NCBI RefSeq assembly: GCF_018873765.1
Contig: NC_057919.1
Location: 66,830,984 to 66,894,983 of the forward strand
Direction of reading: 5' to 3'
Length of the DNA stretch: 64,000 nt
Source of the DNA: Telopea speciosissima
Lineage: Eukaryota; Streptophyta; Magnoliopsida; Proteales; Proteaceae
Each line of letters begins with the position of its first letter. The first letter of the stretch is position 1. The position numbers and the translations under genes are program-made. This document shows positions 1 through 64,000 of this stretch, piece after piece. The notes under the pieces were generated by a model, which was given only the letters and a program-made list of their open reading frames with translations, made no database searches and was not told the DNA's origin.

Positions 1-1
1 G

Positions 2-658
2 GGTGTGACATGTGGGCGCATTTGTGATACCGGTACTAAATTAATAAATTGTGAAGACTTGGAGGAGGTGATGGATGGATTAGTGGTCGACCACCAATGT
101 CCCAATGGATTGTTAATACTAATAGAATTGCCAAAATTGAAGAAGATATGTGTTGGTCTCGCACCAATAAATTGCTTTAATCAACTAATGTTGATAGATA
201 TAGAGCGATGCCATAGCTTGAAGATGGTCTTCACGAAGGAAATGCGACGACACTCGTTCAAGTACTTGTACAGTATTCTTGTTAGTGATTGCGAGAGAAT
301 GGATGTAATAATTGAAGCAGATGATGATGATGCTAAGGAAGAAGAAGTTGGGGAGTTGTTGGAAGAGAATAATAATAATATTAATGGTGAAGTCATCTCA
401 CTTTTTCCAAAACTCAGATTTTTCATTCTAGTAAATCTACCAACACTAGCAGAGGTGTGCACCAATCACATTTTGCATTGCCCCCTTATCAATGAAATGA
501 AGGTGAGAAACTGTCCGAGGATAAACAAGGATCCTCTCCCCATACAAAATACGGATGGTTTACTTGTCATCATCGAGGGGGAAGAAATGTGGAAAGAAGG
601 GAGCAATAATAAGGTCGTGAAGAAAAGGAAATTTAAGGAAATTCAACCTGGACCCTAA
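2..658 (+). CDS. NLR disease-resistance protein, C-terminal LRR end (5' truncated by window)
   Basis: The frame is open from base 2, so this is the last 218 residues of a longer protein. It shows irregular plant LRRs of the style seen at the C-terminus of CC-NBS-LRR (RPS2/At4g27190-like) proteins: 'LPKLKKICVG', 'CFNQLMLIDIERCHSLKMVF', 'LFPKLRFFILVNLPTL', then 'MKVRNCPRI'. Between repeats lies a strongly acidic, Asn-rich loop (DDDDAKEEEVGELLEENNNN). Such LRRs sense effectors or guard host proteins in the cytosol; that role is family knowledge. The NB-ARC part would be upstream of the window. The last codons (GGA CCC TAA, 650-658) come from an inserted hairpin element. Without it the frame would run through the downstream TSD copy and stop two codons later (TCT ATG TGA, 849-857). 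It could also be a decayed LRR fragment, since only the end is visible. Confidence 0.8.
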   Translation, partial: GVTCGRICDTGTKLINCEDLEEVMDGLVVDHQCPNGLLILIELPKLKKICVGLAPINCFNQLMLIDIERCHSLKMVFTKEMRRHSFKYLYSILVSDCERMDVIIEADDDDAKEEEVGELLEENNNNINGEVISLFPKLRFFILVNLPTLAEVCTNHILHCPLINEMKVRNCPRINKDPLPIQNTDGLLVIIEGEEMWKEGSNNKVVKKRKFKEIQPGP

Positions 659-839
659 TCTTCTACAGCTCAGTTGTCCGAGCGGTCATAGCAGTGCAGA
701 TCATGTGAGGCGTGCATTTATCGCCTTACCCCTGTCCAAGCATTTTGCCCGAGCAGGGATAAGGCGGCCATTTGCACGCCTCATTGTGCCTGCACTGCTA
801 TGACCGATCGGGCAGCTGCGCCGTAAAGGATCTGTTTCG
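650..839. mobile_element. Hairpin MITE, Mutator-like, 9-bp TSD
   Basis: A 190 bp near-palindrome flanked by a perfect direct repeat attcaacct (641-649 and 840-848). The arms fold back along most of the length: 'gtcatagcagtgcag' pairs with 'ctgcactgctatgac' and 'cgccttacccctg' pairs with 'cagggataaggcgg'. The ends are ggaccctaatcttctac and gtaaaggatctgtttcg. The same core and end pattern recurs in other elements of this window. It carries no ORF and is inserted at the 3' end of the LRR coding frame. Confidence 0.85.
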
Positions 840-945
840 ATTCAACCTTCTATGTGAACATGCATCACATCACATCACATGAGAGATACCAATTCTGGGT
901 GAGTCCCACATCTTCTTGATTGGTTCCCTGCTGTATTGTGTGCTC

Positions 946-985
<40 letters not shown>

Positions 986-1413
986 TACTCTTTTTGTATT
1001 GAATTTTTTTTCCATGCCTGTGTACTTATATATGTAGTTATCTATAAATATCTATTTTCTTTTTATCCTTCTTAGATTTATTTATTGTATATACATATTT
1101 TGATTATTATATTTTGACTTAACCAATCCATCATCACCAATGAATGGGATGAGGAGGCAATGAGGAGCCAGATTACGTATGAGAATGACTCGCAGCCGTT
1201 TAGGTGGAATCCATTGTGTCGGATCCACATTGAGTAGATTCCATCTCAACGATTGTGAGTCATTCTCATACATGAAATTCTAAATTCCATATAAGTAACA
1301 ACAATATTGTTAATGTTATCCATTGTAATGATGTTGGGGTAGTAATCTCATATTACATAACTCAACTATATCTTATAAATCTAATTTTTGAGTAGGTGGT
1401 AGCAGAATAAAGC
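840..1413. other. Intergenic stretch with CT microsatellite and a short palindrome
   Basis: Holds a (TC)n tract at about 948-979. At 1177-1271 there is a roughly 95 bp palindrome: its left arm starts gtatgagaatgactcgcag and its right arm ends with the reverse complement gtgagtcattctcatac. The palindrome looks like a small foldback MITE unrelated in sequence to the main hairpin family. No gene is visible. Confidence 0.5.
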
Positions 1414-1572
1414 AGATCATCATCCTCTCCAGTTCTCTACTAGGCTCAGTTCCCCCAGTGCCTCTAATAAGGGGGACGCAATGACCACCCTACCCCTGTC
1501 TGAACACTCTGCTCGGGTGGGGTTCACACCCCCTTATTAGAGGTACTAGGAAACTGGAGGTGATAATATTCT
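1414..1572. mobile_element. Hairpin MITE, 9-bp TSD
   Basis: A 159 bp foldback element with perfect TSD gaataaagc (1405-1413 and 1573-1581). The ends are agatcatcatcctctccag and ctggaggtgataatattct. The arms cctctaataaggggg and cccccttattagagg pair, and the core has the family motif of 'ctacccctg' opposite 'gggtgggg'. Confidence 0.83.
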
Positions 1573-2425
1573 GAATAAAGCTGTACCATGTTTGCCTTAA
1601 ATCTTTTTCCCTTGTTTTTTTTTATCATTGCCTTTGTTCATTCTTAAGATCGTGTCTCTTTAGGGAATGGAAAATAAGTAATTTGTTTCTATTTGGCAGG
1701 TCAAATAGGGCCAGTTAAAATCAAAATGATTAAAATAAAATAAAAAAAAAAAGAAAACAAAGAGGAAAACCCCAGACACGAATACGTACAATAAGGATGT
1801 TGAACTATCATTAATCAACAATTAATCATCATCATCTTCTTCTTAAATCCAAACCAGTATTAATCCAACTATGCAATTCCAATATATCCAAGCTCACATC
1901 TTCAAACAGGCCAAACTGAAGCTAACCAGCAAGTACTCAGAGTATATGTCAAAAAAAGGGTCGGTGGTAGTGAAACATGACAAGAAATGATTGTTCTCAG
2001 GGGAAAAAAAAACACTTACAAGAAAGAGTGTTGGTAAAAGACTGCGAGACTAATAGGGACAATATGGAGTTACAAGAGTTAGCGAATGGAGAAAGTTAAA
2101 AATAATGGAATAGGTAACATCACATTCTCGGAAAATAAATTCACCAGAGAAGTTAAAGAGACCAGCTGGTTATTGACTATTAGATTCATTCGATGTGTAG
2201 ACACCTCATTTTTGTTACCCCAGAGGACATGCATAACGATGATAAACAAGTCTAGCTCCATGAACGTGGTTTAGGCTTTGGTTGAGTAATTTTATGTTCT
2301 CCTACGCCACAGACTTCACTTACAACATCTTTCTGAACATTTTGCATGAACTATTGAAAATGCCCTTAGCAGGGGTTGTCGGATCCAAGCTAGGTTGGTT
2401 GGTCAATGTTTTATATATTTTTTAA
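1573..2425. other. Intergenic, no recognisable feature
   Basis: AT-rich sequence with a poly-A run near 1740. Open frames in the 2079-2274 area exist on both strands but resemble no protein family and have no splice context. I see nothing to annotate here. Confidence 0.5.
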
Positions 2426-2810
2426 GGGTAGATTAAACATCACCCCTTGGTTTTCAAATGAAACTCAAATCAACCCCTGGTTTTTGAAAATACTCTTCCG
2501 TCCCCCTCTACAGTAACGGTGTTAGTCTGTTGTTAGTTATTGGGGTGAAAGGACTATTTTACCCTTGTATTAAAACATTATAATTAAATTTAGAATACTA
2601 TCCTTCAAAATAAATGTTTGGATGTCAAGGGTAGTTTAAGGATTTAAATTTATTTAACTAGCTAACATCATCACTTAACAGCATAAAACTAACGGTACGA
2701 ACTAATTTGTCATATTGGGGTCTAATACAAGGGGTGATTTGAGTATTTTAAAAAATCAGTGGATGATTTGAGTTTTGTTTGAAAACCAGGAGGTGACGTG
2801 TAATTTACCC
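2426..2810. mobile_element. MITE with ~70-bp terminal inverted repeats (Mutator-like style)
   Basis: The left end gggtagattaaacatcaccc, followed by ttggttttcaaatgaaactc, is matched in inverse at the right end, which ends caggaggtgacgtgtaatttaccc. The TIRs extend about 70 bp to 'gaaaatactc' / 'gagtatttt'. There is no coding capacity. I could not see a convincing target duplication in the T-rich flanks, so superfamily assignment rests on TIR style only. Confidence 0.6.
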
Positions 2811-4713
2811 TTCATTTTATAAAACTAATCATTTTCATCCTAATTTGATAGATTATCCTGGTCTAGCTGGAGTCTGGACCTACAATAAGGGGGTTCAATC
2901 CTTGGAATCGACATGCAATAACACGAGAATGGATCATCTGCACGTACCAACAGGTGATCGACATACGATAAGGGGGTTCACTGTTGATACGTCCAAAGGA
3001 ACCGCTTGTCGACATCCAATGGAGACTTGTCGACCTCGATTGAAAGCTAGCCAACGGCCAATCGACGTCGACTAATCCCCATCCAGTGCCGACTGTCTAC
3101 CCAGGCATTTTTAAACATTCAAAATGTTAGAATTAAATGATCATGTAATGGTTAGTGTTGTAAAAAAGCTGTTTTATGATGTTATGTTCATAAAATTGGA
3201 TTACTTCTCGATCGACAAATCACCCAAAATAATTCATACTTTCCATTGTCATGTTCAAGAGTTCATTTTCTTGAATTGCAGGCCCAACCACTCAACCAGC
3301 AATGGTAGGATTCTTTAGGACAAGTAAATATTGGATTACTTCTCGATCGATACACTCAAACCTGAATTTGCATGTCTATGTTAATTGTCTTGTGTACATG
3401 TTCTCTCAGACATTTAGGCTGCATTAGGTATGCATTCTTGGTTGACTTTGCCTTTTGAGATGGGTTTTAGTTGCGCTGTTTGTTTCGATTTTTGCACAAC
3501 AAATTTTACATGTTGAAAATTTTTTTAATATTTGTTTTCATTAAAAAACAAACATTGGAACACTTTTCAACGTTTAAAATTTTACATCTAAGTTTTTTTC
3601 AAGTGAAAATTTTCAAATAAAATTTTCGAAGTAACGAGGAAACACGGAGAATAGAGGAATAAGATAGATTTTCCCCTCCTTTTAGTTCTTTGACTGAGGT
3701 TGGTTTGGGCCTTGGTTTGGGCTTTCACTTGGGTTTGTTGGCTAAGATTTTAATCTACAAACGGGGATGAAGCCAGTTTATTTTTTTAATTTTTTTTTAG
3801 TAAGGCGGGTAGGATGGGAAGAGGCCTTGGGTTGAAGAAGAAAAGAAGTTTTCAACTGTTCCGAAACAATCGATTCTAAGGTTTTGGGATTGGATCGTTG
3901 GGTTTTGGATCTGTTAGAGCAAAACACCAACCAAAGCACGAAAAGAAACTAAAACATAGCAAGATGACATAGAGATTTAATGTGGTTCACACACACCAGT
4001 ATAGTGTGCTACATCCACGAGCGAAGGCAAAGCTGTTTCACTATGTAAATCGGAGAAAATTACAATGGAGAACTCTCAAGAACACCCAAAATGGTGCTGC
4101 TGCTCTCTTCCTGAAACCCTACAACGAAAACCCCCAAATCTTACTCTCTTTACAATAAAGCGGGTAAAGAACATAAATACTCCTCCATCAGATCCGGGAC
4201 AATCCATCTGGTTGGGTCAAATTGTACCACGGGAGCTTCGCCCCTGCACCCCCAATGAGATCAGTGATGGGCTCCGGGCTTCCAAGCCCTCCGCTACCAT
4301 CACAGATCTCAGAAAAAGTTCCATTAAGGTCGCCACCAAAAATGTCGAAGCGGGTCATTCTTCGAAACAGATCCAAAAATTCGAGACATGTACAGAACAG
4401 GATCTAGTAGGCTGATTCTAGGTTTTTGGGATTGACTCCAGTCGATTCCATCCCCGATTCCAAGTTTAAAATCCTTGCCAATGAGCCATGTGTAGGCATT
4501 GTAAAGAAATGTTCGGTATGTGAGTGAGATTGGTAGGGCTTTTTTTTCTCTTTTTCTTTTTTGATGATGAATGGTCATACTATGGACAATCTTAAGGGTG
4601 TGAAATATCAGTTCAGCTTTGTTATTTTGTACTGTAAGCAAGACCCTCCATTACTATTTGGATGATCTTCTTACGCCACAGAAGTCTGGAAGGCTGGGAC
4701 TCCCTTGATAGTT
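2811..4713. other. Intergenic; possible decayed retroelement pieces
   Basis: 2845-3075 is GC-richer with repeated gtcgac sites but matches no family I recognise. At 3912-4440 the text resembles plant LTR/TRIM sequence, with 'tgtggttcacacacacc' and 'ctacatccacgagcgaaggc' typical of such leaders. It is flanked by imperfect direct repeats (gattctaaggttttgggatt near 3872 and gattctaggtttttgggatt near 4413). No intact LTR pair or coding domain is seen. Confidence 0.35.
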
Positions 4714-4899
4714 CATCCTGATCTTCTACTGCCGAGCTGCCCCGCAGAACCCTACTGCCAAGACACAGAAAGGTGGTAAATTACCGTCTTACCCCTGCCT
4801 GAGTGCCTTGTCCGAATGGGGGTAAGACAGTCATTTACAGCCTTGCTGTGACTTGGCAGTAGGGTCCTGCCAGACAGCTCGGCAGTAGTGGATCCAAAT
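4714..4899. mobile_element. Hairpin MITE (no clear TSD)
   Basis: A near-palindrome in which gatcttctactgccgagctg pairs with cagctcggcagtagtggatc, accctactgccaag with cttggcagtagggt, and the core ccgtcttacccctg with gggggtaagacag. The core and the GATC-TCTAC ends match the hairpin family. The flanks show no clear duplication. It lies about 350 bp upstream of the CP12 start. Confidence 0.75.
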
Positions 4900-5066
4900 T
4901 GGTTCGAACTTGCATTTTCATTTTACGATGACTAAAATGTCCCTGTTTAACAAAACAAACAAGGGTGGGACAAATGATACAGCCAATGGGAGGTTAAGGG
5001 CAAGATGGGATTTTCACTTAGATGAGTCTGTGGTGTTTAGACTTGCCAACAATAATATAAGAATAA

Positions 5067-5073
5067 TATATAT
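5067..5073 (+). promoter_or_regulatory. Putative TATA box for CP12
   Basis: TATATAT lies about 180 bp before the CP12 ATG, implying a transcription start near 5100 and a leader of about 150 nt. The assignment rests on sequence and position only. Confidence 0.35.
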
Positions 5074-5252
5074 CTTCAAAATGGTCAACACGTGGAGGTA
5101 TTTGGTTGGTAATGATCCGATAAGAAGTGTGTGTACATAGAGGAAGGAGACGCAGCTATATTGCTAGCTTGCTACTTTCATCTCATCAAAACAATCTCAA
5201 TTTGATTTCAATTAGAAGAGAAAGAAGAGTAAGAAGAAAAAGAAGAACAGAA

Positions 5253-5654
5253 ATGGCAACAACACTAGGTGGTATAAGTCTATCTTCCACTAGAGGAATT
5301 ATGGCTAAGGCAGATTCACCCAACAAGACCCAAAAGATGGGAATTTCCCCATGTTTTGTGAGAATGAACATGATCAACATGAAGCGAAACTTTGGAGGAA
5401 GAGGATTAGATCGCATGTTAGTGAGGAGTGCACCAGAGAAGATATCGGAGAAGGTGGTGGAGAGCATAAAGAGTGCAGAGGAGACTTGTGCAGGGGACCC
5501 AACGAGCGGCGAGTGCGCAGCGGCTTGGGATGAGGTAGAAGAGGTGAGTGCAGCTGCTAGCCATGCTAGACAGAAGAAGAAAGACTCCGACCCTTTGGAG
5601 ACCTACTGCAAGGACAACCCTGAAACCGTTGAGTGCCGCACCTACGAAGATTAA
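5253..5654 (+). CDS. CP12: Calvin cycle protein CP12, chloroplastic
   Basis: A small, intrinsically disordered redox linker that scaffolds phosphoribulokinase and NADP-GAPDH into an inactive complex in the dark-state chloroplast stroma (family knowledge). The 133-residue single-exon protein begins with a Ser/Lys-rich transit peptide (about residues 1-58), and the mature part starts near RSAPEKISEKV. Both redox Cys pairs are present: C79/C88 (ETCAGDPTSGEC) and C119/C128 (CKDNPETVEC). The family core AWDEVEEV is at 91-98, and the C-terminus CRTYED is the GAPDH-binding tail. The start is the first ATG in a purine-rich leader (aacagaaATGGCA). The frame stays open upstream to 5127 but without an ATG. 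A minor oddity is Val127, where the tail usually has an acidic residue. Confidence 0.97.
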   Translation: MATTLGGISLSSTRGIMAKADSPNKTQKMGISPCFVRMNMINMKRNFGGRGLDRMLVRSAPEKISEKVVESIKSAEETCAGDPTSGECAAAWDEVEEVSAAASHARQKKKDSDPLETYCKDNPETVECRTYED

Positions 5655-7491
5655 TGAAGGATTTAATCTCTCCTCCTCCTACATGGGTTTGAGGGTTTCC
5701 CTTCCTTTTTCTTGCTTCTTCTTCCTGTAATCATTTCTAAGACTACTCTGATGGATGACTTTATCCTTATCTGTTAGATTTGCAGTTTTTTTGTTTTTTT
5801 AAATAATTTTAGGGGTCTTAAAGTGTAGAGAGGAGATCACTCAAATTGAAATCCTGATAATATGATTAAGTGATGTTGGTTCGATGCTGTAACTGTACTG
5901 TGTTCTTGAAATGTTGAATTCCCATAAATATAAATTGAAATCGGTGATCCCTTTGTGTGTAGTGTGATTAGTGATTAATAATTTCTTGAGCTAAATTTCG
6001 GGTTTTAACTTTAGATACCACTACCAGTATGGATCGGGCTGATTCAAAATCAAAAATCCATTTTTCAATAAAAATTTATTGTTGCACTCTAATTGTAGGA
6101 TGGTTAATTAAGGCCTTTGTGTTTTTTGTTTCTACGTACACAGGGTTTTAAAACAAGGAATTGGTATCAGAATCAGGTTTAGCGGATTTTGGTTAGATTC
6201 CATTTTGAAACGGCCAGAATAGATTGGAACAAATCATAATCCGTCAGAATATGCCTAAACTTTAGAAATGCTCTATTAATCATCCCTTGCAGGAATTGGG
6301 ATCAGGTTCTGCCCATTCATCTGATCTGATTCTGATTTTTAAATATGTACCTTTCAAAAAAGGGATGGAAAATTGAATAAACCAAGGTGAATTTGTAAAT
6401 TTCTCGATTAACACATCATCAAGCTTAAGGTATAGGAATTGAGAACCGAATGCTGATTCTGATTTGATTCCCATTAGAATTGACTAGAATCACCTGAATC
6501 CTATAATTCTCATCACAAATTAGTATGTATCAGCCGTGAATTTTAATTCTTCAAACCATGTTCATTATAGTGGAGTTTTTTGCTTTAGAGAAGTATACCA
6601 TCTCCAACAAATATGCTTGCTATTTGATTTTGAAAAAAGAAAACGATCACTTAATCAGTTCAAATGTTTTAATTGGATTTAAGAGTTTATTAATATTTGT
6701 AAAAGGGACTACAGCAAAAATCAGCACCATTTTCTATCTCACTTCTTTGATCGAGATTTATTTCTAGGAATCCCATCCATCATTCAAACAAAGAGAAATA
6801 CTAGTCACTGCTATGGGTGGTTTACGATATTAATTAGTTGTAAAATTCAATTGATGCACAATAAAACTTTTTGGAAATGTGTTCTTTGTACGGGAGTGTG
6901 GCCTCTAGGTTAGTAGGGGGCCAATGGGAGTGCTAACAAAATCATCAATAGCAACAGAATTTTCACTTTTCATGGAGGTTAGGCAATCATTTCACCCCAT
7001 CTTATGTCTGAACGCCAGAGCCACACTCCTCAACAAGGTCCTTTTTCTCAAACATTATGTATCCTGATTGAAGCTTTCATATTTTAAGGAATTCAGATAG
7101 AAGGTTAAAAGGGGCTTCAAATTAAAAGTGGTCAATATTTAATGAGAAACTAAAATATTTGAATGGAGAAATGACCATCCTGTTTCCAATGAAATGAAAA
7201 ATCCAACACTTTTGGATCCCGCTCCTTGTTGGTACAGAGGTCACACAGCCTGGTAAGGATCTCCTCCCTAATTTTTTAAGGGGAAGGGATAGGCACGAGA
7301 GCAGCGTGCCCATCCCGTCTTTCATTGGGGAAGGAGAGGGAGTGAGTGAGGATGTAACCTACCCACATGTTTAGTAATCGAATGTTCCAGTTTCAAGCTT
7401 TAACCATTCGATTCAAATGGGGCCTACTGATGCAGGCCACCTTTAGATACACCTACAAGTTGGTACGTTCTTTATTAAACTCTATAAACAC
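5655..7491. other. CP12 3' region and intergenic sequence
   Basis: About 300 bp of 3' UTR-like T-rich sequence is followed by AT-rich DNA. 6150-6480 reads like degenerate repeat sequence (many 'gaatc'/'gattc' words). Short frames at 6558-6767 and 7367-7825 resemble nothing known. No RNA gene was recognised. Confidence 0.45.
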
Positions 7492-7631
7492 GAATCGTTA
7501 TCCCCTCCGATTCTTCACATGGGGCAGAAATGATTATCCTACCCCTTGCCCGAAAACACTGTCCCAGATGGGATCCCCTCCCCCTATTAGAGGAATTGAA
7601 GGTGCCCACCAATTGGGAGTAATAATTATTC
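7492..7631. mobile_element. Hairpin MITE, 10-bp TSD
   Basis: A 140 bp foldback element flanked by perfect ctataaacac (7482-7491 and 7632-7641). The ends are gaatcgttatcccctccg and gggagtaataattattc. The arms are more decayed than in other copies, but the core 'ctaccccttgcccgaaaacac' and the end pattern fit the family. Confidence 0.7.
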
Positions 7632-8390
7632 CTATAAACACTGCCGGGGTGTATAGCTCACTTACACTGTCTCTCCATCCAAAATTCAAACTTAATTACC
7701 ATGGGCATGGGAGATTCCACCCACACCGGATCCAGCACAGAAACTACAAACTGAACCCTAATCTTCCAAATTCCAATGATCTTCAACATTTTAAAAAAAC
7801 CACATCAATGAAACTCTGCAACTAACTATTCCATACAAAGCCTGCCTGATTCAGTAATTAGGTTTTGAAAATAAGAATCTGCCAAATTAAATTGATGCAG
7901 CAAATCTCGACAAGATTCATACATAAAAACCTACTTCATCCATTGATAAGGTCTTATACCAACAAGATCGATTGAAATCTCCTAAATCAAACAGCAGAAG
8001 AAGCCACCCAACCAGACAATCATCATCAATCCATCCATAAACTCCAACACAAACCCAAGTAACTCAGAATTCCAATTTCCACCTGTTTACAAAACCACTT
8101 GTACATATTTTAAGCAAAATAGTTAAAAAAAAAACATTCCATCTCCATAAACAAATGATCATTAACATCTAAAACACATCAATGTATGAAACCAGGAAGA
8201 AGGAAAAAACCATAATTAAATGTTAATACGATCTGGAATCAGAGTTCTGGATACAGAAACCATAGATCCCAAACAGTTAGAAACAGAGTACCAGAACACC
8301 TAAATCTACTAATACTATTCACATTAAAGATGAACAGATCACTACTAAACTAAGACTCGGACTATATATTCTCAGAAGCTCATTTGTGCA

Positions 8391-8885
8391 CTAGAAAAAC
8401 ATTGGACCCATATCAGAAGAAGCCATTATTGGCTGTGATTGGCAGGGAAGTTGCCATGGTTTCAGCAGAGGATCTGATACCTCAGGCGTGTTCATGAAGA
8501 GATCCCCTGTATCCTCCATAAATCCGAGGAAAGAATTGAGATATTCCAACCTATCATTTAATTCCGCCATACGAGCCCTCAAAACCTGGTTCTCAGACTC
8601 GACCTGGTTGTAGCGTTGCAAGGTTGTCTCGGTTTTCTGCGCAATCACACAGTTCTGTTTCTGAAGTTCGCTTACTTGGCCTATCATATCATCCAAATGC
8701 TTCTGCTTCCTTTGTCGCGATCGCCTTGCAGATTCGCGGTTCGAAAGCATCCTTTTCCTTTTCCTTTCATCGACCCCTGCGTACTGTGGATCGCCTTCGG
8801 ATCCAGAGCTTGTGAGTGGTTGCGCAGATGACATTCCTCCCTTGCGTCCGTTATTCTCCGTCGAAGAAGTCGGAGTTGGAGCCAT
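8391..8885 (-). CDS. Group S1 bZIP transcription factor (bZIP11/bZIP44/bZIP2-like)
   Basis: A 164-residue intronless bZIP. The basic region RKRKRMLSNRESARRSRQRK (41-60) carries the invariant N49-x7-R57 signature. A long zipper follows, with heptad positions M67, L74, I81, T88, V95, L102, L109 and L116. The C-terminal DPLLKPWQLPCQSQPIMASS (138-157) is typical of S1 members. These nuclear factors bind ACGT-containing elements, usually as heterodimers with group C bZIPs, and reprogram amino-acid and sugar metabolism under low energy (family knowledge). Translation start is the ATG at 8885 (tgacATGGCT). The leader contains the conserved sucrose-control uORF plus two small uORFs, so expression should fall when sucrose is high. 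Which S1 paralogue it is cannot be settled by eye. Confidence 0.96.
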   Translation of the reverse strand: MAPTPTSSTENNGRKGGMSSAQPLTSSGSEGDPQYAGVDERKRKRMLSNRESARRSRQRKQKHLDDMIGQVSELQKQNCVIAQKTETTLQRYNQVESENQVLRARMAELNDRLEYLNSFLGFMEDTGDLFMNTPEVSDPLLKPWQLPCQSQPIMASSDMGPMFF

Positions 8886-8981
8886 GTCAGCGAGATGAGT
8901 CTTCTCAAAGAATCAAACTTTTTTCAAAGGGTTCGGAATGCACACTTGATTTTCGACAAAAATTGGGGAAAAAAAAATCGA

Positions 8982-9005
8982 TCAATCAGAGAAGAATGAG
9001 ATCAT
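8982..9005 (-). CDS. Short uORF (7 aa) overlapping the end of the SC-uORF
   Basis: ATG at 9005 overlaps the terminator of the sucrose-control uORF (TCATGA) in another frame, and it ends at TGA after seven codons (MISFFSD). Its position just after the conserved uORF recalls the short third uORF of Arabidopsis bZIP11 leaders. It may tune reinitiation at the main ATG about 97 nt downstream. The peptide itself shows no conserved motif. Confidence 0.5.
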   Translation of the reverse strand: MISFFSD

Positions 9006-9088
9006 GAGACAAAATAGAACCAGTAGAGGAAGACAACGGAGAAAGACTGGAGAAGACCGAGCCTACGCAGGAGGGTCTCGTAGCTCAT
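9002..9088 (-). CDS. Sucrose-control uORF (SC-peptide) of the S1 bZIP
   Basis: A 28-codon uORF whose peptide ends SFSVVFLYWFYFVS and has LLRRLGLLQ before it. This is the conserved C-terminal signature of the SC-peptide found in S1 bZIP leaders, which stalls ribosomes on its own mRNA when sucrose is high and so represses the main ORF (established for Arabidopsis bZIP11). The length equals the 28-residue inner form (uORF2b) that I recall for bZIP11. Upstream of its ATG the same frame stays open and still spells AEILSLGF, resembling the N-terminal part of the longer uORF2a, but no in-frame ATG exists before the stop codon at 9215-9217. It ends 116 nt before the main ATG. Confidence 0.93.
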   Translation of the reverse strand: MSYETLLRRLGLLQSFSVVFLYWFYFVS

Positions 9089-9093
9089 AAAGC

Positions 9094-9141
9094 CTAAAGA
9101 TAAGATTTCCGCAGAAGAAAACCTAAATCGATCGATTTCAT
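9094..9141 (-). CDS. Upstream uORF (15 aa) in the bZIP leader
   Basis: The first ATG of the predicted leader (9141-9139) opens a 15-codon frame ending TAG at 9094-9096, five bases before the ATG of the SC-uORF. It is in a different frame from the SC-uORF and overlaps the vestigial 5' extension of it. It may stand where longer SC-uORFs normally initiate. Function is inferred from position. Confidence 0.5.
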   Translation of the reverse strand: MKSIDLGFLLRKSYL

Positions 9142-9451
9142 GACAAAAAAAAAAAGCAATCCAGATATAAAAAAGAGAAAATCCTAGCGTTAGAATCAGA
9201 AAGAATACACAGGGTTATCAAACTAATCAAGCCTCGATTTAAAGCACCCAAATCACAAGAAAAACAGAACCCAACGAACAAAATTTATGAAATAAACAAG
9301 GAAATCAAACGATCTCTATTGACCAAAGAAAAACCAGACAAAAAACGAAGATGGAGGCGACGAACGAGCGAACGATTGGAAAGCAAAGGAGAAGAAGAAA
9401 CACACACGCGTATGTGAGTTGGGGAAGGAAACTTATGAACTCTGGTGCAGC

Positions 9452-9458
9452 ATTTATA
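9452..9458 (-). promoter_or_regulatory. TATA box of the bZIP gene
   Basis: TCTATAAATG on the minus strand, about 570 bp from the main ATG, predicts a start near 9425 and a leader of roughly 540 nt. That long leader is usual for S1 bZIPs with uORFs. The 5' leader side is rich in cttcttctcc-type tracts, and a GA/CT tract lies upstream at 9577-9602. Confidence 0.5.
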
Positions 9459-9460
9459 GA

Positions 9461-9936
9461 AGGAGAGGTGTAAAACGAAGAAAATGAGGTGGCTTTCCTA
9501 AATTATTATTCTAATCCTAATCCTAATTTATTGTAGAGATTCTCCGGAAGCTACGAGGGAATCTTCCAACCAAGGGGAGAGAGAGAGAGAGAGAAAGAGG
9601 GAGAATGGTCAAGATTTCGGAGGATAGCGCGTCCGATTTGGATGACTGGTTGGTCGCTAAAGTTTAGCAACCTCCATGATTATTATCTACTTTGGATTTT
9701 TCCCTCCCTCCCCCTCCTGTGAGTTGTGACCCGTCTGTCATATTTGTTTTGGTGAAGACCCGTCTGTCATATTTGTTATTTCTTAATCACTTTAAGGCAA
9801 AAAGATTTTCTTAGATTTTCTTTGTCCATAGGGAAGTAAGAATTCCATTTTGGAAAAAGTTTCCATTCAATTATACATCCATAAAGTTGTTATTAATGTC
9901 TCCTATTTATGAATGGTTGCAAATATCTTTGTGATA
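9461..9936. other. bZIP upstream region
   Basis: Carries a (GA)n tract at about 9577-9602 (CT-rich on the gene strand) and otherwise AT-rich sequence. The words 'gacccgtctgtcatatttgtt' repeat twice (9728 and 9758 areas). I recognise no further regulatory sites. Confidence 0.4.
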
Positions 9937-10200
9937 TGGGGTTGTAAACGGATCGGATTTGGTTTGGATAATATTATATCCGCATATACATCCGCATTCA
10001 ATTAGCTATCGGACAGATTCAGATAGTACTAAACGGATACGAACACAAATATGGATGTGATATTTTATCCGTTTATATGTAAATATAGTTTTTCGGATAG
10101 CTATAGCCTATCTGTATTCACATCCGTTTAGCTTTTGGACGGACACAAATAGTGTTAAATAGATACGAAAATGGATTTCGACTATTCATTTACACCCCTA
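9937..10200. mobile_element. hAT-type MITE ('TAGGGGTGTAAA' ends), first copy
   Basis: Ends ggggttgtaaacggatcgg and ttcatttacacccct are imperfect inverted repeats, and the inside is built from repeated 'cggatac', 'atccgttta' and 'tttggac' words. A second, better bounded copy lies at 29002-30187 with near-identical interior ('tagtttttcggatagctata'). There is no coding sequence. Confidence 0.6.
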
Positions 10201-12211
10201 CCTCTAGACACCAGTCGAAGCCCTCGGTCACATGATCGTTGCTAAATAAAAATTCGGTCCTTTCCATTTTTTACAGGTGATCTTGTGATTGGACTCTTAG
10301 GTCATTATCATATTTCTATCCTTTTTATCGAGGTTGAAACTACCCTCCCCTTGGCTCATTTGACCATATCGATCCCTATGACTGGTGAAGGCACACATGG
10401 TCCTATATGATATATAAAATAGTTATCAATATTACAGATCATGAATACTTTTGTATTTTAAAAGGATAAGTATAATTTTAATATGTTACGTAACAACATA
10501 TAATAAATTTAAGGACAAAGCATATCTGGTTGGGCCAATAATATAAACTTATCAGTATCATTCCAATAATCTACCATGTGGTCTATTGATAGATTTTTTT
10601 CCACTCATATTTCAAGTTTTTTATTAAACAAAATTTGTCAAATGGAAAAAATAGAACTTTGAAAAATCTAAGAATATGAAAGAATGTATTGTAATGATTG
10701 GTACTTAGACATGCATGGACACCGAAGAATGCATTAAGTGATCCGTACTTCGGCATGCATGGACATGGAGATTCATGCCAATATGTGGGGAGTATATGAT
10801 TGAATTTGAGTTTGTGACAACTGGCTTATTCAAAATGTCCTTCTATGAGGCCATGAAGTGATCTTTTTCCCTAAATATAGTAACTATTTAATTTCTTTTA
10901 AATTACCATATATTATGATTATTATTATTATATTTTCTTGATTAATATTTGGAATTATTGTTAACCAATATCTCAATGACAAAATCTCAGATGGATATTT
11001 GGCCTAGAATCCTCTACAAAATCTTGAACGTTTGATTGATCTTTATACATTGGTCTTCATAAAGTAGTACTAATTAGGTAATGAGGCATTTAATTGTTTT
11101 CAAAAGGCATCATAGAAATAGCTATGAAGGATTCCCCTTGATTCATTAGAGACACAGATTGATAATGAACTTTAAGGAAATAGATTATGAAGAGACACAC
11201 TTAACTTGAAAAGATGGATTAAAAAAGAAAGACAGGGAAGATAATGGATAAAGTCTAAAGTTATTCCTTTTTATATGGCAGCCTTTACACAGTAATCCCA
11301 CTAGCTAACTTGTCAATTATCTCTGTTTTTCTTACCTCAGCCCTTGTGAAACATTTTTTTTATTTTGATGTTACTCCAATGTATACTTAGAATTGGTAAA
11401 ACAAAAATCGAATCATTTAAATAAATGGCCAAATCATTTATAAATGGTTTCAATTTAAATCGATTTTATAAGGGGTTTTTTTTTTTTTAGAATTCAAACG
11501 GCTATTTTTCATTACATATCTTTTAATTTTATTTTTTTTTGAAATGAAAGTATGAAGTATGAACTAAATACTTATATGTTTTCTTTAAATAATAGTTTAT
11601 TTGTACCATTATATATTTATTAATTATCATTAATGCTTAATTGTTGTCATTATATTTTATTAATATTTGTTCGATTTAAACGGTCTCAATTTTAATATCA
11701 ACATTAAAACTAAATCATTTATTAAACATTTCAAGATTTTGATGTAAACAGTTCGGGATTCGATTTCGATAAATGATTTTGATTTGATTTTGACACCTTT
11801 GAATTTTTTAGAGAAAATAAGATTCGAAATTTTTTTTTTACCTAAAATAATATTTTATTTTGATACGGTCGATCTGATCTCGTTTAATAATATTTTTTAC
11901 TTAAAAAATCGCATCCATATCAAATCAGTCAATCTATATCAATCACATCAATGCTAATAAGGAGCGACCGATATGAAGGGTCCGATATAGATTCCTAATA
12001 AAGCTGTCGGTGTGAGTGTTTTTTTTTATGAATCTACCACAAATTTAATATGATGCGAGAAGTAAAGATCAAAATGGATCTTCACTTTGCTTTTACATCT
12101 GTTTGGGTTGATTAATCTAAGGTTTGACACTAACCATAAGATCAGAATCCCAATACCGGCATAGATATTCCTAAAAATTTGATGTTTAGGAATTCATTGG
12201 TATTCTCTATC
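10201..12211. other. AT-rich intergenic DNA
   Basis: Low-complexity AT-rich sequence with many poly-T runs. Around 11390-11800 there are words such as 'ttttgacacctttg' and 'aatcgaatcatttaaat' like those of decayed 'TGTCAA' hAT MITEs. No gene seen. Confidence 0.45.
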
Positions 12212-12383
12212 GAACCCCAAATTATCTCCTCCTGTTCCTTGTTCGGTGTAGATCCTTGTTCCCCAATGCCTCTACTAAGAGGGAGTGGATCCCACCCAAG
12301 CAGGGGTGGAATGATCATTGCACCCCCTTGTTAGGGGTATTGGGGAATTGGGTTGGGCAGGGAAATGGAGGGGATAAAGATTC
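12212..12383. mobile_element. Hairpin MITE (TSD not clear)
   Basis: Near-palindrome: 'ttgttccccaatgcctctac' faces 'aggggtattggggaattggg', and the ends gaaccccaaattatctcctcc and ggaggggataaagattc form the family TIR. The core 'gtggatcccacccaagcagg' shows the usual loop region. Confidence 0.7.
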
Positions 12384-12920
12384 ATCCATGCGTCCATGCA
12401 TAGAATGACTTAAGTGACAACTTAAGGTTTTATTTATTTATTTATTTATTTTTTTAAGATATCTTAATTATGTATTTCAAATTTATTTGTAAAGTAAATG
12501 AGAAAGAGAATACTACCTGGGTGCATGCGATATGCTGTCCTACACCCAAACACAGGATAGTCAAAATGACCCCATGTTCTTAGGAAACTCCGCCTTTCCA
12601 TGGGGGTTGTTGCTGTCATTTTCTCTGCTCCTATGTCTAGGTGCAGGGCACTTCATTCACTGAATGCGCCCAAATAGCATTTTTTTCTCCCAAAAAAGAT
12701 ATAAAAAAACGTGGATTGACTTTTCTTTCATCTAATAGAAGAGAGAAAATCTTTTTAGTCAAGGGATTTAACGTATTTCAGACCTTTAGGTGGTAAGAGT
12801 TAATGATGAGACTTGCTAATCCAAGAGTCCAATTATTAGCATCAAATTACCTTGAATAAGGAGATTTTCTCTTCACCTTAGGTGTTGAATAACTTGTGCC
12901 TAAAACATTGGTTTATTTGT
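12384..12920. other. Intergenic; inverted 'contains cacccaggtg-like' remnant
   Basis: 12515-12690 holds inverted words (gtgcatgcgatatgctgtcc ... aggtgcagggcacttcattc) suggesting another decayed foldback element. The borders are unclear. No gene. Confidence 0.35.
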
Positions 12921-13509
12921 AAGAGTGTCAATTTAAACCAGAATCAAAACTGATCATTTAAAATCGAATTGATAATTCAGTTTGATTTTAGTTTTAAGAC
13001 GTGAAATTTCATTCAATTTGGTTTTAGACTTAAAAAATTTTGATTTTACTCAACCAAATATCATGTAAACCATATAAACCGAACCGAATAACATGTAAAC
13101 CATATATACCAAACCTAAATCATAGTAAATTTTGTAATCATATGTCCTTATTGAGTTGTGTGAAATTATCTACAATTGATTTTTTTATTTTTTTTGTCAT
13201 TGAATTGGGTAAAAAGTTGAAAAATATCAAATTTGACATCGTGGGATGAGACTGTATTCATGAGGTTGTAATTTATTTCTTAACTTTATTTATTTCAGCA
13301 TCTTATATCCACTTAAATCGAATTTGAACCAAATTATCAAAATCATTCACTAAACGAATGAAACCAAATAAAAAAACCGAGTAAAATCGAAACCAAATAA
13401 AAACCGAATAAAATCAAATCGTTGTTTCAATTTTAGTTTATATATATTGTATCCTAAACTAAATCAAAACCCATCAAAAAAATTGAAACATAACCAATTG
13501 ACACCCCTT
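12921..13509. mobile_element. Non-autonomous hAT-like element ('AAGGGGTGTCAA' ends)
   Basis: Left end aagagtgtcaatttaaacc and right end aaccaattgacacccctt are inverted repeats. Inside are repeated 'aaaccgaat', 'aaatcgaa' words typical of such MITEs. It has no transposase ORF and no clear 8-bp duplication. Confidence 0.5.
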
Positions 13510-13644
13510 GTTACTGAAACCAGCTTTCAAAAATATTAGTTTTTAACTTTTTATTGCAAGGGTTCTAACAACAAAAAAGCTTTTTATTGCAAGGGTAGCT
13601 TATGAAGTGATAATACCTTTCAATAAAGGGGCTCTGCTTACTAT

Positions 13645-13744
13645 GCTGTAGCGCAGGCTGTGCCCAGGCACATAGGGGTGGACGCAATGACCACCGTGTC
13701 CCCGTGAGTGACAAACCCATGTGTCTGGACGTATCCTGCGACAC
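13645..13744. mobile_element. Decayed hairpin MITE
   Basis: Arms gcgcaggctgtgcccaggca and the reverse complement of tgtctggacgtatcctgcga pair imperfectly. The core 'gcaatgaccaccgtgtcccc' matches the hairpin family core. Outer ends are not resolved. Confidence 0.55.
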
Positions 13745-15254
13745 AAAAAACATTCTCCCTATCTTCCAAGATTCTTCGGAGACTTTGGGCTCATCCCATC
13801 CACTAGCTTTGCCTCTTTAATATTTGAAAAGGCGCAAGACAACAACCCTAGCTTCAGGATAAACTAGATTTTCATGAATTTTTAGTAAGTTACATCATGT
13901 CTACCTCACAGATTGCCTTACAAAACTACAGATGTCGTGCCGAGTTTACTAAAGTCCAAGATAATTTCAGCTAACATTATCTTACTTAGGCTAATACTAA
14001 TATCTAATTGATTAAATTATTGGATTTTTCTTATTTTTTTAGATAATGAAAGCACATCTTTAATCCCGGCCCAAATGGGACCACAATGAGACCAAACCAA
14101 ATTGTGATTGTGATGCTTTAATTATCTTCAAGATTATATATTATTGATGACTCTATTATTCAATGTGTTTGATCATTGATGTTTGTTAACAATTAAATTA
14201 TTAGTTTTATTAAAGTGGTTCATTTCATTATGCCACATGGAATGATATGTGGTTCTTTTCATTATATATGTTTTAGATCAGGCACATGTCAAATTTTAGA
14301 GTCTAATTCAATCGAATTTCTTGTTGTGTATTGATATGTATATCCATGCACACTTACAGTATTTCGACCGCTCATGTACAATCTCCCATAATCCTGATTT
14401 TAAAATCTCTATTTTGTAATATAGAAAACTCTCTTTGATTTAAAATTTTACATGTGAGTATGAGACCTTAGGATCTATTTGTCCACATAAATTTTTTTTT
14501 TGGTAATTCTTGTCCACAAAAATTTAAATCTCATCAGGTCTGTCATGTGACAAATATTTGGACTGAAAAATATGAAATAGATATCGTTTTTTACACGATG
14601 GTAGAAGAACCATTTCTTCCGAAGTCCACCACTTACTTTGAATCATGCATATCAAGGGTTTTTATTGCCTATATTAGATAGATAATATACCAATGGATTA
14701 ATCACTCGTCACAGTTTATAATGTCATTTAAATCATATGACTTACTATGTAATAGACCTTTATCAGATAATTTGGATCAATAATTAAATTGGCCAAATTT
14801 AAGTTTTCAGTACTCATTTTGAAGCTTTATATTGTCATTTGAAAAATTCCAGAAGGTCGGTCACTAAACTAAACTGTCACATGACATAAATTTTTTTTTT
14901 TATATTTTAATACTTTGTGAAGAAAATGTTAACCACACCCCTAATATAATATGTTTAACAAAACACACTCAAATACGACTCTCCAACCATATCTAAGATT
15001 TTGAAAAGCTACAATTAATACAATATACGTGCAGAGATTACTCACGACATAAGAATGAGCAATCACATCAATAAGAGGGTGAGAGACAAATTCATTTAAT
15101 AGGGAGCCCACATTTTATCTGAGAATAAAAATCCTCACTCTAATGTTATCGGGATTTTCTTTATAAAATATTAAAAACAGCTGAGTTGCCTTTGGTATTA
15201 GATTGATTATTAATTAATTTTTATAATATGATTTTTATGCACTAAGAGCCGGCA
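13745..15254. other. AT-rich intergenic DNA
   Basis: About 1.5 kb of AT-rich sequence without long frames, splice-flanked exons or recognisable repeats. I see nothing to annotate. Confidence 0.5.
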
Positions 15255-15473
15255 AAGTGACCTACCCACCATGGATTATGTTGGCCACCATCAGCCTCCA
15301 AATTGATTATAATGCTTTGTGCAATAGTAAAACCATGGCCTCCTCTAGGAATTGTGAAAGGATGTTTCAACTTCAATTTTCAATACGAGTAAACTAGAAG
15401 AACTTTTTAGCTTTATAGATAAAGGTACAAATTTCTTTTTGAGTCCAATTTGGTCCAATATGGAAAGCAATAA

Positions 15474-15663
15474 GGATCGTGATCCTCTATGGTGTACTGT
15501 CCATAGTGGTTTGAGTGGTGTATAAATAAGACAAGATGCAATGACCGCCTTACCCTCACTCGGGCAAAGCGATTGGGTAGGGGTAAGGCGATCATTGCAC
15601 CACGCCCTGTTTGTCCGCTACTCAAGCCGCTACAGGCAGGCATGCCGTAGAAGATCTGGATTG
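15474..15663. mobile_element. Hairpin MITE, 9-bp TSD, empty site known
   Basis: A 190 bp foldback with perfect TSD aagcaataa (15465-15473 and 15664-15672). The core gcaatgaccgccttaccctc pairs with gggtaaggcgatcattgc. Ends are ggatcgtgatcctctatgg and ccgtagaagatctggattg. The equivalent position in tandem unit 2 (near 17160) lacks it. Confidence 0.9.
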
Positions 15664-16301
15664 AAGCAATAAACATGTCAAAAACAAATTTTCTACCTCT
15701 CAAAGTCTTGAAAGCAGCCAGCCACCTTAGACATTAATTGGCCATATTCAAATGGGTTTTTTGCTAGTCTAGCTAATAACAAGGATTACAAGGTCAACTG
15801 ACCCATCTATTTGAATGAGGAGATTTAAGTTGCATTTGGTATATATTCTTAGAATGTATTTTAGGTTTATAATGTATTTTAAGAAATCATATCAAATAAC
15901 TTATATTTGATCCTAAACATCTGGACCCACTATTTAGTTGAGGCATATTTATCAACTCATCTTTCCAATTTTAGGCACCTAGTTTGCTGTTCCCATCAAT
16001 CCAATTTTATCCCTATGCCCTCCTAAGGATCTCAACATTAAATTGTGGCTAAATAGAATGAATTATTCAATATACATTGAAAACTTTTGAAATCATGTAA
16101 CGGACTTTTTGAAATTAAGACGATGTTTGGTATGATCATATTTTGGGACGTATTATTGACCTAGGAAGCATTCCAAGAATGATACATATATGAATTATAA
16201 TTTAAAATTTATCTAAGAGCGGCAACTTTGTTTGAAAATGTGAAACTATTAATGATAGAAAGAAAAAACACTATACATGAATGAGTTATAGGCTAACTAA
16301 A

Positions 16302-16736
16302 TGTTATTGGTGAAGCCTGATTTTGGTCCAGAATGTGTGGTTGAGATCTTTGGAGGACCATTTCGGTCTCGAAACAATCTCGGATTACCAAAAATAGCGT
16401 ACATCATTGCCGAGGGCAATGTGTTGTGTTGGGCTCATCGAGATCTTCGAAATGGTATATTTTAGAATATATGTTATATTTTTGTCCGACCCTATCCAGT
16501 TTGATAATTTCTGGGTTCAGGGGGTAGTTCTGTACTTCCTTGGATTAGGGCTTCTCTATATAATGTTCTTATCTCTGAGATGACTGTAAGAGTGATTTTG
16601 TAACATTTTCAGAGAATAGTGAAATTCGTTCTGTTACTTGGCCGTAGATGTAGTTTCCATTTTGAGAGTGAACCCGTAAATCCTGTGTGTTTGTGTGTGC
16701 TTGTTCTTCTCTAAGAGGGCGTCGTTTTTCTTAACA
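16302..16736. mobile_element. Solo LTR (~435 bp)
   Basis: Begins tgttattggtgaagcc and ends gtttttcttaaca (TGTTA/TAACA inverted ends). It contains a TATA-like 'ctctatataatg' and a terminal stretch typical of copia LTRs. The flanks ctaaa/gtaaa are a one-mismatch 5-bp duplication. It is absent from tandem unit 2. Confidence 0.75.
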
Positions 16737-17522
16737 GTAAAAGGCTCTCTATCCATCCATCCAATGTTCATACAAAAAAACTAAAGATTAGTCCATGAGT
16801 TCACTGGTCAGAAATCTATGCCTCAACTAGACATACTATCAACTAGACCTTGGTTGGCATCAATTTGTAATTTATTAAATAAGATAGAAAACAAAATAAT
16901 AAAGAAATCCATCACTATTAGATTATAAAGAAGTGCAACTAGCACAACTATACACTTACCCACTATGGATTATGCTGGCCGCCATCAACCTGCAATTAGA
17001 TTTTAATTGTTTGGGCGATAGGAAAACCATGGCCTCCTCTAGGAACTGTGAAAGGATATTTCAACTTCAATTTTCAATATGGATAAACTAGAACAGCTTT
17101 TGAGCTCTAAAGATAAAGATGTAGCTTTTTTTGAGTCCAACTTGGTCCAACATGGAAAGCAAAAATGCGTACTTTTTAAAAACAAATTTTCTACCTCTCG
17201 ACTATTGCAAGCAGCCAGCACCTTAGACACTGACCATATTCAGATGGATTTCGTTAGTCTAGTTAGCTAATATCAGGGATTACAAGGTCAATTGACCCAT
17301 CTGATTTGAATGAGGAGATCTAGGCTGCGTTTGGTATGCATTTTTGGATCAATAATGCATTAATTTCAAGAAATTATATCAAACGTAACTTTGGATTTTC
17401 ACCCATGACCTTAAAGATCCACTATTTATTTAGTTTATATATTTGTCATCTCAACTTTTCAACGTCAACATCTTGTGGGTCCTGGGCACTCCAACTCCTG
17501 AAGATCTGAACTCTAAATCATG

Positions 17523-17745
17523 TCGATCCAGGGCTTGTCCTGGCGGTTCGCTACTCCCTTGGGAGAACTGCGTCAGGCGCTTGATCGGTGGTTCAAGTCT
17601 CCATAGCGACACCTAGTCCACATTTAATTGCTTTCCAAGAAGTGGATCCTTTGGGTACCATATTTGACCCCTTGTGGGTCCCCTCATTGCCTCCTTGTGG
17701 GGTCCTGTTGAGGTTGATGGTAGGTGGGCCCTTGAATTGCACCCC

Positions 17746-17770
<25 letters not shown>
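17523..17770 (+). mobile_element. tRNA-derived SINE with poly-A tail
   Basis: About 248 bp ending in a pure A tract (about 17743-17770) and flanked by a perfect 14-bp TSD aactctaaatcatg (17509-17522 and 17771-17784). The head has a tRNA-like region, and the pol III B-box-like ggttcaagtctcc is at about 17590. The homologous place in tandem unit 1 (near 16035) is the empty site. No protein is encoded. Confidence 0.85.
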
Positions 17771-17776
<6 letters not shown>

Positions 17777-18307
17777 AAATCATGGTTAAATAAAATGAAC
17801 TATATAACTCTACTTTGAAAACAATTGAAATCATATAGTGGACTTTTTGAAATTAGGGTGGCGTTTGATATGATTTCTTTTGAATGCATTATCGATCTAG
17901 CATGCATTCCAAGTATCCAAACCAAATGTAGCACTAGAGTTTGACTAGATTTTACTTTAAATTGTTTCTACCAAAAAAAAAAAAAAAAACTTTAAATTGT
18001 TAGTTCTAATCTTTTAAAAAAACTTTAATTTATATTGTATTTTTATTAAATCTAATAATGATGCATATAGTTTAAAATTTATCCAAAAGAGATAACGTTG
18101 TTCTTCGAAGAATGTGAAACTATTAACAATACAAAAGAAAAATCGTATACATGATAGGGTATAGTGTTATACGGTAAAAATGTGTTACTACCACACATTC
18201 CCTAACTAAGGACTCTCTATCCATCTTTGTTCAGAACAAACTAAAGATTAGTCCACAATTTCACTGTATAAATATCTATACTTCAACTAGACATACTATC
18301 AACTACA

Positions 18308-18422
18308 TATAAAAATTCTTTGTTGTAATACAGGGTGTGCGATGCATATTGGCACACGTGGCCTCTGCTGTGCCATAGAATGTGCACCACACACCCTGTA
18401 GTACAATAGAGGATCCGGATTC
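18308..18422. mobile_element. Short hairpin MITE, 10-bp TSD
   Basis: A 115 bp foldback with perfect TSD atcaactaca (18298-18307 and 18423-18432). The arms attgtactacagggtgtg-type pair with cacaccctgtagtacaat. It has the family right end agaggatccggattc. The homologous site in unit 1 (about 16850) is uninterrupted. Confidence 0.85.
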
Positions 18423-18520
18423 ATCAACTACACCTTGGTTGGCATCAATTTTTAAGTTATTAAATTATAAAGTAATCCATCACTATTAGTTTATGAAAGA
18501 AGTCCAACAAGTACAACTAT

Positions 18521-19343
18521 ACATATTAATTTACAATTCTTGCTTAATTTTTTAAATCCATCCACTCTTGTTTTTGTTGATACCAACTAATTGTTTTTTT
18601 TTTTTTTTTAAATTAAACATAAAAGTTGGGGGAGGGTTCTTTGTCAATCATAATTGCTAAAAATTGCCAAAAGGCATCTTTAAAAAATACTCAATTTTGG
18701 TACATGTTTTCCACAACATTATCTAAGTACGAGTGATGATAGACAATTTGCTTTCTCCATGTGTTCTTACTGTGGTTCTATATTTGTTCGAAAAAGTTAA
18801 TTCTTTATGGGCCTATATACACAGCTAGGCCCATTCAAGGTTTTAAAAAAGGGAAAGCCTCATACATAGGAATGCAATTGGGCCAGGCTGGTTTTGAAAC
18901 CCATGTCCAAGGGTTCAGCCCAAGCCTGGCCCAACTAGGTTGACTCTATTTTTGTCATTTGCATGTTATTGTGTACACAGTAAAAGGGAAAAATAAATAT
19001 TTATATATTTAATATATTAAATTAATAATATATGATACTTAACCTTTTTTTTTTTTTTTTGATAGAAATATATGATACTTAACCTATGGCCTTTATTTTG
19101 CAAATATACATAGGGGTGGGCCAGGCCCGGCCCAATTAAGCACTCCCTTGCCCAGTTTAAAATCTTAAGACGGGCTTTGGGTGGGCTAGATCTCGTTGGT
19201 CCAGAAGACCTGAGCTTAGACCCGGCCAGCCCTATCCTAGGCCTGAAAATCCCAACCTTGGTCCAATCAGGAATGAAAAAACCCAACTAAGCCCTTACTT
19301 CAACAGATACGTTCTGCAAAGTAAGCAAGTTGATTTCTTCACT
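18521..19343. other. Intergenic with decayed GGCC-rich MITEs
   Basis: 18820-18940 folds back (ttgggccaggctgg with caagcctggcccaac), and 19115-19290 contains similar ggcccggcccaattaag words. These resemble small MITEs with uncertain borders. No gene. Confidence 0.4.
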
Positions 19344-19700
19344 CACTCTTTCTTGATTAAAAGTCAAATTCAATTCATTTTATGGCACGCCTACGCATCT
19401 TTAACTCGCGCCATCAATGTCAAAAAAATTGGTGGAAACACCTTTCCCATTCTAATCCAAAGGATTAGTTGCCTTTAGATGTAGAGATTCTTTCTTCACC
19501 GAGTACCAAGGCATTGGAAAAAACCCACTCTTTCTTGATTAAAAATCAGATTCAATTCATTTTATGGCACGCCTGCGCATCTTTAACTCACGCCATCAAT
19601 GTCAAAAAAAATTGATGGAAACACCTTTCCTGTGCTAATCCAAAGAATATATGTTTTTAGATGTAGAGATTCCTTCTTCATCACAGGTATACAGAAACTT
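19344..19700. repeat. Two-copy direct repeat, period 182 bp
   Basis: cactctttcttgattaaa, attttatggcacgcct and gccatcaatgtcaaaaaaa occur in order at 19344 and again at 19526. The two copies differ at scattered bases. No coding content is apparent. Confidence 0.85.
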
Positions 19701-20305
19701 GGTTCTGTTCCAATATGAATTCTAAAAAATCTCAATTTTATAACACTCTACGGAAGTACAACTCTAGGGTTTTTCCTCTAGTCGTGGTAGAAAGAGATTC
19801 ACATCTCATAAACCCCTGCTGCCCAACATAACATACGGGCAGAATATGGGATTGATCTGAGTCACCACTAAACTGTTACTAATTACCATATTCTCATTTG
19901 CGCCCCCTATGGGAAGATAAAGATCCTCAGATCGGGTGTAACCTAAGAAAATCTGGAAGGTGAGGTTTTCGATACCTCGAAGCAGCTTGAATCGGAACAG
20001 AATCGGAATTGGAATCGGGCTCGATCAATTCCAATTCGAATAAGCCGATTCGCCACCGGTTATAATTTATTTGCATCCTCTCAAAGCCAATAGCCGTTGG
20101 TCGCCCTGCTGAAACCTGAAACACTCGCCGCACTATACCGCTAAAGAGTTGGGAGGCTAGTAGGAACTGAGAGTTGAGTTGGGAAGGAAGTAGGAACTGC
20201 AGGGCTTGGTGGGAACTCGATAAACTTTATTAAGAGGGGAGAGAGAGTCTCAGATTTCAGATTTATTAACGCTCAGACTCAAACTCACACAACAAATCGA
20301 TCAGA

Positions 20306-23300
20306 ATGAGTACTATGAAATTTTGTCGAGAATGGTAAGCCACATTTCCTTTCCTTTCCCTTTCCCATTCATACCTGCATCCATTCCGGTATGCATAATG
20401 CGTATGTATTCATCCATAATTCTTCACCTTTGGATTGGGGAATTACAGTTAATCTCTTTCTTTCTGTCTTCTTCTTCTTTATTGACATTACTATTATTAG
20501 TATTGGTATTCTTGTGATTGATTTGATATCTCTTATCAGCAACAACATTCTCTACCCAAAGGAAGACAAGGATCAGAAGATCCTCCTTTACGCTTGTCGA
20601 AACTGCGATCACCAGGTTCCAATCTTTCTCTTTTCCATGTTATAGCTTTTCTTTTCTTAACTCCCCACCTTCTGCTGAAAACATAAAATCGGATGATATT
20701 TCTGCTTTGATTGGCCGAGGCATTAATTTACTTGCGCGGGTTTTTAACGGAATTAGGGTTTCCTTCTGTAATCTTTTCTCTACTCCATACTTTCCTTTTC
20801 CCCTTGCTTCGGGAGTTGTAGAGAACCCTAATTACTGTAGTATCTTTGCCAGAGGCGTGCCTGCCACAAAATTAGTTACTTTACTTAATAATATTTGATA
20901 GTGAGTCTGCCTGGATTTATTTAGTTGCCCCACTATGCTAGTAAAACAAATAGGCTTGGAAAGAGAATAGTTTACTGGGAAGCATGTTTTGCAATAGTTA
21001 TCAGTATGCCCTCAATGTTTTTACTCAGTTGTGGGGCAAAATGAAGAGTCTGAAAAAGGAATCAACCCCCCCTTTTCTTCTTTGAATTGTGCAGGAGGTT
21101 GCTGATAACAATTGTGTGTATAGAAATGAGATACATCACTCTGTTGGTGAGCGCACTCAAGTCTTGCAGGATGTAGCTGCTGATCCAACTCTACCTCGAA
21201 CTAAATCTGTTCGATGTACTCAGTGCAACCATGGAGAAGCTGTGTTCTTCCAGGTGATTTTGAACTTCCTATATCCTAAAACAGGATTTTTTTTTTTTTG
21301 TTTTGTTTCGATTACCAATTGATTGATTGGATAACTCACCTCAACTAATTTGATTTATTTTTTAAGAGGGGGGGGGGGGGGTCGGGGGGGAACCAATGTG
21401 AGGAAAAATATCTTCCTTTACAAACTTAAAGACCTAGTATTATAGAGGTTTGGAAATAACTTGCAAACCAGTACTACACTTGGACTCCAAGTAAGATCAA
21501 GTGTCGGGCTTGAAGGGATGATGTCTTGCTGCAAGTCTGCTGTAATTTAGATGGACAGAAGTGAAGTTATGGGGGTGGAATGAAAATAGAAGGTTTCAGC
21601 CTGTGGAATGGGGTGGAAGTGAGGATAGAGTGGAGGGAATGAATGGGGGATGGTGTGCTTCAAAACCCATCAGATTGTGATGTATGGTTGTAAAGTTATG
21701 AGGCTCTGAAGTTGCAGCAACAATCAACTTGGAGGACAGGAGCAGTCTTCAATCAAATGGAAGTAGCAGCAGCAACAGCTTTGTATATGCTTGGAGAATA
21801 GCAGCAGCCTTCGATGGATCTTCACAGTCCTTGTGTTAATCACAGGGTAGCAGCAACACAACAGGGGATCGATTGCAGTGGAGGAGAAGATAGAAGAGAA
21901 GGGGGTAGCCGAATGGCTCTCTCAGCCTGGGTCCCTCACAGCTATCCCAGCTATTGAAACAAGAAGGTTCTCCTATACTTCGCTGGCAAGCTTGGCCAGA
22001 AAATTCTATTCTCAAAAATTGTGTTCGTTCCTTACAATAAGAGGCCTATTAATAGCTTAGGCAAGCTTACAATAAAAATAGAAACTACTACATCCTAACT
22101 AAAATAGAAGGTAACTAAAATTAGAAACTGTTAGGCTTTGTAATTTAGCTACATGCAACAAAATTAGAAACTAATAAATATAGTAACTACTAAAGTGCAC
22201 CAATCCTAGTTGACTGGTCAAAGGAGGATCTATCAAAACGTGGGGCATCTTTGGTCCCTGTTTGGCTGGCTCGAGTTGGTCCTGCTGGGCGTGATCGAGC
22301 TGGTCCAGTTCTGGCCCAAAAAAGGAACTGGTTCAATGGGTCTTTTGCTTCTTCCTCTAGCTAGAATCTACATCAAAAGTTCTATAGGATTGTTGTACCG
22401 ACTATGATGTATGAGGCAAAATATTGGGTAGTTAAGAAATGTCATATTGAAAAGCTATGTGTGACTGAGATGAGGATGTTAAGATGGGTGTGCGGAAAAA
22501 GTAGGAAGAAATGAACGTATTAGAGCTGACTTGGGAGTTGCCCCAATCAATGACAAGCTCCGAGAGTAATGTAGATCATAGTTGTCACGGCGTCTAGGCA
22601 ACCCAAGGCGTTGGAGAGGGTAAAAAATCAAGTCGACACCAATTAGGTGAACAAAGCGTCCAAGGCGCCAAGTTGACTGAGGCTCCTGCATGCCTAGGCG
22701 ACGCCTTGACAACTATGATGTTGATCGAAATATGAAGAAAAAGAAGCCAAAACACTGTTCATGTTACTGTTCATGTGAACAGTGTCACAACTCCTTATTT
22801 TGCCTTGGTGAGAAAATTATTAGAAGATTCTGTGGGGCCCAAGATCAGATTGTACGGTGCTTTATGCGCGGGGATTTAAAAGTTTAGTTTAGTTTCTAAT
22901 TTCCGATTTAGAAAATAGGTTTAAGTTTCTATTTTATAATTTCTATTTTGAACCTTTCAACTTAGAGTTTCTATTTTAGTTTCATTACTTGTACCCAAGT
23001 CTCAGCCTTATAAGGGACTTTCTAATTTTTAGTTTCTATTTTGAAGCTCAATCCTTGGGCCTTTACATATTGTAACCTGCCCATAGAGGCACCCAACGAT
23101 TTGAATAGTTGAATGAAAAAAAAATTGCTTTGAAGCAAAAGATTCTCTTGTCCAATGGCTGACATGAAGGGCTGGGAGGCCTGGCTGAGAGAGCCAAACT
23201 CCTAGGGCTAATAGGAGCCTGGCTGTGAGAGCTGAATCCTCCTATTCCTTTCCCTCTTCTTCTCCTATCTTCTCTTCTTGCCCACTCAATTCCCTTAACC

Positions 23301-25589
23301 TGCTCAATATCCTTTGCTTTTTTGTGACTGCAACTGCTGCAACTGATCACTACTGAAGTCTGGAAGCTGTTTTCCAAGTTCTTGGCTGTTGCTGCTGCTG
23401 CTCCCTGCGAATCAACTTGATTGCTGCAACTTCTGGGTTCAATATCTTCACATCTACTGGTCAGAATAAGCCAAGATTTGGAGGATTTTCTCACTGGCCC
23501 TGGACCTCTACTCGATCCTAATTCCAGTCCATTCTGCTGGCTGGTTTGGCCTGTAGGCCTTAACCTTCTATTTTGGGTGCAACTTCTATATCTCTCAAAC
23601 CTCTCCATCAGAATTGATTGAAACTTTCAGCAGTGCTTCCCCTCTATCAAACACCACTCGACCTGAGTTTGGTCCCTTTTCAGTGGCTGGTTTGGTTTTT
23701 ATCCACTGATTTCTACTTTCTAATTTTGTGGCCTGTTGATAACTTGTGATCTGATCATCCTATTCTGTCCCAGTTTAGAAGGTTTGCTGAATACCCTAGG
23801 ACCTGCACTCGACCTTGCTATCAGCCCTATTGAGTGGCTGGATTTTGGATTACAACCTAGGCCTTATATCTGAGTTTTGGCCCTTGCTTAAATCCTGCTG
23901 TTTGGTTATTTTAGTTGACTGCTGTGAATTATTGTGGGTTTATTTGGGACTAAATTAACCTGATTTAGTCTTTACATTAGAGAGAGTCCTTTGAGGTGGT
24001 ATGGTCATGTCCAACGGAGGTCTAGGGATGCCCCAGTAAGGAGGAGTGATATGGTCCTGATTGAAGGAGCTAAAAGAGCTAGGGGCAGGCCTAAAATGAC
24101 CATAGGAGAAACTGTGAGGAAGGACGTGCATAGCCTAGATCTTTTACTAAGTATAACCTCAGATAGAGCCTATTGGAGGGCAAGGACCCACGTAGTAAAC
24201 CCCGTTTAGCTGAGATTCTCCCGACTTGCTAGGCTGTGCCTCTTTCCTCTTACTTTCTTCCTCCATCTTTAATTTTTCTTTTTATTTTCCACCTTTCATT
24301 TGTCTTTTTCCATTTTTCATTGCACATCTCATCTCTCATCCCTCTTTTCCCCATCTTTCATTTGGCCTCTGTTTTCCCTACTTTGTTTTATTTGGATCCA
24401 TGTAGCCGACCCCATTAAGTTGGGATAAGGGTGAGTTTGTTGTTGTTGTTTTGAGAACTAATGAACATAAAAGACCCCTATCACCCCCTCCTTTTTCTTT
24501 TTCTTTTTTCATTAAAGCCTGAAGAAAATATGATCAGTCCTGAAATTATGTTTTGAGTTAATATTTCTAGAAGCCAGAATATTAATACAAGCAGGAGGAT
24601 TGGAGTCCACTCTCCTTAGTATACTGCTGCTTCTTCATGGCCAATGGATGTCCAGTAATGGTAAAGTAACTTACTGATATAACAAGTACTTTTGGACATC
24701 CTTGAAACTAAACATATCATTTCTGGGATCCATGGAGTACAATGTCATATTCTTCTGTCCATGTTGACAGACAGAACTCATCTGTTATGCAGTCAAAACA
24801 TTAATAAAAATTGGACATGCAGTGCTGTACCCAGAGAAGCTCCTCCTGGGGCTGTGCACCAACTGCGGCCCATAAAATGACATTTAGGATCCATGCACAG
24901 GCTGGACTGCTTCATCATGCCCTTTGATAGACTTCATCTAGTAGAAATACAATTCCCATGCGGAAAGCCTTATTGATGTGGTGCATCACGTACCAACATT
25001 CAATTAGGTCCATATTCTCTTTATATTGCTTATTGTGAGTCATTCCATTCATGCACAGGCAGTTGATATAGAACCTTCTGAGCAAGATTCAGCATTTATG
25101 TGTTATGCCATGGCAAGGGTTAAACTCTTAGATTTGTACGAGTAGTAGCACTTCTGAGTTTGTTAACCCAAGCCTATTCGGAGTCATGAATTGATCAAGT
25201 TGTGCTTTATTTCCATATTCATATTCGACTTCCCCGCAAGCTGAATTCTGAGAATGATTTTTTTTTTTTTTTTCCCGTAGCAATTTGTTGTTATCAAGAT
25301 CTAAAATTTCCTGTACTGAAAATTATGTGATTTGAAAAATAATCTGTTGAACTTCTAGAAACTCAGTTGGAGGTGCTTATATTTGTTTCTATCCTCTTTT
25401 CATATTGGTATCAAATTCATATAGATATCTAATATAGGCATACAAGTCATAAATCTAATCTCGGTTGTGCTGTGCTCATATTGTAATCCTGTTGATGCAT
25501 ATATGCAGGCAACTGCTAGAGGAGAGGAAGGAATGACACTATTTTTTGTTTGCTGCAACCCTAATTGTGGCCATCGTTGGAGAGATTGA
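20306..25589 (+). CDS. NRPB9: DNA-directed RNA polymerase II subunit RPB9, copy A (4 exons)
   Basis: Exons 20306-20334, 20540-20615, 21095-21253 and 25509-25589, all with GT-AG introns, give 114 residues, the usual plant RPB9 length. RPB9 sits on the lobe/jaw of Pol II and affects start-site choice, elongation and fidelity, and it works with TFIIS-stimulated cleavage (family knowledge). The N-terminal zinc ribbon uses C7, C10, C29 and C32 (FCREC ... ACRNC), and the C-terminal TFIIS-like ribbon uses C76, C79, C103 and C108 (CTQC ... [10 protein letters not shown]). DPTLPRTK (65-72) is the conserved linker. Exon 1 ends in a split Cys10 codon (TG|C). Intron 3 is about 4.26 kb and filled with LTR and LINE insertions. 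A 1.8 kb Mutator-like element lies 131 bp past the stop. This copy is closer to the canonical sequence than copy B. Confidence 0.96.
21445..22375 (-). mobile_element. LTR-like insertion in RPB9-A intron 3 (reverse orientation)
   Basis: After 'gacctagtatt' copies A and B of RPB9 stop aligning. The A-specific block reads, on the minus strand, from TGATGTAGATTC (22375) through ggctgagagagcc-like text. That text resembles the forward LTR at 22567-23979 and the reverse LTR at 35371-36552. The left border is approximate and no TSD was found. Confidence 0.45.
22567..23979 (+). mobile_element. Solo LTR inside the LINE, 5-bp TSD
   Basis: Ends TAATGTAGATG and TTTACATTA (TAATG/CATTA inverted) with TSD gagag (22562-22566 and 23980-23984). 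Removing it rejoins the LINE reading frame. It holds no coding domain. It is itself interrupted near its left end by a 141 bp hAT MITE. Confidence 0.75.
22577..22717. mobile_element. hAT MITE (CATAGTTGTCA ends), 8-bp TSD
   Basis: Left end catagttgtcacggcgtcta and right end taggcgacgccttgacaactatg are inverted repeats. TSD is atgtagat / atgttgat with one mismatch (22569-22576, 22718-22725). The interior consists of ggcg/cgcc words. Confidence 0.85.
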
Positions 25590-25720
25590 TTAACATGTGG
25601 ATGACATTGACCGAGGTTCTTAAAGTGGGTGGACGTGTAAAGTTTTAATTTGATAATGCATTTGTCTATTGTCAGTACAACGAAGTGTATGCTGTATTTC
25701 GATGGTCATAATTTTTTTTT

Positions 25721-27509
25721 GGGAAAATATCACGTAACTCCCCTGAGGTATGACTTATGTACACTTTCATACGTGAGGTTTGAAAAATTCCATGTACCTC
25801 CCTTGCTTTCCAAACTAAGTAACAAAAACACCCACTCCGTTAATTATAGACGTTAAACGTTAGACTTTTGATTTAAATGGCCAAATTGCCCTTGGATTTG
25901 AAAAAATATAAAATTCAACCATCTTCCCCAAAATAGATCAAAATGCCCTCATCTTCGCTAATTTCCCCAAAACCTGAAAACCTAAACCCATTTTAGGATT
26001 TTAAAATGAAGGCAAAACCAGAGGGCCGGAGGTTTGGATGTTACTGGCGAAGGATTACCGTGCCTTGGCGACTGTGATGCCGGCATCAGATGCTCCCCTG
26101 CAGATTCCAAAATTGGTTGGCTTCAACCAATTTCTGCAAAATCTTCACTCCAACATGGCCAGAAAGGTGGCCAGAAAGGAGAGTGCGCCAAAGAGATTTT
26201 CAATTCTCAAGCTTTTGTTTTACAGATCAATGGTCCCACCTTGACGTTCATTTAAATCCACTCTCTCTTCCTTGTTCTCTTTGTTGCCCTGCTTTTTTTT
26301 TCCCCCTCCTTCCTCCACTTCTACTCACTGAACTTTAAACAAGGAAAATTGGGTCTTTTTTAAACAAAGCAGAGAAAGCATTATTTAAAAAAGCAGAGAC
26401 TCATGCACATGGCCACCCTCCGGTCTGCGCAGCCCTCTTCCCTATTCTCTTCGAAGACGCCAGCCATCAGATGAGATGCTTTTGAAGTCTCAGATCTATT
26501 GCCAACGAAAGTGAGAGGAACCGGAATGGGTTTAGGGTTTCAAAATTGCAGGTGGAAACCTGTAAATTGCAGTTAAACGTAGCAGCCAAATGCTCCACAA
26601 CTTCCGGTGAACGACCTCTAATGTCCAACGATTAAAATTCTGGCCTGTGATGCCGGTATAACTGATCGGCTACTGTGAATCAGGGAAAAAAACCTTTTAG
26701 GGTTTTCAAAAAACAGAACTAGCTGCCTCTTGCTGATTCTTCTTCTTCTAACTGATAACAGCCCTTACCAAATTAAGTTAACGAGACTCCAGAATGCCGA
26801 GAAGGGAGTGAAGAGGGTGGGAAGTGAGAAATTCTCTAAAACAAAAAGTACTTTGGTGGAGATCCAGCGGGAAAAAGGAAAAAATTGTGTACTTGTATCG
26901 CTTTTTTCTTCTTAATCCTATATTTAAACATCTTTATTTACGCTCTCACTCCATTAATCATTCCTTCTTATTAAATTGCTTCTTCCTATTCACATTTCTG
27001 AAAATTGAAACTCAAAGAGACTCCATTGTATATTTGTATTTGTCGAAGGAGAAAGCAATAGGAAGATTCGCTCACTGAATAACCGCTTTATTCTTCTCTG
27101 CAACATCTCTTCGGTATTTTGATTCAGTTTTTGGGGGTGGGGTTGGGTTGTAGGAAGGATACAGGTCGCTGGAACATGGTTATCACTCATCGGGGATCTA
27201 AAAGTCACCCGTGAGCTAATTTGGCCGTGGCTGGAGCCGATAAGCAACGATCAAAGGGGATTTTCCCCTATTTTCCTTTCTGGTTCCTTATTTCATGTTT
27301 AGGATTGAAGGGTTTCAAACCCTAATTTGGGGAAGAAGATGATGGCAATTTGGCCATTTAAATCAAAATTCTAATGTTTAACGTCTACAATTAACGGAGT
27401 GGGTGTTTTTGTTAGTTTGGAAAGCAAGGGAGGTACATGGAATTTCTCAAACCTCGTGGGTGAAAGTGTACATAAGTCATACCTCAGGGGAGATACGTGA
27501 TATTTTCCC
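25721..27509. mobile_element. Mutator-like element with ~170-bp TIRs, 3' of RPB9-A
   Basis: TIRs at 25721-25890 and 27344-27509 begin gggaaaatatcacg and end cgtgatattttccc, with matching ggaggtacatggaatttc-type inner sequence. The flanks ttttttttt / ttttgtttt fit a 9-bp duplication, and RPB9-B has the uninterrupted sequence (near 37440). The 1.4 kb interior has overlapping short open frames (26034-26338) and long poly-pyrimidine stretches, but no transposase I recognise. It could be a Pack-MULE with captured host sequence. Confidence 0.85.
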
Positions 27510-29001
27510 TTTTGTTTTTTTGATAGATGATGGTCGTAATATTTGGTTACAAATTTCAAGAGAAACCATCAATATCAGCCTTAAAGTAGTCAAAGCCTCT
27601 AAACATTAAAATGACTGTTATGAGGCTACTTCTACACATGTAGGAAGAATCGTTGTTGTCTACAGTAGGAACCAGTGTGGTTCCCTAGTGCCTCTCACAA
27701 GAGGGGGTGGGACCCACCTGGGGCACCTGACCTAACACTTTGCCCAAGTGGGGTCCACCCTCCTCTTGTGAGAGGCACCTGGGAACCGCACCGGCCAGGG
27801 AACCGCATACGATAAAAATTCATGGAGTGTGTGTGTTATGTAGGCAGCATTCCTTTAAAGCGACTGTTCTAAGGTTACCTCTACACATGTAGAAGAGAGT
27901 GTGTCATGTAGCATACGTGTGTGTGTGCGTGTGGGCATGGGCATGGGCATGGGCGTGTGTGTGTGTGTGTGTGTGTGAGCTGTTGGTCCTCCTCTCGCCC
28001 TCTCTCTCTCTCGCTTTTCAGTTGGTGAAATTTCTCTTTTTCCACCAGTTATGAGTTGTCAAACATGTTATTTCTCTTATGAGTGAGCATTTTCTGTGGG
28101 GGACCGCATGGGCCGCACGTGTGGAAACCAATGAAAACGCACACTCTGGCATCTGGGGTGAGATTTCTGTCTTTTATGGTGGCGGGGAGATTATTTTGCA
28201 AATTTTGCCCCCCATTGTGTCTGGGCATGGCCATGTTATTTCTCGTAGAAGTGTGTTCTTTAATAGTAGAAATTTGCAAAAAATCCCCTTAATAAGGAAA
28301 CATGAAATTATTGCCAAACGCAGCCTAAGTTTCCTAGAACTATTCCTGAATTGGAAACCTGATCGAAATTCCAATTATGAATCGTAAACCCAAATTCCAA
28401 AAAAATAATTGTCTTAGAAATGAGTCAAATGTGTTTTCCCATGCGCGAATGACACTTATTAGGAGAAGTAGAAGTGTGTCAAACGATAAAAAGTGAATGG
28501 CCGTAGAGTTGGTACTTGGATCGGCTGATTTCAATACATGTCCGATACTATATCAGGGGTATCGTCGATATCAGGAAGGGCTGATTTCAATACATGCCCG
28601 ATACTGTATCAGGGTATTGTCAATACCAGAAAGGCTCAATTTGGTTGCAAGGGGAATTAAAGGGCAGTTATGGAAAATTTTTCAAACCTAAAAAAGAAAC
28701 TTTTATAATTATTACCCCATGTGGTTGTATAAATTACTTCAATTTCTTACCATATATAGTAAATATACATTTTACATGTAATATTTATTTTATATTTTAA
28801 ATCAAAGGGGATTAGATGCAAAGTAAAGTGAAATTTAATAACCAAATATGGAATGATTTAGAGTTATTGATATTGTCACATGGTGTCATATGGGATAATG
28901 ATTATAAAAATTCTTTTTTTAAGTATGAAAATTTCTCTTCCCTTCCCTTTAATTCCCCTTGCAACCAAACGAAGCTTAGTATTGGGTAAGAGTGTCTCAT
29001 C
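27510..29001. other. Region between the RPB9 copies: simple repeats and hairpin
   Basis: Contains the hairpin element at 27647-27821, a (GT)n/(GCATGG)n microsatellite at about 27918-27977 and a two-copy repeat of period 56 (28523-28634). Its units start ggctgatttcaatacatg. The direct repeat 'ctacacatgtag' flanks the hairpin (27632 and 27881 areas). No gene. Confidence 0.5.
27647..27821. mobile_element. Hairpin MITE (TSD not clear)
   Basis: Arms ggttccctagtgcctctcac and gtgagaggcacctgggaacc pair almost fully, and gggtgggacccacctgg faces the gtggggtccaccc side. The ends gaatcgttgttgtc and gataaaaattc resemble the family ends. No matching flanks found. Confidence 0.7.
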
Positions 29002-30187
29002 TAGGGATGTAAACGGATCGGATTCTGCTCGGATAGTGCTATATCCGCATCCACATCCGATTAGCTTTTTGATGGATTTGGATAATGTTAAACGGATACG
29101 GATTGGATATTTTATCCGTTTACATATACATATAGTTTTTCGGATAGCTATAGCCTAGCAGTATCTGCATCCGTTTAGCTTTTGGACGGATTTGGATGGT
29201 GCTAAACAAATATAGACACAGATACGGAAATGGATTTGTTGGGTAATTGTATTACAATTCCTTACAAATAATTGAAACAACACGAATTGCAATACAATAG
29301 ATTAAGCAGTAGAAACTAGGCTTGACCTTTGGCTGAAATGAGAAGACCAAAGCTTGAATTTGATGTAGAACCACACCCGCAACAACTTGAACAAGCTTGA
29401 GGTTGAGTCACACTTGTGGTGCTGCCTTTAAGGTAATTGATGCCTCCTACTGCCAAGGAGTGTTTTGCACCACTACCCCAAGATAAAACAACCTCCAACT
29501 AGAAGATGAAGCAGTCCTTCTAGTCCCTTGAAGGAGCCAAGAGCTTCAACACAACAACCCTCTAACACACTTAGAAGAAAAGAGAGAGAGAGAGAGGATA
29601 ATACTCCTAGTGATTGCTAAGTATGGGCATGAACATGTATCCAAAGATGTCTCTTACAAAGCAATTGGTTGGGTTTATATAGGCCCAAGACCAATCCTTG
29701 CATTCCCTTAGAATTCTCAAGAATAACCATCCACTTATGACCAAATTGAAGAATAAGATTTATGGGCATGAATATGGACATGAATTGGAGGTTAATTCCA
29801 AATTCATGGTCATTCCCCACTAAGGGTCATGAATGACCTTAAAATTCATTCATTATCCACTAAGACCATAAATGCCTTAAAACCCCAAAAATGGTCATTC
29901 TCCACTAAGGACCATAAAGGCCTTAATACCCATAAAGGGAGAGACATCACCTATGGCCATGAATTGAGAAATCAATCTCATTCAATATCCTTGACCCACC
30001 TTCCCACTCATGATAGTGACCATGAATAGACTTTAGGGTACCCATAGAATGTTACAACCTTTGGAATTACTTCTTTGATCACATGGGTCCCACACCATAA
30101 CAAAGCAATCAAAAAATTTTGAAACTTAAAATAAAATAAAATATATTTTAAATCTAACAGGATTTCGGCTATTCATTTATATCCCTA
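29002..30187. mobile_element. hAT MITE (TAGGGATGTAAA ends) interrupted by a solo LTR
   Basis: Ends tagggatgtaaacggatcgg and ttcatttatatcccta; near-perfect 8-bp TSD gtctcatc / ctctcatc (28994-29001, 30188-30195). The interior matches the copy at 9937-10200. An insertion of about 0.92 kb splits it at 29237. Confidence 0.75.
29237..30159. mobile_element. Solo LTR-like element nested in the MITE, 5-bp TSD
   Basis: Begins tgttgggtaattg and ends aaatctaaca, flanked by perfect ggatt (29232-29236, 30160-30164). The inside has repeated 'ggtcattccccactaaggg'/'ccactaaggaccata' motifs at 29810-29940 and a (GA)n run near 29582. No protein domain. Confidence 0.75.
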
Positions 30188-30266
30188 CTCTCATCTGACC
30201 TGATATGATCGATCCGTATCGGTGGCATCAGTCACTCGATCCAACCCATTTGGTAATAGTAAAATG

Positions 30267-31103
30267 TAGAGATGTCAAACTTTGCCCGAACCGGCAAAGC
30301 CGACCAAAAAATCCGATCCAAATCGAATCGATATTATCTGATTGGTTTTTGGTTGGGGTATGACGGGACTGTCTGAAAACCAGATCGCATCGAACTAACT
30401 GTTATCCACACCGAAAATTGAATCGAATGAAACCAACAAAAAATTATTGAGTGTGAGGTTCTTAATAGGTGAATTGATCATGCATTGATTTCAATATTAT
30501 TAATGAGAAGATTTCAAGTTATAAGGGGAATTGTTATAAATCAAGTATAAGGTTATGAACCAAAAAATTATTTGTAACAATGCTTCCATTGATGTTATAA
30601 AAAAATTAGTTGGATAGTTAAATGAATGATTTGATAATAAGGTTCATTTTGTGATTTCAATATTAGTTATTTTATTTATCAAAAAAAAAAAATAGTTATT
30701 TTTTCATTGGTTAGTTATCCATTAATTTCAATAATAGTTATCTTTCTCATACAATACAATGATAAACAATGATTTCACTATAAATTCTATGTATCTATTG
30801 ATTTTAATATTAATTATCTTTCCCTTGCAAATATATCTCTCTGTGTTCTGATGAACACATCAAATCAACTTTTAAATTGTCGTTTATTTTTTTTGATTTG
30901 GAGAAGATGATTTAAAGAGTTTTTATTGAATCTTTCCTTGGGAGCTATGAATGTAAGATTTCATTATAATTCAAGTTCGAAAACAAAACCAAAAGCAAAG
31001 CTAACCGAAAACTGAAGTTCCTAACGGTTTGGTTTTATGTTTTGGTCTCTTATTCCTAAATGAAACTGATTCATGAGCCAGAACCGATCGTTTGACACCC
31101 CTA
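30267..31103. mobile_element. Non-autonomous hAT-like element (TAGGGGTGTCAAA ends)
   Basis: Left tagagatgtcaaac and right gtttgacacccta-type (gatcgtttgacacccctaat) are inverted. The flanks gtaaaatg / ataatatg are a partial 8-bp match. The interior is AT-rich with no transposase. Confidence 0.5.
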
Positions 31104-31489
31104 ATAATATGGTATGTGAGTGGGTTTGATCTAGGTTTGAAAGCCGGAGTTGGCTTCGAATCGGGTCCAGTCGTCTCTAATCCTATTCGGATCGAAATCA
31201 GTCCAGAATCCAGATCGACCAGAATTGGATGAAACCGTCAAAAAATCTGTACGGAGAGGCCATTTGATTATTTGAAGCGACTTGAATCAGAATCGGGGAT
31301 CGAATCGGCTAATTCACCCAATCCGATTCCCTTTTTTTTAAACCCTGCTAAAACCCGAAACGTACACACACTGCAGCGCTTGCTGGGAACTTGAAAAACT
31401 GTACAGAGGGAGAGAGGGAGAGAGACAGAGAGAGAGAGAGAGATTCAAGTAAAATTTCAAGCTCAAACTCACACAACAAATCGATCAAA

Positions 31490-34400
31490 ATGAGTACTAT
31501 GAAATTTTGCAGCGAATGGTAAGCCACATTCATCCATAAATTTTCATGTTTGGTTTGGGGAATTACAGTTAATCTTTTTCTTTCTGTCTTCTTCTTCTTT
31601 AACGTTATTCTTGTGATTGTTTTGTTTTCTGTAATCAGCAACAACGTTTTGTACCCAAAGGAAGACAAGGATCAGAAGATCCTCCTTTACGAATGTCGAA
31701 ACTGCGAGCACGAGGTTCCAATCTTTCTCTTTTCCATGTTTTGTCTTTTCTTTTCTTAACCTCCCCTGTTGAAAACATCAAAAATCGGAAGAAAATTAGG
31801 GTTTTCTTCTGTAATCTCTTCTCTACTTCATACTTTGTTTGTCTCCTGCTACCGGAGTTTGTAGAGAACCTTAATTACTGTGGTTTCTTTGCCAGAGGCG
31901 TGCCTCCCACAAAACGTGTTACTTTACTTCATATTTGATAGTGAGTCTGCCTCTCTGTGCTAGTAAAACAAAGAGGCATGCAAAGAGAATAGTTTTTTTG
32001 CATGCTTGTATGGTTGTACCTTCCTCATGAAAGAGCCTCCAAGGAAGGCGACTCTCCCCAAGTTTACTAGGAAGCACGTTTTGCAACAATTTTCAGTATC
32101 TTTTTTTTCTCACTTATGGGACAAAAATGAAGAGAATGAAGAGTCTGACAAAGGATCCCTCCCCCGCCCCTTATCTTCTTTGAATTGTGCAGGAGGTTGC
32201 TGATAACAATATTGTGTATAGAATGGAGATACATCACTCTGTTGGTGATGGCACTCAAGTCCCACAGGATGCAGTTGCTGATCCAACTCTACCTCGAACT
32301 AAATCTGTTCGATGTGCTCAGTGCAATCATGGAGAAGCTGTGTTCTTCCAGGTGATTTTGAACTTCCTGTATTCTACTGATCCTTGGTGGTTGCATAAAC
32401 AAGGAGCCCCGCTTATTTTTAATATTGTTTGCAAATAAAACAGGATATTCTGTGTTCTAATTATCAGTTGATGGATTGGATAACTCTCCTATAATTTGAT
32501 TTATTTTTCTACATGGACTGATATAGGCATTGAGGATGGTGAAACAAAGTAAATAAAATCTTAGTATAAGTTTGTTGATTAAATGGCTTGTGTGGAGTGT
32601 GATATTTCCATGAAGGAAGAGTGGGGTGGGGGGAACCAATGTGAGGTAAAATATCTTCCTTTAAAAACTTAAAAGACCTAGTATTCTGAATGAAAGGAAT
32701 TCAAATGTTGAAGCAAAGGAACTGAATTTAAGAGTGTTAGTTCGAGTATATTATAGAGCATGAATCTTTCAAGCATATCCTAATGACTTGGGTTTGTCCT
32801 TTTTCCACAACCCACATATTTCATTGCATTTTCTGTGAACCACGTGCCCAGAGCTAGGCAAGATTGGTCTAGGAACAGAAATTTCGAGGGCTTGAAATCA
32901 ATATATGTTTCTGGATGGCTTCTAGCTGTTGGGCTAGGTATTATCTTTGGTCCAACTACAATAAGTTCTAAGGTTATCTGCCTGATGCATCAGTATTGAA
33001 GACTCTTGTGTTTATGGTTTTTTTTTTTTTGGGGGGGGGGGGAATGGTTGGGAAATGGGATCACGCTGTCTCCTTTTCTCTTCCTTCTTTTCATAATAAT
33101 TTAAAGGGAAAATATCATCCCCCTCCCCTCTAAGTTTGCCTAATATCAATCCAGTACCCAAGTTTTTAAAAATATCTTCCCCCTCCCCTACTTTATAAAG
33201 TTACTGTCAACCAAACCCTAACCATTAAAATACACCATTAAGTGATGACGTGGCATGTATAAAATTTTTAAAACCCCAAAATACCCCTAATATAATTATA
33301 TTTTAATTTATTCCAATTTTGCCCTCCCCTTCTTCTTCTTCCTCCGCCAGCACCACCATCATCACCACTTCTTCTTCCCAGCACCACCATCATTGCCACC
33401 ACTCTTCCACCGCCAGCACCACCGCCACCACCGAAACCCCTTTGCGAAACCCCTCTTAGGGATCAGGTCTGCCCACCTCTTCTAAACTTTCCACCACTTC
33501 CCCGCTTATAAATCTACCCTCTCCCACCCTCTTTCATCCTCTCTCTCTCTCTCTCCCAAATCCACCCTGTCTCGTAGCCCTGCCCCACCACCTCTGTCCA
33601 TTATCCCCAACCCAACCCGTACCCCATTACCTCCGCTGCAACAGTACTCCCATTCCCTGCCACTCCTGCGAGGAACTGCGACCCACAATATACCCAAACC
33701 CTCCTTCGTAATAGGCCTCTATTGGAGTATTTGGCGCTGATGGCGGTTCCGGTGTCGTGGAGAGTCCACCCAACTTAGTCTCCTGGTTCTGAGTTCTTGA
33801 ACCGCCGAGTCTACGGTTTTGTTGTACCTTCACAGCAAAACCACTTGGGAATATCTTTCTACTCTGATCGTGAATGTTGTAACGAGCACTGATATATATT
33901 TTGAATCATAACGGGCATTTGCTACAAATCACAGGGGACTGTGTTGCGTAAGAGTCTCAAGCTTCCCTTGCCTCTTCCCCTGCCTGTGCTTCGCCATTGT
34001 AAACTCCAACCCGCCACGGAAGGAGGAGCACAAAGTTCGCCGCTGCGCAAAACCCTCTCAGAACTAAATTTTCTTCGCTCCAACGGGTCGGTTTTACCTC
34101 CACCATTGGAATCTCATTGGTGTTTTTTATTCTAAAAATTGATTTCTTAGAAAAAATATACTTGTTAGAAACCCTTTCCTTTCAGTAATTGCACTTAAAT
34201 GCTTTGAACCAGTTCTTCGAAATTTCGTATTGCTTTATTCTGAATCAGTTCCTGAAATGCTTATGTGATTTTTTGCCCTTCTATCTTGATTATGTTTCTG
34301 TTTCTTATTGTTCTTTGAAATTTCATTTTTTGTTTTGTTTTGAGTCTTTTGACTGTGCATCTTCTATGATGTTATGAGTCATTTTTTGTGATTCAACCGT

Positions 34401-34596
34401 TAATGCTTTTTGATTAGTTTTTTTTGAAACGACTAACCTGTGTTTATTCGAAGTTATTTGTCGATTAATGTTTAGGTGGCACTAGTATTGGCTTGAATGA
34501 TCGATCCTTCACTCTTCAGACCTTGCACGAGAAGGTAGGTAGGGGTTGCAGAATGATTGCTTGCTTCTCTGCTTCCATACAAAATTTATTTTCCTT

Positions 34597-34628
<32 letters not shown>

Positions 34629-37315
34629 GAGAGGAGAGGATGAAAGAGGGGTTTCACAGAGGGGTTTCGGTGCTGGCGGTGGAAGAGTGGTTGCGATGAT
34701 GGTGGTGCTGGCGGAAGAAGGAGGGGGAAGGGAAAAATTGGGAAAGTAAGGGAAGGCAAAATTGGAATATAATTATATCAAGGGTATTTTGGGGTTTTAG
34801 AAATTTTATATGTGCCACGTCATCACTTAATGGCATTTTTAACGGTTAGGGTACAGTTGATAGTAACTTTATAAAGTAGGGGAGGGGGAAGATTTTTCAA
34901 AACTTGGGTACTGGATTGATATTAGGCAAACTTAGAGGGGAGGGGGATGATATTTTCCCTAATTTAAATTAGTTTCATTCATTGCATTGCAGTTGCGAGT
35001 TGACATCTCTTCCGATTTGTTGACATTGGGTTTCATATTATAATTTTTAAGCAATACTAAATAGTAAAGTGAAAATAAAGGAATGACAGTAATCCAACAT
35101 CTTTTTGATGTAGGCATTAGATTCTTAATAAAATCTTAGTGAGAGGTGTAAATAGATTCCTGAAATTGAAACTAGGAGCATGGTACTTCAGATAAAATTA
35201 TATCATTTATTTGTCTGAAGAGAAATAACAAGTAACTTTGGTCATCCTTGAAACCAAACAAATCATTTCTGGGATCCATGGAGTAAAATGTCATATTCTG
35301 CTGTCCATGTTGACAGACAAAACTCATCTGTTATGCAGTCAAAACATTAAGAGAAATTGGACATGCAGGTTAATGTTGTCCTAGATAGGTAGGAGACCTA
35401 CTAGGAGCCAGATAACAGGATCAATAGCAAAAGGGGTTGCTGGTTCGAATGGACAGCACTAGGTTTTAGGTTAATTCTAGGGTTTAGGATGGGAATTTGG
35501 GAATGGGTCTTATATAGGTTTAATATGCAAGTCTAGGGGGTTATTATGGGATAAAAATAATTGGATTTGGTTAAGTTTGAAAATCTGCAGAATTAGGGTT
35601 AGGGTTTCGGGTTTTAGGTTTAAGGATCTAGGCTGAAAACTAGGGTTTAGATGGTCAGATGGGACTCAAATTGGGATCGAGTGTAGGAGGGAGAGGGAGG
35701 GATGTTTGCTGGAAGTTTGGCACAGATCTGATGGTTGGAAGGTGAATGCTTAGGGATCAAGCTAAAATTTAAAGGAATAGTTGTAGGTTTAATGGATGGA
35801 AGGCTGGCTGTAGTGATGTGATTGGGTCGATGGGAAAGGATGGATTAGGTTAGAGGATGAAGAGGGGAAGGATATATGTAGGAAACTAAAATTACTTACT
35901 GGTTTGATCTCCTTCAAAGGTAGTAGCAGCAGCTTGAAGAAGAAGAAGAAGAACCTCCCAGTACTGGACAGACACAAGGAGTCGTGAGAGTCCACTCACC
36001 CTAGCACCTTGAGATCCACAAGGCAACATTCACACAAGGGAGCAATAGCAGCAACAAAGGCAGCAAGCATAAAGCTGAGTTTTTATTAATCAAAATTCGT
36101 CTTCAAGGCTTTGCCCCCTTACAACCTTATATAAAAGACTAAAAAATAGACTTCTACTCTAAAAGGAAAGCCCTAACCCAATCCTTAACCTATTAGGTAA
36201 CTTAAACTGACTAGAAAACTAAAATACTAAAAGAAATAGACTCAAAATCTGGCTGGACTTATAGAGTCCTAATCCAGCCCAACTTACATCACATGACCAC
36301 TTAACCAAGTCACATGATCACTTAAATTGAACCAATTGGATGCAACCAATTGAACCGGTTCAATTAAAAAAACATAAAAATAAACTAAGTGTTGGACTAA
36401 TCTCGTATGCAACCTATATACCCCTAGTTTAGGTTCATTAAAGTAGCCTATTACATAGAAAACCCTAAGGATCAAAGGCCCAACATATATATATCCCAAC
36501 CCTAGACTTGTTCCTAATAAAAGAAGCCCAGTTTGGTGATAATTCTGCATCACAGGTGCTGTAACCAGCGAAGCCCCCCCTGGGCTTGTGCACCAACTGT
36601 GGCCCATTTTATGACATTTAGGATCCATCAGAGGCTGGACTGCTTCATCATGCCTTTGCTAGACTTCATCCAGGAGAAATACAATTTCCTATGCGGAAGC
36701 TTTACTGATATGGTGCATCACATACCAACATTCAATTTTGGTCCATATTCTCTTTATATTGCTTATTGTGAGCCATTCTATTCATGCACAGCCAGTTGAT
36801 ATAGTACCTTTTGAGCAAGATTCAGCATTTATGTGCTATGCCATTGGCAAGGGTTAAACTCTTACATTTGTACAAGTAGTAACACTTCTAAGTTCGTAAC
36901 CTGAGCCTATTCAAAGTCCACAATTGCTCAGGTTGTACTCGATTTTATATTTGTAGTGTACTTTCCTGCAAGCTGGATTCTGAGAATGCATTTTTGTTTT
37001 TTTCATAGCAATTTGTTGTTATCAAGATCTAAAATTTCCTGTACTTAAAAATTATGTGATTTGAAAAATAATCTGTTGAACCTCTAGAAACTCAGTTGGA
37101 GGTGCTAATATTGTTTCTATCCTCTATTCATATTGGTATCAAATTCATATAGGTATCTAATACTGGCATACAAGTAATGAATCTAATCTTGTTTGTGCTG
37201 TGCTCATATTATAATCTTGTTGATGCATATGCAGGGAACTGCTAAAGGAGAGGAAGGAATGACACTATTTTTTGTTTGCTGCAACCCTAGTTGTGGCCAT
37301 CGTTGGAGAGATTGA
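31490..37315 (+). CDS. NRPB9: DNA-directed RNA polymerase II subunit RPB9, copy B (4 exons)
   Basis: Exons 31490-31518, 31639-31714, 32193-32351 and 37235-37315 mirror copy A exactly in length and splice phase and also encode 114 residues with no stop. All eight zinc-ligand cysteines are kept. Sixteen residues differ from copy A: R8S, I13V, A28E, D33E, Q35E, C42I, N46M, E54D, R55G, L59P, V62A, A63V, T77A, A89G, R92K and N107S. Several of these (R8S, C42I, R55G, L59P) fall at positions that are usually constant in plant RPB9, so this copy may be under relaxed or altered selection. Homology with copy A continues into the introns, upstream DNA and 3' UTR, so the duplication was genomic. Intron 3 (about 4.9 kb) has gained a Mutator-like element and a solo LTR. 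Confidence 0.92.
33106..34959. mobile_element. Mutator-like element in RPB9-B intron 3, perfect 9-bp TSD
   Basis: TSD taatttaaa (33097-33105 and 34960-34968) flanks ends gggaaaatatcatccccctc and gagggggatgatattttccc. The TIRs run about 230 bp to 'ccaattttgcc' / 'ggcaaaattgg'. The interior (33330-34740) has a Pro/His-coding trinucleotide tract (caccaccatc-type), plant-coding-like GC-rich text and a (GA)n run at about 34596-34636. No transposase was recognised; captured gene pieces are possible. Confidence 0.9.
35371..36552 (-). mobile_element. Solo LTR in RPB9-B intron 3, 5-bp TSD, empty site in copy A
   Basis: TSD caggt (35366-35370, 36553-36557). On the minus strand it starts TGATGCAGAATTATC and ends ACAACATTA. 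RPB9-A reads straight through this point (near 24824, 'gacatgcagtgctgtacc'), giving the empty site. It resembles the LTR-like blocks of RPB9-A intron 3. Confidence 0.8.
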
Positions 37316-38169
37316 TTGACATGTGGATGACATTGACTGAGGTTCTTAAAGTGGGTGGACGTGTAAAGTTTTAATTTGATAATGCATGTGTTAATTATCA
37401 GTACAACAAAGTGTATGCTGTATTTCGATGGTTGTAATATTTTTTGATAGATGGTAGTCGTAAACAACATTTGGTTTCATTCTTCAGGAAGAAACCATTA
37501 ATATCAGACTTCAAGTAGTCAAAGGTTAAACTTTAAAATGACTCTTCTAAAGCTGCTTCTACAAATGGAAATATCTCTCTGTGGCTATCCAAAGTGAATG
37601 CTTATCGGTAGCTTCAAGTTCTTTTCGATGATATCATCTTGGTCTGAGTCTCATATAATCATGGAAACTGAATTCTGGTTTGCCAAGTTCAGGTGTTTGT
37701 GGTATCTGTGGCATATTTTGACCGAAATACTGAAGTCTTTGTTTAACTACTTTGTCCAATCCAGGATGTCAAATTTGATAGTTTAAACATGTGGCAAATC
37801 CAGGGTTATGAAAATCAGAATTGGGGAATGGAATTGGTCAGTACCGACCGTATTTTCTTTGAAATTTGGTGATACAATCATTAGGAGAACTCATCCCCAA
37901 AACCGGCTTATAAGGTGAAAAAACCAGAAAACCCAAAACCCAAAACCACATCAACCCACACTAAATCTCGTAACAAACCATCACTTTTCCAGACCAATGT
38001 CCAAATCAGGTTTACTCGAGTGTAGGTAAGAAAGCCGATGTTTGTTGTGGCAATGGTACTGGATCCATGACAGCTTTATTCGAAGGTATAGGCAACCTTG
38101 CTTCTGACTTCCAAGCCAACATCCACTGTAGTGAGAGTATTGATATCCAGAAGTCGGGACTGCTTTGAC
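37316..38169. other. RPB9-B 3' UTR and downstream DNA
   Basis: The first roughly 240 bp match the 3' UTR of RPB9-A (acatgtggatgacattgac, aaagtgtatgctgtatttcg). The rest is unique sequence without a recognised feature. Confidence 0.6.
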
Positions 38170-38347
38170 GGAAAATTATCACCTCCAGTTTGCTGACCGG
38201 CCCAGTTCCCCAGTTCCTCTAATAGGGGGATGGTGGACTCCACCCGGGCAGGGTGTTTGGGCATGGGTAGAGAGGTCATTTCAGCCCCCCTTTGTTAGAG
38301 GAACTGGGGAACTGGGCCGATCAGCAAACTGGAGGTGATAAAGATCC
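38170..38347. mobile_element. Hairpin MITE, 10-bp TSD, well preserved
   Basis: TSD ctgctttgac (38160-38169, 38348-38357). The ends ggaaaattatcacctccag and ctggaggtgataaagatcc, and arms cccagttccccagttcctct / agaggaactggggaactggg, pair nearly perfectly. This is the least decayed hairpin copy in the window. Confidence 0.92.
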
Positions 38348-39401
38348 CTGCTTTGACATCACTAGTTCGAACCTTAAGAGAACTTGCCCGTTAAAATCAA
38401 CTTATCAACTTATAAGGTGAGTGAACCCAAAAACATATCAAATCTGTTAACCAAACTAAAATGGAATCCAACTCCATTTTAGATTGATTGATTGATTGAT
38501 TGATTGTAACACTTGGTGATCCATGCCTCCACACCCACCAACCCGCCATTTTGTGGAATTGGCTCAAGTCACAATCCAAGCGATTTTGTCAATACAAGGG
38601 CCAATATGGTCAAGGAGGAGAGTGTCAATCTGATTCCCGAATGGTCAGGATGTGATAGAGCTGTTGGCATGGGATCCTTTTCCCTTGAACATATCCATCA
38701 AACATATTTGCATTAAATACATACCCTTTTACTGGCCATTTGGTTTGATCAGATAAACAGCCGCCCTTGGGTGTTCTACAGATTTTATTGGGGGTATAAT
38801 GTCAACATTATAATCATGGTTCAAGTAAGCAGAATCGGCATCCATGAATTTCGATTTTGATTTCGATTCTGAATCAGCTGCAATTGACCAGAATTGGTCA
38901 CAATCACTCTGAACCCTAGAAATCCAGGACGAATAAGCTGGAATCACAGTCAACCAGCAACACTAGCCCTTTTTGGCTGGGTCCAAATCCTGAAGGGCTA
39001 GAAGCCTAGAAAATGTTAGTCACACATCATCTGAATTGAGATTGAAAAGAGAGGATATGAAAAACACATAGCACGCAAACTAGAACTTGGAAAAAAGTAT
39101 AATCCTGGAATTTTTTTTCCATTCTTTCTCTTGTTATGGTATAATGACGGAAGTTCTGTCTATACATGAAAGAATGACTGGTGGGTGTGGTTTTCCACTA
39201 CTTCCTCTTTACTCCAGAGATCTCCCCCTACCCCCTAACAATCTTTCAAAGGAAAACCAAATCCCCATAATTGGATCAATGGGTGAAAAAACCTTCAATA
39301 AATAACAACAAAAAAGAGATATATACAAATGAAACCAGAGAGGGTTCATTCAAACCTCCTCCCAGACTTTTGAATCTTCTACAAAACTGTCTGGAGAAAA
39401 C
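38348..39401. other. Intergenic between convergent RPB9-B and BRWD-like genes
   Basis: Holds a (GATT)n tract (38482-38506) and AT-rich DNA. The part near 39300-39401 should include the 3' UTR of the minus-strand BRWD-like gene. No separate gene seen. Confidence 0.5.
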
Positions 39402-39648
39402 CTACAACGATGGCAGCTTCCGTGAGAACCAGTCTCTTAGCCGCCTCACCTTGGTCAAAAGCTCTATATTTTTCCCAAAGTAGGATTCAGCATTGGACAG
39501 CATCACTAAAATATCATGCCTCATAGCCTCCAAGCTACGATAATAGTTGTTCTGCAACCTTTCCTGGACCACTTCCAAAGACAGCGGAACTGGAAACCTG
39601 CAACAGTTCCATGAAGCTAAAATATACAACCTCATGATGCATTAAACT

Positions 39649-39683
<35 letters not shown>

Positions 39684-42600
39684 AACATTTAAATTGGCAT
39701 GCAAAGTAAGTTGTTTGAGGTCATTCAAGCAAATCAAGTTTTTGTAAAATTCATCCTACTTTTTTTCTTTTGGGGGGGGGGGGGGGGGTGAGGAAGGAGG
39801 GAGCGGGGTGGAATCTTATCCATGCTTTTGATCTCCTAAACATTTAAAAGACCTTGAGGACCATTGTACTTATTCCTCACAGTGCATCTGAAACATGGTT
39901 ATGGGAAATTGTGCAGTTCCATTACAAAATGTTTCATACATATCACAGATTTCATGATGGACTGTACAGCAACTTCAGCCTTAAGGTTCCACTTGTTTTT
40001 AGGTAAAACTCTAATGAAAGAAAAGTTTTCAAGTAAAATTTTAATTTTTCATACTGATTTTACATGATAATTTCCTTCCCCATGGCTTCTACCCAGAAAC
40101 AAATGGGAGCCCAAAATACAACAGGATGGAAATTTTCTATCCATTACCAACAACGATTGTGCAACTTGAAAACATACTAGACATAGTAACTAGCTTTTAC
40201 TTCACTATCCAACCAAATTACCTAGATTTCGTATTAAAAGCATGACAATCCAGAAATTTTGCTCCACTTTCCAACTATTATCGAAAACATAGCTGTTTCT
40301 TAACTTTTAAGAGGTAAAGGAAGGTTCCACCAAGTTTACAAGATGAGTTTTCAAGATGTCCAGGCAACCTTTGGAAATTTCTTTCGGGGTTGGGGCAGGG
40401 ATTTAAAAATCAAATCAGAATCGGATGATATGGATCAGACAGATCCCAACTGTATCGGAAAGGTTAGGGATCTACAGGCAGATTCTAGGGTTTTCCAGGC
40501 CAGCACCAATCTGGATCCCGATTCTGGGTTTTTTAACCCAGGGTTTGTTGTTTGGGGGGGGGCATCCCCATTGTACTAAACATCCAAAGCTTGATCCATG
40601 AACTCAGACCTAGTTCTTTTGATTCATTTTAAATATATTACCATTCTTGATAATTGATACAGTGGAATAGAAATATACCTCTGCAATATATTATATGCAA
40701 AGAGCGTCCAACCTAAAATGATAATGTAAATACGGACATATGATATCACAACAAAGCATTCATATCATATATCATATACTTTCTATAAAAGTACAAACTG
40801 CCTTTTGATTGTTTGGTATTACTTTTTTACTTGTCAGAAATACCCCTCATAATAACATATATCATTTCCATGTCCCTCTTAGTATTTCACTATTTTTTTT
40901 ATTAATTTAGATAGAAAATGAAAGCTACACATCCCTTCTCACTCACATTCCTCTGTCCCTTTCTTCGTTCTTATTTGCCTATTTTTTCGAGATTTAGATA
41001 CGCAAGGAAACCCTACTCTTTATCGCTCCATGTTTCCTCTCCTATCCCACTTTCCTTTGACTCCCTCGGCACCAACTTTCCTTCGACATCCAATCTCTCT
41101 CTCTCTCTCTCTCTCTCTCTGCACTTACCCAGCACCTATAATTGCATAAATACTCCTAGGCGAAGTGATAACTGACCCATTTTTTACATAATTTACTATA
41201 CTAATTTTGAACAATAAAAGATATGTTCACTTGTGATTGCCACCACTGCATTGACTTGTCCAATTTCACAGCTAAGGATATCATATCCTATAGGATGAAC
41301 ATGTCCAATTTAAGAGCCCCTCTGAACCATGTGATGCAAACTACAAGAAACAAGGGTGAATCCGTGTATCCAGATCAATATCCAAAACTGATTGGGTACC
41401 AGATGCACTTATTGTTTGGGTATAATACTATAATGCACTGATTGATTGGGTACCCATGCATTTGGATCCACATCCAATACAAATCCCCAATGGCATTTGG
41501 AATAGGCTTGGGATTAGAAAAAAAGAAAAACAAATACACGACATCAACTGAAATACTGTACAAAATGCAATGGAAAACAATAGAGGCACAAAAGCATATT
41601 GAAACCAATTACCTAAAATAAGCAAGGCATGTATACAAAAATATATTAAAACCAACGACCTAAAATAAGCAAGGCATGTATACAAAGCCCCCCTTCCAAC
41701 ATTTGACTACACATGCATGCTTGCTAGTCACAAAAAAAGGAGCATATGCAAACATTTTATCCACTGGGTGGTTGCTTAATGCTATTCAAAATGACAGCCT
41801 AGGCACACATCTGGGTGCCTGAGAGAGTCTGAATGCAGGAAGTCAGGACAAAATTATACCTGTTTAAATAATCTGACTTCTGGCCAACCTGTTCCAATTT
41901 TTGAATCCCATAATAGTCCTGCAATATGAAGAACTAAATTAAGAAACTCACTTATTACAAACTTCATAGTTGTCTATTTCTACTTAAACTAGAATACTAA
42001 ACTTCCATCTTTAAAAATCCCTACCTCTAAGGCATTGACCAGAAACAGTAGAAAAAAAAATATATATGGAAACTTCAGTGCAGGGTCTAACAAGAATATA
42101 CGGCTCACCTCTTTTCTACAAGCTGATTGCTCTAACTTAATGAAAGAAGTCAACAGTTTTTCTCTGGTCTCATCATCAATATGTGGGTGTTCCCATTGGA
42201 TATCAGGATCGTGCAGTTCCCAAGGGCAATGTAGATGCTGGCCGATAGGATCACCCTTGTATGAAACAACACATCTTTCCCATGGACTGTCTGGAAACTC
42301 CGAAGACTTGGGTTTTACAGCCAGAACCCGACCTTCCCACCAACTCCCACCTTCTTCATTCTCGTCTCTCCAATAAACCTGACACTTATCCCTATGTGTC
42401 CAGTTTCTCTTGATTGCAGCATCATACCGCGTTCTTTCAACAATAAAGTCTGGGAAATCATTCAGTTCAGGCAGCGTCAACTTGAATGTTCTACCAAAAA
42501 CACTCGAAGTTGAATCTATGAATTTGAGTGTGATTTTACAGCAGCTCTCCCCAGATCCCGGACGGGTGGAATAATCAAGTTCATTAACTTTACAAAGTTC

Positions 42601-45600
42601 CACTGCTCTCACATTTCCCTTGATTGATTTCCACGGAACTGCTTCTAATGAATGATACATTTCAATATATTCTTGATGGCCCTGGAAAGAAAGTGAAGCC
42701 TTGTTTAAAAGCTTTTCTTTGACAAGCAACCCTAGGATTAAACTATTGAAAATAATCACACGAACCACTTAAAATAAAAAAAAATAATAATTGAAATCAT
42801 TCATTGAAAAGGGAGGGAGGATAGCACTAATCAGATTCAATATACATCATGAAGGATAGTTTGCAGTTACCTGTCTCAAGTATATGACTTCATCGCCCAA
42901 CTGAGGAATGTATCGATAGCCCTCTTCATGCTCTGTTAACATTAACCAAGAGAGTTTCCCCACTGAATGATGTGACTTCCTCTTACCTAGACGATTTATG
43001 TCACCATCGTAATGGCTGCCTCTCCTGTTCCTAGCAGACCTTAAACCAACAGGCATTTTTGAATGTGATCTCCACTCTTCACATAGGAGCTGCTCATGCG
43101 TGTTCCTGGCAAACTTGTCTGCACTTTTTGATGTTTCTGCTGACCCATATCCTTCCCTTGCTCTGACATTATGGTTCAGAGTATTATTTTCCCCAACGGT
43201 TGCATTCATCCCCATGGATCTTGTTCTACGGGCCCCATCAGATGTATCTGCTGGGAAGTCCATCCTTCGGTCAAGATTACGGTTGCTTGCATTAGAAGAA
43301 CTTTCTCCCATACCACCACCATCACCTTCTGAATCAAGTCTAGCCTTATATGACTTTGATCTCTTATAAACAACATGGCACATCTTATTGTTCGAATCTG
43401 AATGCAACCCCTTCGAGTCTTGTAAAACAGATGATTGAAAGCCTTTATCAATTAAAACCTCTGATTTCCCTAACCCATCCAAATCATGATCTGGGTTGAG
43501 TTCATTAGCACCTTCATCCTCACCAGGCACTCCTGAAATTAGGTTCAGTTCCATGGGAGAAGGATTTTTGGACATAAAATCACATGCAGAACTTCTCCAA
43601 TCCTCAGTCCCGGTAGCATGATTTTGCTTGTGAGGACTTTCAGGTTCCCTCACACTCCTTTTCGTTCTTATCCTTAACTTGGTAGAACTGAGTGGAGGCT
43701 TTTTCTCTTTTGCTTCCTCAGAGTGATTGGTTCCATTCTTAAGGCACAAGTCCAAAGATTCAATTTTATCTTCTATTACCGTGTCATTATAATCTCTGTA
43801 TTCACGAAGCTCAGATTGGCCATCAGTACCCATATTGACATATCCATTACAATTAACTGGGGATACAACTCTTCTCTGTAGGAATTCATCAGGGGAAGAG
43901 AGCTCAAACATTCCAGATTCATGTGCTAACACAGGAGGAGCAAGCTCTATATTTCTTGCACCACCCAAACCTTCTGAAGCACAAGGAGATGTCATTCCCT
44001 CTTTGTTTTCAGGTTTCATGTGTTCATCGACACTATTTCCTAATTCCTTGTGGCCATCATGACTCACAACAGATCCAGGAGCATCAGTTGGCATGCCTAA
44101 TCTCAAACGCTTGGATGTGCGTGCCTTGACCTCACCCCATTTAATTTTGTTATCCTTATACCCTGCAGGCAAGTCCAAATGGTCCTCAGTCCTTTCAGAT
44201 AGTGTTTTCACTCTAATTTTACTTCCGAGTACAGTGTCAATTGCATGGCCAGAAGAAGAACTTGGATCTTCAGAGCCTAAATATGCTTTAATAGTTTCCG
44301 GAGGATATTTGGATGATGAACCCACTAAACCAACCAGTTTTTCAATATCAGATCTTGTATCCACTGGAGGCTTCTTTGATATTTTCAGGACTAACCTCTT
44401 TCTGTTTCCTGTATGCTTAACAGATTCAGGAACTTCAGGAGGTTCGCACACATCTTCACTCTCATGAAAAAATGGTTCTTGCTCTCTAGGATGTTTTTGC
44501 TGTCCGTTCTGCGTGGATTTGTCAGATTCATAGCTCTGGCTGTTCATTGATTTACTTTCTGATGAATCACTGTCTGAACGATCTTCATCTTCTCCATCAC
44601 TGGAAGCTCCAGTGATTCGAGAAAACAAATTAAGAGCATTCCGTGCAGCAACTCTACGGGGACGTGATGATTTTGAAGTAGAGGATTTCCACCTTGAAGC
44701 TTTCTGGCCATTTCTTGATTTCTTAGCTCTGTTAGTCCTAGATAGAGTACCATCTCGCTCATCCAAATTCCTCCTCTTGACACGCCTCCCAGAAGAAGTC
44801 ATAAATTCAACCTGAGTAGTAGAAAAAACTTTGGTAATAACTAGGCTCAAACAATAAGAGATGGAAGCTTTGGAAACATCACTTACTTCTTTGTGTTTCT
44901 TTCTTTTTGATCTGCGAAGGCTGTCTTTGTGGCTGTGCTCAACCTCACTGTCTTCTCCACTGCACTCTGGATCACTCGAAGGGCTGGTACCTAAGCTTCC
45001 CTGCTCCCCTTCACTTGAATATTCCTCTGCTACATTGTATTCTGAATCAGCATCATCACTTTGGACTTCATTTTCTGGTTCCCAATCCATTGCATCTATG
45101 AACTCTGGTAATGGATCAATCATTCTGTCCAAGTCTGCTAATGGCAGCATTTGGTAATTGTGGAGTCCAAGATTGATATCTGCTCCGACAGCATATTTTA
45201 CAGAAGGAGGACGCCACTCCAAACCAAAAGCACCTAATCGCCGTTGCTGGTACATACTCTGATAAGGTTCCGGATAAGGAATTATGCCTGGCATGATCCA
45301 ATAACAACCAACACATTATAAATGTGACAGATCACAGATTAATATCATAAGGACAAATGCTAACTGAGCTGTTGAAAAGAGTCATTTGCATACTTGAATC
45401 GCAGAGGAGATCCTGCATATTCCTCCGATAAGGAGCAAGTTGAGTCTCCTGCATCAAATTTAGCAAGGATTTTCAATTTTAAGCACATAAAATACTGAAA
45501 AATATGAAACATCTCACAAATTACGAAACATGGATAATCTCAATCAGAAAACAGACTAACATCTGCAATTCAAACTGCAGTATCCAGCATGTGTGCACCC

Positions 45601-48177
45601 AGTATCTAAGTGACATTAGACCTGAAGCAGAAATTTTCAATTGCACTCTAGGACATAGTTTGAGGTCTTGTTGGGATCTCGGAATTTTTCTTGGTTTCGA
45701 CAGCTAACGAGTCGAAACCACTATCGAAATAGAAAAAGTACAAGGTTTTGGCCGAAATTTTGGTCTAATTTCCATGAACAACTCCTAGAGCAACCTCGAA
45801 CTATGCTCTAGGAGTTGTTCATGGATATGTCATGCACCAGTGAATCCTTGCTATGAGCAGCGGATAATTCTCATGACTGGTAAATTTGGAACTGCAAGTA
45901 CAACAAGGTATAGATGCACTCAACTGGCGTCGGTACTCTTATGACCAGAAATTTGGAACTGCAAGTACAACAAGGTGTAAAATGCGTTTGACTGACATTA
46001 TTCTTCAGAGAGTTGCTTGTCAAGAGAAAGTAATGAATGATTATGAAATGAAAAGGGTAATGAAGAGATGAGGTAAATGAATGAAAGAGAAGTATGTATG
46101 TATGGTTAATGGTAACGTTGTAAAACATCCCTGTGGCTACTGCCCCTTTCAAGTAGGGGTTTATGTACTAGACGAGGGCCTTATGACGAGTAGGACCATT
46201 GCCGCCGCAGGGCTCCGGTCGCCTGGAACAAGGTATAGATGTGGCCTACAATGAACTAGAGCTTGTCCTCCCCCAAGGCTACGGTGCTTGGACACATGGG
46301 AGTAGACATGTCTAGTATGATGTTTATAGATGAGGGTTCCTCCCCCAGGGCTCTGGTGCCTGGATACATTGGAGTAGAGCCCGTCTATATTAGTATGATG
46401 CTTATTCGATGAGGGTTCCTTCCCCAGGGCTCTGGTGCCTGGATACATGGAAGTAGAGCCCGTCTAAATAGAATGATGTTTATTAGATGAGGATTCCTCC
46501 CCCAAGACTCTGGTGCCTGGATACATGGGAGTAGAGCTCGTCTATAATGCTCACCGTATCATCCTCCCTAGGGCTGTAGTGCCTGGGAATATGAGTAGAA
46601 TAATGATACGAGGTCGACTACCACCCTTAATCATTTGTGCACTTCGGTAGTTCACTAAATGGCCAAGACCTGACCTAACTAATTAAGGAATGGATTTCTA
46701 CGGTTTGCCATTTATGTCTTTGTAATCATTATTGTATCTTTAAATGCTTGCATGTATAGAATCATGTGTACCTCACTGGGCGTAAGCTCAACCCATTTAT
46801 GTTGACATTTTTCAGATGAGGAGGCTTGTGCAACTCTAGTGTATGTGAGTTGAGAACCCAAGGTTAGGGCCCAAAAGACATTTCATGATGTTAAGAACAG
46901 TACACTTTTTGAATTGTAAATAACACTTTGGTATGTTTGATTCAGACTTTTGTATAATGCATAAATGTAGTTATTTGCCACCAGTGCATAAATTAACTTT
47001 TAACCTTTATGCTTCCACTGTGTTGTATGCGATACTGGGAATTTTGCTACTACTTTTACATGCTTATTAGACCTTTTGGGTCAGCGCTTGAGACCTTCTG
47101 GGTCAACGCTTGCGAGAGTAGTGCCTTGAACCCTGTCTGGGCTGGGGATGTTACACCCCTTCCCTGGTATGGCCTGGGCCTGTAACGAGTGCTTTTTTTT
47201 TTTTTTATAATTAAGAGCATGTTGGAATACACAGCTACTAGAGTTTATATTTTAAAATTACAACATCAAAATAGTGAAAATCAGGGCTGCAACTTGCAAG
47301 AATCTAGACACAAGAGGTGGAACTCAATGTGCTAAGAAGACTCAAACAAGTCATTCAAGGACTTGTCTAAGAATAGCATTTACGAATAAGCACTGATATA
47401 TTCGTAAATTGTGTCATTTTCTATGTATCTAATATTTCACCTTGAAACTTTTTATAGGATAATACAAAATTTAGTATATGCTAGTTGTTAGATGTTCATC
47501 TATGTGAAAGAAAAAGCCCAAAGTAGGAAAGGAAACAAGGAAGTGTCACCCACGGATTTGTGGGGTCAGAAATCAGAATCCAGCTTGTGGCTGACACAGA
47601 CATGTGATTCATTAAAAAGCGGACATGTAACACTTGTAAAGATAAAAGAAATGGAAGACAAAATGCATATCTTTCTTCGCAATGTTTATATTGACTGAAA
47701 AGTAAAGATTTAGTTCCAGTTGGACAATTTAAGATAATAATGTATAAAACAAGAACAGATTAGACTATGCTCGAAGTTTTAAGAAAGTTTCATGTATAAG
47801 CCTTGCCATCTAATTTAAGAAACTTATATAACAAATATCTGTGTTAATATGGAGCACAGGCATATGAGTACAAATATCAACAAAACTAATATGAAACAAA
47901 GAACAGTCAACCAACCTGATCAAGAACATTCCCATGGGTGTCTTGGATAAGGGGACGATAATCCCCAAGGAAGAACTGTTAGAAACATTAAACACAAATA
48001 AGCATTGCAGGTAAAATTTCATGGAACCGAATGTGCTAATCAAAAAACAGAAAAGGTTGAAATTAATTTTGTAGTAGTACCTGATCATATTTGGCATCCT
48101 TTTGGGACTCCCCTTGGCCGGTGTTTAATATGTAAATTTGCCCAACATCATCTGAAAGTACAATTGACGTCCCATCC
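39402..48177 (-). CDS. BRWD/PHIP-like WD40-tudor chromatin protein, C-terminal 1126 residues (5' part not in view)
   Basis: Eight exons on the minus strand, all with GT-AG borders and consistent phase: 48177-48081, 47975-47916, 45448-45394, 45287-44887, 44811-42871, 42681-42109, 41918-41860, 39597-39402 (stop TAG). The first visible exon encodes the last WD40 blade (DGTSIVLSDDVGQIYIL). It is followed by the hallmark LGDYRPLIQDT, ETQLAPYRRNMQDLLCDSS and IIPYPEPYQSMYQQRRLG stretch. Then come a long acidic, Ser-rich nuclear region (NLS-like RRSKRKKHK, GRRVKRR) and the cryptic-tudor segment (about 835-1040, YIPQLGDEVIYLRQ ... SWWEGRVLAV ... SPWERCVVSY). A bromodomain-like tail (1063-1126, PVPLSLEVVQERL ... 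MLSNAESYFGKN) closes the protein. Animal relatives bind methylated H3K4 and act as CRL4 receptors; the plant role is less certain. WD40 exons upstream of 48177 were not found up to 64000. Confidence 0.92.
41093..41120. repeat. (TC)n microsatellite in the last BRWD-like intron
   Basis: About 14 CT units within the intron between the last two exons (39598-41859). The remainder of that intron is AT-rich with A and G homopolymers near 39651-39680 and 39773-39788. Confidence 0.8.
46119..47155 (+). mobile_element. LTR-like insertion with internal minisatellite in a BRWD-like intron
   Basis: Starts tgtaaaacatccc and ends gggatgttaca, inverted LTR-style ends; the 5-bp flanks do not match. Inside, about 46165-46590, five to six imperfect units of roughly 80 bp repeat 'gggctctggtgcctggatac' and 'ggagtagagcccgtcta'. 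The downstream part (ggcgtaagctcaacccattt ...) resembles plant Gypsy LTRs. Just upstream, aatttggaactgcaagtaca occurs twice (about 45884 and 45951). Confidence 0.5.
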
Positions 48178-49195
48178 CTACAATACAAAGGGAAACATTT
48201 CACTAAAAGCCAAATCTACAACCTGAGTAACACAAGTGTGACACAGGGACATACTATTTTGTGGTAGAACATAGACACAACCATGAAGGGTAACTCAATT
48301 TAAAAATATATGAATAAAGTTGCAGCACTAAACTCCAAAGCAGTATCTCAAACTGTGAAATAAATGAGAAAAATCCCAGTGGCCAAAATCAAGACAATGT
48401 CATTCAACTAGGTAGCAACTTGTGTAGGTATGGAGGCCAGCCTAAGCCCAGCCAAAGGGTAGCCAACCAGATCTTAGGCCTGTCTTTTCCAAACCAAACA
48501 TAAGTAATGTGGGTTGAAGCAGGCAGGCCCAACCCTAGCACTGTGATGGGTTACGGCAGGTTCAGTTTAAGCCATATAAAATTGAGCTAGTTCCAAGCAG
48601 ATCAAGGTTGGATACAACAATCCTGTTGCAAACATCAATGCCAGCTAGAACAGATCATTATGGATCAAGCCAGGACAGTGATCATCCGCAAACTCCTTCC
48701 AATAGTACCCCATGAAAGTGGTATAGGATTTATAACCCTACAATTGGTAACTAAAAATCATTGGAAGCAAAGAGGAGACATCCATACCTCTTTTACTTTC
48801 TCTGGGAAAAAGAAGGAAAAAAAACTAAACACTACCTAGTTGACCCTAGGTTTATTTTAAAGGTTAAAGAATGATTTTTGACAGAAAAATTAGAGGCGAA
48901 GTGAAGGGTTCAATATTTTAAGACTTGGTCTTTGGAAAGGTTTAAATTAGAGAAATCAAGGAAAATAAGGCCAGAGATATCAGTCGGAGGTATCACATTC
49001 GGGCAAAACTTGAACTAAATTGCATTGGGTAGTTGGTGTTGAACTAAGATGGTCACTAAAAGGGGAGGTAAATCAATGGTGTCCAAAAACCAATCCCAAC
49101 TCATTCCTTTCCTCAACTAACTCGTTGGTGTCACAAGCTGTCAAGCACGTACCCACGTCACAACACCCATTCATGCAAATACCTTGCAACCATAT
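48178..49195. other. Upstream intron of the BRWD-like gene, unique part
   Basis: Starts with the acceptor (ttgtattgtag before 48177). Some 'ggcccaacc'/'aagcccagcc' words near 48430-48560 recall decayed MITEs. No WD40-coding exon is visible on the minus strand. Confidence 0.5.
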
Positions 49196-50041
49196 CACAG
49201 TTTTCATGTCGTCACGGCGGTCCAAGTCGGTGGAGGGGTGTCTAATCGATATATCGACAAGTCGCCCGCCATGGCGATCATGTCGACCATTTTTTATGTT
49301 TTATTTTCTCTATTTTTAATGTCATTTAGTATGCTATAATATATACCCTATAACATAAAAAATCAACATGAAAGTGACTACAAAAGTAACAAAACAAAAA
49401 AACAATTAAAAGAACAAAATTTATATTGAGTGAAATCAGTGAATAAACCAAATAAACAGTCCATCTAAACCAAAAAAAAAAAATGCCGATGTGAATATGC
49501 GCTTGCTGCTGTTGGTGACTTGGTGAATATGTGCTTTTATCTATTTATGTCCAGAAAATGCAAGGTGAATGTAACGGCTTGCCCATATGCATCGACAGAA
49601 AAAAATTGCTCTCTCCCTCTCTGTCTCTCTCTATGTGTGTGAGTGGTGAACTACTACCTTTATTAAATCCCTCCCCCCATCTCTGTCTCTCGACTCTCTC
49701 CCTCTGTCTGTGTGTCTGTGTGGCTGTGTGCAAGGGAAGAAAGAAAGAAAGAAAAAACCCGTGTGTGTGTGCAAGGCTGCAAGCCTGCAACGGTTGCAAG
49801 GCAAGAAGAAGAATAATGAAAAAAAAAAAACCCTCTGTGACTGTGACACTGAGCAAGCCTGCAACTCTGCAAGGCAAGTAGAAGAAAAAAGAAAAAAAAA
49901 ACCCCTCTCTGTCTCTCTCTACGTCGACTGTGAGAGACTGAGAGTGGCCTTGGCCCGTGGCTGTGTTACGCATAAAAAAAAAAACAGAGAAGAGGAGTCT
50001 CCGAAAGTGAAGAAGACGACTCTCTCTCTTTTTGTCTCTCG

Positions 50042-50076
<35 letters not shown>

Positions 50077-50726
50077 AGTGAGTGAGAACTGAAGAAGAAG
50101 AAGAAGAAGAAGAAGAAGAAGGAGAGAGTTGCTTGCCGTAGGACTGGGAGGAGAAGAATAAGAAGAACTACCAAATAAAAAATAAAAAAAAACAATTACT
50201 TACCTGCTGGGAGAATCGCCGGAGCTGGGAGAACTTGCCGGAGCAGACGAAGGAAGCCGATAGTCGCTGGACTGGAGGGGTTCGAAGTCTCGAAGAACTG
50301 AAGAAGTCATCTGTCTCATCTCTCTCTCTAACGAGCCTCTCCTTCTCTCTTCTCTGTTAAATCTAAGTCTTTTCGATTTCTATTAGGGATTTAGGGTATA
50401 ATCATTAGTTGTTTTTTTATTTTTTGTATGTTAATGTGTATTGCAGGTGTAACTTGAAAAGTTACACCTCCAATACACATTAAGATAAAAGCATCTTTTA
50501 AAAGGTTAAAAAAAAAATTAATTATTAGAAACTAAAGTTTTATACCCTTGAACAAGAATATCGGCCGATATGGCCATATATCGTGGTATGGCGTCCATGT
50601 CGGCGCCATGGCGACACCATGCAGGCCATATCGGTCGATATTCTTACATATCTCATATCGGTGGTTGATATGCCTAGTAATCCAGCGATATGACGCCATG
50701 GCCATGGTGACGCCATGACAACTATG
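49196..50726. mobile_element. Non-autonomous hAT element (CA-AGTT ends), 8-bp TSD
   Basis: Perfect TSD aaccatat (49188-49195, 50727-50734). Left end cacagttttcatgtcgtcac and right end gtgacgccatgacaactatg are inverted. Subterminal zones are arrays of gccatg/tatcgg words (50555-50720). The inside has (GT)n (50042-50071), (GAA)n (50090-50121) and low-complexity frames on both strands. A minus-strand frame near 50330-50205 (Ser/Pro-rich, followed by gtaagt) could be a remnant first exon of a lost transposase or a captured exon; I cannot tell. Confidence 0.8.
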
Positions 50727-51467
50727 AACCATATGCACTCACAACCATGTGGCTAGGTCTACCAAATATTCAATTCACAATCATTCAATTGACCCTGCAG
50801 AACACATCCACAAAACCATAAAAGCACACACAAGACAAGGCTTATGTGATTACATCCACGGTGCAAATGGTAGCTTGTGCTACAAGCCTACAACCCAAAT
50901 CCTACCTCTGGTATAATGTACAATACAGTTCAATTTGGAAGCACCCACTCCCAGGAGTACTGATCCCCAATTTAGGTAGCACCCACTACCAAGGAGCACC
51001 AACCCTCTCTATCAAGCACCCACTTGACAGGTCCACAATATAGAAACAATGGGTTTGTATTGAATGCCCCAATTATAAGCTCAAAACATACAAATCCCAC
51101 CCAATACACTACAAGTATTCACTTAAGCAGTTTATCACGCACCTAGCCTAGAGTGGATTACAATACAACAAAGGGGATTTGCTAAATGGGTTACCTAAGC
51201 CGCTGAGTAACCGCCAGAGGTGCTGCCGATTGGACGTCTCCAATCAGTGAAGCTCTCCTCTGACCTCTTCCTCCTCTTCTTTCACTTCTTGTTCGTTCTC
51301 TCAAATTTTTGTTCTTCTTTTCTTTCCTTTCTTCTTCAACCCTTTTAATTATTGCACTCAATGCTTCATCAACCTCCCATGAACATTCAATGGAGTAATC
51401 AATGCATGGGAGAGGTAGGTCTTCTAGGGATTAGAGGTGGGAGACTCAAAAACAAAAACAAAAAAAA
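50727..51467. other. Intergenic/intronic DNA without a recognised gene
   Basis: Contains degenerate 'aagcacccac'/'caccaaccc' words (50935-51030) and a pyrimidine-rich tract (51255-51345). Nothing codes for a recognisable protein. Confidence 0.45.
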
Positions 51468-52902
51468 GGGAAAATTTTACGGACACCCCCTGTAAGTGAA
51501 TTGTATGTCACGGACACCCCAAAAAATCCTAAAATATCAACCTTCCCCCTGACGTTAAGCACAGTTTGAAATGTTCATTTTAACCCCCTTAGTCATTTAA
51601 ATAAAAACCTCTCATTCCATCTTCCCTCTTCTTCCCTCTTCATACCGTCATTCTCTGCAACTTCGCATTCATTCAATAGCGTAAAGAAAGCTCAAAATCC
51701 TTGCGTGTCCGAAACCTGTAGTAGGAGAGAAGAAACAGACAGAAACATTTTTTTGTACGAGCTTTGAACCGTATCTCCGTCACAGACTTTTGGGTGTGCA
51801 AAGATCAGTTACTATTATGTAGTTCTTTCATGTTTATGAGTGATTTCTCCCCTCGTAATCCTGGGAAAGCCTGGAGAACTCACCGGTGGTATCTTCAACT
51901 GCATCCATGAGATCACCGCTGCTCTCGCCTTCGCTAGGATGAGCGACTCCACTTACAGAGTCGAAACCACTTCGCATCTCGCTCAATTGAATTTCGACAA
52001 CTTGGTTCTTTCACCTACAGAAAATCCGATCCCTTCAAGATCGGAAACTGGAATTGGTAAGTTTTCTCACTCCCAAATGTTTAATTTCTTCTTAATTTTC
52101 TGCTCGTTCTGCCGATTCAAAACATTCTCTAAGATAAAATATCATCTTTGATAGTTCCTCTTCATCCGCTTCGTTCTCTATGATCTCTTCTTTCGATCTC
52201 TTATTTCATTCCATTTTCTGAAATGAGCAAGAAATCATTTGCAAATCCCAACCCAATCCCACTTTTGATTAAAAAAGAAAAGTCAATTCCTTTTCAAGAT
52301 TCTCTCTTTTCTTTTAATGGCTACTCTACTGATAATTATTATAGTATTTAGAGAAGATAAATTGGACTGATTTTCTTTGTCTTATTTGAAGGCATTTAGC
52401 GGTGGAGAAGAATCGAACATTGTCTATTAACTTCCCCCACAGTTTCTCCTGTTATCTAATAAAACAAAAAACCCAACATTTTGATAACACCATGCAACAC
52501 TGGATTAGTACCGCAGGACAAAAGGGGAAAAACATACCGGTCTTGGTGTTCTTCCTTCTTCCGCCTTCAGAGCATGGAAATGGGTCAAAAAATGGCATCG
52601 ATTGCAGGTGGAGAAGTTCTCTGTTCTTGCTTCTTCCACCTTCAGCCCAGCAAAAAGATAAAGGAAGAATGGTGTTTATATTTGGGGTTTTACCGTTGAG
52701 GGTATTATGGGGAGTTAACCCTGTTGGAAGGGTAATTTCACCATTATTAAAGAGTTAACAAGGACTTAACTGCTAAGACCTAGCGGAGTGGACTAAGTCG
52801 ACATAAAATAAAAAAATAAGGGGTGTTTGTGATATTTTAGGAATTTTTGGGGTGTCCATGATATACAATTCACTTACAGGGGGTGTCAGTGAAATAATTC
52901 CC
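51468..52902. mobile_element. Mutator-like element, possibly a Pack-MULE
   Basis: TIRs begin gggaaaattttacggacacc and end ggtgtcagtgaaataattccc. They share cccctgtaagtgaattgtat and ccaaaaa-tcctaaaatatca. The A-rich flanks obscure the duplication. Inside, 51840-52066 has an exon-like frame (GKPGELTGGIFNCIHEITAA ... LAQLNFDNLV) ending at a gtaagttttc donor. That looks like captured host coding sequence, but I do not recognise the gene. Confidence 0.75.
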
Positions 52903-54549
52903 CCCCTCCCCAAAAAAAAAGAGTTCCACCTGTTTTCCTCCATAAATCCCAAATTTAATTTTCCAAACCCGAGCCTCATTTCCGCCCCCGGTTGGACCGC
53001 CTTCTGCACACTTGCAGAAAATAGTGATAACTCCCTTTCCCGATATCGGATTGACATGATTCCTGTGCCATTGGAAAAAGGGGTCAAGATATCTTCAATT
53101 TTCATGTTTTGAGCTTCTACTTATTTTACAAGTAGGACAGCTCAAAAATCCCATGAAGTCACTGCATGTGCAGAAACAGAATTTTGGACACTATGCGCTA
53201 CATCTACGTTCGAGATCATAACTTCCTCGTCCGAACTTAGATTGACCTGATTCTTGAGGCACTGTAAAGCTTACTCATAAAGCTAAAGTGATGCAGGAGC
53301 AATCCTTTGGACCGGCCCAAACCCGTTGGGGGACCCACATGAAGATGAACCAGGTCGAATTGGGTTTTTGGATTCAGTAGGATATTTAGTTATTTATTTA
53401 TTTAGATTTATTATTGGGATTTTCTCTTGTAATCTTTTACTTTGAATGGGTTATCTATTGGATTAAAATCCTCTGCAGTGCGGTCCTGAGAGCTTGACAT
53501 GTGGAAGAAGCTTCATCCAACGGTGCAAGCTCAATGCAGGGCAGTTTTTTTTCTTCTTTTCTTTCTTTTCGAGCTCGGCACCGTTGGATGTCGCATCTTC
53601 CATGTGTCGAGCTCTCAGGCCTGCACTGCAGGGGATTTTTTTTCCTTATCTATTAGCGGTAGAGTCCTTTCTATGTTTTAATAGGCTAATTAAAGATAAG
53701 AGTTGATTTAGGATTTAATTTCAGTTTTAAATTACTATTAGGAGTCTTTATTTCTTCTTTAAATACAAGGTTGTAACCTACGCAACACTCAGGTTATAAC
53801 CTCTTTAAAAATTAAAATTAAGTCCGTTGGTTGTAGCCAAGAACCTCTCTCTCTCTCTCCAGTTTAAACAAAACATCTCTTTATATTAAAGAGACAGAGT
53901 TGGTACCAGGTATTAGTACGTAAGGTTTCTGAGAGCACTTACAAGGCTTAACTCGTCACAAGACCAGGCCGAAAACTTAATAATCAAACATCCCTCGCGT
54001 CTCTATTTTTTTCTCTCTTTACTTCTTCTGCTTCTTCCATTATATTTTCTTTTGAGTTTATGAACTTCCCCATATGCTGTTAAGTTCCAGCATAACTGCG
54101 TTCAGATTTAGAGAGTTGATCTCCCTCTTTCCTTCCTCCTTTTCTCCCCATCTTCTTAGTGTAGGATCCTCTCCTCTGGGCGACCAAACCCCGTGAGTTT
54201 CAGTCCCTAATCCCTGCCTGACATTGATAACCAGACCTGCAAGGCTGCAACTAGGTGGGTCATGAGCCTGTCCGCCAACAGCAACTTAATCCTTGCAATC
54301 TCAGTAATATGATGGTCAATAGGGTTTCTGTTGGTGTGTAATCCAGAGGTCTATCCATCATCTGCCTCCCCTTAAAATCCTAGGTCAAACAGAGCAGCAC
54401 TGAATGAATGCTATCCTTCAAAAGCCTGCTGGTTTTCCGCCATTGACTGTTGCGGAAGGTTGAAGACAACCCGAAACCCAAATTGTGGGTTTTGTTATAA
54501 AGCCTTACTTCTTAGTTTCCAAAATCACCCCCTTCTTATTCCTTTATTC
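52903..54549. other. Degenerate LTR-retroelement-like region hosting a hairpin MITE and the copia target
   Basis: Text such as 'gaggttataacctctttaaa', 'gttggtaccaggtattagta' and long CT-rich leaders (53845-54160) reads like an old LTR retroelement leader. 'cactgcatgtgcagaaacag' (53160) has a counterpart 'cactgtatgtgcaaaaacag' at about 60523, beyond the copia element. The copia element therefore probably inserted into, or near, an older repeat. No domains. Confidence 0.4.
53460..53645. mobile_element. Hairpin MITE, 9-bp TSD
   Basis: Perfect TSD ttatctatt (53451-53459, 53646-53654). The ends are ggattaaaatcctctgcag and ctgcaggggattttttttcc. The arms gagagcttgacatgtggaag and atcttccatgtgtcgagctc pair around a pyrimidine-rich loop. 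It lacks the 'ccttacccc' core of the other copies, so it may be a sister type. Confidence 0.85.
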
Positions 54550-54847
54550 TGTTAGAGTTGTTAGTAGATATGTAATAGGGGTAGTTTGGGAACTAGACTT
54601 TGAACTAGTTGCTTTATTATGTATTTTATCTTGTTTGTCTTTTTTACCTTGTACCTCCCTAGGGAGGTGGATGTAATAACTCCATTAGTTCTATTCAAGT
54701 AATATAGAGTGTGGAGAAGTCTCTCTAACACATAAGATTACAACCCAAAACATTCTCTTCTCTCTTCTCTCTTCTCTTGCCATCTTCTTCCTCCTCCTCC
54801 AACTTCTTCCTTCTCTCTTACTTACCTTCTTAACCTAAAATCTAACT
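54550..54847 (+). repeat. 5' LTR of the copia element (298 bp)
   Basis: Runs from tgttagagttg to ctaact. It includes a CT-rich 3' part and is followed directly by the primer-binding site. Confidence 0.93.
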
Positions 54848-55547
54848 TGGTATCAGAGCTTTAGGGTTTGAGAGTCTAATTCATCTTCTTGCTTCCATTC
54901 TTTCCTTCTCTTTGAAACCCTAGGGAACAAAGGGTTTCAAGGAGAAGCTCCCTATGTAAGAAATCTGTTGAAAGGAGCATGAAATAGGTTTAATATAACC
55001 TATCCTTGTATTTGCAACTGCTGTTTGAGCTCAGATGAAGCTCTCTTGATGATTTGAAGCCTCTCTATCCACTGCTAGAGTTACCGCCAGCTCCAGCTTG
55101 AAGTTTCTGTATCTCTCTCTCTCGGCATGGGTTTGAGGCTTGGAATGGAGCACTAGAATCGCCCAAGGGTGCTTGTCAAGGTCCATGTGTCCCTTCTTGC
55201 TGCTTGAAGGCTCTATGTGAGCACAACTCCTTTTTCGTGGAGCTCTGTTTTCTGCCTAGGTACAGCCTGTGACTGCTGCTTCCTTTTTTCTTGCATTTGG
55301 AGTACCATGGACTCCTCCCTTGGTTGAGAAGTGTTTATGGATACCTTGTTTAAGGTCTTAGAACTTGTTTGAGTGGGTTTTGCTCCTTGGAAAGTGTTGG
55401 GTGAAGTTCTGTCCAGATTTTACCTGTTTTTTTTTCCTGCTGGAATTTACTTCTTGTGATTGGAATCCTTATTTGGGTTGCGTGTGTACTCCCCACTTTG
55501 TTTGGAGTTTCTTGTGTATGGTTAAGTGTCTTTTTTATCCCCATAAT

Positions 55548-58500
55548 ATGGCTGAATCTGATGCCTCTGGGCTTGGCACGGCAGAATCACAACCTACTCC
55601 GGCAGCCTCACAGTTTGTCTTTGAGAACTCACACCCACAGATCTCCATTGTGAAATTAGACAACACCAATTATTTGGATTGGTCCCACTCAATGAAGCTT
55701 TCCCTTAGGAGCAAAGGAAAACTTGGGTATATTATAGGTACCATTACTGCTCCAATTCCTAGTTCCCCTACTTATGAGAAATGGGAGACCGAAAATTCCA
55801 CAGTCATGACATGGCTCATCTTCTCCATGAAGCCTGAGATTGGGAGAAGATTTATGCGAAAGGAAACTGCCAAGGCTATTTGGGACAGTGCCTCCCAGAC
55901 AATTGACAGGGTGGGTGACTTCGCCAAGGTTTATCAACTCCACCAAAAAATTAATGCAATGAAGCAGGGGGACAAGACTATTTTTGAGTACTACAATGCC
56001 TATATTAGTCTTTTGGAGGAGTATGATCACTACAGGGACCTCCAATTGACCAACCTAGTGGATGAAGCAAAGGTGTATCGTGCTCTTGAAAAGGAGCGTG
56101 TCTTCACTCTTCTTGGTGGCTTGAACCCTGATTATGAACCCATCAGGCTCTAGATTTTGGGTCGGTCTCCTCTTCCATCTCTTGATGAGGTTTGCAGCTA
56201 TTTACAGAGTGAGGAGACTCGGCGTGTTGCTATGGTACCAGCTCCAACATCATCTCTTGAGAGATCAGTTCTCAATTCTTCCTCTTTCCGGGACACCCGT
56301 GGTGGTGGTAGAGGCCAGGGGCCTAATTATGGGGAGGACAGAGCAGTGGAGACAGGTGGTGCTAGTGGAGGTGGCAGAGACAGGTTTAAATGTGATCATT
56401 GTGGGAGATCTGGGCACACCAAGGATAGATGTTGGACTCTTCATGGTCGTCCTCCTGGTGCAAGAGGTGGGGCTCATGGTGGCCGTCGAGGGGGAGCTCG
56501 AGGTGCCCACTCTGTTATGACTGAGACAGATGCTACACAAGATGACTCTACTCTGGTCGATGCAGTGTTCTGCAGGGTCATGTCACAGCTGAGCACATCT
56601 CCTACACCCACAGTAGCTAGCTCTTCATCATCCTCCGCTTTGCAGGTTTCCACCTCAGCTTCTACTGCAGCCCAGTCTTGGGTCATTGACTCTGGTGCCA
56701 CTGACCACATGACTGGTACGTCCCATTATTATGACTCCTATAGCATTTGCTCCGGTAAGGATAAGGTTTGGGTGGCCGATGGCTCCCTTTCCTCCATCTC
56801 TGGTAAAGGCAGTATCCCTGTTACCTCATCTATTTCTCTTACATCTGTCCTTCATGTTCCTAACCTTACCCTTAATCTTCTCTCTGTGAGTCATTTGACA
56901 AAATCTTTAAACTGTTGTGTCACTTTTTTTCCTTCTCATTGTCTTTTTCAGGATTTGGTGACGAAGAGGATTATTGGTAGTGGACGTGAGGAGCAAGGCC
57001 TTTACCTTTTTGAGCCTTTTTTGCCCACAGCTCAGTCCTATGTGTGTGAACGTAATGATAGTAGTTCTGTGGAGTCTGTTATGTTATGGCATCGTCGTCT
57101 TGGCCATCCATCTTTTGTTGTAATGAGGAAACAATTGCCTCACTTATTTTCTTCTATTGCTTCTTCTCATGTTTTTCAATGTGAACCATGTATGTTTACC
57201 AAACATTGTCGTTTGTCTTACCCATATCATGGTAATAGAACTGCTGCTCCTTTTCATATTGTGCATACTGATGTTTGGGGACCTTCCCCTACTACCTCTT
57301 AATTTGGCTATTGTTACTTTGTGTCCTTTGTTGATGATTTTTCTCGTGCTACTTGGACTGTTCTTATGAAACATAAAAGTGATGTTTATGATGCATTTAA
57401 AACCTTTTATCAGATGATTCTTACTCAGTTTGATACTTGGATCAAAATTATTCGATCTGATAAAGGGGGGGAATACATGTTTGGTGACCTCCAAACCTTC
57501 TTTACTGACAATGGCATTCTCCATCAGCTAGCGTGTGTTGACACACCTCAACAAAATAGGGTTGCTGAGAGGAAGAATCGCCATTTATTGGAGGTCACCC
57601 GTAATCTCTTGTTTGGCATGCATGTCCCCAAGACCTTTTGGTCTGCTGCTCTTCTCACTGCCTCGTTTCTCATCAATCGCATGCCTACCAAACTTCTTGC
57701 TTTCAAATCTCCCTTGGACATCTTATCTTCCAAGGCTTCTACTTTCTCTCTCCCTCCTAAAGTCTTTGGGTGTGTTTCTTATGTGCATGTAAACAAATCT
57801 GCACGTACTAAACTTGATCCCAAAGCCCTCAAGTGTCTCTTCTTTGGGTACTCTTCTACTACCAAGGGTTACAAGTGTTATCATCCTTCTTCTCGTCGGT
57901 GTCTTATTTCCAAAGATGTCACCTTCCTTGAATCTGTTCCTTTCTTTGCCCCTTCTCAGCATCATCTTCAGGGGGAGAATTGTGGAAGTGAACAGGCTGC
58001 TGATTTCCTTTATCCTCTACCCATCTCTCCCTTTACACTTGACATTGGAAAGCACAGGGCTGCGGATGTGAATGTGAATACAGATTTAGTTGTTGACGGT
58101 GGTACAGATTTAATTGTTGACAGTGGTACTGATAAGGAGAAGGATTACCATATTACCTACAAGAGAGGTGAAGGCTTGCATAATGAAGGAAAGAAGACCT
58201 ACCAAGAGTCCTCTTTGGATCTAGATCCACATCCTGAGATCCATCCTTCTCAGTCAGGTGACATCCCTTCTCCTCCATGTGATTTAGACCTTCCTATTGC
58301 TATTAGAAAGGAGGAAAGAGCTTGTACTAATCCTATAGCCCAGTTTGTTTCCTATGATGCTCTTTTTCCTACAAGTATTGCCTTTATTACTGCTCTTTCT
58401 ACAGCTTCTATTCCCAGGAATGTTAATGATGCTATGCCTGACCCAAAGTGGAGACAAGCTATGTCTGAGGAAATGATGGCTCTTGAGAAGAATGATACTT

Positions 58501-59949
58501 GGCAATTGGTGGATCTCCCTAACGGACGTGTCCCAGTTGGATGCAGATGGGTTTATACAATTAAGTACAAATCTGATGGTACTGTGGAGAGATACAAGGC
58601 AAGGTTGGTTGCCAAGGGGTACAGTCAAGTCTATGGGATTGACTATCAGGAGACATTCACTCCTGTGGCTAAGCATAACTCTATAAGAGTTCTTTTATCA
58701 CTGGCTGTCAATAAAGATTGGTCATTATATCAGTTAGATGTGAAGAATGCCTTTCTCCATGGTGACTTGGAAGAGGAAGTGTACATGCAACCCCCACTAG
58801 GCTTCAAAATGCCTTCAGCTGAAGGGAAAGTGTGTCTCCTCAAGAAGGCACGATATGGTCTCAAACAGTCACCAAAAGCATAGGTTTGAATGCTTCCGAC
58901 AGGCTATTCTAAAGAATGGATATTCCCAAAGCCAAGCTAATCACACACTCTTTACCAAGCGGGGTAATGGTACCATCACTGCTCTCATTGTCTATGTGGA
59001 TGATATTGTGGTCATAGGAGATGATATAACTGAGATTGGTACACTGACAAGCTACTTGGCACAACAGTTTGAGATCAAAGATCTGGGCCCCTTGAAGTAC
59101 TTCTTAGGAATTGAAGTATCAAGGACTAAGAAATGAATCAACATATGTCAACGGAAGTTTGTTCTTGATTTGTTGACAGAGAAAGGGATGTTGGGCTGCA
59201 AACCAGCAAATTCTCCTATTGAGCAAAATTACAAACTAGGGGAAGATTGTGGTCCTTCTCTGGTTGATGCAGGAAAGTACCAAAGGCTTGTTGGGAAGCT
59301 CATCTATCTTGCTATGACACGCCCAGATATCTCATATGCAGTGGAAGTGGTGAGCTAATTCATGCATGCTCCCAAAAGTGGACACTTGGATGCCGTGTAT
59401 CGCATTCTTAAGTATTTGAAGTCTTCCCCAGGGAAAGGAATGTTGTATGCTAGACACAATCATTTGAGAGTAGAAGGTTTCACTGATGCAGATTGGGCTG
59501 GCTCTATTACAGACAGGAGATCTACCTCCGGCTATTGTACCTTTGTGGGAGGTAATTTGGTTACATGGAGGAGCAAAAAAAAGCACGTTGTAGCCAGATC
59601 CAGTGCAAAGGCAGAATTTAGAGCTATGGCTCATGGAGTGTGTGAACTCATATGGTTGAAAAGACTTGTTCAAGAACTGGGATTTGACACTGAAGGCCCT
59701 ATGAGACTCTTTTGTGACAACAAGGCTGCCATCAGTATTGCCCACAACCCTGTTCAGCATGACAAAACTAAGCATATTGAGGTTGATAAACACTTCATCA
59801 AAGAGAAGATCGACTCTGGCTGCATTTGCACTCCTTTTGTGAAAACTGGTGACCAGCTGGGAGACATTCTCACCAAGGCCCTTGCCTCTCCTCAGTTTAG
59901 TTCTCTTCTAAGCAAGCTAGGAATGCATGATATATATTCTTCAGCTTGA
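55548..59949 (+). pseudogene. Copia gag-pol polyprotein, inactivated
   Basis: One frame from ATG 55548. Gag has DNTNYLDWSHSMKLSL, and a CCHC knuckle (CDHCGRSGHTKDRC) lies at 56391-56432. The protease has DSGATDHM near 56688, the integrase has HHCC and HTDVWGP (about 57265) plus SDKGGEY/TDNG/ERKN, RT has [13 protein letters not shown] and YVDD (58993-59004), and RNase H has DADWAG and DNKAA. Breaks are TAG at 56151-56153, TAA at 57300-57302, a one-base insertion near 58882-58884 that shifts the frame, TGA at 59134-59136 and TAA at 59356-59358. Several nonsense codons are of a kind C-to-T change can create, as expected for a methylated, silenced copy. Confidence 0.93.
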
Positions 59950-59956
59950 GGGGGAG

Positions 59957-60254
59957 TGTTAGAGTTGTTAGTAGATATGTAACAGGGGTAGTTTGGGAAC
60001 TAGACTTTGAACTAGTTGCCTTATTATGTATTTTATCTTGTTTGTCTTTTTTACCTTGTACCTCCCTAGGGAGGTGGATGTAATAACTCCATTAGTTCTA
60101 TTCAAGTAATATAGAGTGTGGAGAAGTCTCTCCAACACAAAAGATTACAACCCAAAACATTCTCTTCTCTCTTCTCTCTTCTCTTGCCATCTTCCTCCTC
60201 CTCCTCCAACTTCTACCTTCTCTCTTACTTACCTTCTTAACCTAAAATCTAACT
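59957..60254 (+). repeat. 3' LTR of the copia element (298 bp)
   Basis: Same ends as the 5' LTR with six substitutions counted by eye. It is preceded by the purine tract ttgagggggag and followed by the tattc duplication. Confidence 0.93.
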
Positions 60255-60259
60255 TATTC

Positions 60260-60975
60260 TAGTTAGTCCATATTTTACAATCCCTTCCAAGATTGTCCTT
60301 GGACAATAAATAGTAAATCCTCTCAAGTCCCATTGCTTCTTAGTTATCAATAGCTTCCTGAAATTCCTGGTATATTAGATTTGAGCTACTTGTTGATCGG
60401 GTGGGCCCACAAGCAATCCAAATCAGGTTTCGGAACCCCGGATCCACATCATAAAGCCTTTTAGTTTTGAGTTTCAAGTTTTAACCAAGGTGGAGTGAAA
60501 GACGTCGAAAAAGAGGCTTATAGTCACTGTATGTGCAAAAACAGTGTTCTGAACAACTGTGTTGCCTTCAATGTCCATGCCAATTCACACTGCCTCCACT
60601 CTAAGCTCTATCCACCTCATCAATGCCAGCTCAACCACACAACTCACCATGTTAGCTCACAGTGAAACTCAGTTGTCCAACTGTCAATGCCAACTGCCAC
60701 TGTCACTGACCGCCACTGACAACTGTAAATGATGCCCAAGATGACACTGCAACTGTTCCAGGCTTCCAACCTTGCTTCCATTGCTCACCAGCCCATTGCT
60801 CTGTACACTCACCACAGCTCCTCTTACTCTGTTGATTCAGTGTGTTGAACAATGCAAACATCACACTGGTGCGGCCAACATTTGGTAGGGCATATGGATC
60901 ACATAACTGATTTGTTTAGACTCTACAATGATGTCTCTTTGCTTTAGTGCTGTTCTTGGAATAGATTAACAATAA
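60260..60975. other. Non-coding region after the copia element
   Basis: Contains sequence resembling that on the other side of the copia insertion, then a stretch rich in 'caactg/ccactg' words (60560-60770). No gene recognised. Confidence 0.4.
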
Positions 60976-61697
60976 GGGCCTGCATGGTAACACTTCTGTT
61001 TCTAGACCATGTTTCTATTCCAGAAATTACTTTTCGTATTTCTGTTACTGGGCCAAATTTCTGGGCAAAAAAACATGTTTGGTAACCCAAAATATTTTCT
61101 ATTTCTTAGCCAGAAAAGAAACAGATACACATTTGTTATGCACAATCATTTCTGTTTCTAGAACTTCTATAAACTTTCAAAAAAACCATTGAATGCCCAA
61201 AAAATTGGTGGAGGTGGTAATGGTGGTGTCGATGGTGGAGGTGGTGGTGGTGACGGTGGAGGTGGTGGTGGAGGTAGTGGTGGTGGTGGTGGTAGAGGTG
61301 CTGGTGGTGGTGGCGGAGGTGGAGGTGGAGGTGGTGGTAGTGGCGGAGGTAGTGGCGGCAATGGTGGCGGTGATAGCAACGACGATGGTGGTGGTGGTTG
61401 AAGTTGCATTGGAGATGGTGTTTTAATTTGAACATGAAATTACTGCTTTGCCCATCAAATTAACCATGTGCTCATTAAAGAGCGACTCCCCCTTATTTCT
61501 TCCTTTTAATTTTGGGACAGAGAAGATTCAAATTTGAGCTTCTTTTTTTCTATTTCTCAACAACTTTTTTTGTCCTGGTTCATTCCCAGGAACAAAAAAA
61601 TGAACGGGTGTTAACAAACGGATTTCTCTTATTTATTTGTTCCCAAGAAAAAAAAAACCAGAGAAGTAGAGAAACAGAAGTGTTATCATGAAGGCCC
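60976..61697. mobile_element. PIF/Harbinger-like MITE with TAA duplication
   Basis: TIRs gggcctgcatggtaacactt and the reverse complement of aagtgttatcatgaaggccc extend through ctgtttct; the flanks are TAA on both sides (60973-60975, 61698-61700). The interior is non-coding apart from a GGT/GGA tract. Superfamily call rests on the 3-bp TAA and the GGGCC ends. Confidence 0.7.
61207..61400 (+). repeat. (GGTGGN)n minisatellite
   Basis: Nearly 200 bp of GGT/GGA/GGC triplets, strongly G-rich on the plus strand with many GG and GGTGGTGG runs. Translated frames are poly-Gly, poly-Val or poly-Pro/His and are not genes. Confidence 0.9.
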
Positions 61698-61723
61698 TAA
61701 TTGGCTGCTAGGGATGGATAGCC

Positions 61724-62426
61724 CAAGGTTTAAAGTATCAGTATCGGGTATCGTATTGGAAGGGTGATTTTAAGAGACATATCGTATCGTATCGGGGATA
61801 AGTATCGTACACTACAGATATGCATGGAAATGGTCAAGATATACATGGAAATACACTTTTGGAGCAAAAAACAATATAAATAAGCAATATATAACATGTA
61901 TAATGCATAAACACTAAAATGGAGAACAACGTATAACGAGACAAGAGACTTTCATCGATTTGAGTACAAATCCTTGCAAATGATCAAGTTTGATGCAACA
62001 ACAAACTTTGTTTTATCTAAATATTGATTTATATTAAAACCATGATTTAAACACAAAGATCAAGTTTTTTGAAGCCTACATTTTTCTGTAAAATCTATTT
62101 TTTCTATGAAATCTTCAGCAATCTCTGATCTCAAAAACAAAATCATAGTTTGATAGTCACATGGGCCTTTAATGGCCGTATCAACGTGTATCGGTTGGTA
62201 TCGACCGTATCGGTATGTATCGATCTGTATCGAGTTGTATCGGTTTGAATCGAGCTATATCGGCCGACACCTACCGATACGTATCGATACTCTCACAAAT
62301 CTTTAACGTATGTATTGTAAGTATCGGTATGTATCTATCGGTATCGTATCATATCGTATCAGTATCGACCGATACCGATACATATTGGTCTGTATCGTAT
62401 CGGATCGGTTAATACTTTAAACCATG
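61724..62426. mobile_element. hAT MITE built of degenerate GTATCG repeats, 8-bp TSD
   Basis: Perfect TSD ggatagcc (61716-61723, 62427-62434). The ends caaggtttaaagtat and atactttaaaccatg are inverted. Both subterminal zones are arrays of gtatcg/cgatac words (61740-61815 and 62175-62410), and the centre is AT-rich and non-coding. Confidence 0.9.
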
Positions 62427-62823
62427 GGATAGCCTTTAATTGTTTGAATGCTTGTATTGACAGAATTTTTTGGGGAGACTAAAAAATTCATTACCAAAGA
62501 GAAAAGGGGCCCTAAAGAGGAAGAAAATACAAGAAAAGAGAAAAGCCAAATTACAACAAACCCACAATAAAAGCTAGCAGGGGGGGGGGAGATTCCAAGA
62601 TGTTACATTATGTCTATTTTTGAGAAAGTAAATAAACCAAAGAGGCACCGCAAACAATTTGCTTCTGATGTCAAAGGAGATGGAGTCCCAAATCTAATGG
62701 AAGGATCTGATGTTGGATGCTAAAAGCAATTTTACCAACACGATCACAAACTAAGGAGCCTCCAAAAGTCATGTCAACCCAAATCCAATCTCGCTAAAGA
62801 GGCAGGATGCGCCTTCTGACAGG
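62427..62823. other. Short spacer without gene
   Basis: A-rich and G-run (62579-62589) sequence. Nothing recognised. Confidence 0.5.
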
Positions 62824-63671
62824 CATAGTTCAAAAACTCTTCTTGACTCTGTGTCTCGACTAGGTCGAGACAACCGAGATCTCGACAAGTTTTTTTTTTT
62901 GGTTTCGGTGGACAAATGGCCCCAATTGGCTCCGAAACTTAAAGGAATCTTGTTTTAGGCTTAATAAACATATTTAAATCTTCAAATTGTAAAAGAAAAC
63001 ACCCAATTTGGTGTTTTAGGTTCACATCCTTGGTTGCTAGTAAGCGCCGAACCCTTAATGTAAAATTGCCTATTCTACACATTGTCTGAGTACTATGAGA
63101 CATAATTGGCAAGTAAATTATGCAATAATAATAAATGAAGACACATAATATTGAATAAGTATTTAAAAAATAGTTTAAGACTTAAAGTTTCTACAATAAA
63201 CTCCACGTAAAGTGTTCACAACGCATATTACATAGACACCCAACAGTGAACAATACATTAGTCATAGACACCCTACTTCACTAGTCTTCCATGTCCCAAC
63301 TCCCAACAATACAATCGATCTCTTTGTAGTGATGTGGCAACCCCCAATAGTGTAGACCAGTTGTATTGAATGATGATGAAGCCAAAAAGTCAAGGCTATA
63401 TTTTGTTTCACCCTTCTCTAGATGAAAAACCCCTTCTCTGTCGAGTAACTTCGAATTTCGAAGTGTGCTCTCGAGTTGATGCTTTTTTTTATAATGTGGA
63501 ATGTAGCAATTTTCCGAAATTTCAGCGAGACAGTACAAAGTACCAAAATCTCGCCAAAATTTCGGTCGAGATATTCGAGTTTGTGCATATTATGTGTCTC
63601 GTACATAAACTCGTCCTGAGAAGCTCAAGATTCTCGAGTTTTCCAAGATCTCGCCGAGTTTTAGAACTATG
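62824..63671. mobile_element. hAT MITE (CATAGTT ends, ctcga-rich), 8-bp TSD
   Basis: Perfect TSD ctgacagg (62816-62823, 63672-63679). The ends catagttcaaaaactc and gagttttagaactatg are inverted. The subterminal zones repeat tctcgac/cgagat words (62850-62895, 63530-63655). There is no transposase. Confidence 0.9.
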
Positions 63672-64000
63672 CTGACAGGCCAACAATGAGCAAGAAGCCA
63701 AGACCAAATCCTAGAAGAAAAAGGGCAGCTGAAGAAGAGATATCTTCAAGCCCATTCCAACATAGAATGTGTAATAATTGTGAAGAAGAAGAAGAAGAGA
63801 GGAGGAGGAAGAAGAGCTGCTGCACAATTAGGAGCTACAGCCGTTAAAGAGACTGCTCCTAAAACAATATATTATATAGGTTTAGACAAATAAACTGCAG
63901 AGACAAAAATACCCCTACAAAGAAGAATCGTGAATTAGAGCTGACGCTAGCTAATTCACGATTCCTCCCCCTTACATAAATCAACTCCTAACAAAATGCA
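63672..64000. other. End of window: GAA tract and short hairpin
   Basis: (GAA)n at about 63780-63800 and a 40 bp hairpin at 63925-63964 (gaatcgtgaattag with ctaattcacgattc). It may be the edge of an LTR or MITE that continues beyond the window. Confidence 0.4.

Follow-up and report, generated by a model that had tools for sequence, protein, structure and literature searches.

Hairpin-shaped Mutator-type MITEs in Telopea speciosissima: inheritance of arms within subfamilies and joint change of arms between them

Across 207 surveyed plant genomes, Mutator MITEs accounted for 41.5% of the MITEs (PMC12550479). The TIRs within one Tm1 Mutator/Foldback element of nematodes are reported to be 93% alike on average (PMC3169594), and the arms of Galileo/Newton, members of the P superfamily in Drosophila, are described as more than 99% alike within some copies and about 7% different between copies (PMC2775673). 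Template-switch mutation at hairpins has been described as a source both of compensatory changes spanning several bases and of perfectly paired stems (PMC8794818).

Here we describe a stretch of 64,000 nucleotides of the Telopea speciosissima genome (the window) which, judged from its sequence, carries several subfamilies of abundant, tiny, hairpin-shaped jumping DNA. Our analysis distinguishes the passive inheritance of arms in copies from the keeping of matching arms by lineages during turnover of the stem, two levels readily mistaken for one another.

Hairpin elements in the window and their classification

A first-pass annotation listed about eleven hairpin copies in the window, described them as almost entirely self-complementary, and reported perfect 9-10 bp target-site duplications (TSDs) for seven. 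All seven TSDs are present, in seven of the eleven listed copies. Nine of the eleven fold far beyond 100 dinucleotide shuffles (z −5.3 to −14.3), displaying the foldback-like trait of long arms that can pair over most of the element, but the copy at 13645 folds weakly (z −3.1) and that at 7492 is not a hairpin (z −0.4). In palindrome score nine lie above all of 40 shuffles; the highest shuffle is matched by 12212 and not reached by 7492. The hairpins and TSDs are real, the initial description being confirmed in part.

The 650 family is represented at 650-839 (641..848, plus strand) with the 9-bp TSD ATTCAACCT (641-649, 840-848), and a young, near-identical burst at 38170-38347 (38160..38357, minus strand) with the 10-bp TSD CTGCTTTGAC (38160/38348). 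An element of B type at 4714 (4714..4902, plus strand, ends approximate) matches L015 at 83%, and a G-like one at 15474-15663 (15465..15672, plus strand), with the 9-bp TSD AAGCAATAA (15465/15664), matches L027 at 78%. The F group comprises the hairpin at 1414-1572 (1405..1581, plus strand), with the 9-bp TSD GAATAAAGC (1405/1573), and two with approximate ends, at 12212 (12212..12400, minus strand) and 27648 (27648..27815, plus strand); in the latter the sole TSD candidate has one mismatch and lies away from the stem. A relative of this group at 7492-7631 (7482..7641, plus strand) has decayed arms and has lost its hairpin, though it retains a perfect 10-bp TSD, CTATAAACAC (7482/7632), and homology to the family. 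A shorter hairpin at 18308-18422 (18298..18432, unstranded; 10-bp TSD ATCAACTACA, 18298/18423) and one at 53460-53645 (53451..53654, unstranded; 9-bp TSD TTATCTATT, 53451/53646) have common tips and different stems; one partial relative of the latter was read (L049:626-781). No convincing TSD was found at 4714, 12212 or 13645, and the last of these, which folds weakly and has neither a TSD nor a family match, is not counted as a copy. The annotation's shared core and ends, with tips such as GGATC..ATCCTCTAC or GGATCTTTATCACCTCC, are common to most copies, but 18308 and 53460 have only the tips in common.

Swapping flanks among genome copies bears out the TSDs: among 67 palindromes, 16 lie between perfect direct repeats of 9 bp or longer, as compared to 69 of 19,802 pairings with swapped flanks. 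Some few of these 16 are low-complexity or off-register. The 67 remain from 90 sites after 23 without a full-length palindrome were dropped (L040 is possibly counted twice), using a scoring that replaced a lenient one which over-extended the arms and kept 37 of the 90.

The core has 809 exact matches in the 823-Mb genome, against none for the reversed core, and 38170 alone has 2,550 first-look candidates. Those copies in the window that have a perfect TSD measure 115-190 bp, with long inverted arms, so that by length alone they have no space for a transposase gene, and they combine TSDs with high copy number as MITEs do. The TSDs are of 9-10 bp in the window; in the 38170 family 18 of 21 members have perfect end repeats of at least 9 bp, with lengths of 9-11 bp. 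Both ranges lie within the 8-11 bp, mostly 9-10 bp, of Mutator elements. MULE transposase genes are plentiful, all 150 scored among 827 candidates lying above the cut-off. An autonomous MULE with matching ends, which the first-pass annotation proposed to seek, was not encountered either in a tip-motif scan of part of the genome, which gave single and paired tips and no recognisable long element, or in the one MULE read, from an unselected block, whose 606-bp TIRs differ from the MITE ends. Structure, TSD length and the abundance of MULE transposase genes, none of them tied to these ends, nonetheless back the assignment: on these sequence features, the elements are best read as non-autonomous MITEs of Mutator type, each a single hairpin from end to end. 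Within the window there were no matches to a known RNA family (microRNA gene) at gathering scores.

Inheritance of arms within subfamilies

The stems were initially seen as differing strongly between copies while staying paired, as if the arms of each copy were copied from each other. The difference is evident inside the window but is false within the subfamilies examined; the window draws on several subfamilies, and its stems therefore look copy-specific. Within subfamilies the arms of different copies align well, the outcome that the first-pass annotation had named as counting against its mechanism; between most subfamilies they do not. Relatives of 650 and of 38170 align with the query as far as the TSD borders, as a discrete element, and 650 is up to 85% identical to its relatives versus 72% to its own complement. 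Of the 21 copies in the 38170 family 14 are identical to the consensus, and the near-identity of this burst suggests recent activity of a transposition system.

Were template switching or gene conversion to remake one arm of each inserted copy on the pattern of its partner, copy-specific stems would result, as the strongly different stems of the window and 43 converted-like cells out of 365 might suggest. However, side-specific differences are kept in 301 of the 365 cells over four subfamilies (173 of 189 in the older 650 family, with lower retention in E, 11/20, and C, 22/30) and the same left-right asymmetry is kept in all 21 of the young 38170 copies, while no converted run occurs among 21 copies of the 650 family. 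With core-bearing copies sampled from one chromosome, a tree of 138 arms places the arm's own partner nearest for 11; for 103 the nearest is the matching side of a different copy from the same subfamily. In two further comparisons the left arm finds its best match in its own partner for 16 of 52 copies and for 21 of 55. By edit identity 28 of 55 copies have an own partner closer than any other copy, a figure tilted toward the partner because arms were trimmed to their paired part; a gap-lenient measure, which lumped the 55 copies into a single cluster and gave way to edit identity, yields 6 of 55.

Private changes alike in both arms are also expected from such rewriting. Their raw two- to five-fold excess shrank under re-pairing to a small one, above the mean in six of six families, clear in B (3/5000 permutations) and little in D (2453/5000), and therefore rare correction of arms within single copies may occur. 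Rewriting in every copy is not supported as the main process; the 650 and 38170 families contradict it, and it is in our judgement highly improbable as the origin of the stems. Individual copies of these two families inherit their arms passively.

Joint change of arms between subfamilies

At the level of lineages, as seen in consensus sequences, both arms change together between subfamilies while tips, core and loop persist. Consensus arms are 3-25% apart within a subfamily versus 20-53% between subfamilies, where the same-side difference averages 40%; left and right consensus arms differ at 2-10 of 76-80 columns in six subfamilies and at 20 of 81 in D. Alike both-arm changes exceed the independence estimate about 2 to 10 times in all 21 subfamily pairs, which are non-independent. 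Both arms fall in one clade for A, B, C and E (support 0.81-0.97); such a clade is absent for D and for G and H (three copies each), and for W it has a support of 0. In D the two arms differ from each other (25%) as much as D differs from H (23%). We found no report of arms co-changing between MITE subfamilies in the open-access literature, judged by titles and abstract openings.

The explanation that we consider likely as a whole combines bursts mobilised in trans, separate inheritance of arms and co-change at the lineage level, probably by hairpin templating. Elements built of two arms of approximately 55-80 nt with a short loop between them would be amplified by cut-and-paste in bursts, the TSDs, ends and bursts being observed and the MULE transposase acting in trans presumed. 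The copies of a burst would, as seen in the 650 and 38170 families, stem from a single founder, inherit left and right arms separately, and then decay on their own; between bursts, the arms of the founder lineage would co-change while tips, core and loop stay. In the intervals between bursts founders probably regained their symmetry, perhaps through copying templated by the hairpin; the occasional action of such copying in the master lineage, placing an arm or block onto the other arm, would be the most likely cause of co-change.

The main alternative to templating is preferential amplification of well-paired copies. If single mutations arose in either arm, and better-pairing copies were amplified more or the stem was selected, founders would look re-symmetrised with no copying of arms, and both the two-arm differences between subfamilies and the one-arm differences would be explained, as between B1 and B2 (six both-arm columns, eight one-arm columns). 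However, founders with unequal arms were amplified all the same (consensus identity 89% in the 650 family, 78% in D), and several matched events would be needed for the mosaics mirrored in both arms, L100 (B-D-B) and L038 (E-A), and for a clustered change noted by eye, three bases within six altered in both outer arms of the 38170 burst relative to L036, with which it has an inner left-right difference in common (also by eye). Sixteen copies are not single-type in both arms, and the other 14 of them show no clear mirrored mosaic. We regard change without arm copying as possible, although well short of even.

The subfamilies could also be palindromes formed separately, for example as fresh inverted duplications of different sequences, with only the tips needed by one transposase in common. 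The 18308 and 53460 elements and the F group fit such origins in having tips (and in F also the core) but not stems in common with A-H. Against this, A-H have the asymmetric loop and core in common besides the tips, and some pairs align over the whole arm (C-G 20-23% different, D_R'-H_R' 23%). We judge separate formation unlikely.

Returning to templated copying, in its fullest form re-symmetrisation would give rise to the subfamilies. A master that had decayed or recombined would have an arm or block rewritten from the other through its own hairpin, and the restored palindrome would burst; stems would turn over while tips, core and loop stayed, giving modular mosaics with mirrored arms, as in L100 and L038. 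We hold this tentatively, a little short of an even chance. If true, plants would hold in their abundant hairpin MITEs a natural archive of DNA copied from hairpin templates, and the history of these elements would help account for the continual rise of new hairpin stems, including possible sources of small RNAs.

Comparison with described systems

Template switching has been shown in RNA genes (PMC8794818), and we infer it here for the founders of MITEs. Plant Mutator-type MITEs, as generally described, resemble the Telopea elements in being short and non-coding, with inverted repeats, 9-10 bp TSDs and high copy number; they differ in that here the stem is nearly the whole element, and subfamilies have tips, core and loop in common with different stems between. 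Tm1, in the published account, has 9-bp TSDs, long inverted repeats and MITE-like members as here, but carries tandem repeats in its arms and has a known transposase-bearing member (PMC3169594). Galileo/Newton belong to another superfamily and are reported with 7-bp TSDs (PMC2775673), and in contrast to the close match of arms described within some of their copies, the copies of a burst here resemble each other more than their own two arms do.

Hairpin copies in the window and genome

The perfect 9-10 bp target-site duplications (TSDs) reported in the first-pass annotation were confirmed exactly as given for seven of the eleven listed copies, which are named here by their window start. When each copy was folded against 100 dinucleotide shuffles, the self-complementarity described for all eleven held for nine (z -5.3 to -14.3), was weak for 13645 (z -3.1) and was not upheld for 7492 (z -0.4). 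The latter is a decayed copy, having a TSD and a family match though no hairpin; 13645, with a weak fold, no TSD and no family match, was dropped as a family copy. The 27648 hairpin is flanked by two similar stretches of ~30 bases (ctacttctacacatgtag type; window about 27612-27643 and 27855-27886). Several genomic relatives of 18308 (window 18298-18432) consist of two adjoining inverted copies of its right half, and 18308 itself may have arisen by deletion from a longer palindrome.

Around the hairpins lie an RPS2-type LRR fragment (window 2-655), CP12 (5124-5651), bZIP (8394-8912, minus strand) and copia-type retrotransposon pieces (55362-58880), a gene content that suggests a plant. Two long minus-strand open frames, one of 822 codons (window 42850-45315) and one of 259 (41992-42768), have no Pfam match at E 0.001. 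Inverted repeats outside the hairpin family are present at window 2424-2812 (72-nt arms, 245-nt spacer) and 28640-28969 (64-nt arms, 202-nt spacer), and a very regular short hairpin at 45768-45828 (25-nt arms, 96% complementary, 11-nt loop) matches no Rfam family at the gathering score. Similar outer ends (GTAYGAGAATG..) are seen on two small hairpins in unrelated places, window 1177-1271 and L050:4234-4321; these probably belong to a further family of small hairpin MITEs.

Exact matches to the core TGACCRCCTTACCCCTG number 809 in the 823-Mb assembly, and its reversed form has none. Twenty 10-kb blocks at round coordinates, searched with the collected copies, gave nine matched intervals, and the control (the blocks and the window, reversed) one 27-base match. 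By rough extrapolation this is ~45 copies per Mb, or tens of thousands genome-wide if the sample is representative; the window, with eight copies matching other copies (ten counting self-only matches), is nearly three times richer. At G000:C1:22216105-22322241 there are eight same-strand core matches spaced about 5-36 kb apart, several near 5.4 kb or its multiples; these copies are carried along on a larger duplicated unit.

Of 100 listed core sites, all on contig C1, 93 were read, and merging those within 120 bases left 90; a palindrome of full length was obtained at 67 of these, and the other 23 were set aside. The 55 copies whose arms reach 70 pairs or more and whose loop orientation is clear have tips, core and an asymmetric loop in common, and form seven groups of at least three (A, B, C, D, E, G and H; 48 copies, with three each in G and H) plus seven ungrouped copies. 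Of the window copies, 650, 4714 and 15474 have matches in this C1-derived set; 1414, 7492, 12212, 27648 and 38170 (the F group) share core and tips, and 18308 and 53460 the tips only. Stems therefore appear copy-specific in the window, as had been noted, because it samples several subfamilies.

Arms are inherited by side within families

The annotation had further proposed that the arms are rewritten from each other within each copy. Among 40 of 527 candidates scored with the 208-base query from copy 650, the better ones span about 9-18 to 195-202 and match at up to 85%, above the 72% match of 650 to its own complement. Nine left-right differences were followed through 21 copies of the family: of the 189 cells 173 keep the difference, seven are converted-like, and no single copy has a converted run. 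Four subfamilies together keep 301 of 365 side-specific cells, the remainder being 43 converted-like, one swapped and 20 of other kinds; A and B fall outside this count as they have no side-specific columns. For copy 38170 there were 2,550 candidates; the 40 that were scored include the copy itself, and the rest are 96-99% identical. In a set of the window copy and 20 read from the top of the scored list, and so biased to the youngest, 14 of 21 are identical to the consensus, 18 have a perfect TSD of at least 9 bp, and all 21 retain unequal ends and an arm mismatch.

An arm tree of 69 copies (138 arms) places nearest to each arm the same side of another member of its subfamily in 103 cases, the opposite side of another copy in 22, the copy's own partner in 11 and an arm of another subfamily in two. 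Individual copies thus inherit their arms passively, and with side differences so retained and the own partner so seldom nearest, per-copy rewriting is unsupported as the main process. There is, however, a contrary signal: when scored by edit identity, 28 of 55 copies have a better match in their own partner arm than in the nearest other copy. Alike private changes also remain in some excess in each of the six families once arms are re-paired, strongly so only in B, which has sub-lineages.

Lineages change both arms together

In six subfamilies the left and right consensus arms differ at 2-10 of 76-80 columns, and in D, where we read part of the difference in the edit-identity comparison as an indel shift, at 20 of 81, whereas consensus arms differ by 20-53% between subfamilies. 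If left and right had evolved apart from a shared palindromic ancestor onwards, elements should differ internally no less than subfamilies differ from one another. For each of the 21 subfamily pairs, which are not mutually independent, alike changes in the two arms are more numerous than estimated under independence. In the arm tree A, B, C and E each form one clade holding both arms; the 650 family divides into left and right arms, and none of D, G and H is a single clade. By consensus, the D-to-H distance is as small as that between D's own arms. Between B1 and B2, six columns changed in both arms and eight in one.

Mosaics mirrored in both arms were found at two loci, L100 (B-D-B) and L038 (E-A); of the 55 copies surveyed, 39 carry one type throughout both arms, and the remaining 16 include 14 that are one-armed, unresolved or without a clear mirrored mosaic. 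By eye, the 38170 burst and locus L036 differ at three bases within six in both outer arms and have a left-right difference near the loop in common, a pattern that a local copying event fits better than a wholly new palindrome. At the consensus level, lineages change both arms together.

Relationship to Mutator-type elements

The hairpins are discrete elements with TSDs that have spread in bursts, and belong to a known kind, the Mutator-type hairpin MITEs, of which they form a large group. A MULE transposase acting in trans would mobilise them. All 150 MULE candidates scored, of 827, are above the cut-off and many have long open frames; none is linked to hairpin MITE ends. One locus carries a MuDR-type transposase frame (DBD_Tnp_Mut; L061:4437-7397) and, close by, a pair of almost identical inverted repeats of about 606 bp (about 2020-2625 and 8354-8959 in reverse reading, positions loose); the hairpin MITEs have ends unlike those of this element.

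Arm copying, although unsupported as the main process in each copy, is supported in a lineage-level form: founders would be re-symmetrised by hairpin-templated copying. A Mutator/foldback family has been described (PMC3169594), template switching is reported to create and repair hairpins (PMC8794818), and the arms of Galileo are reported to be more alike within than between copies (PMC2775673).
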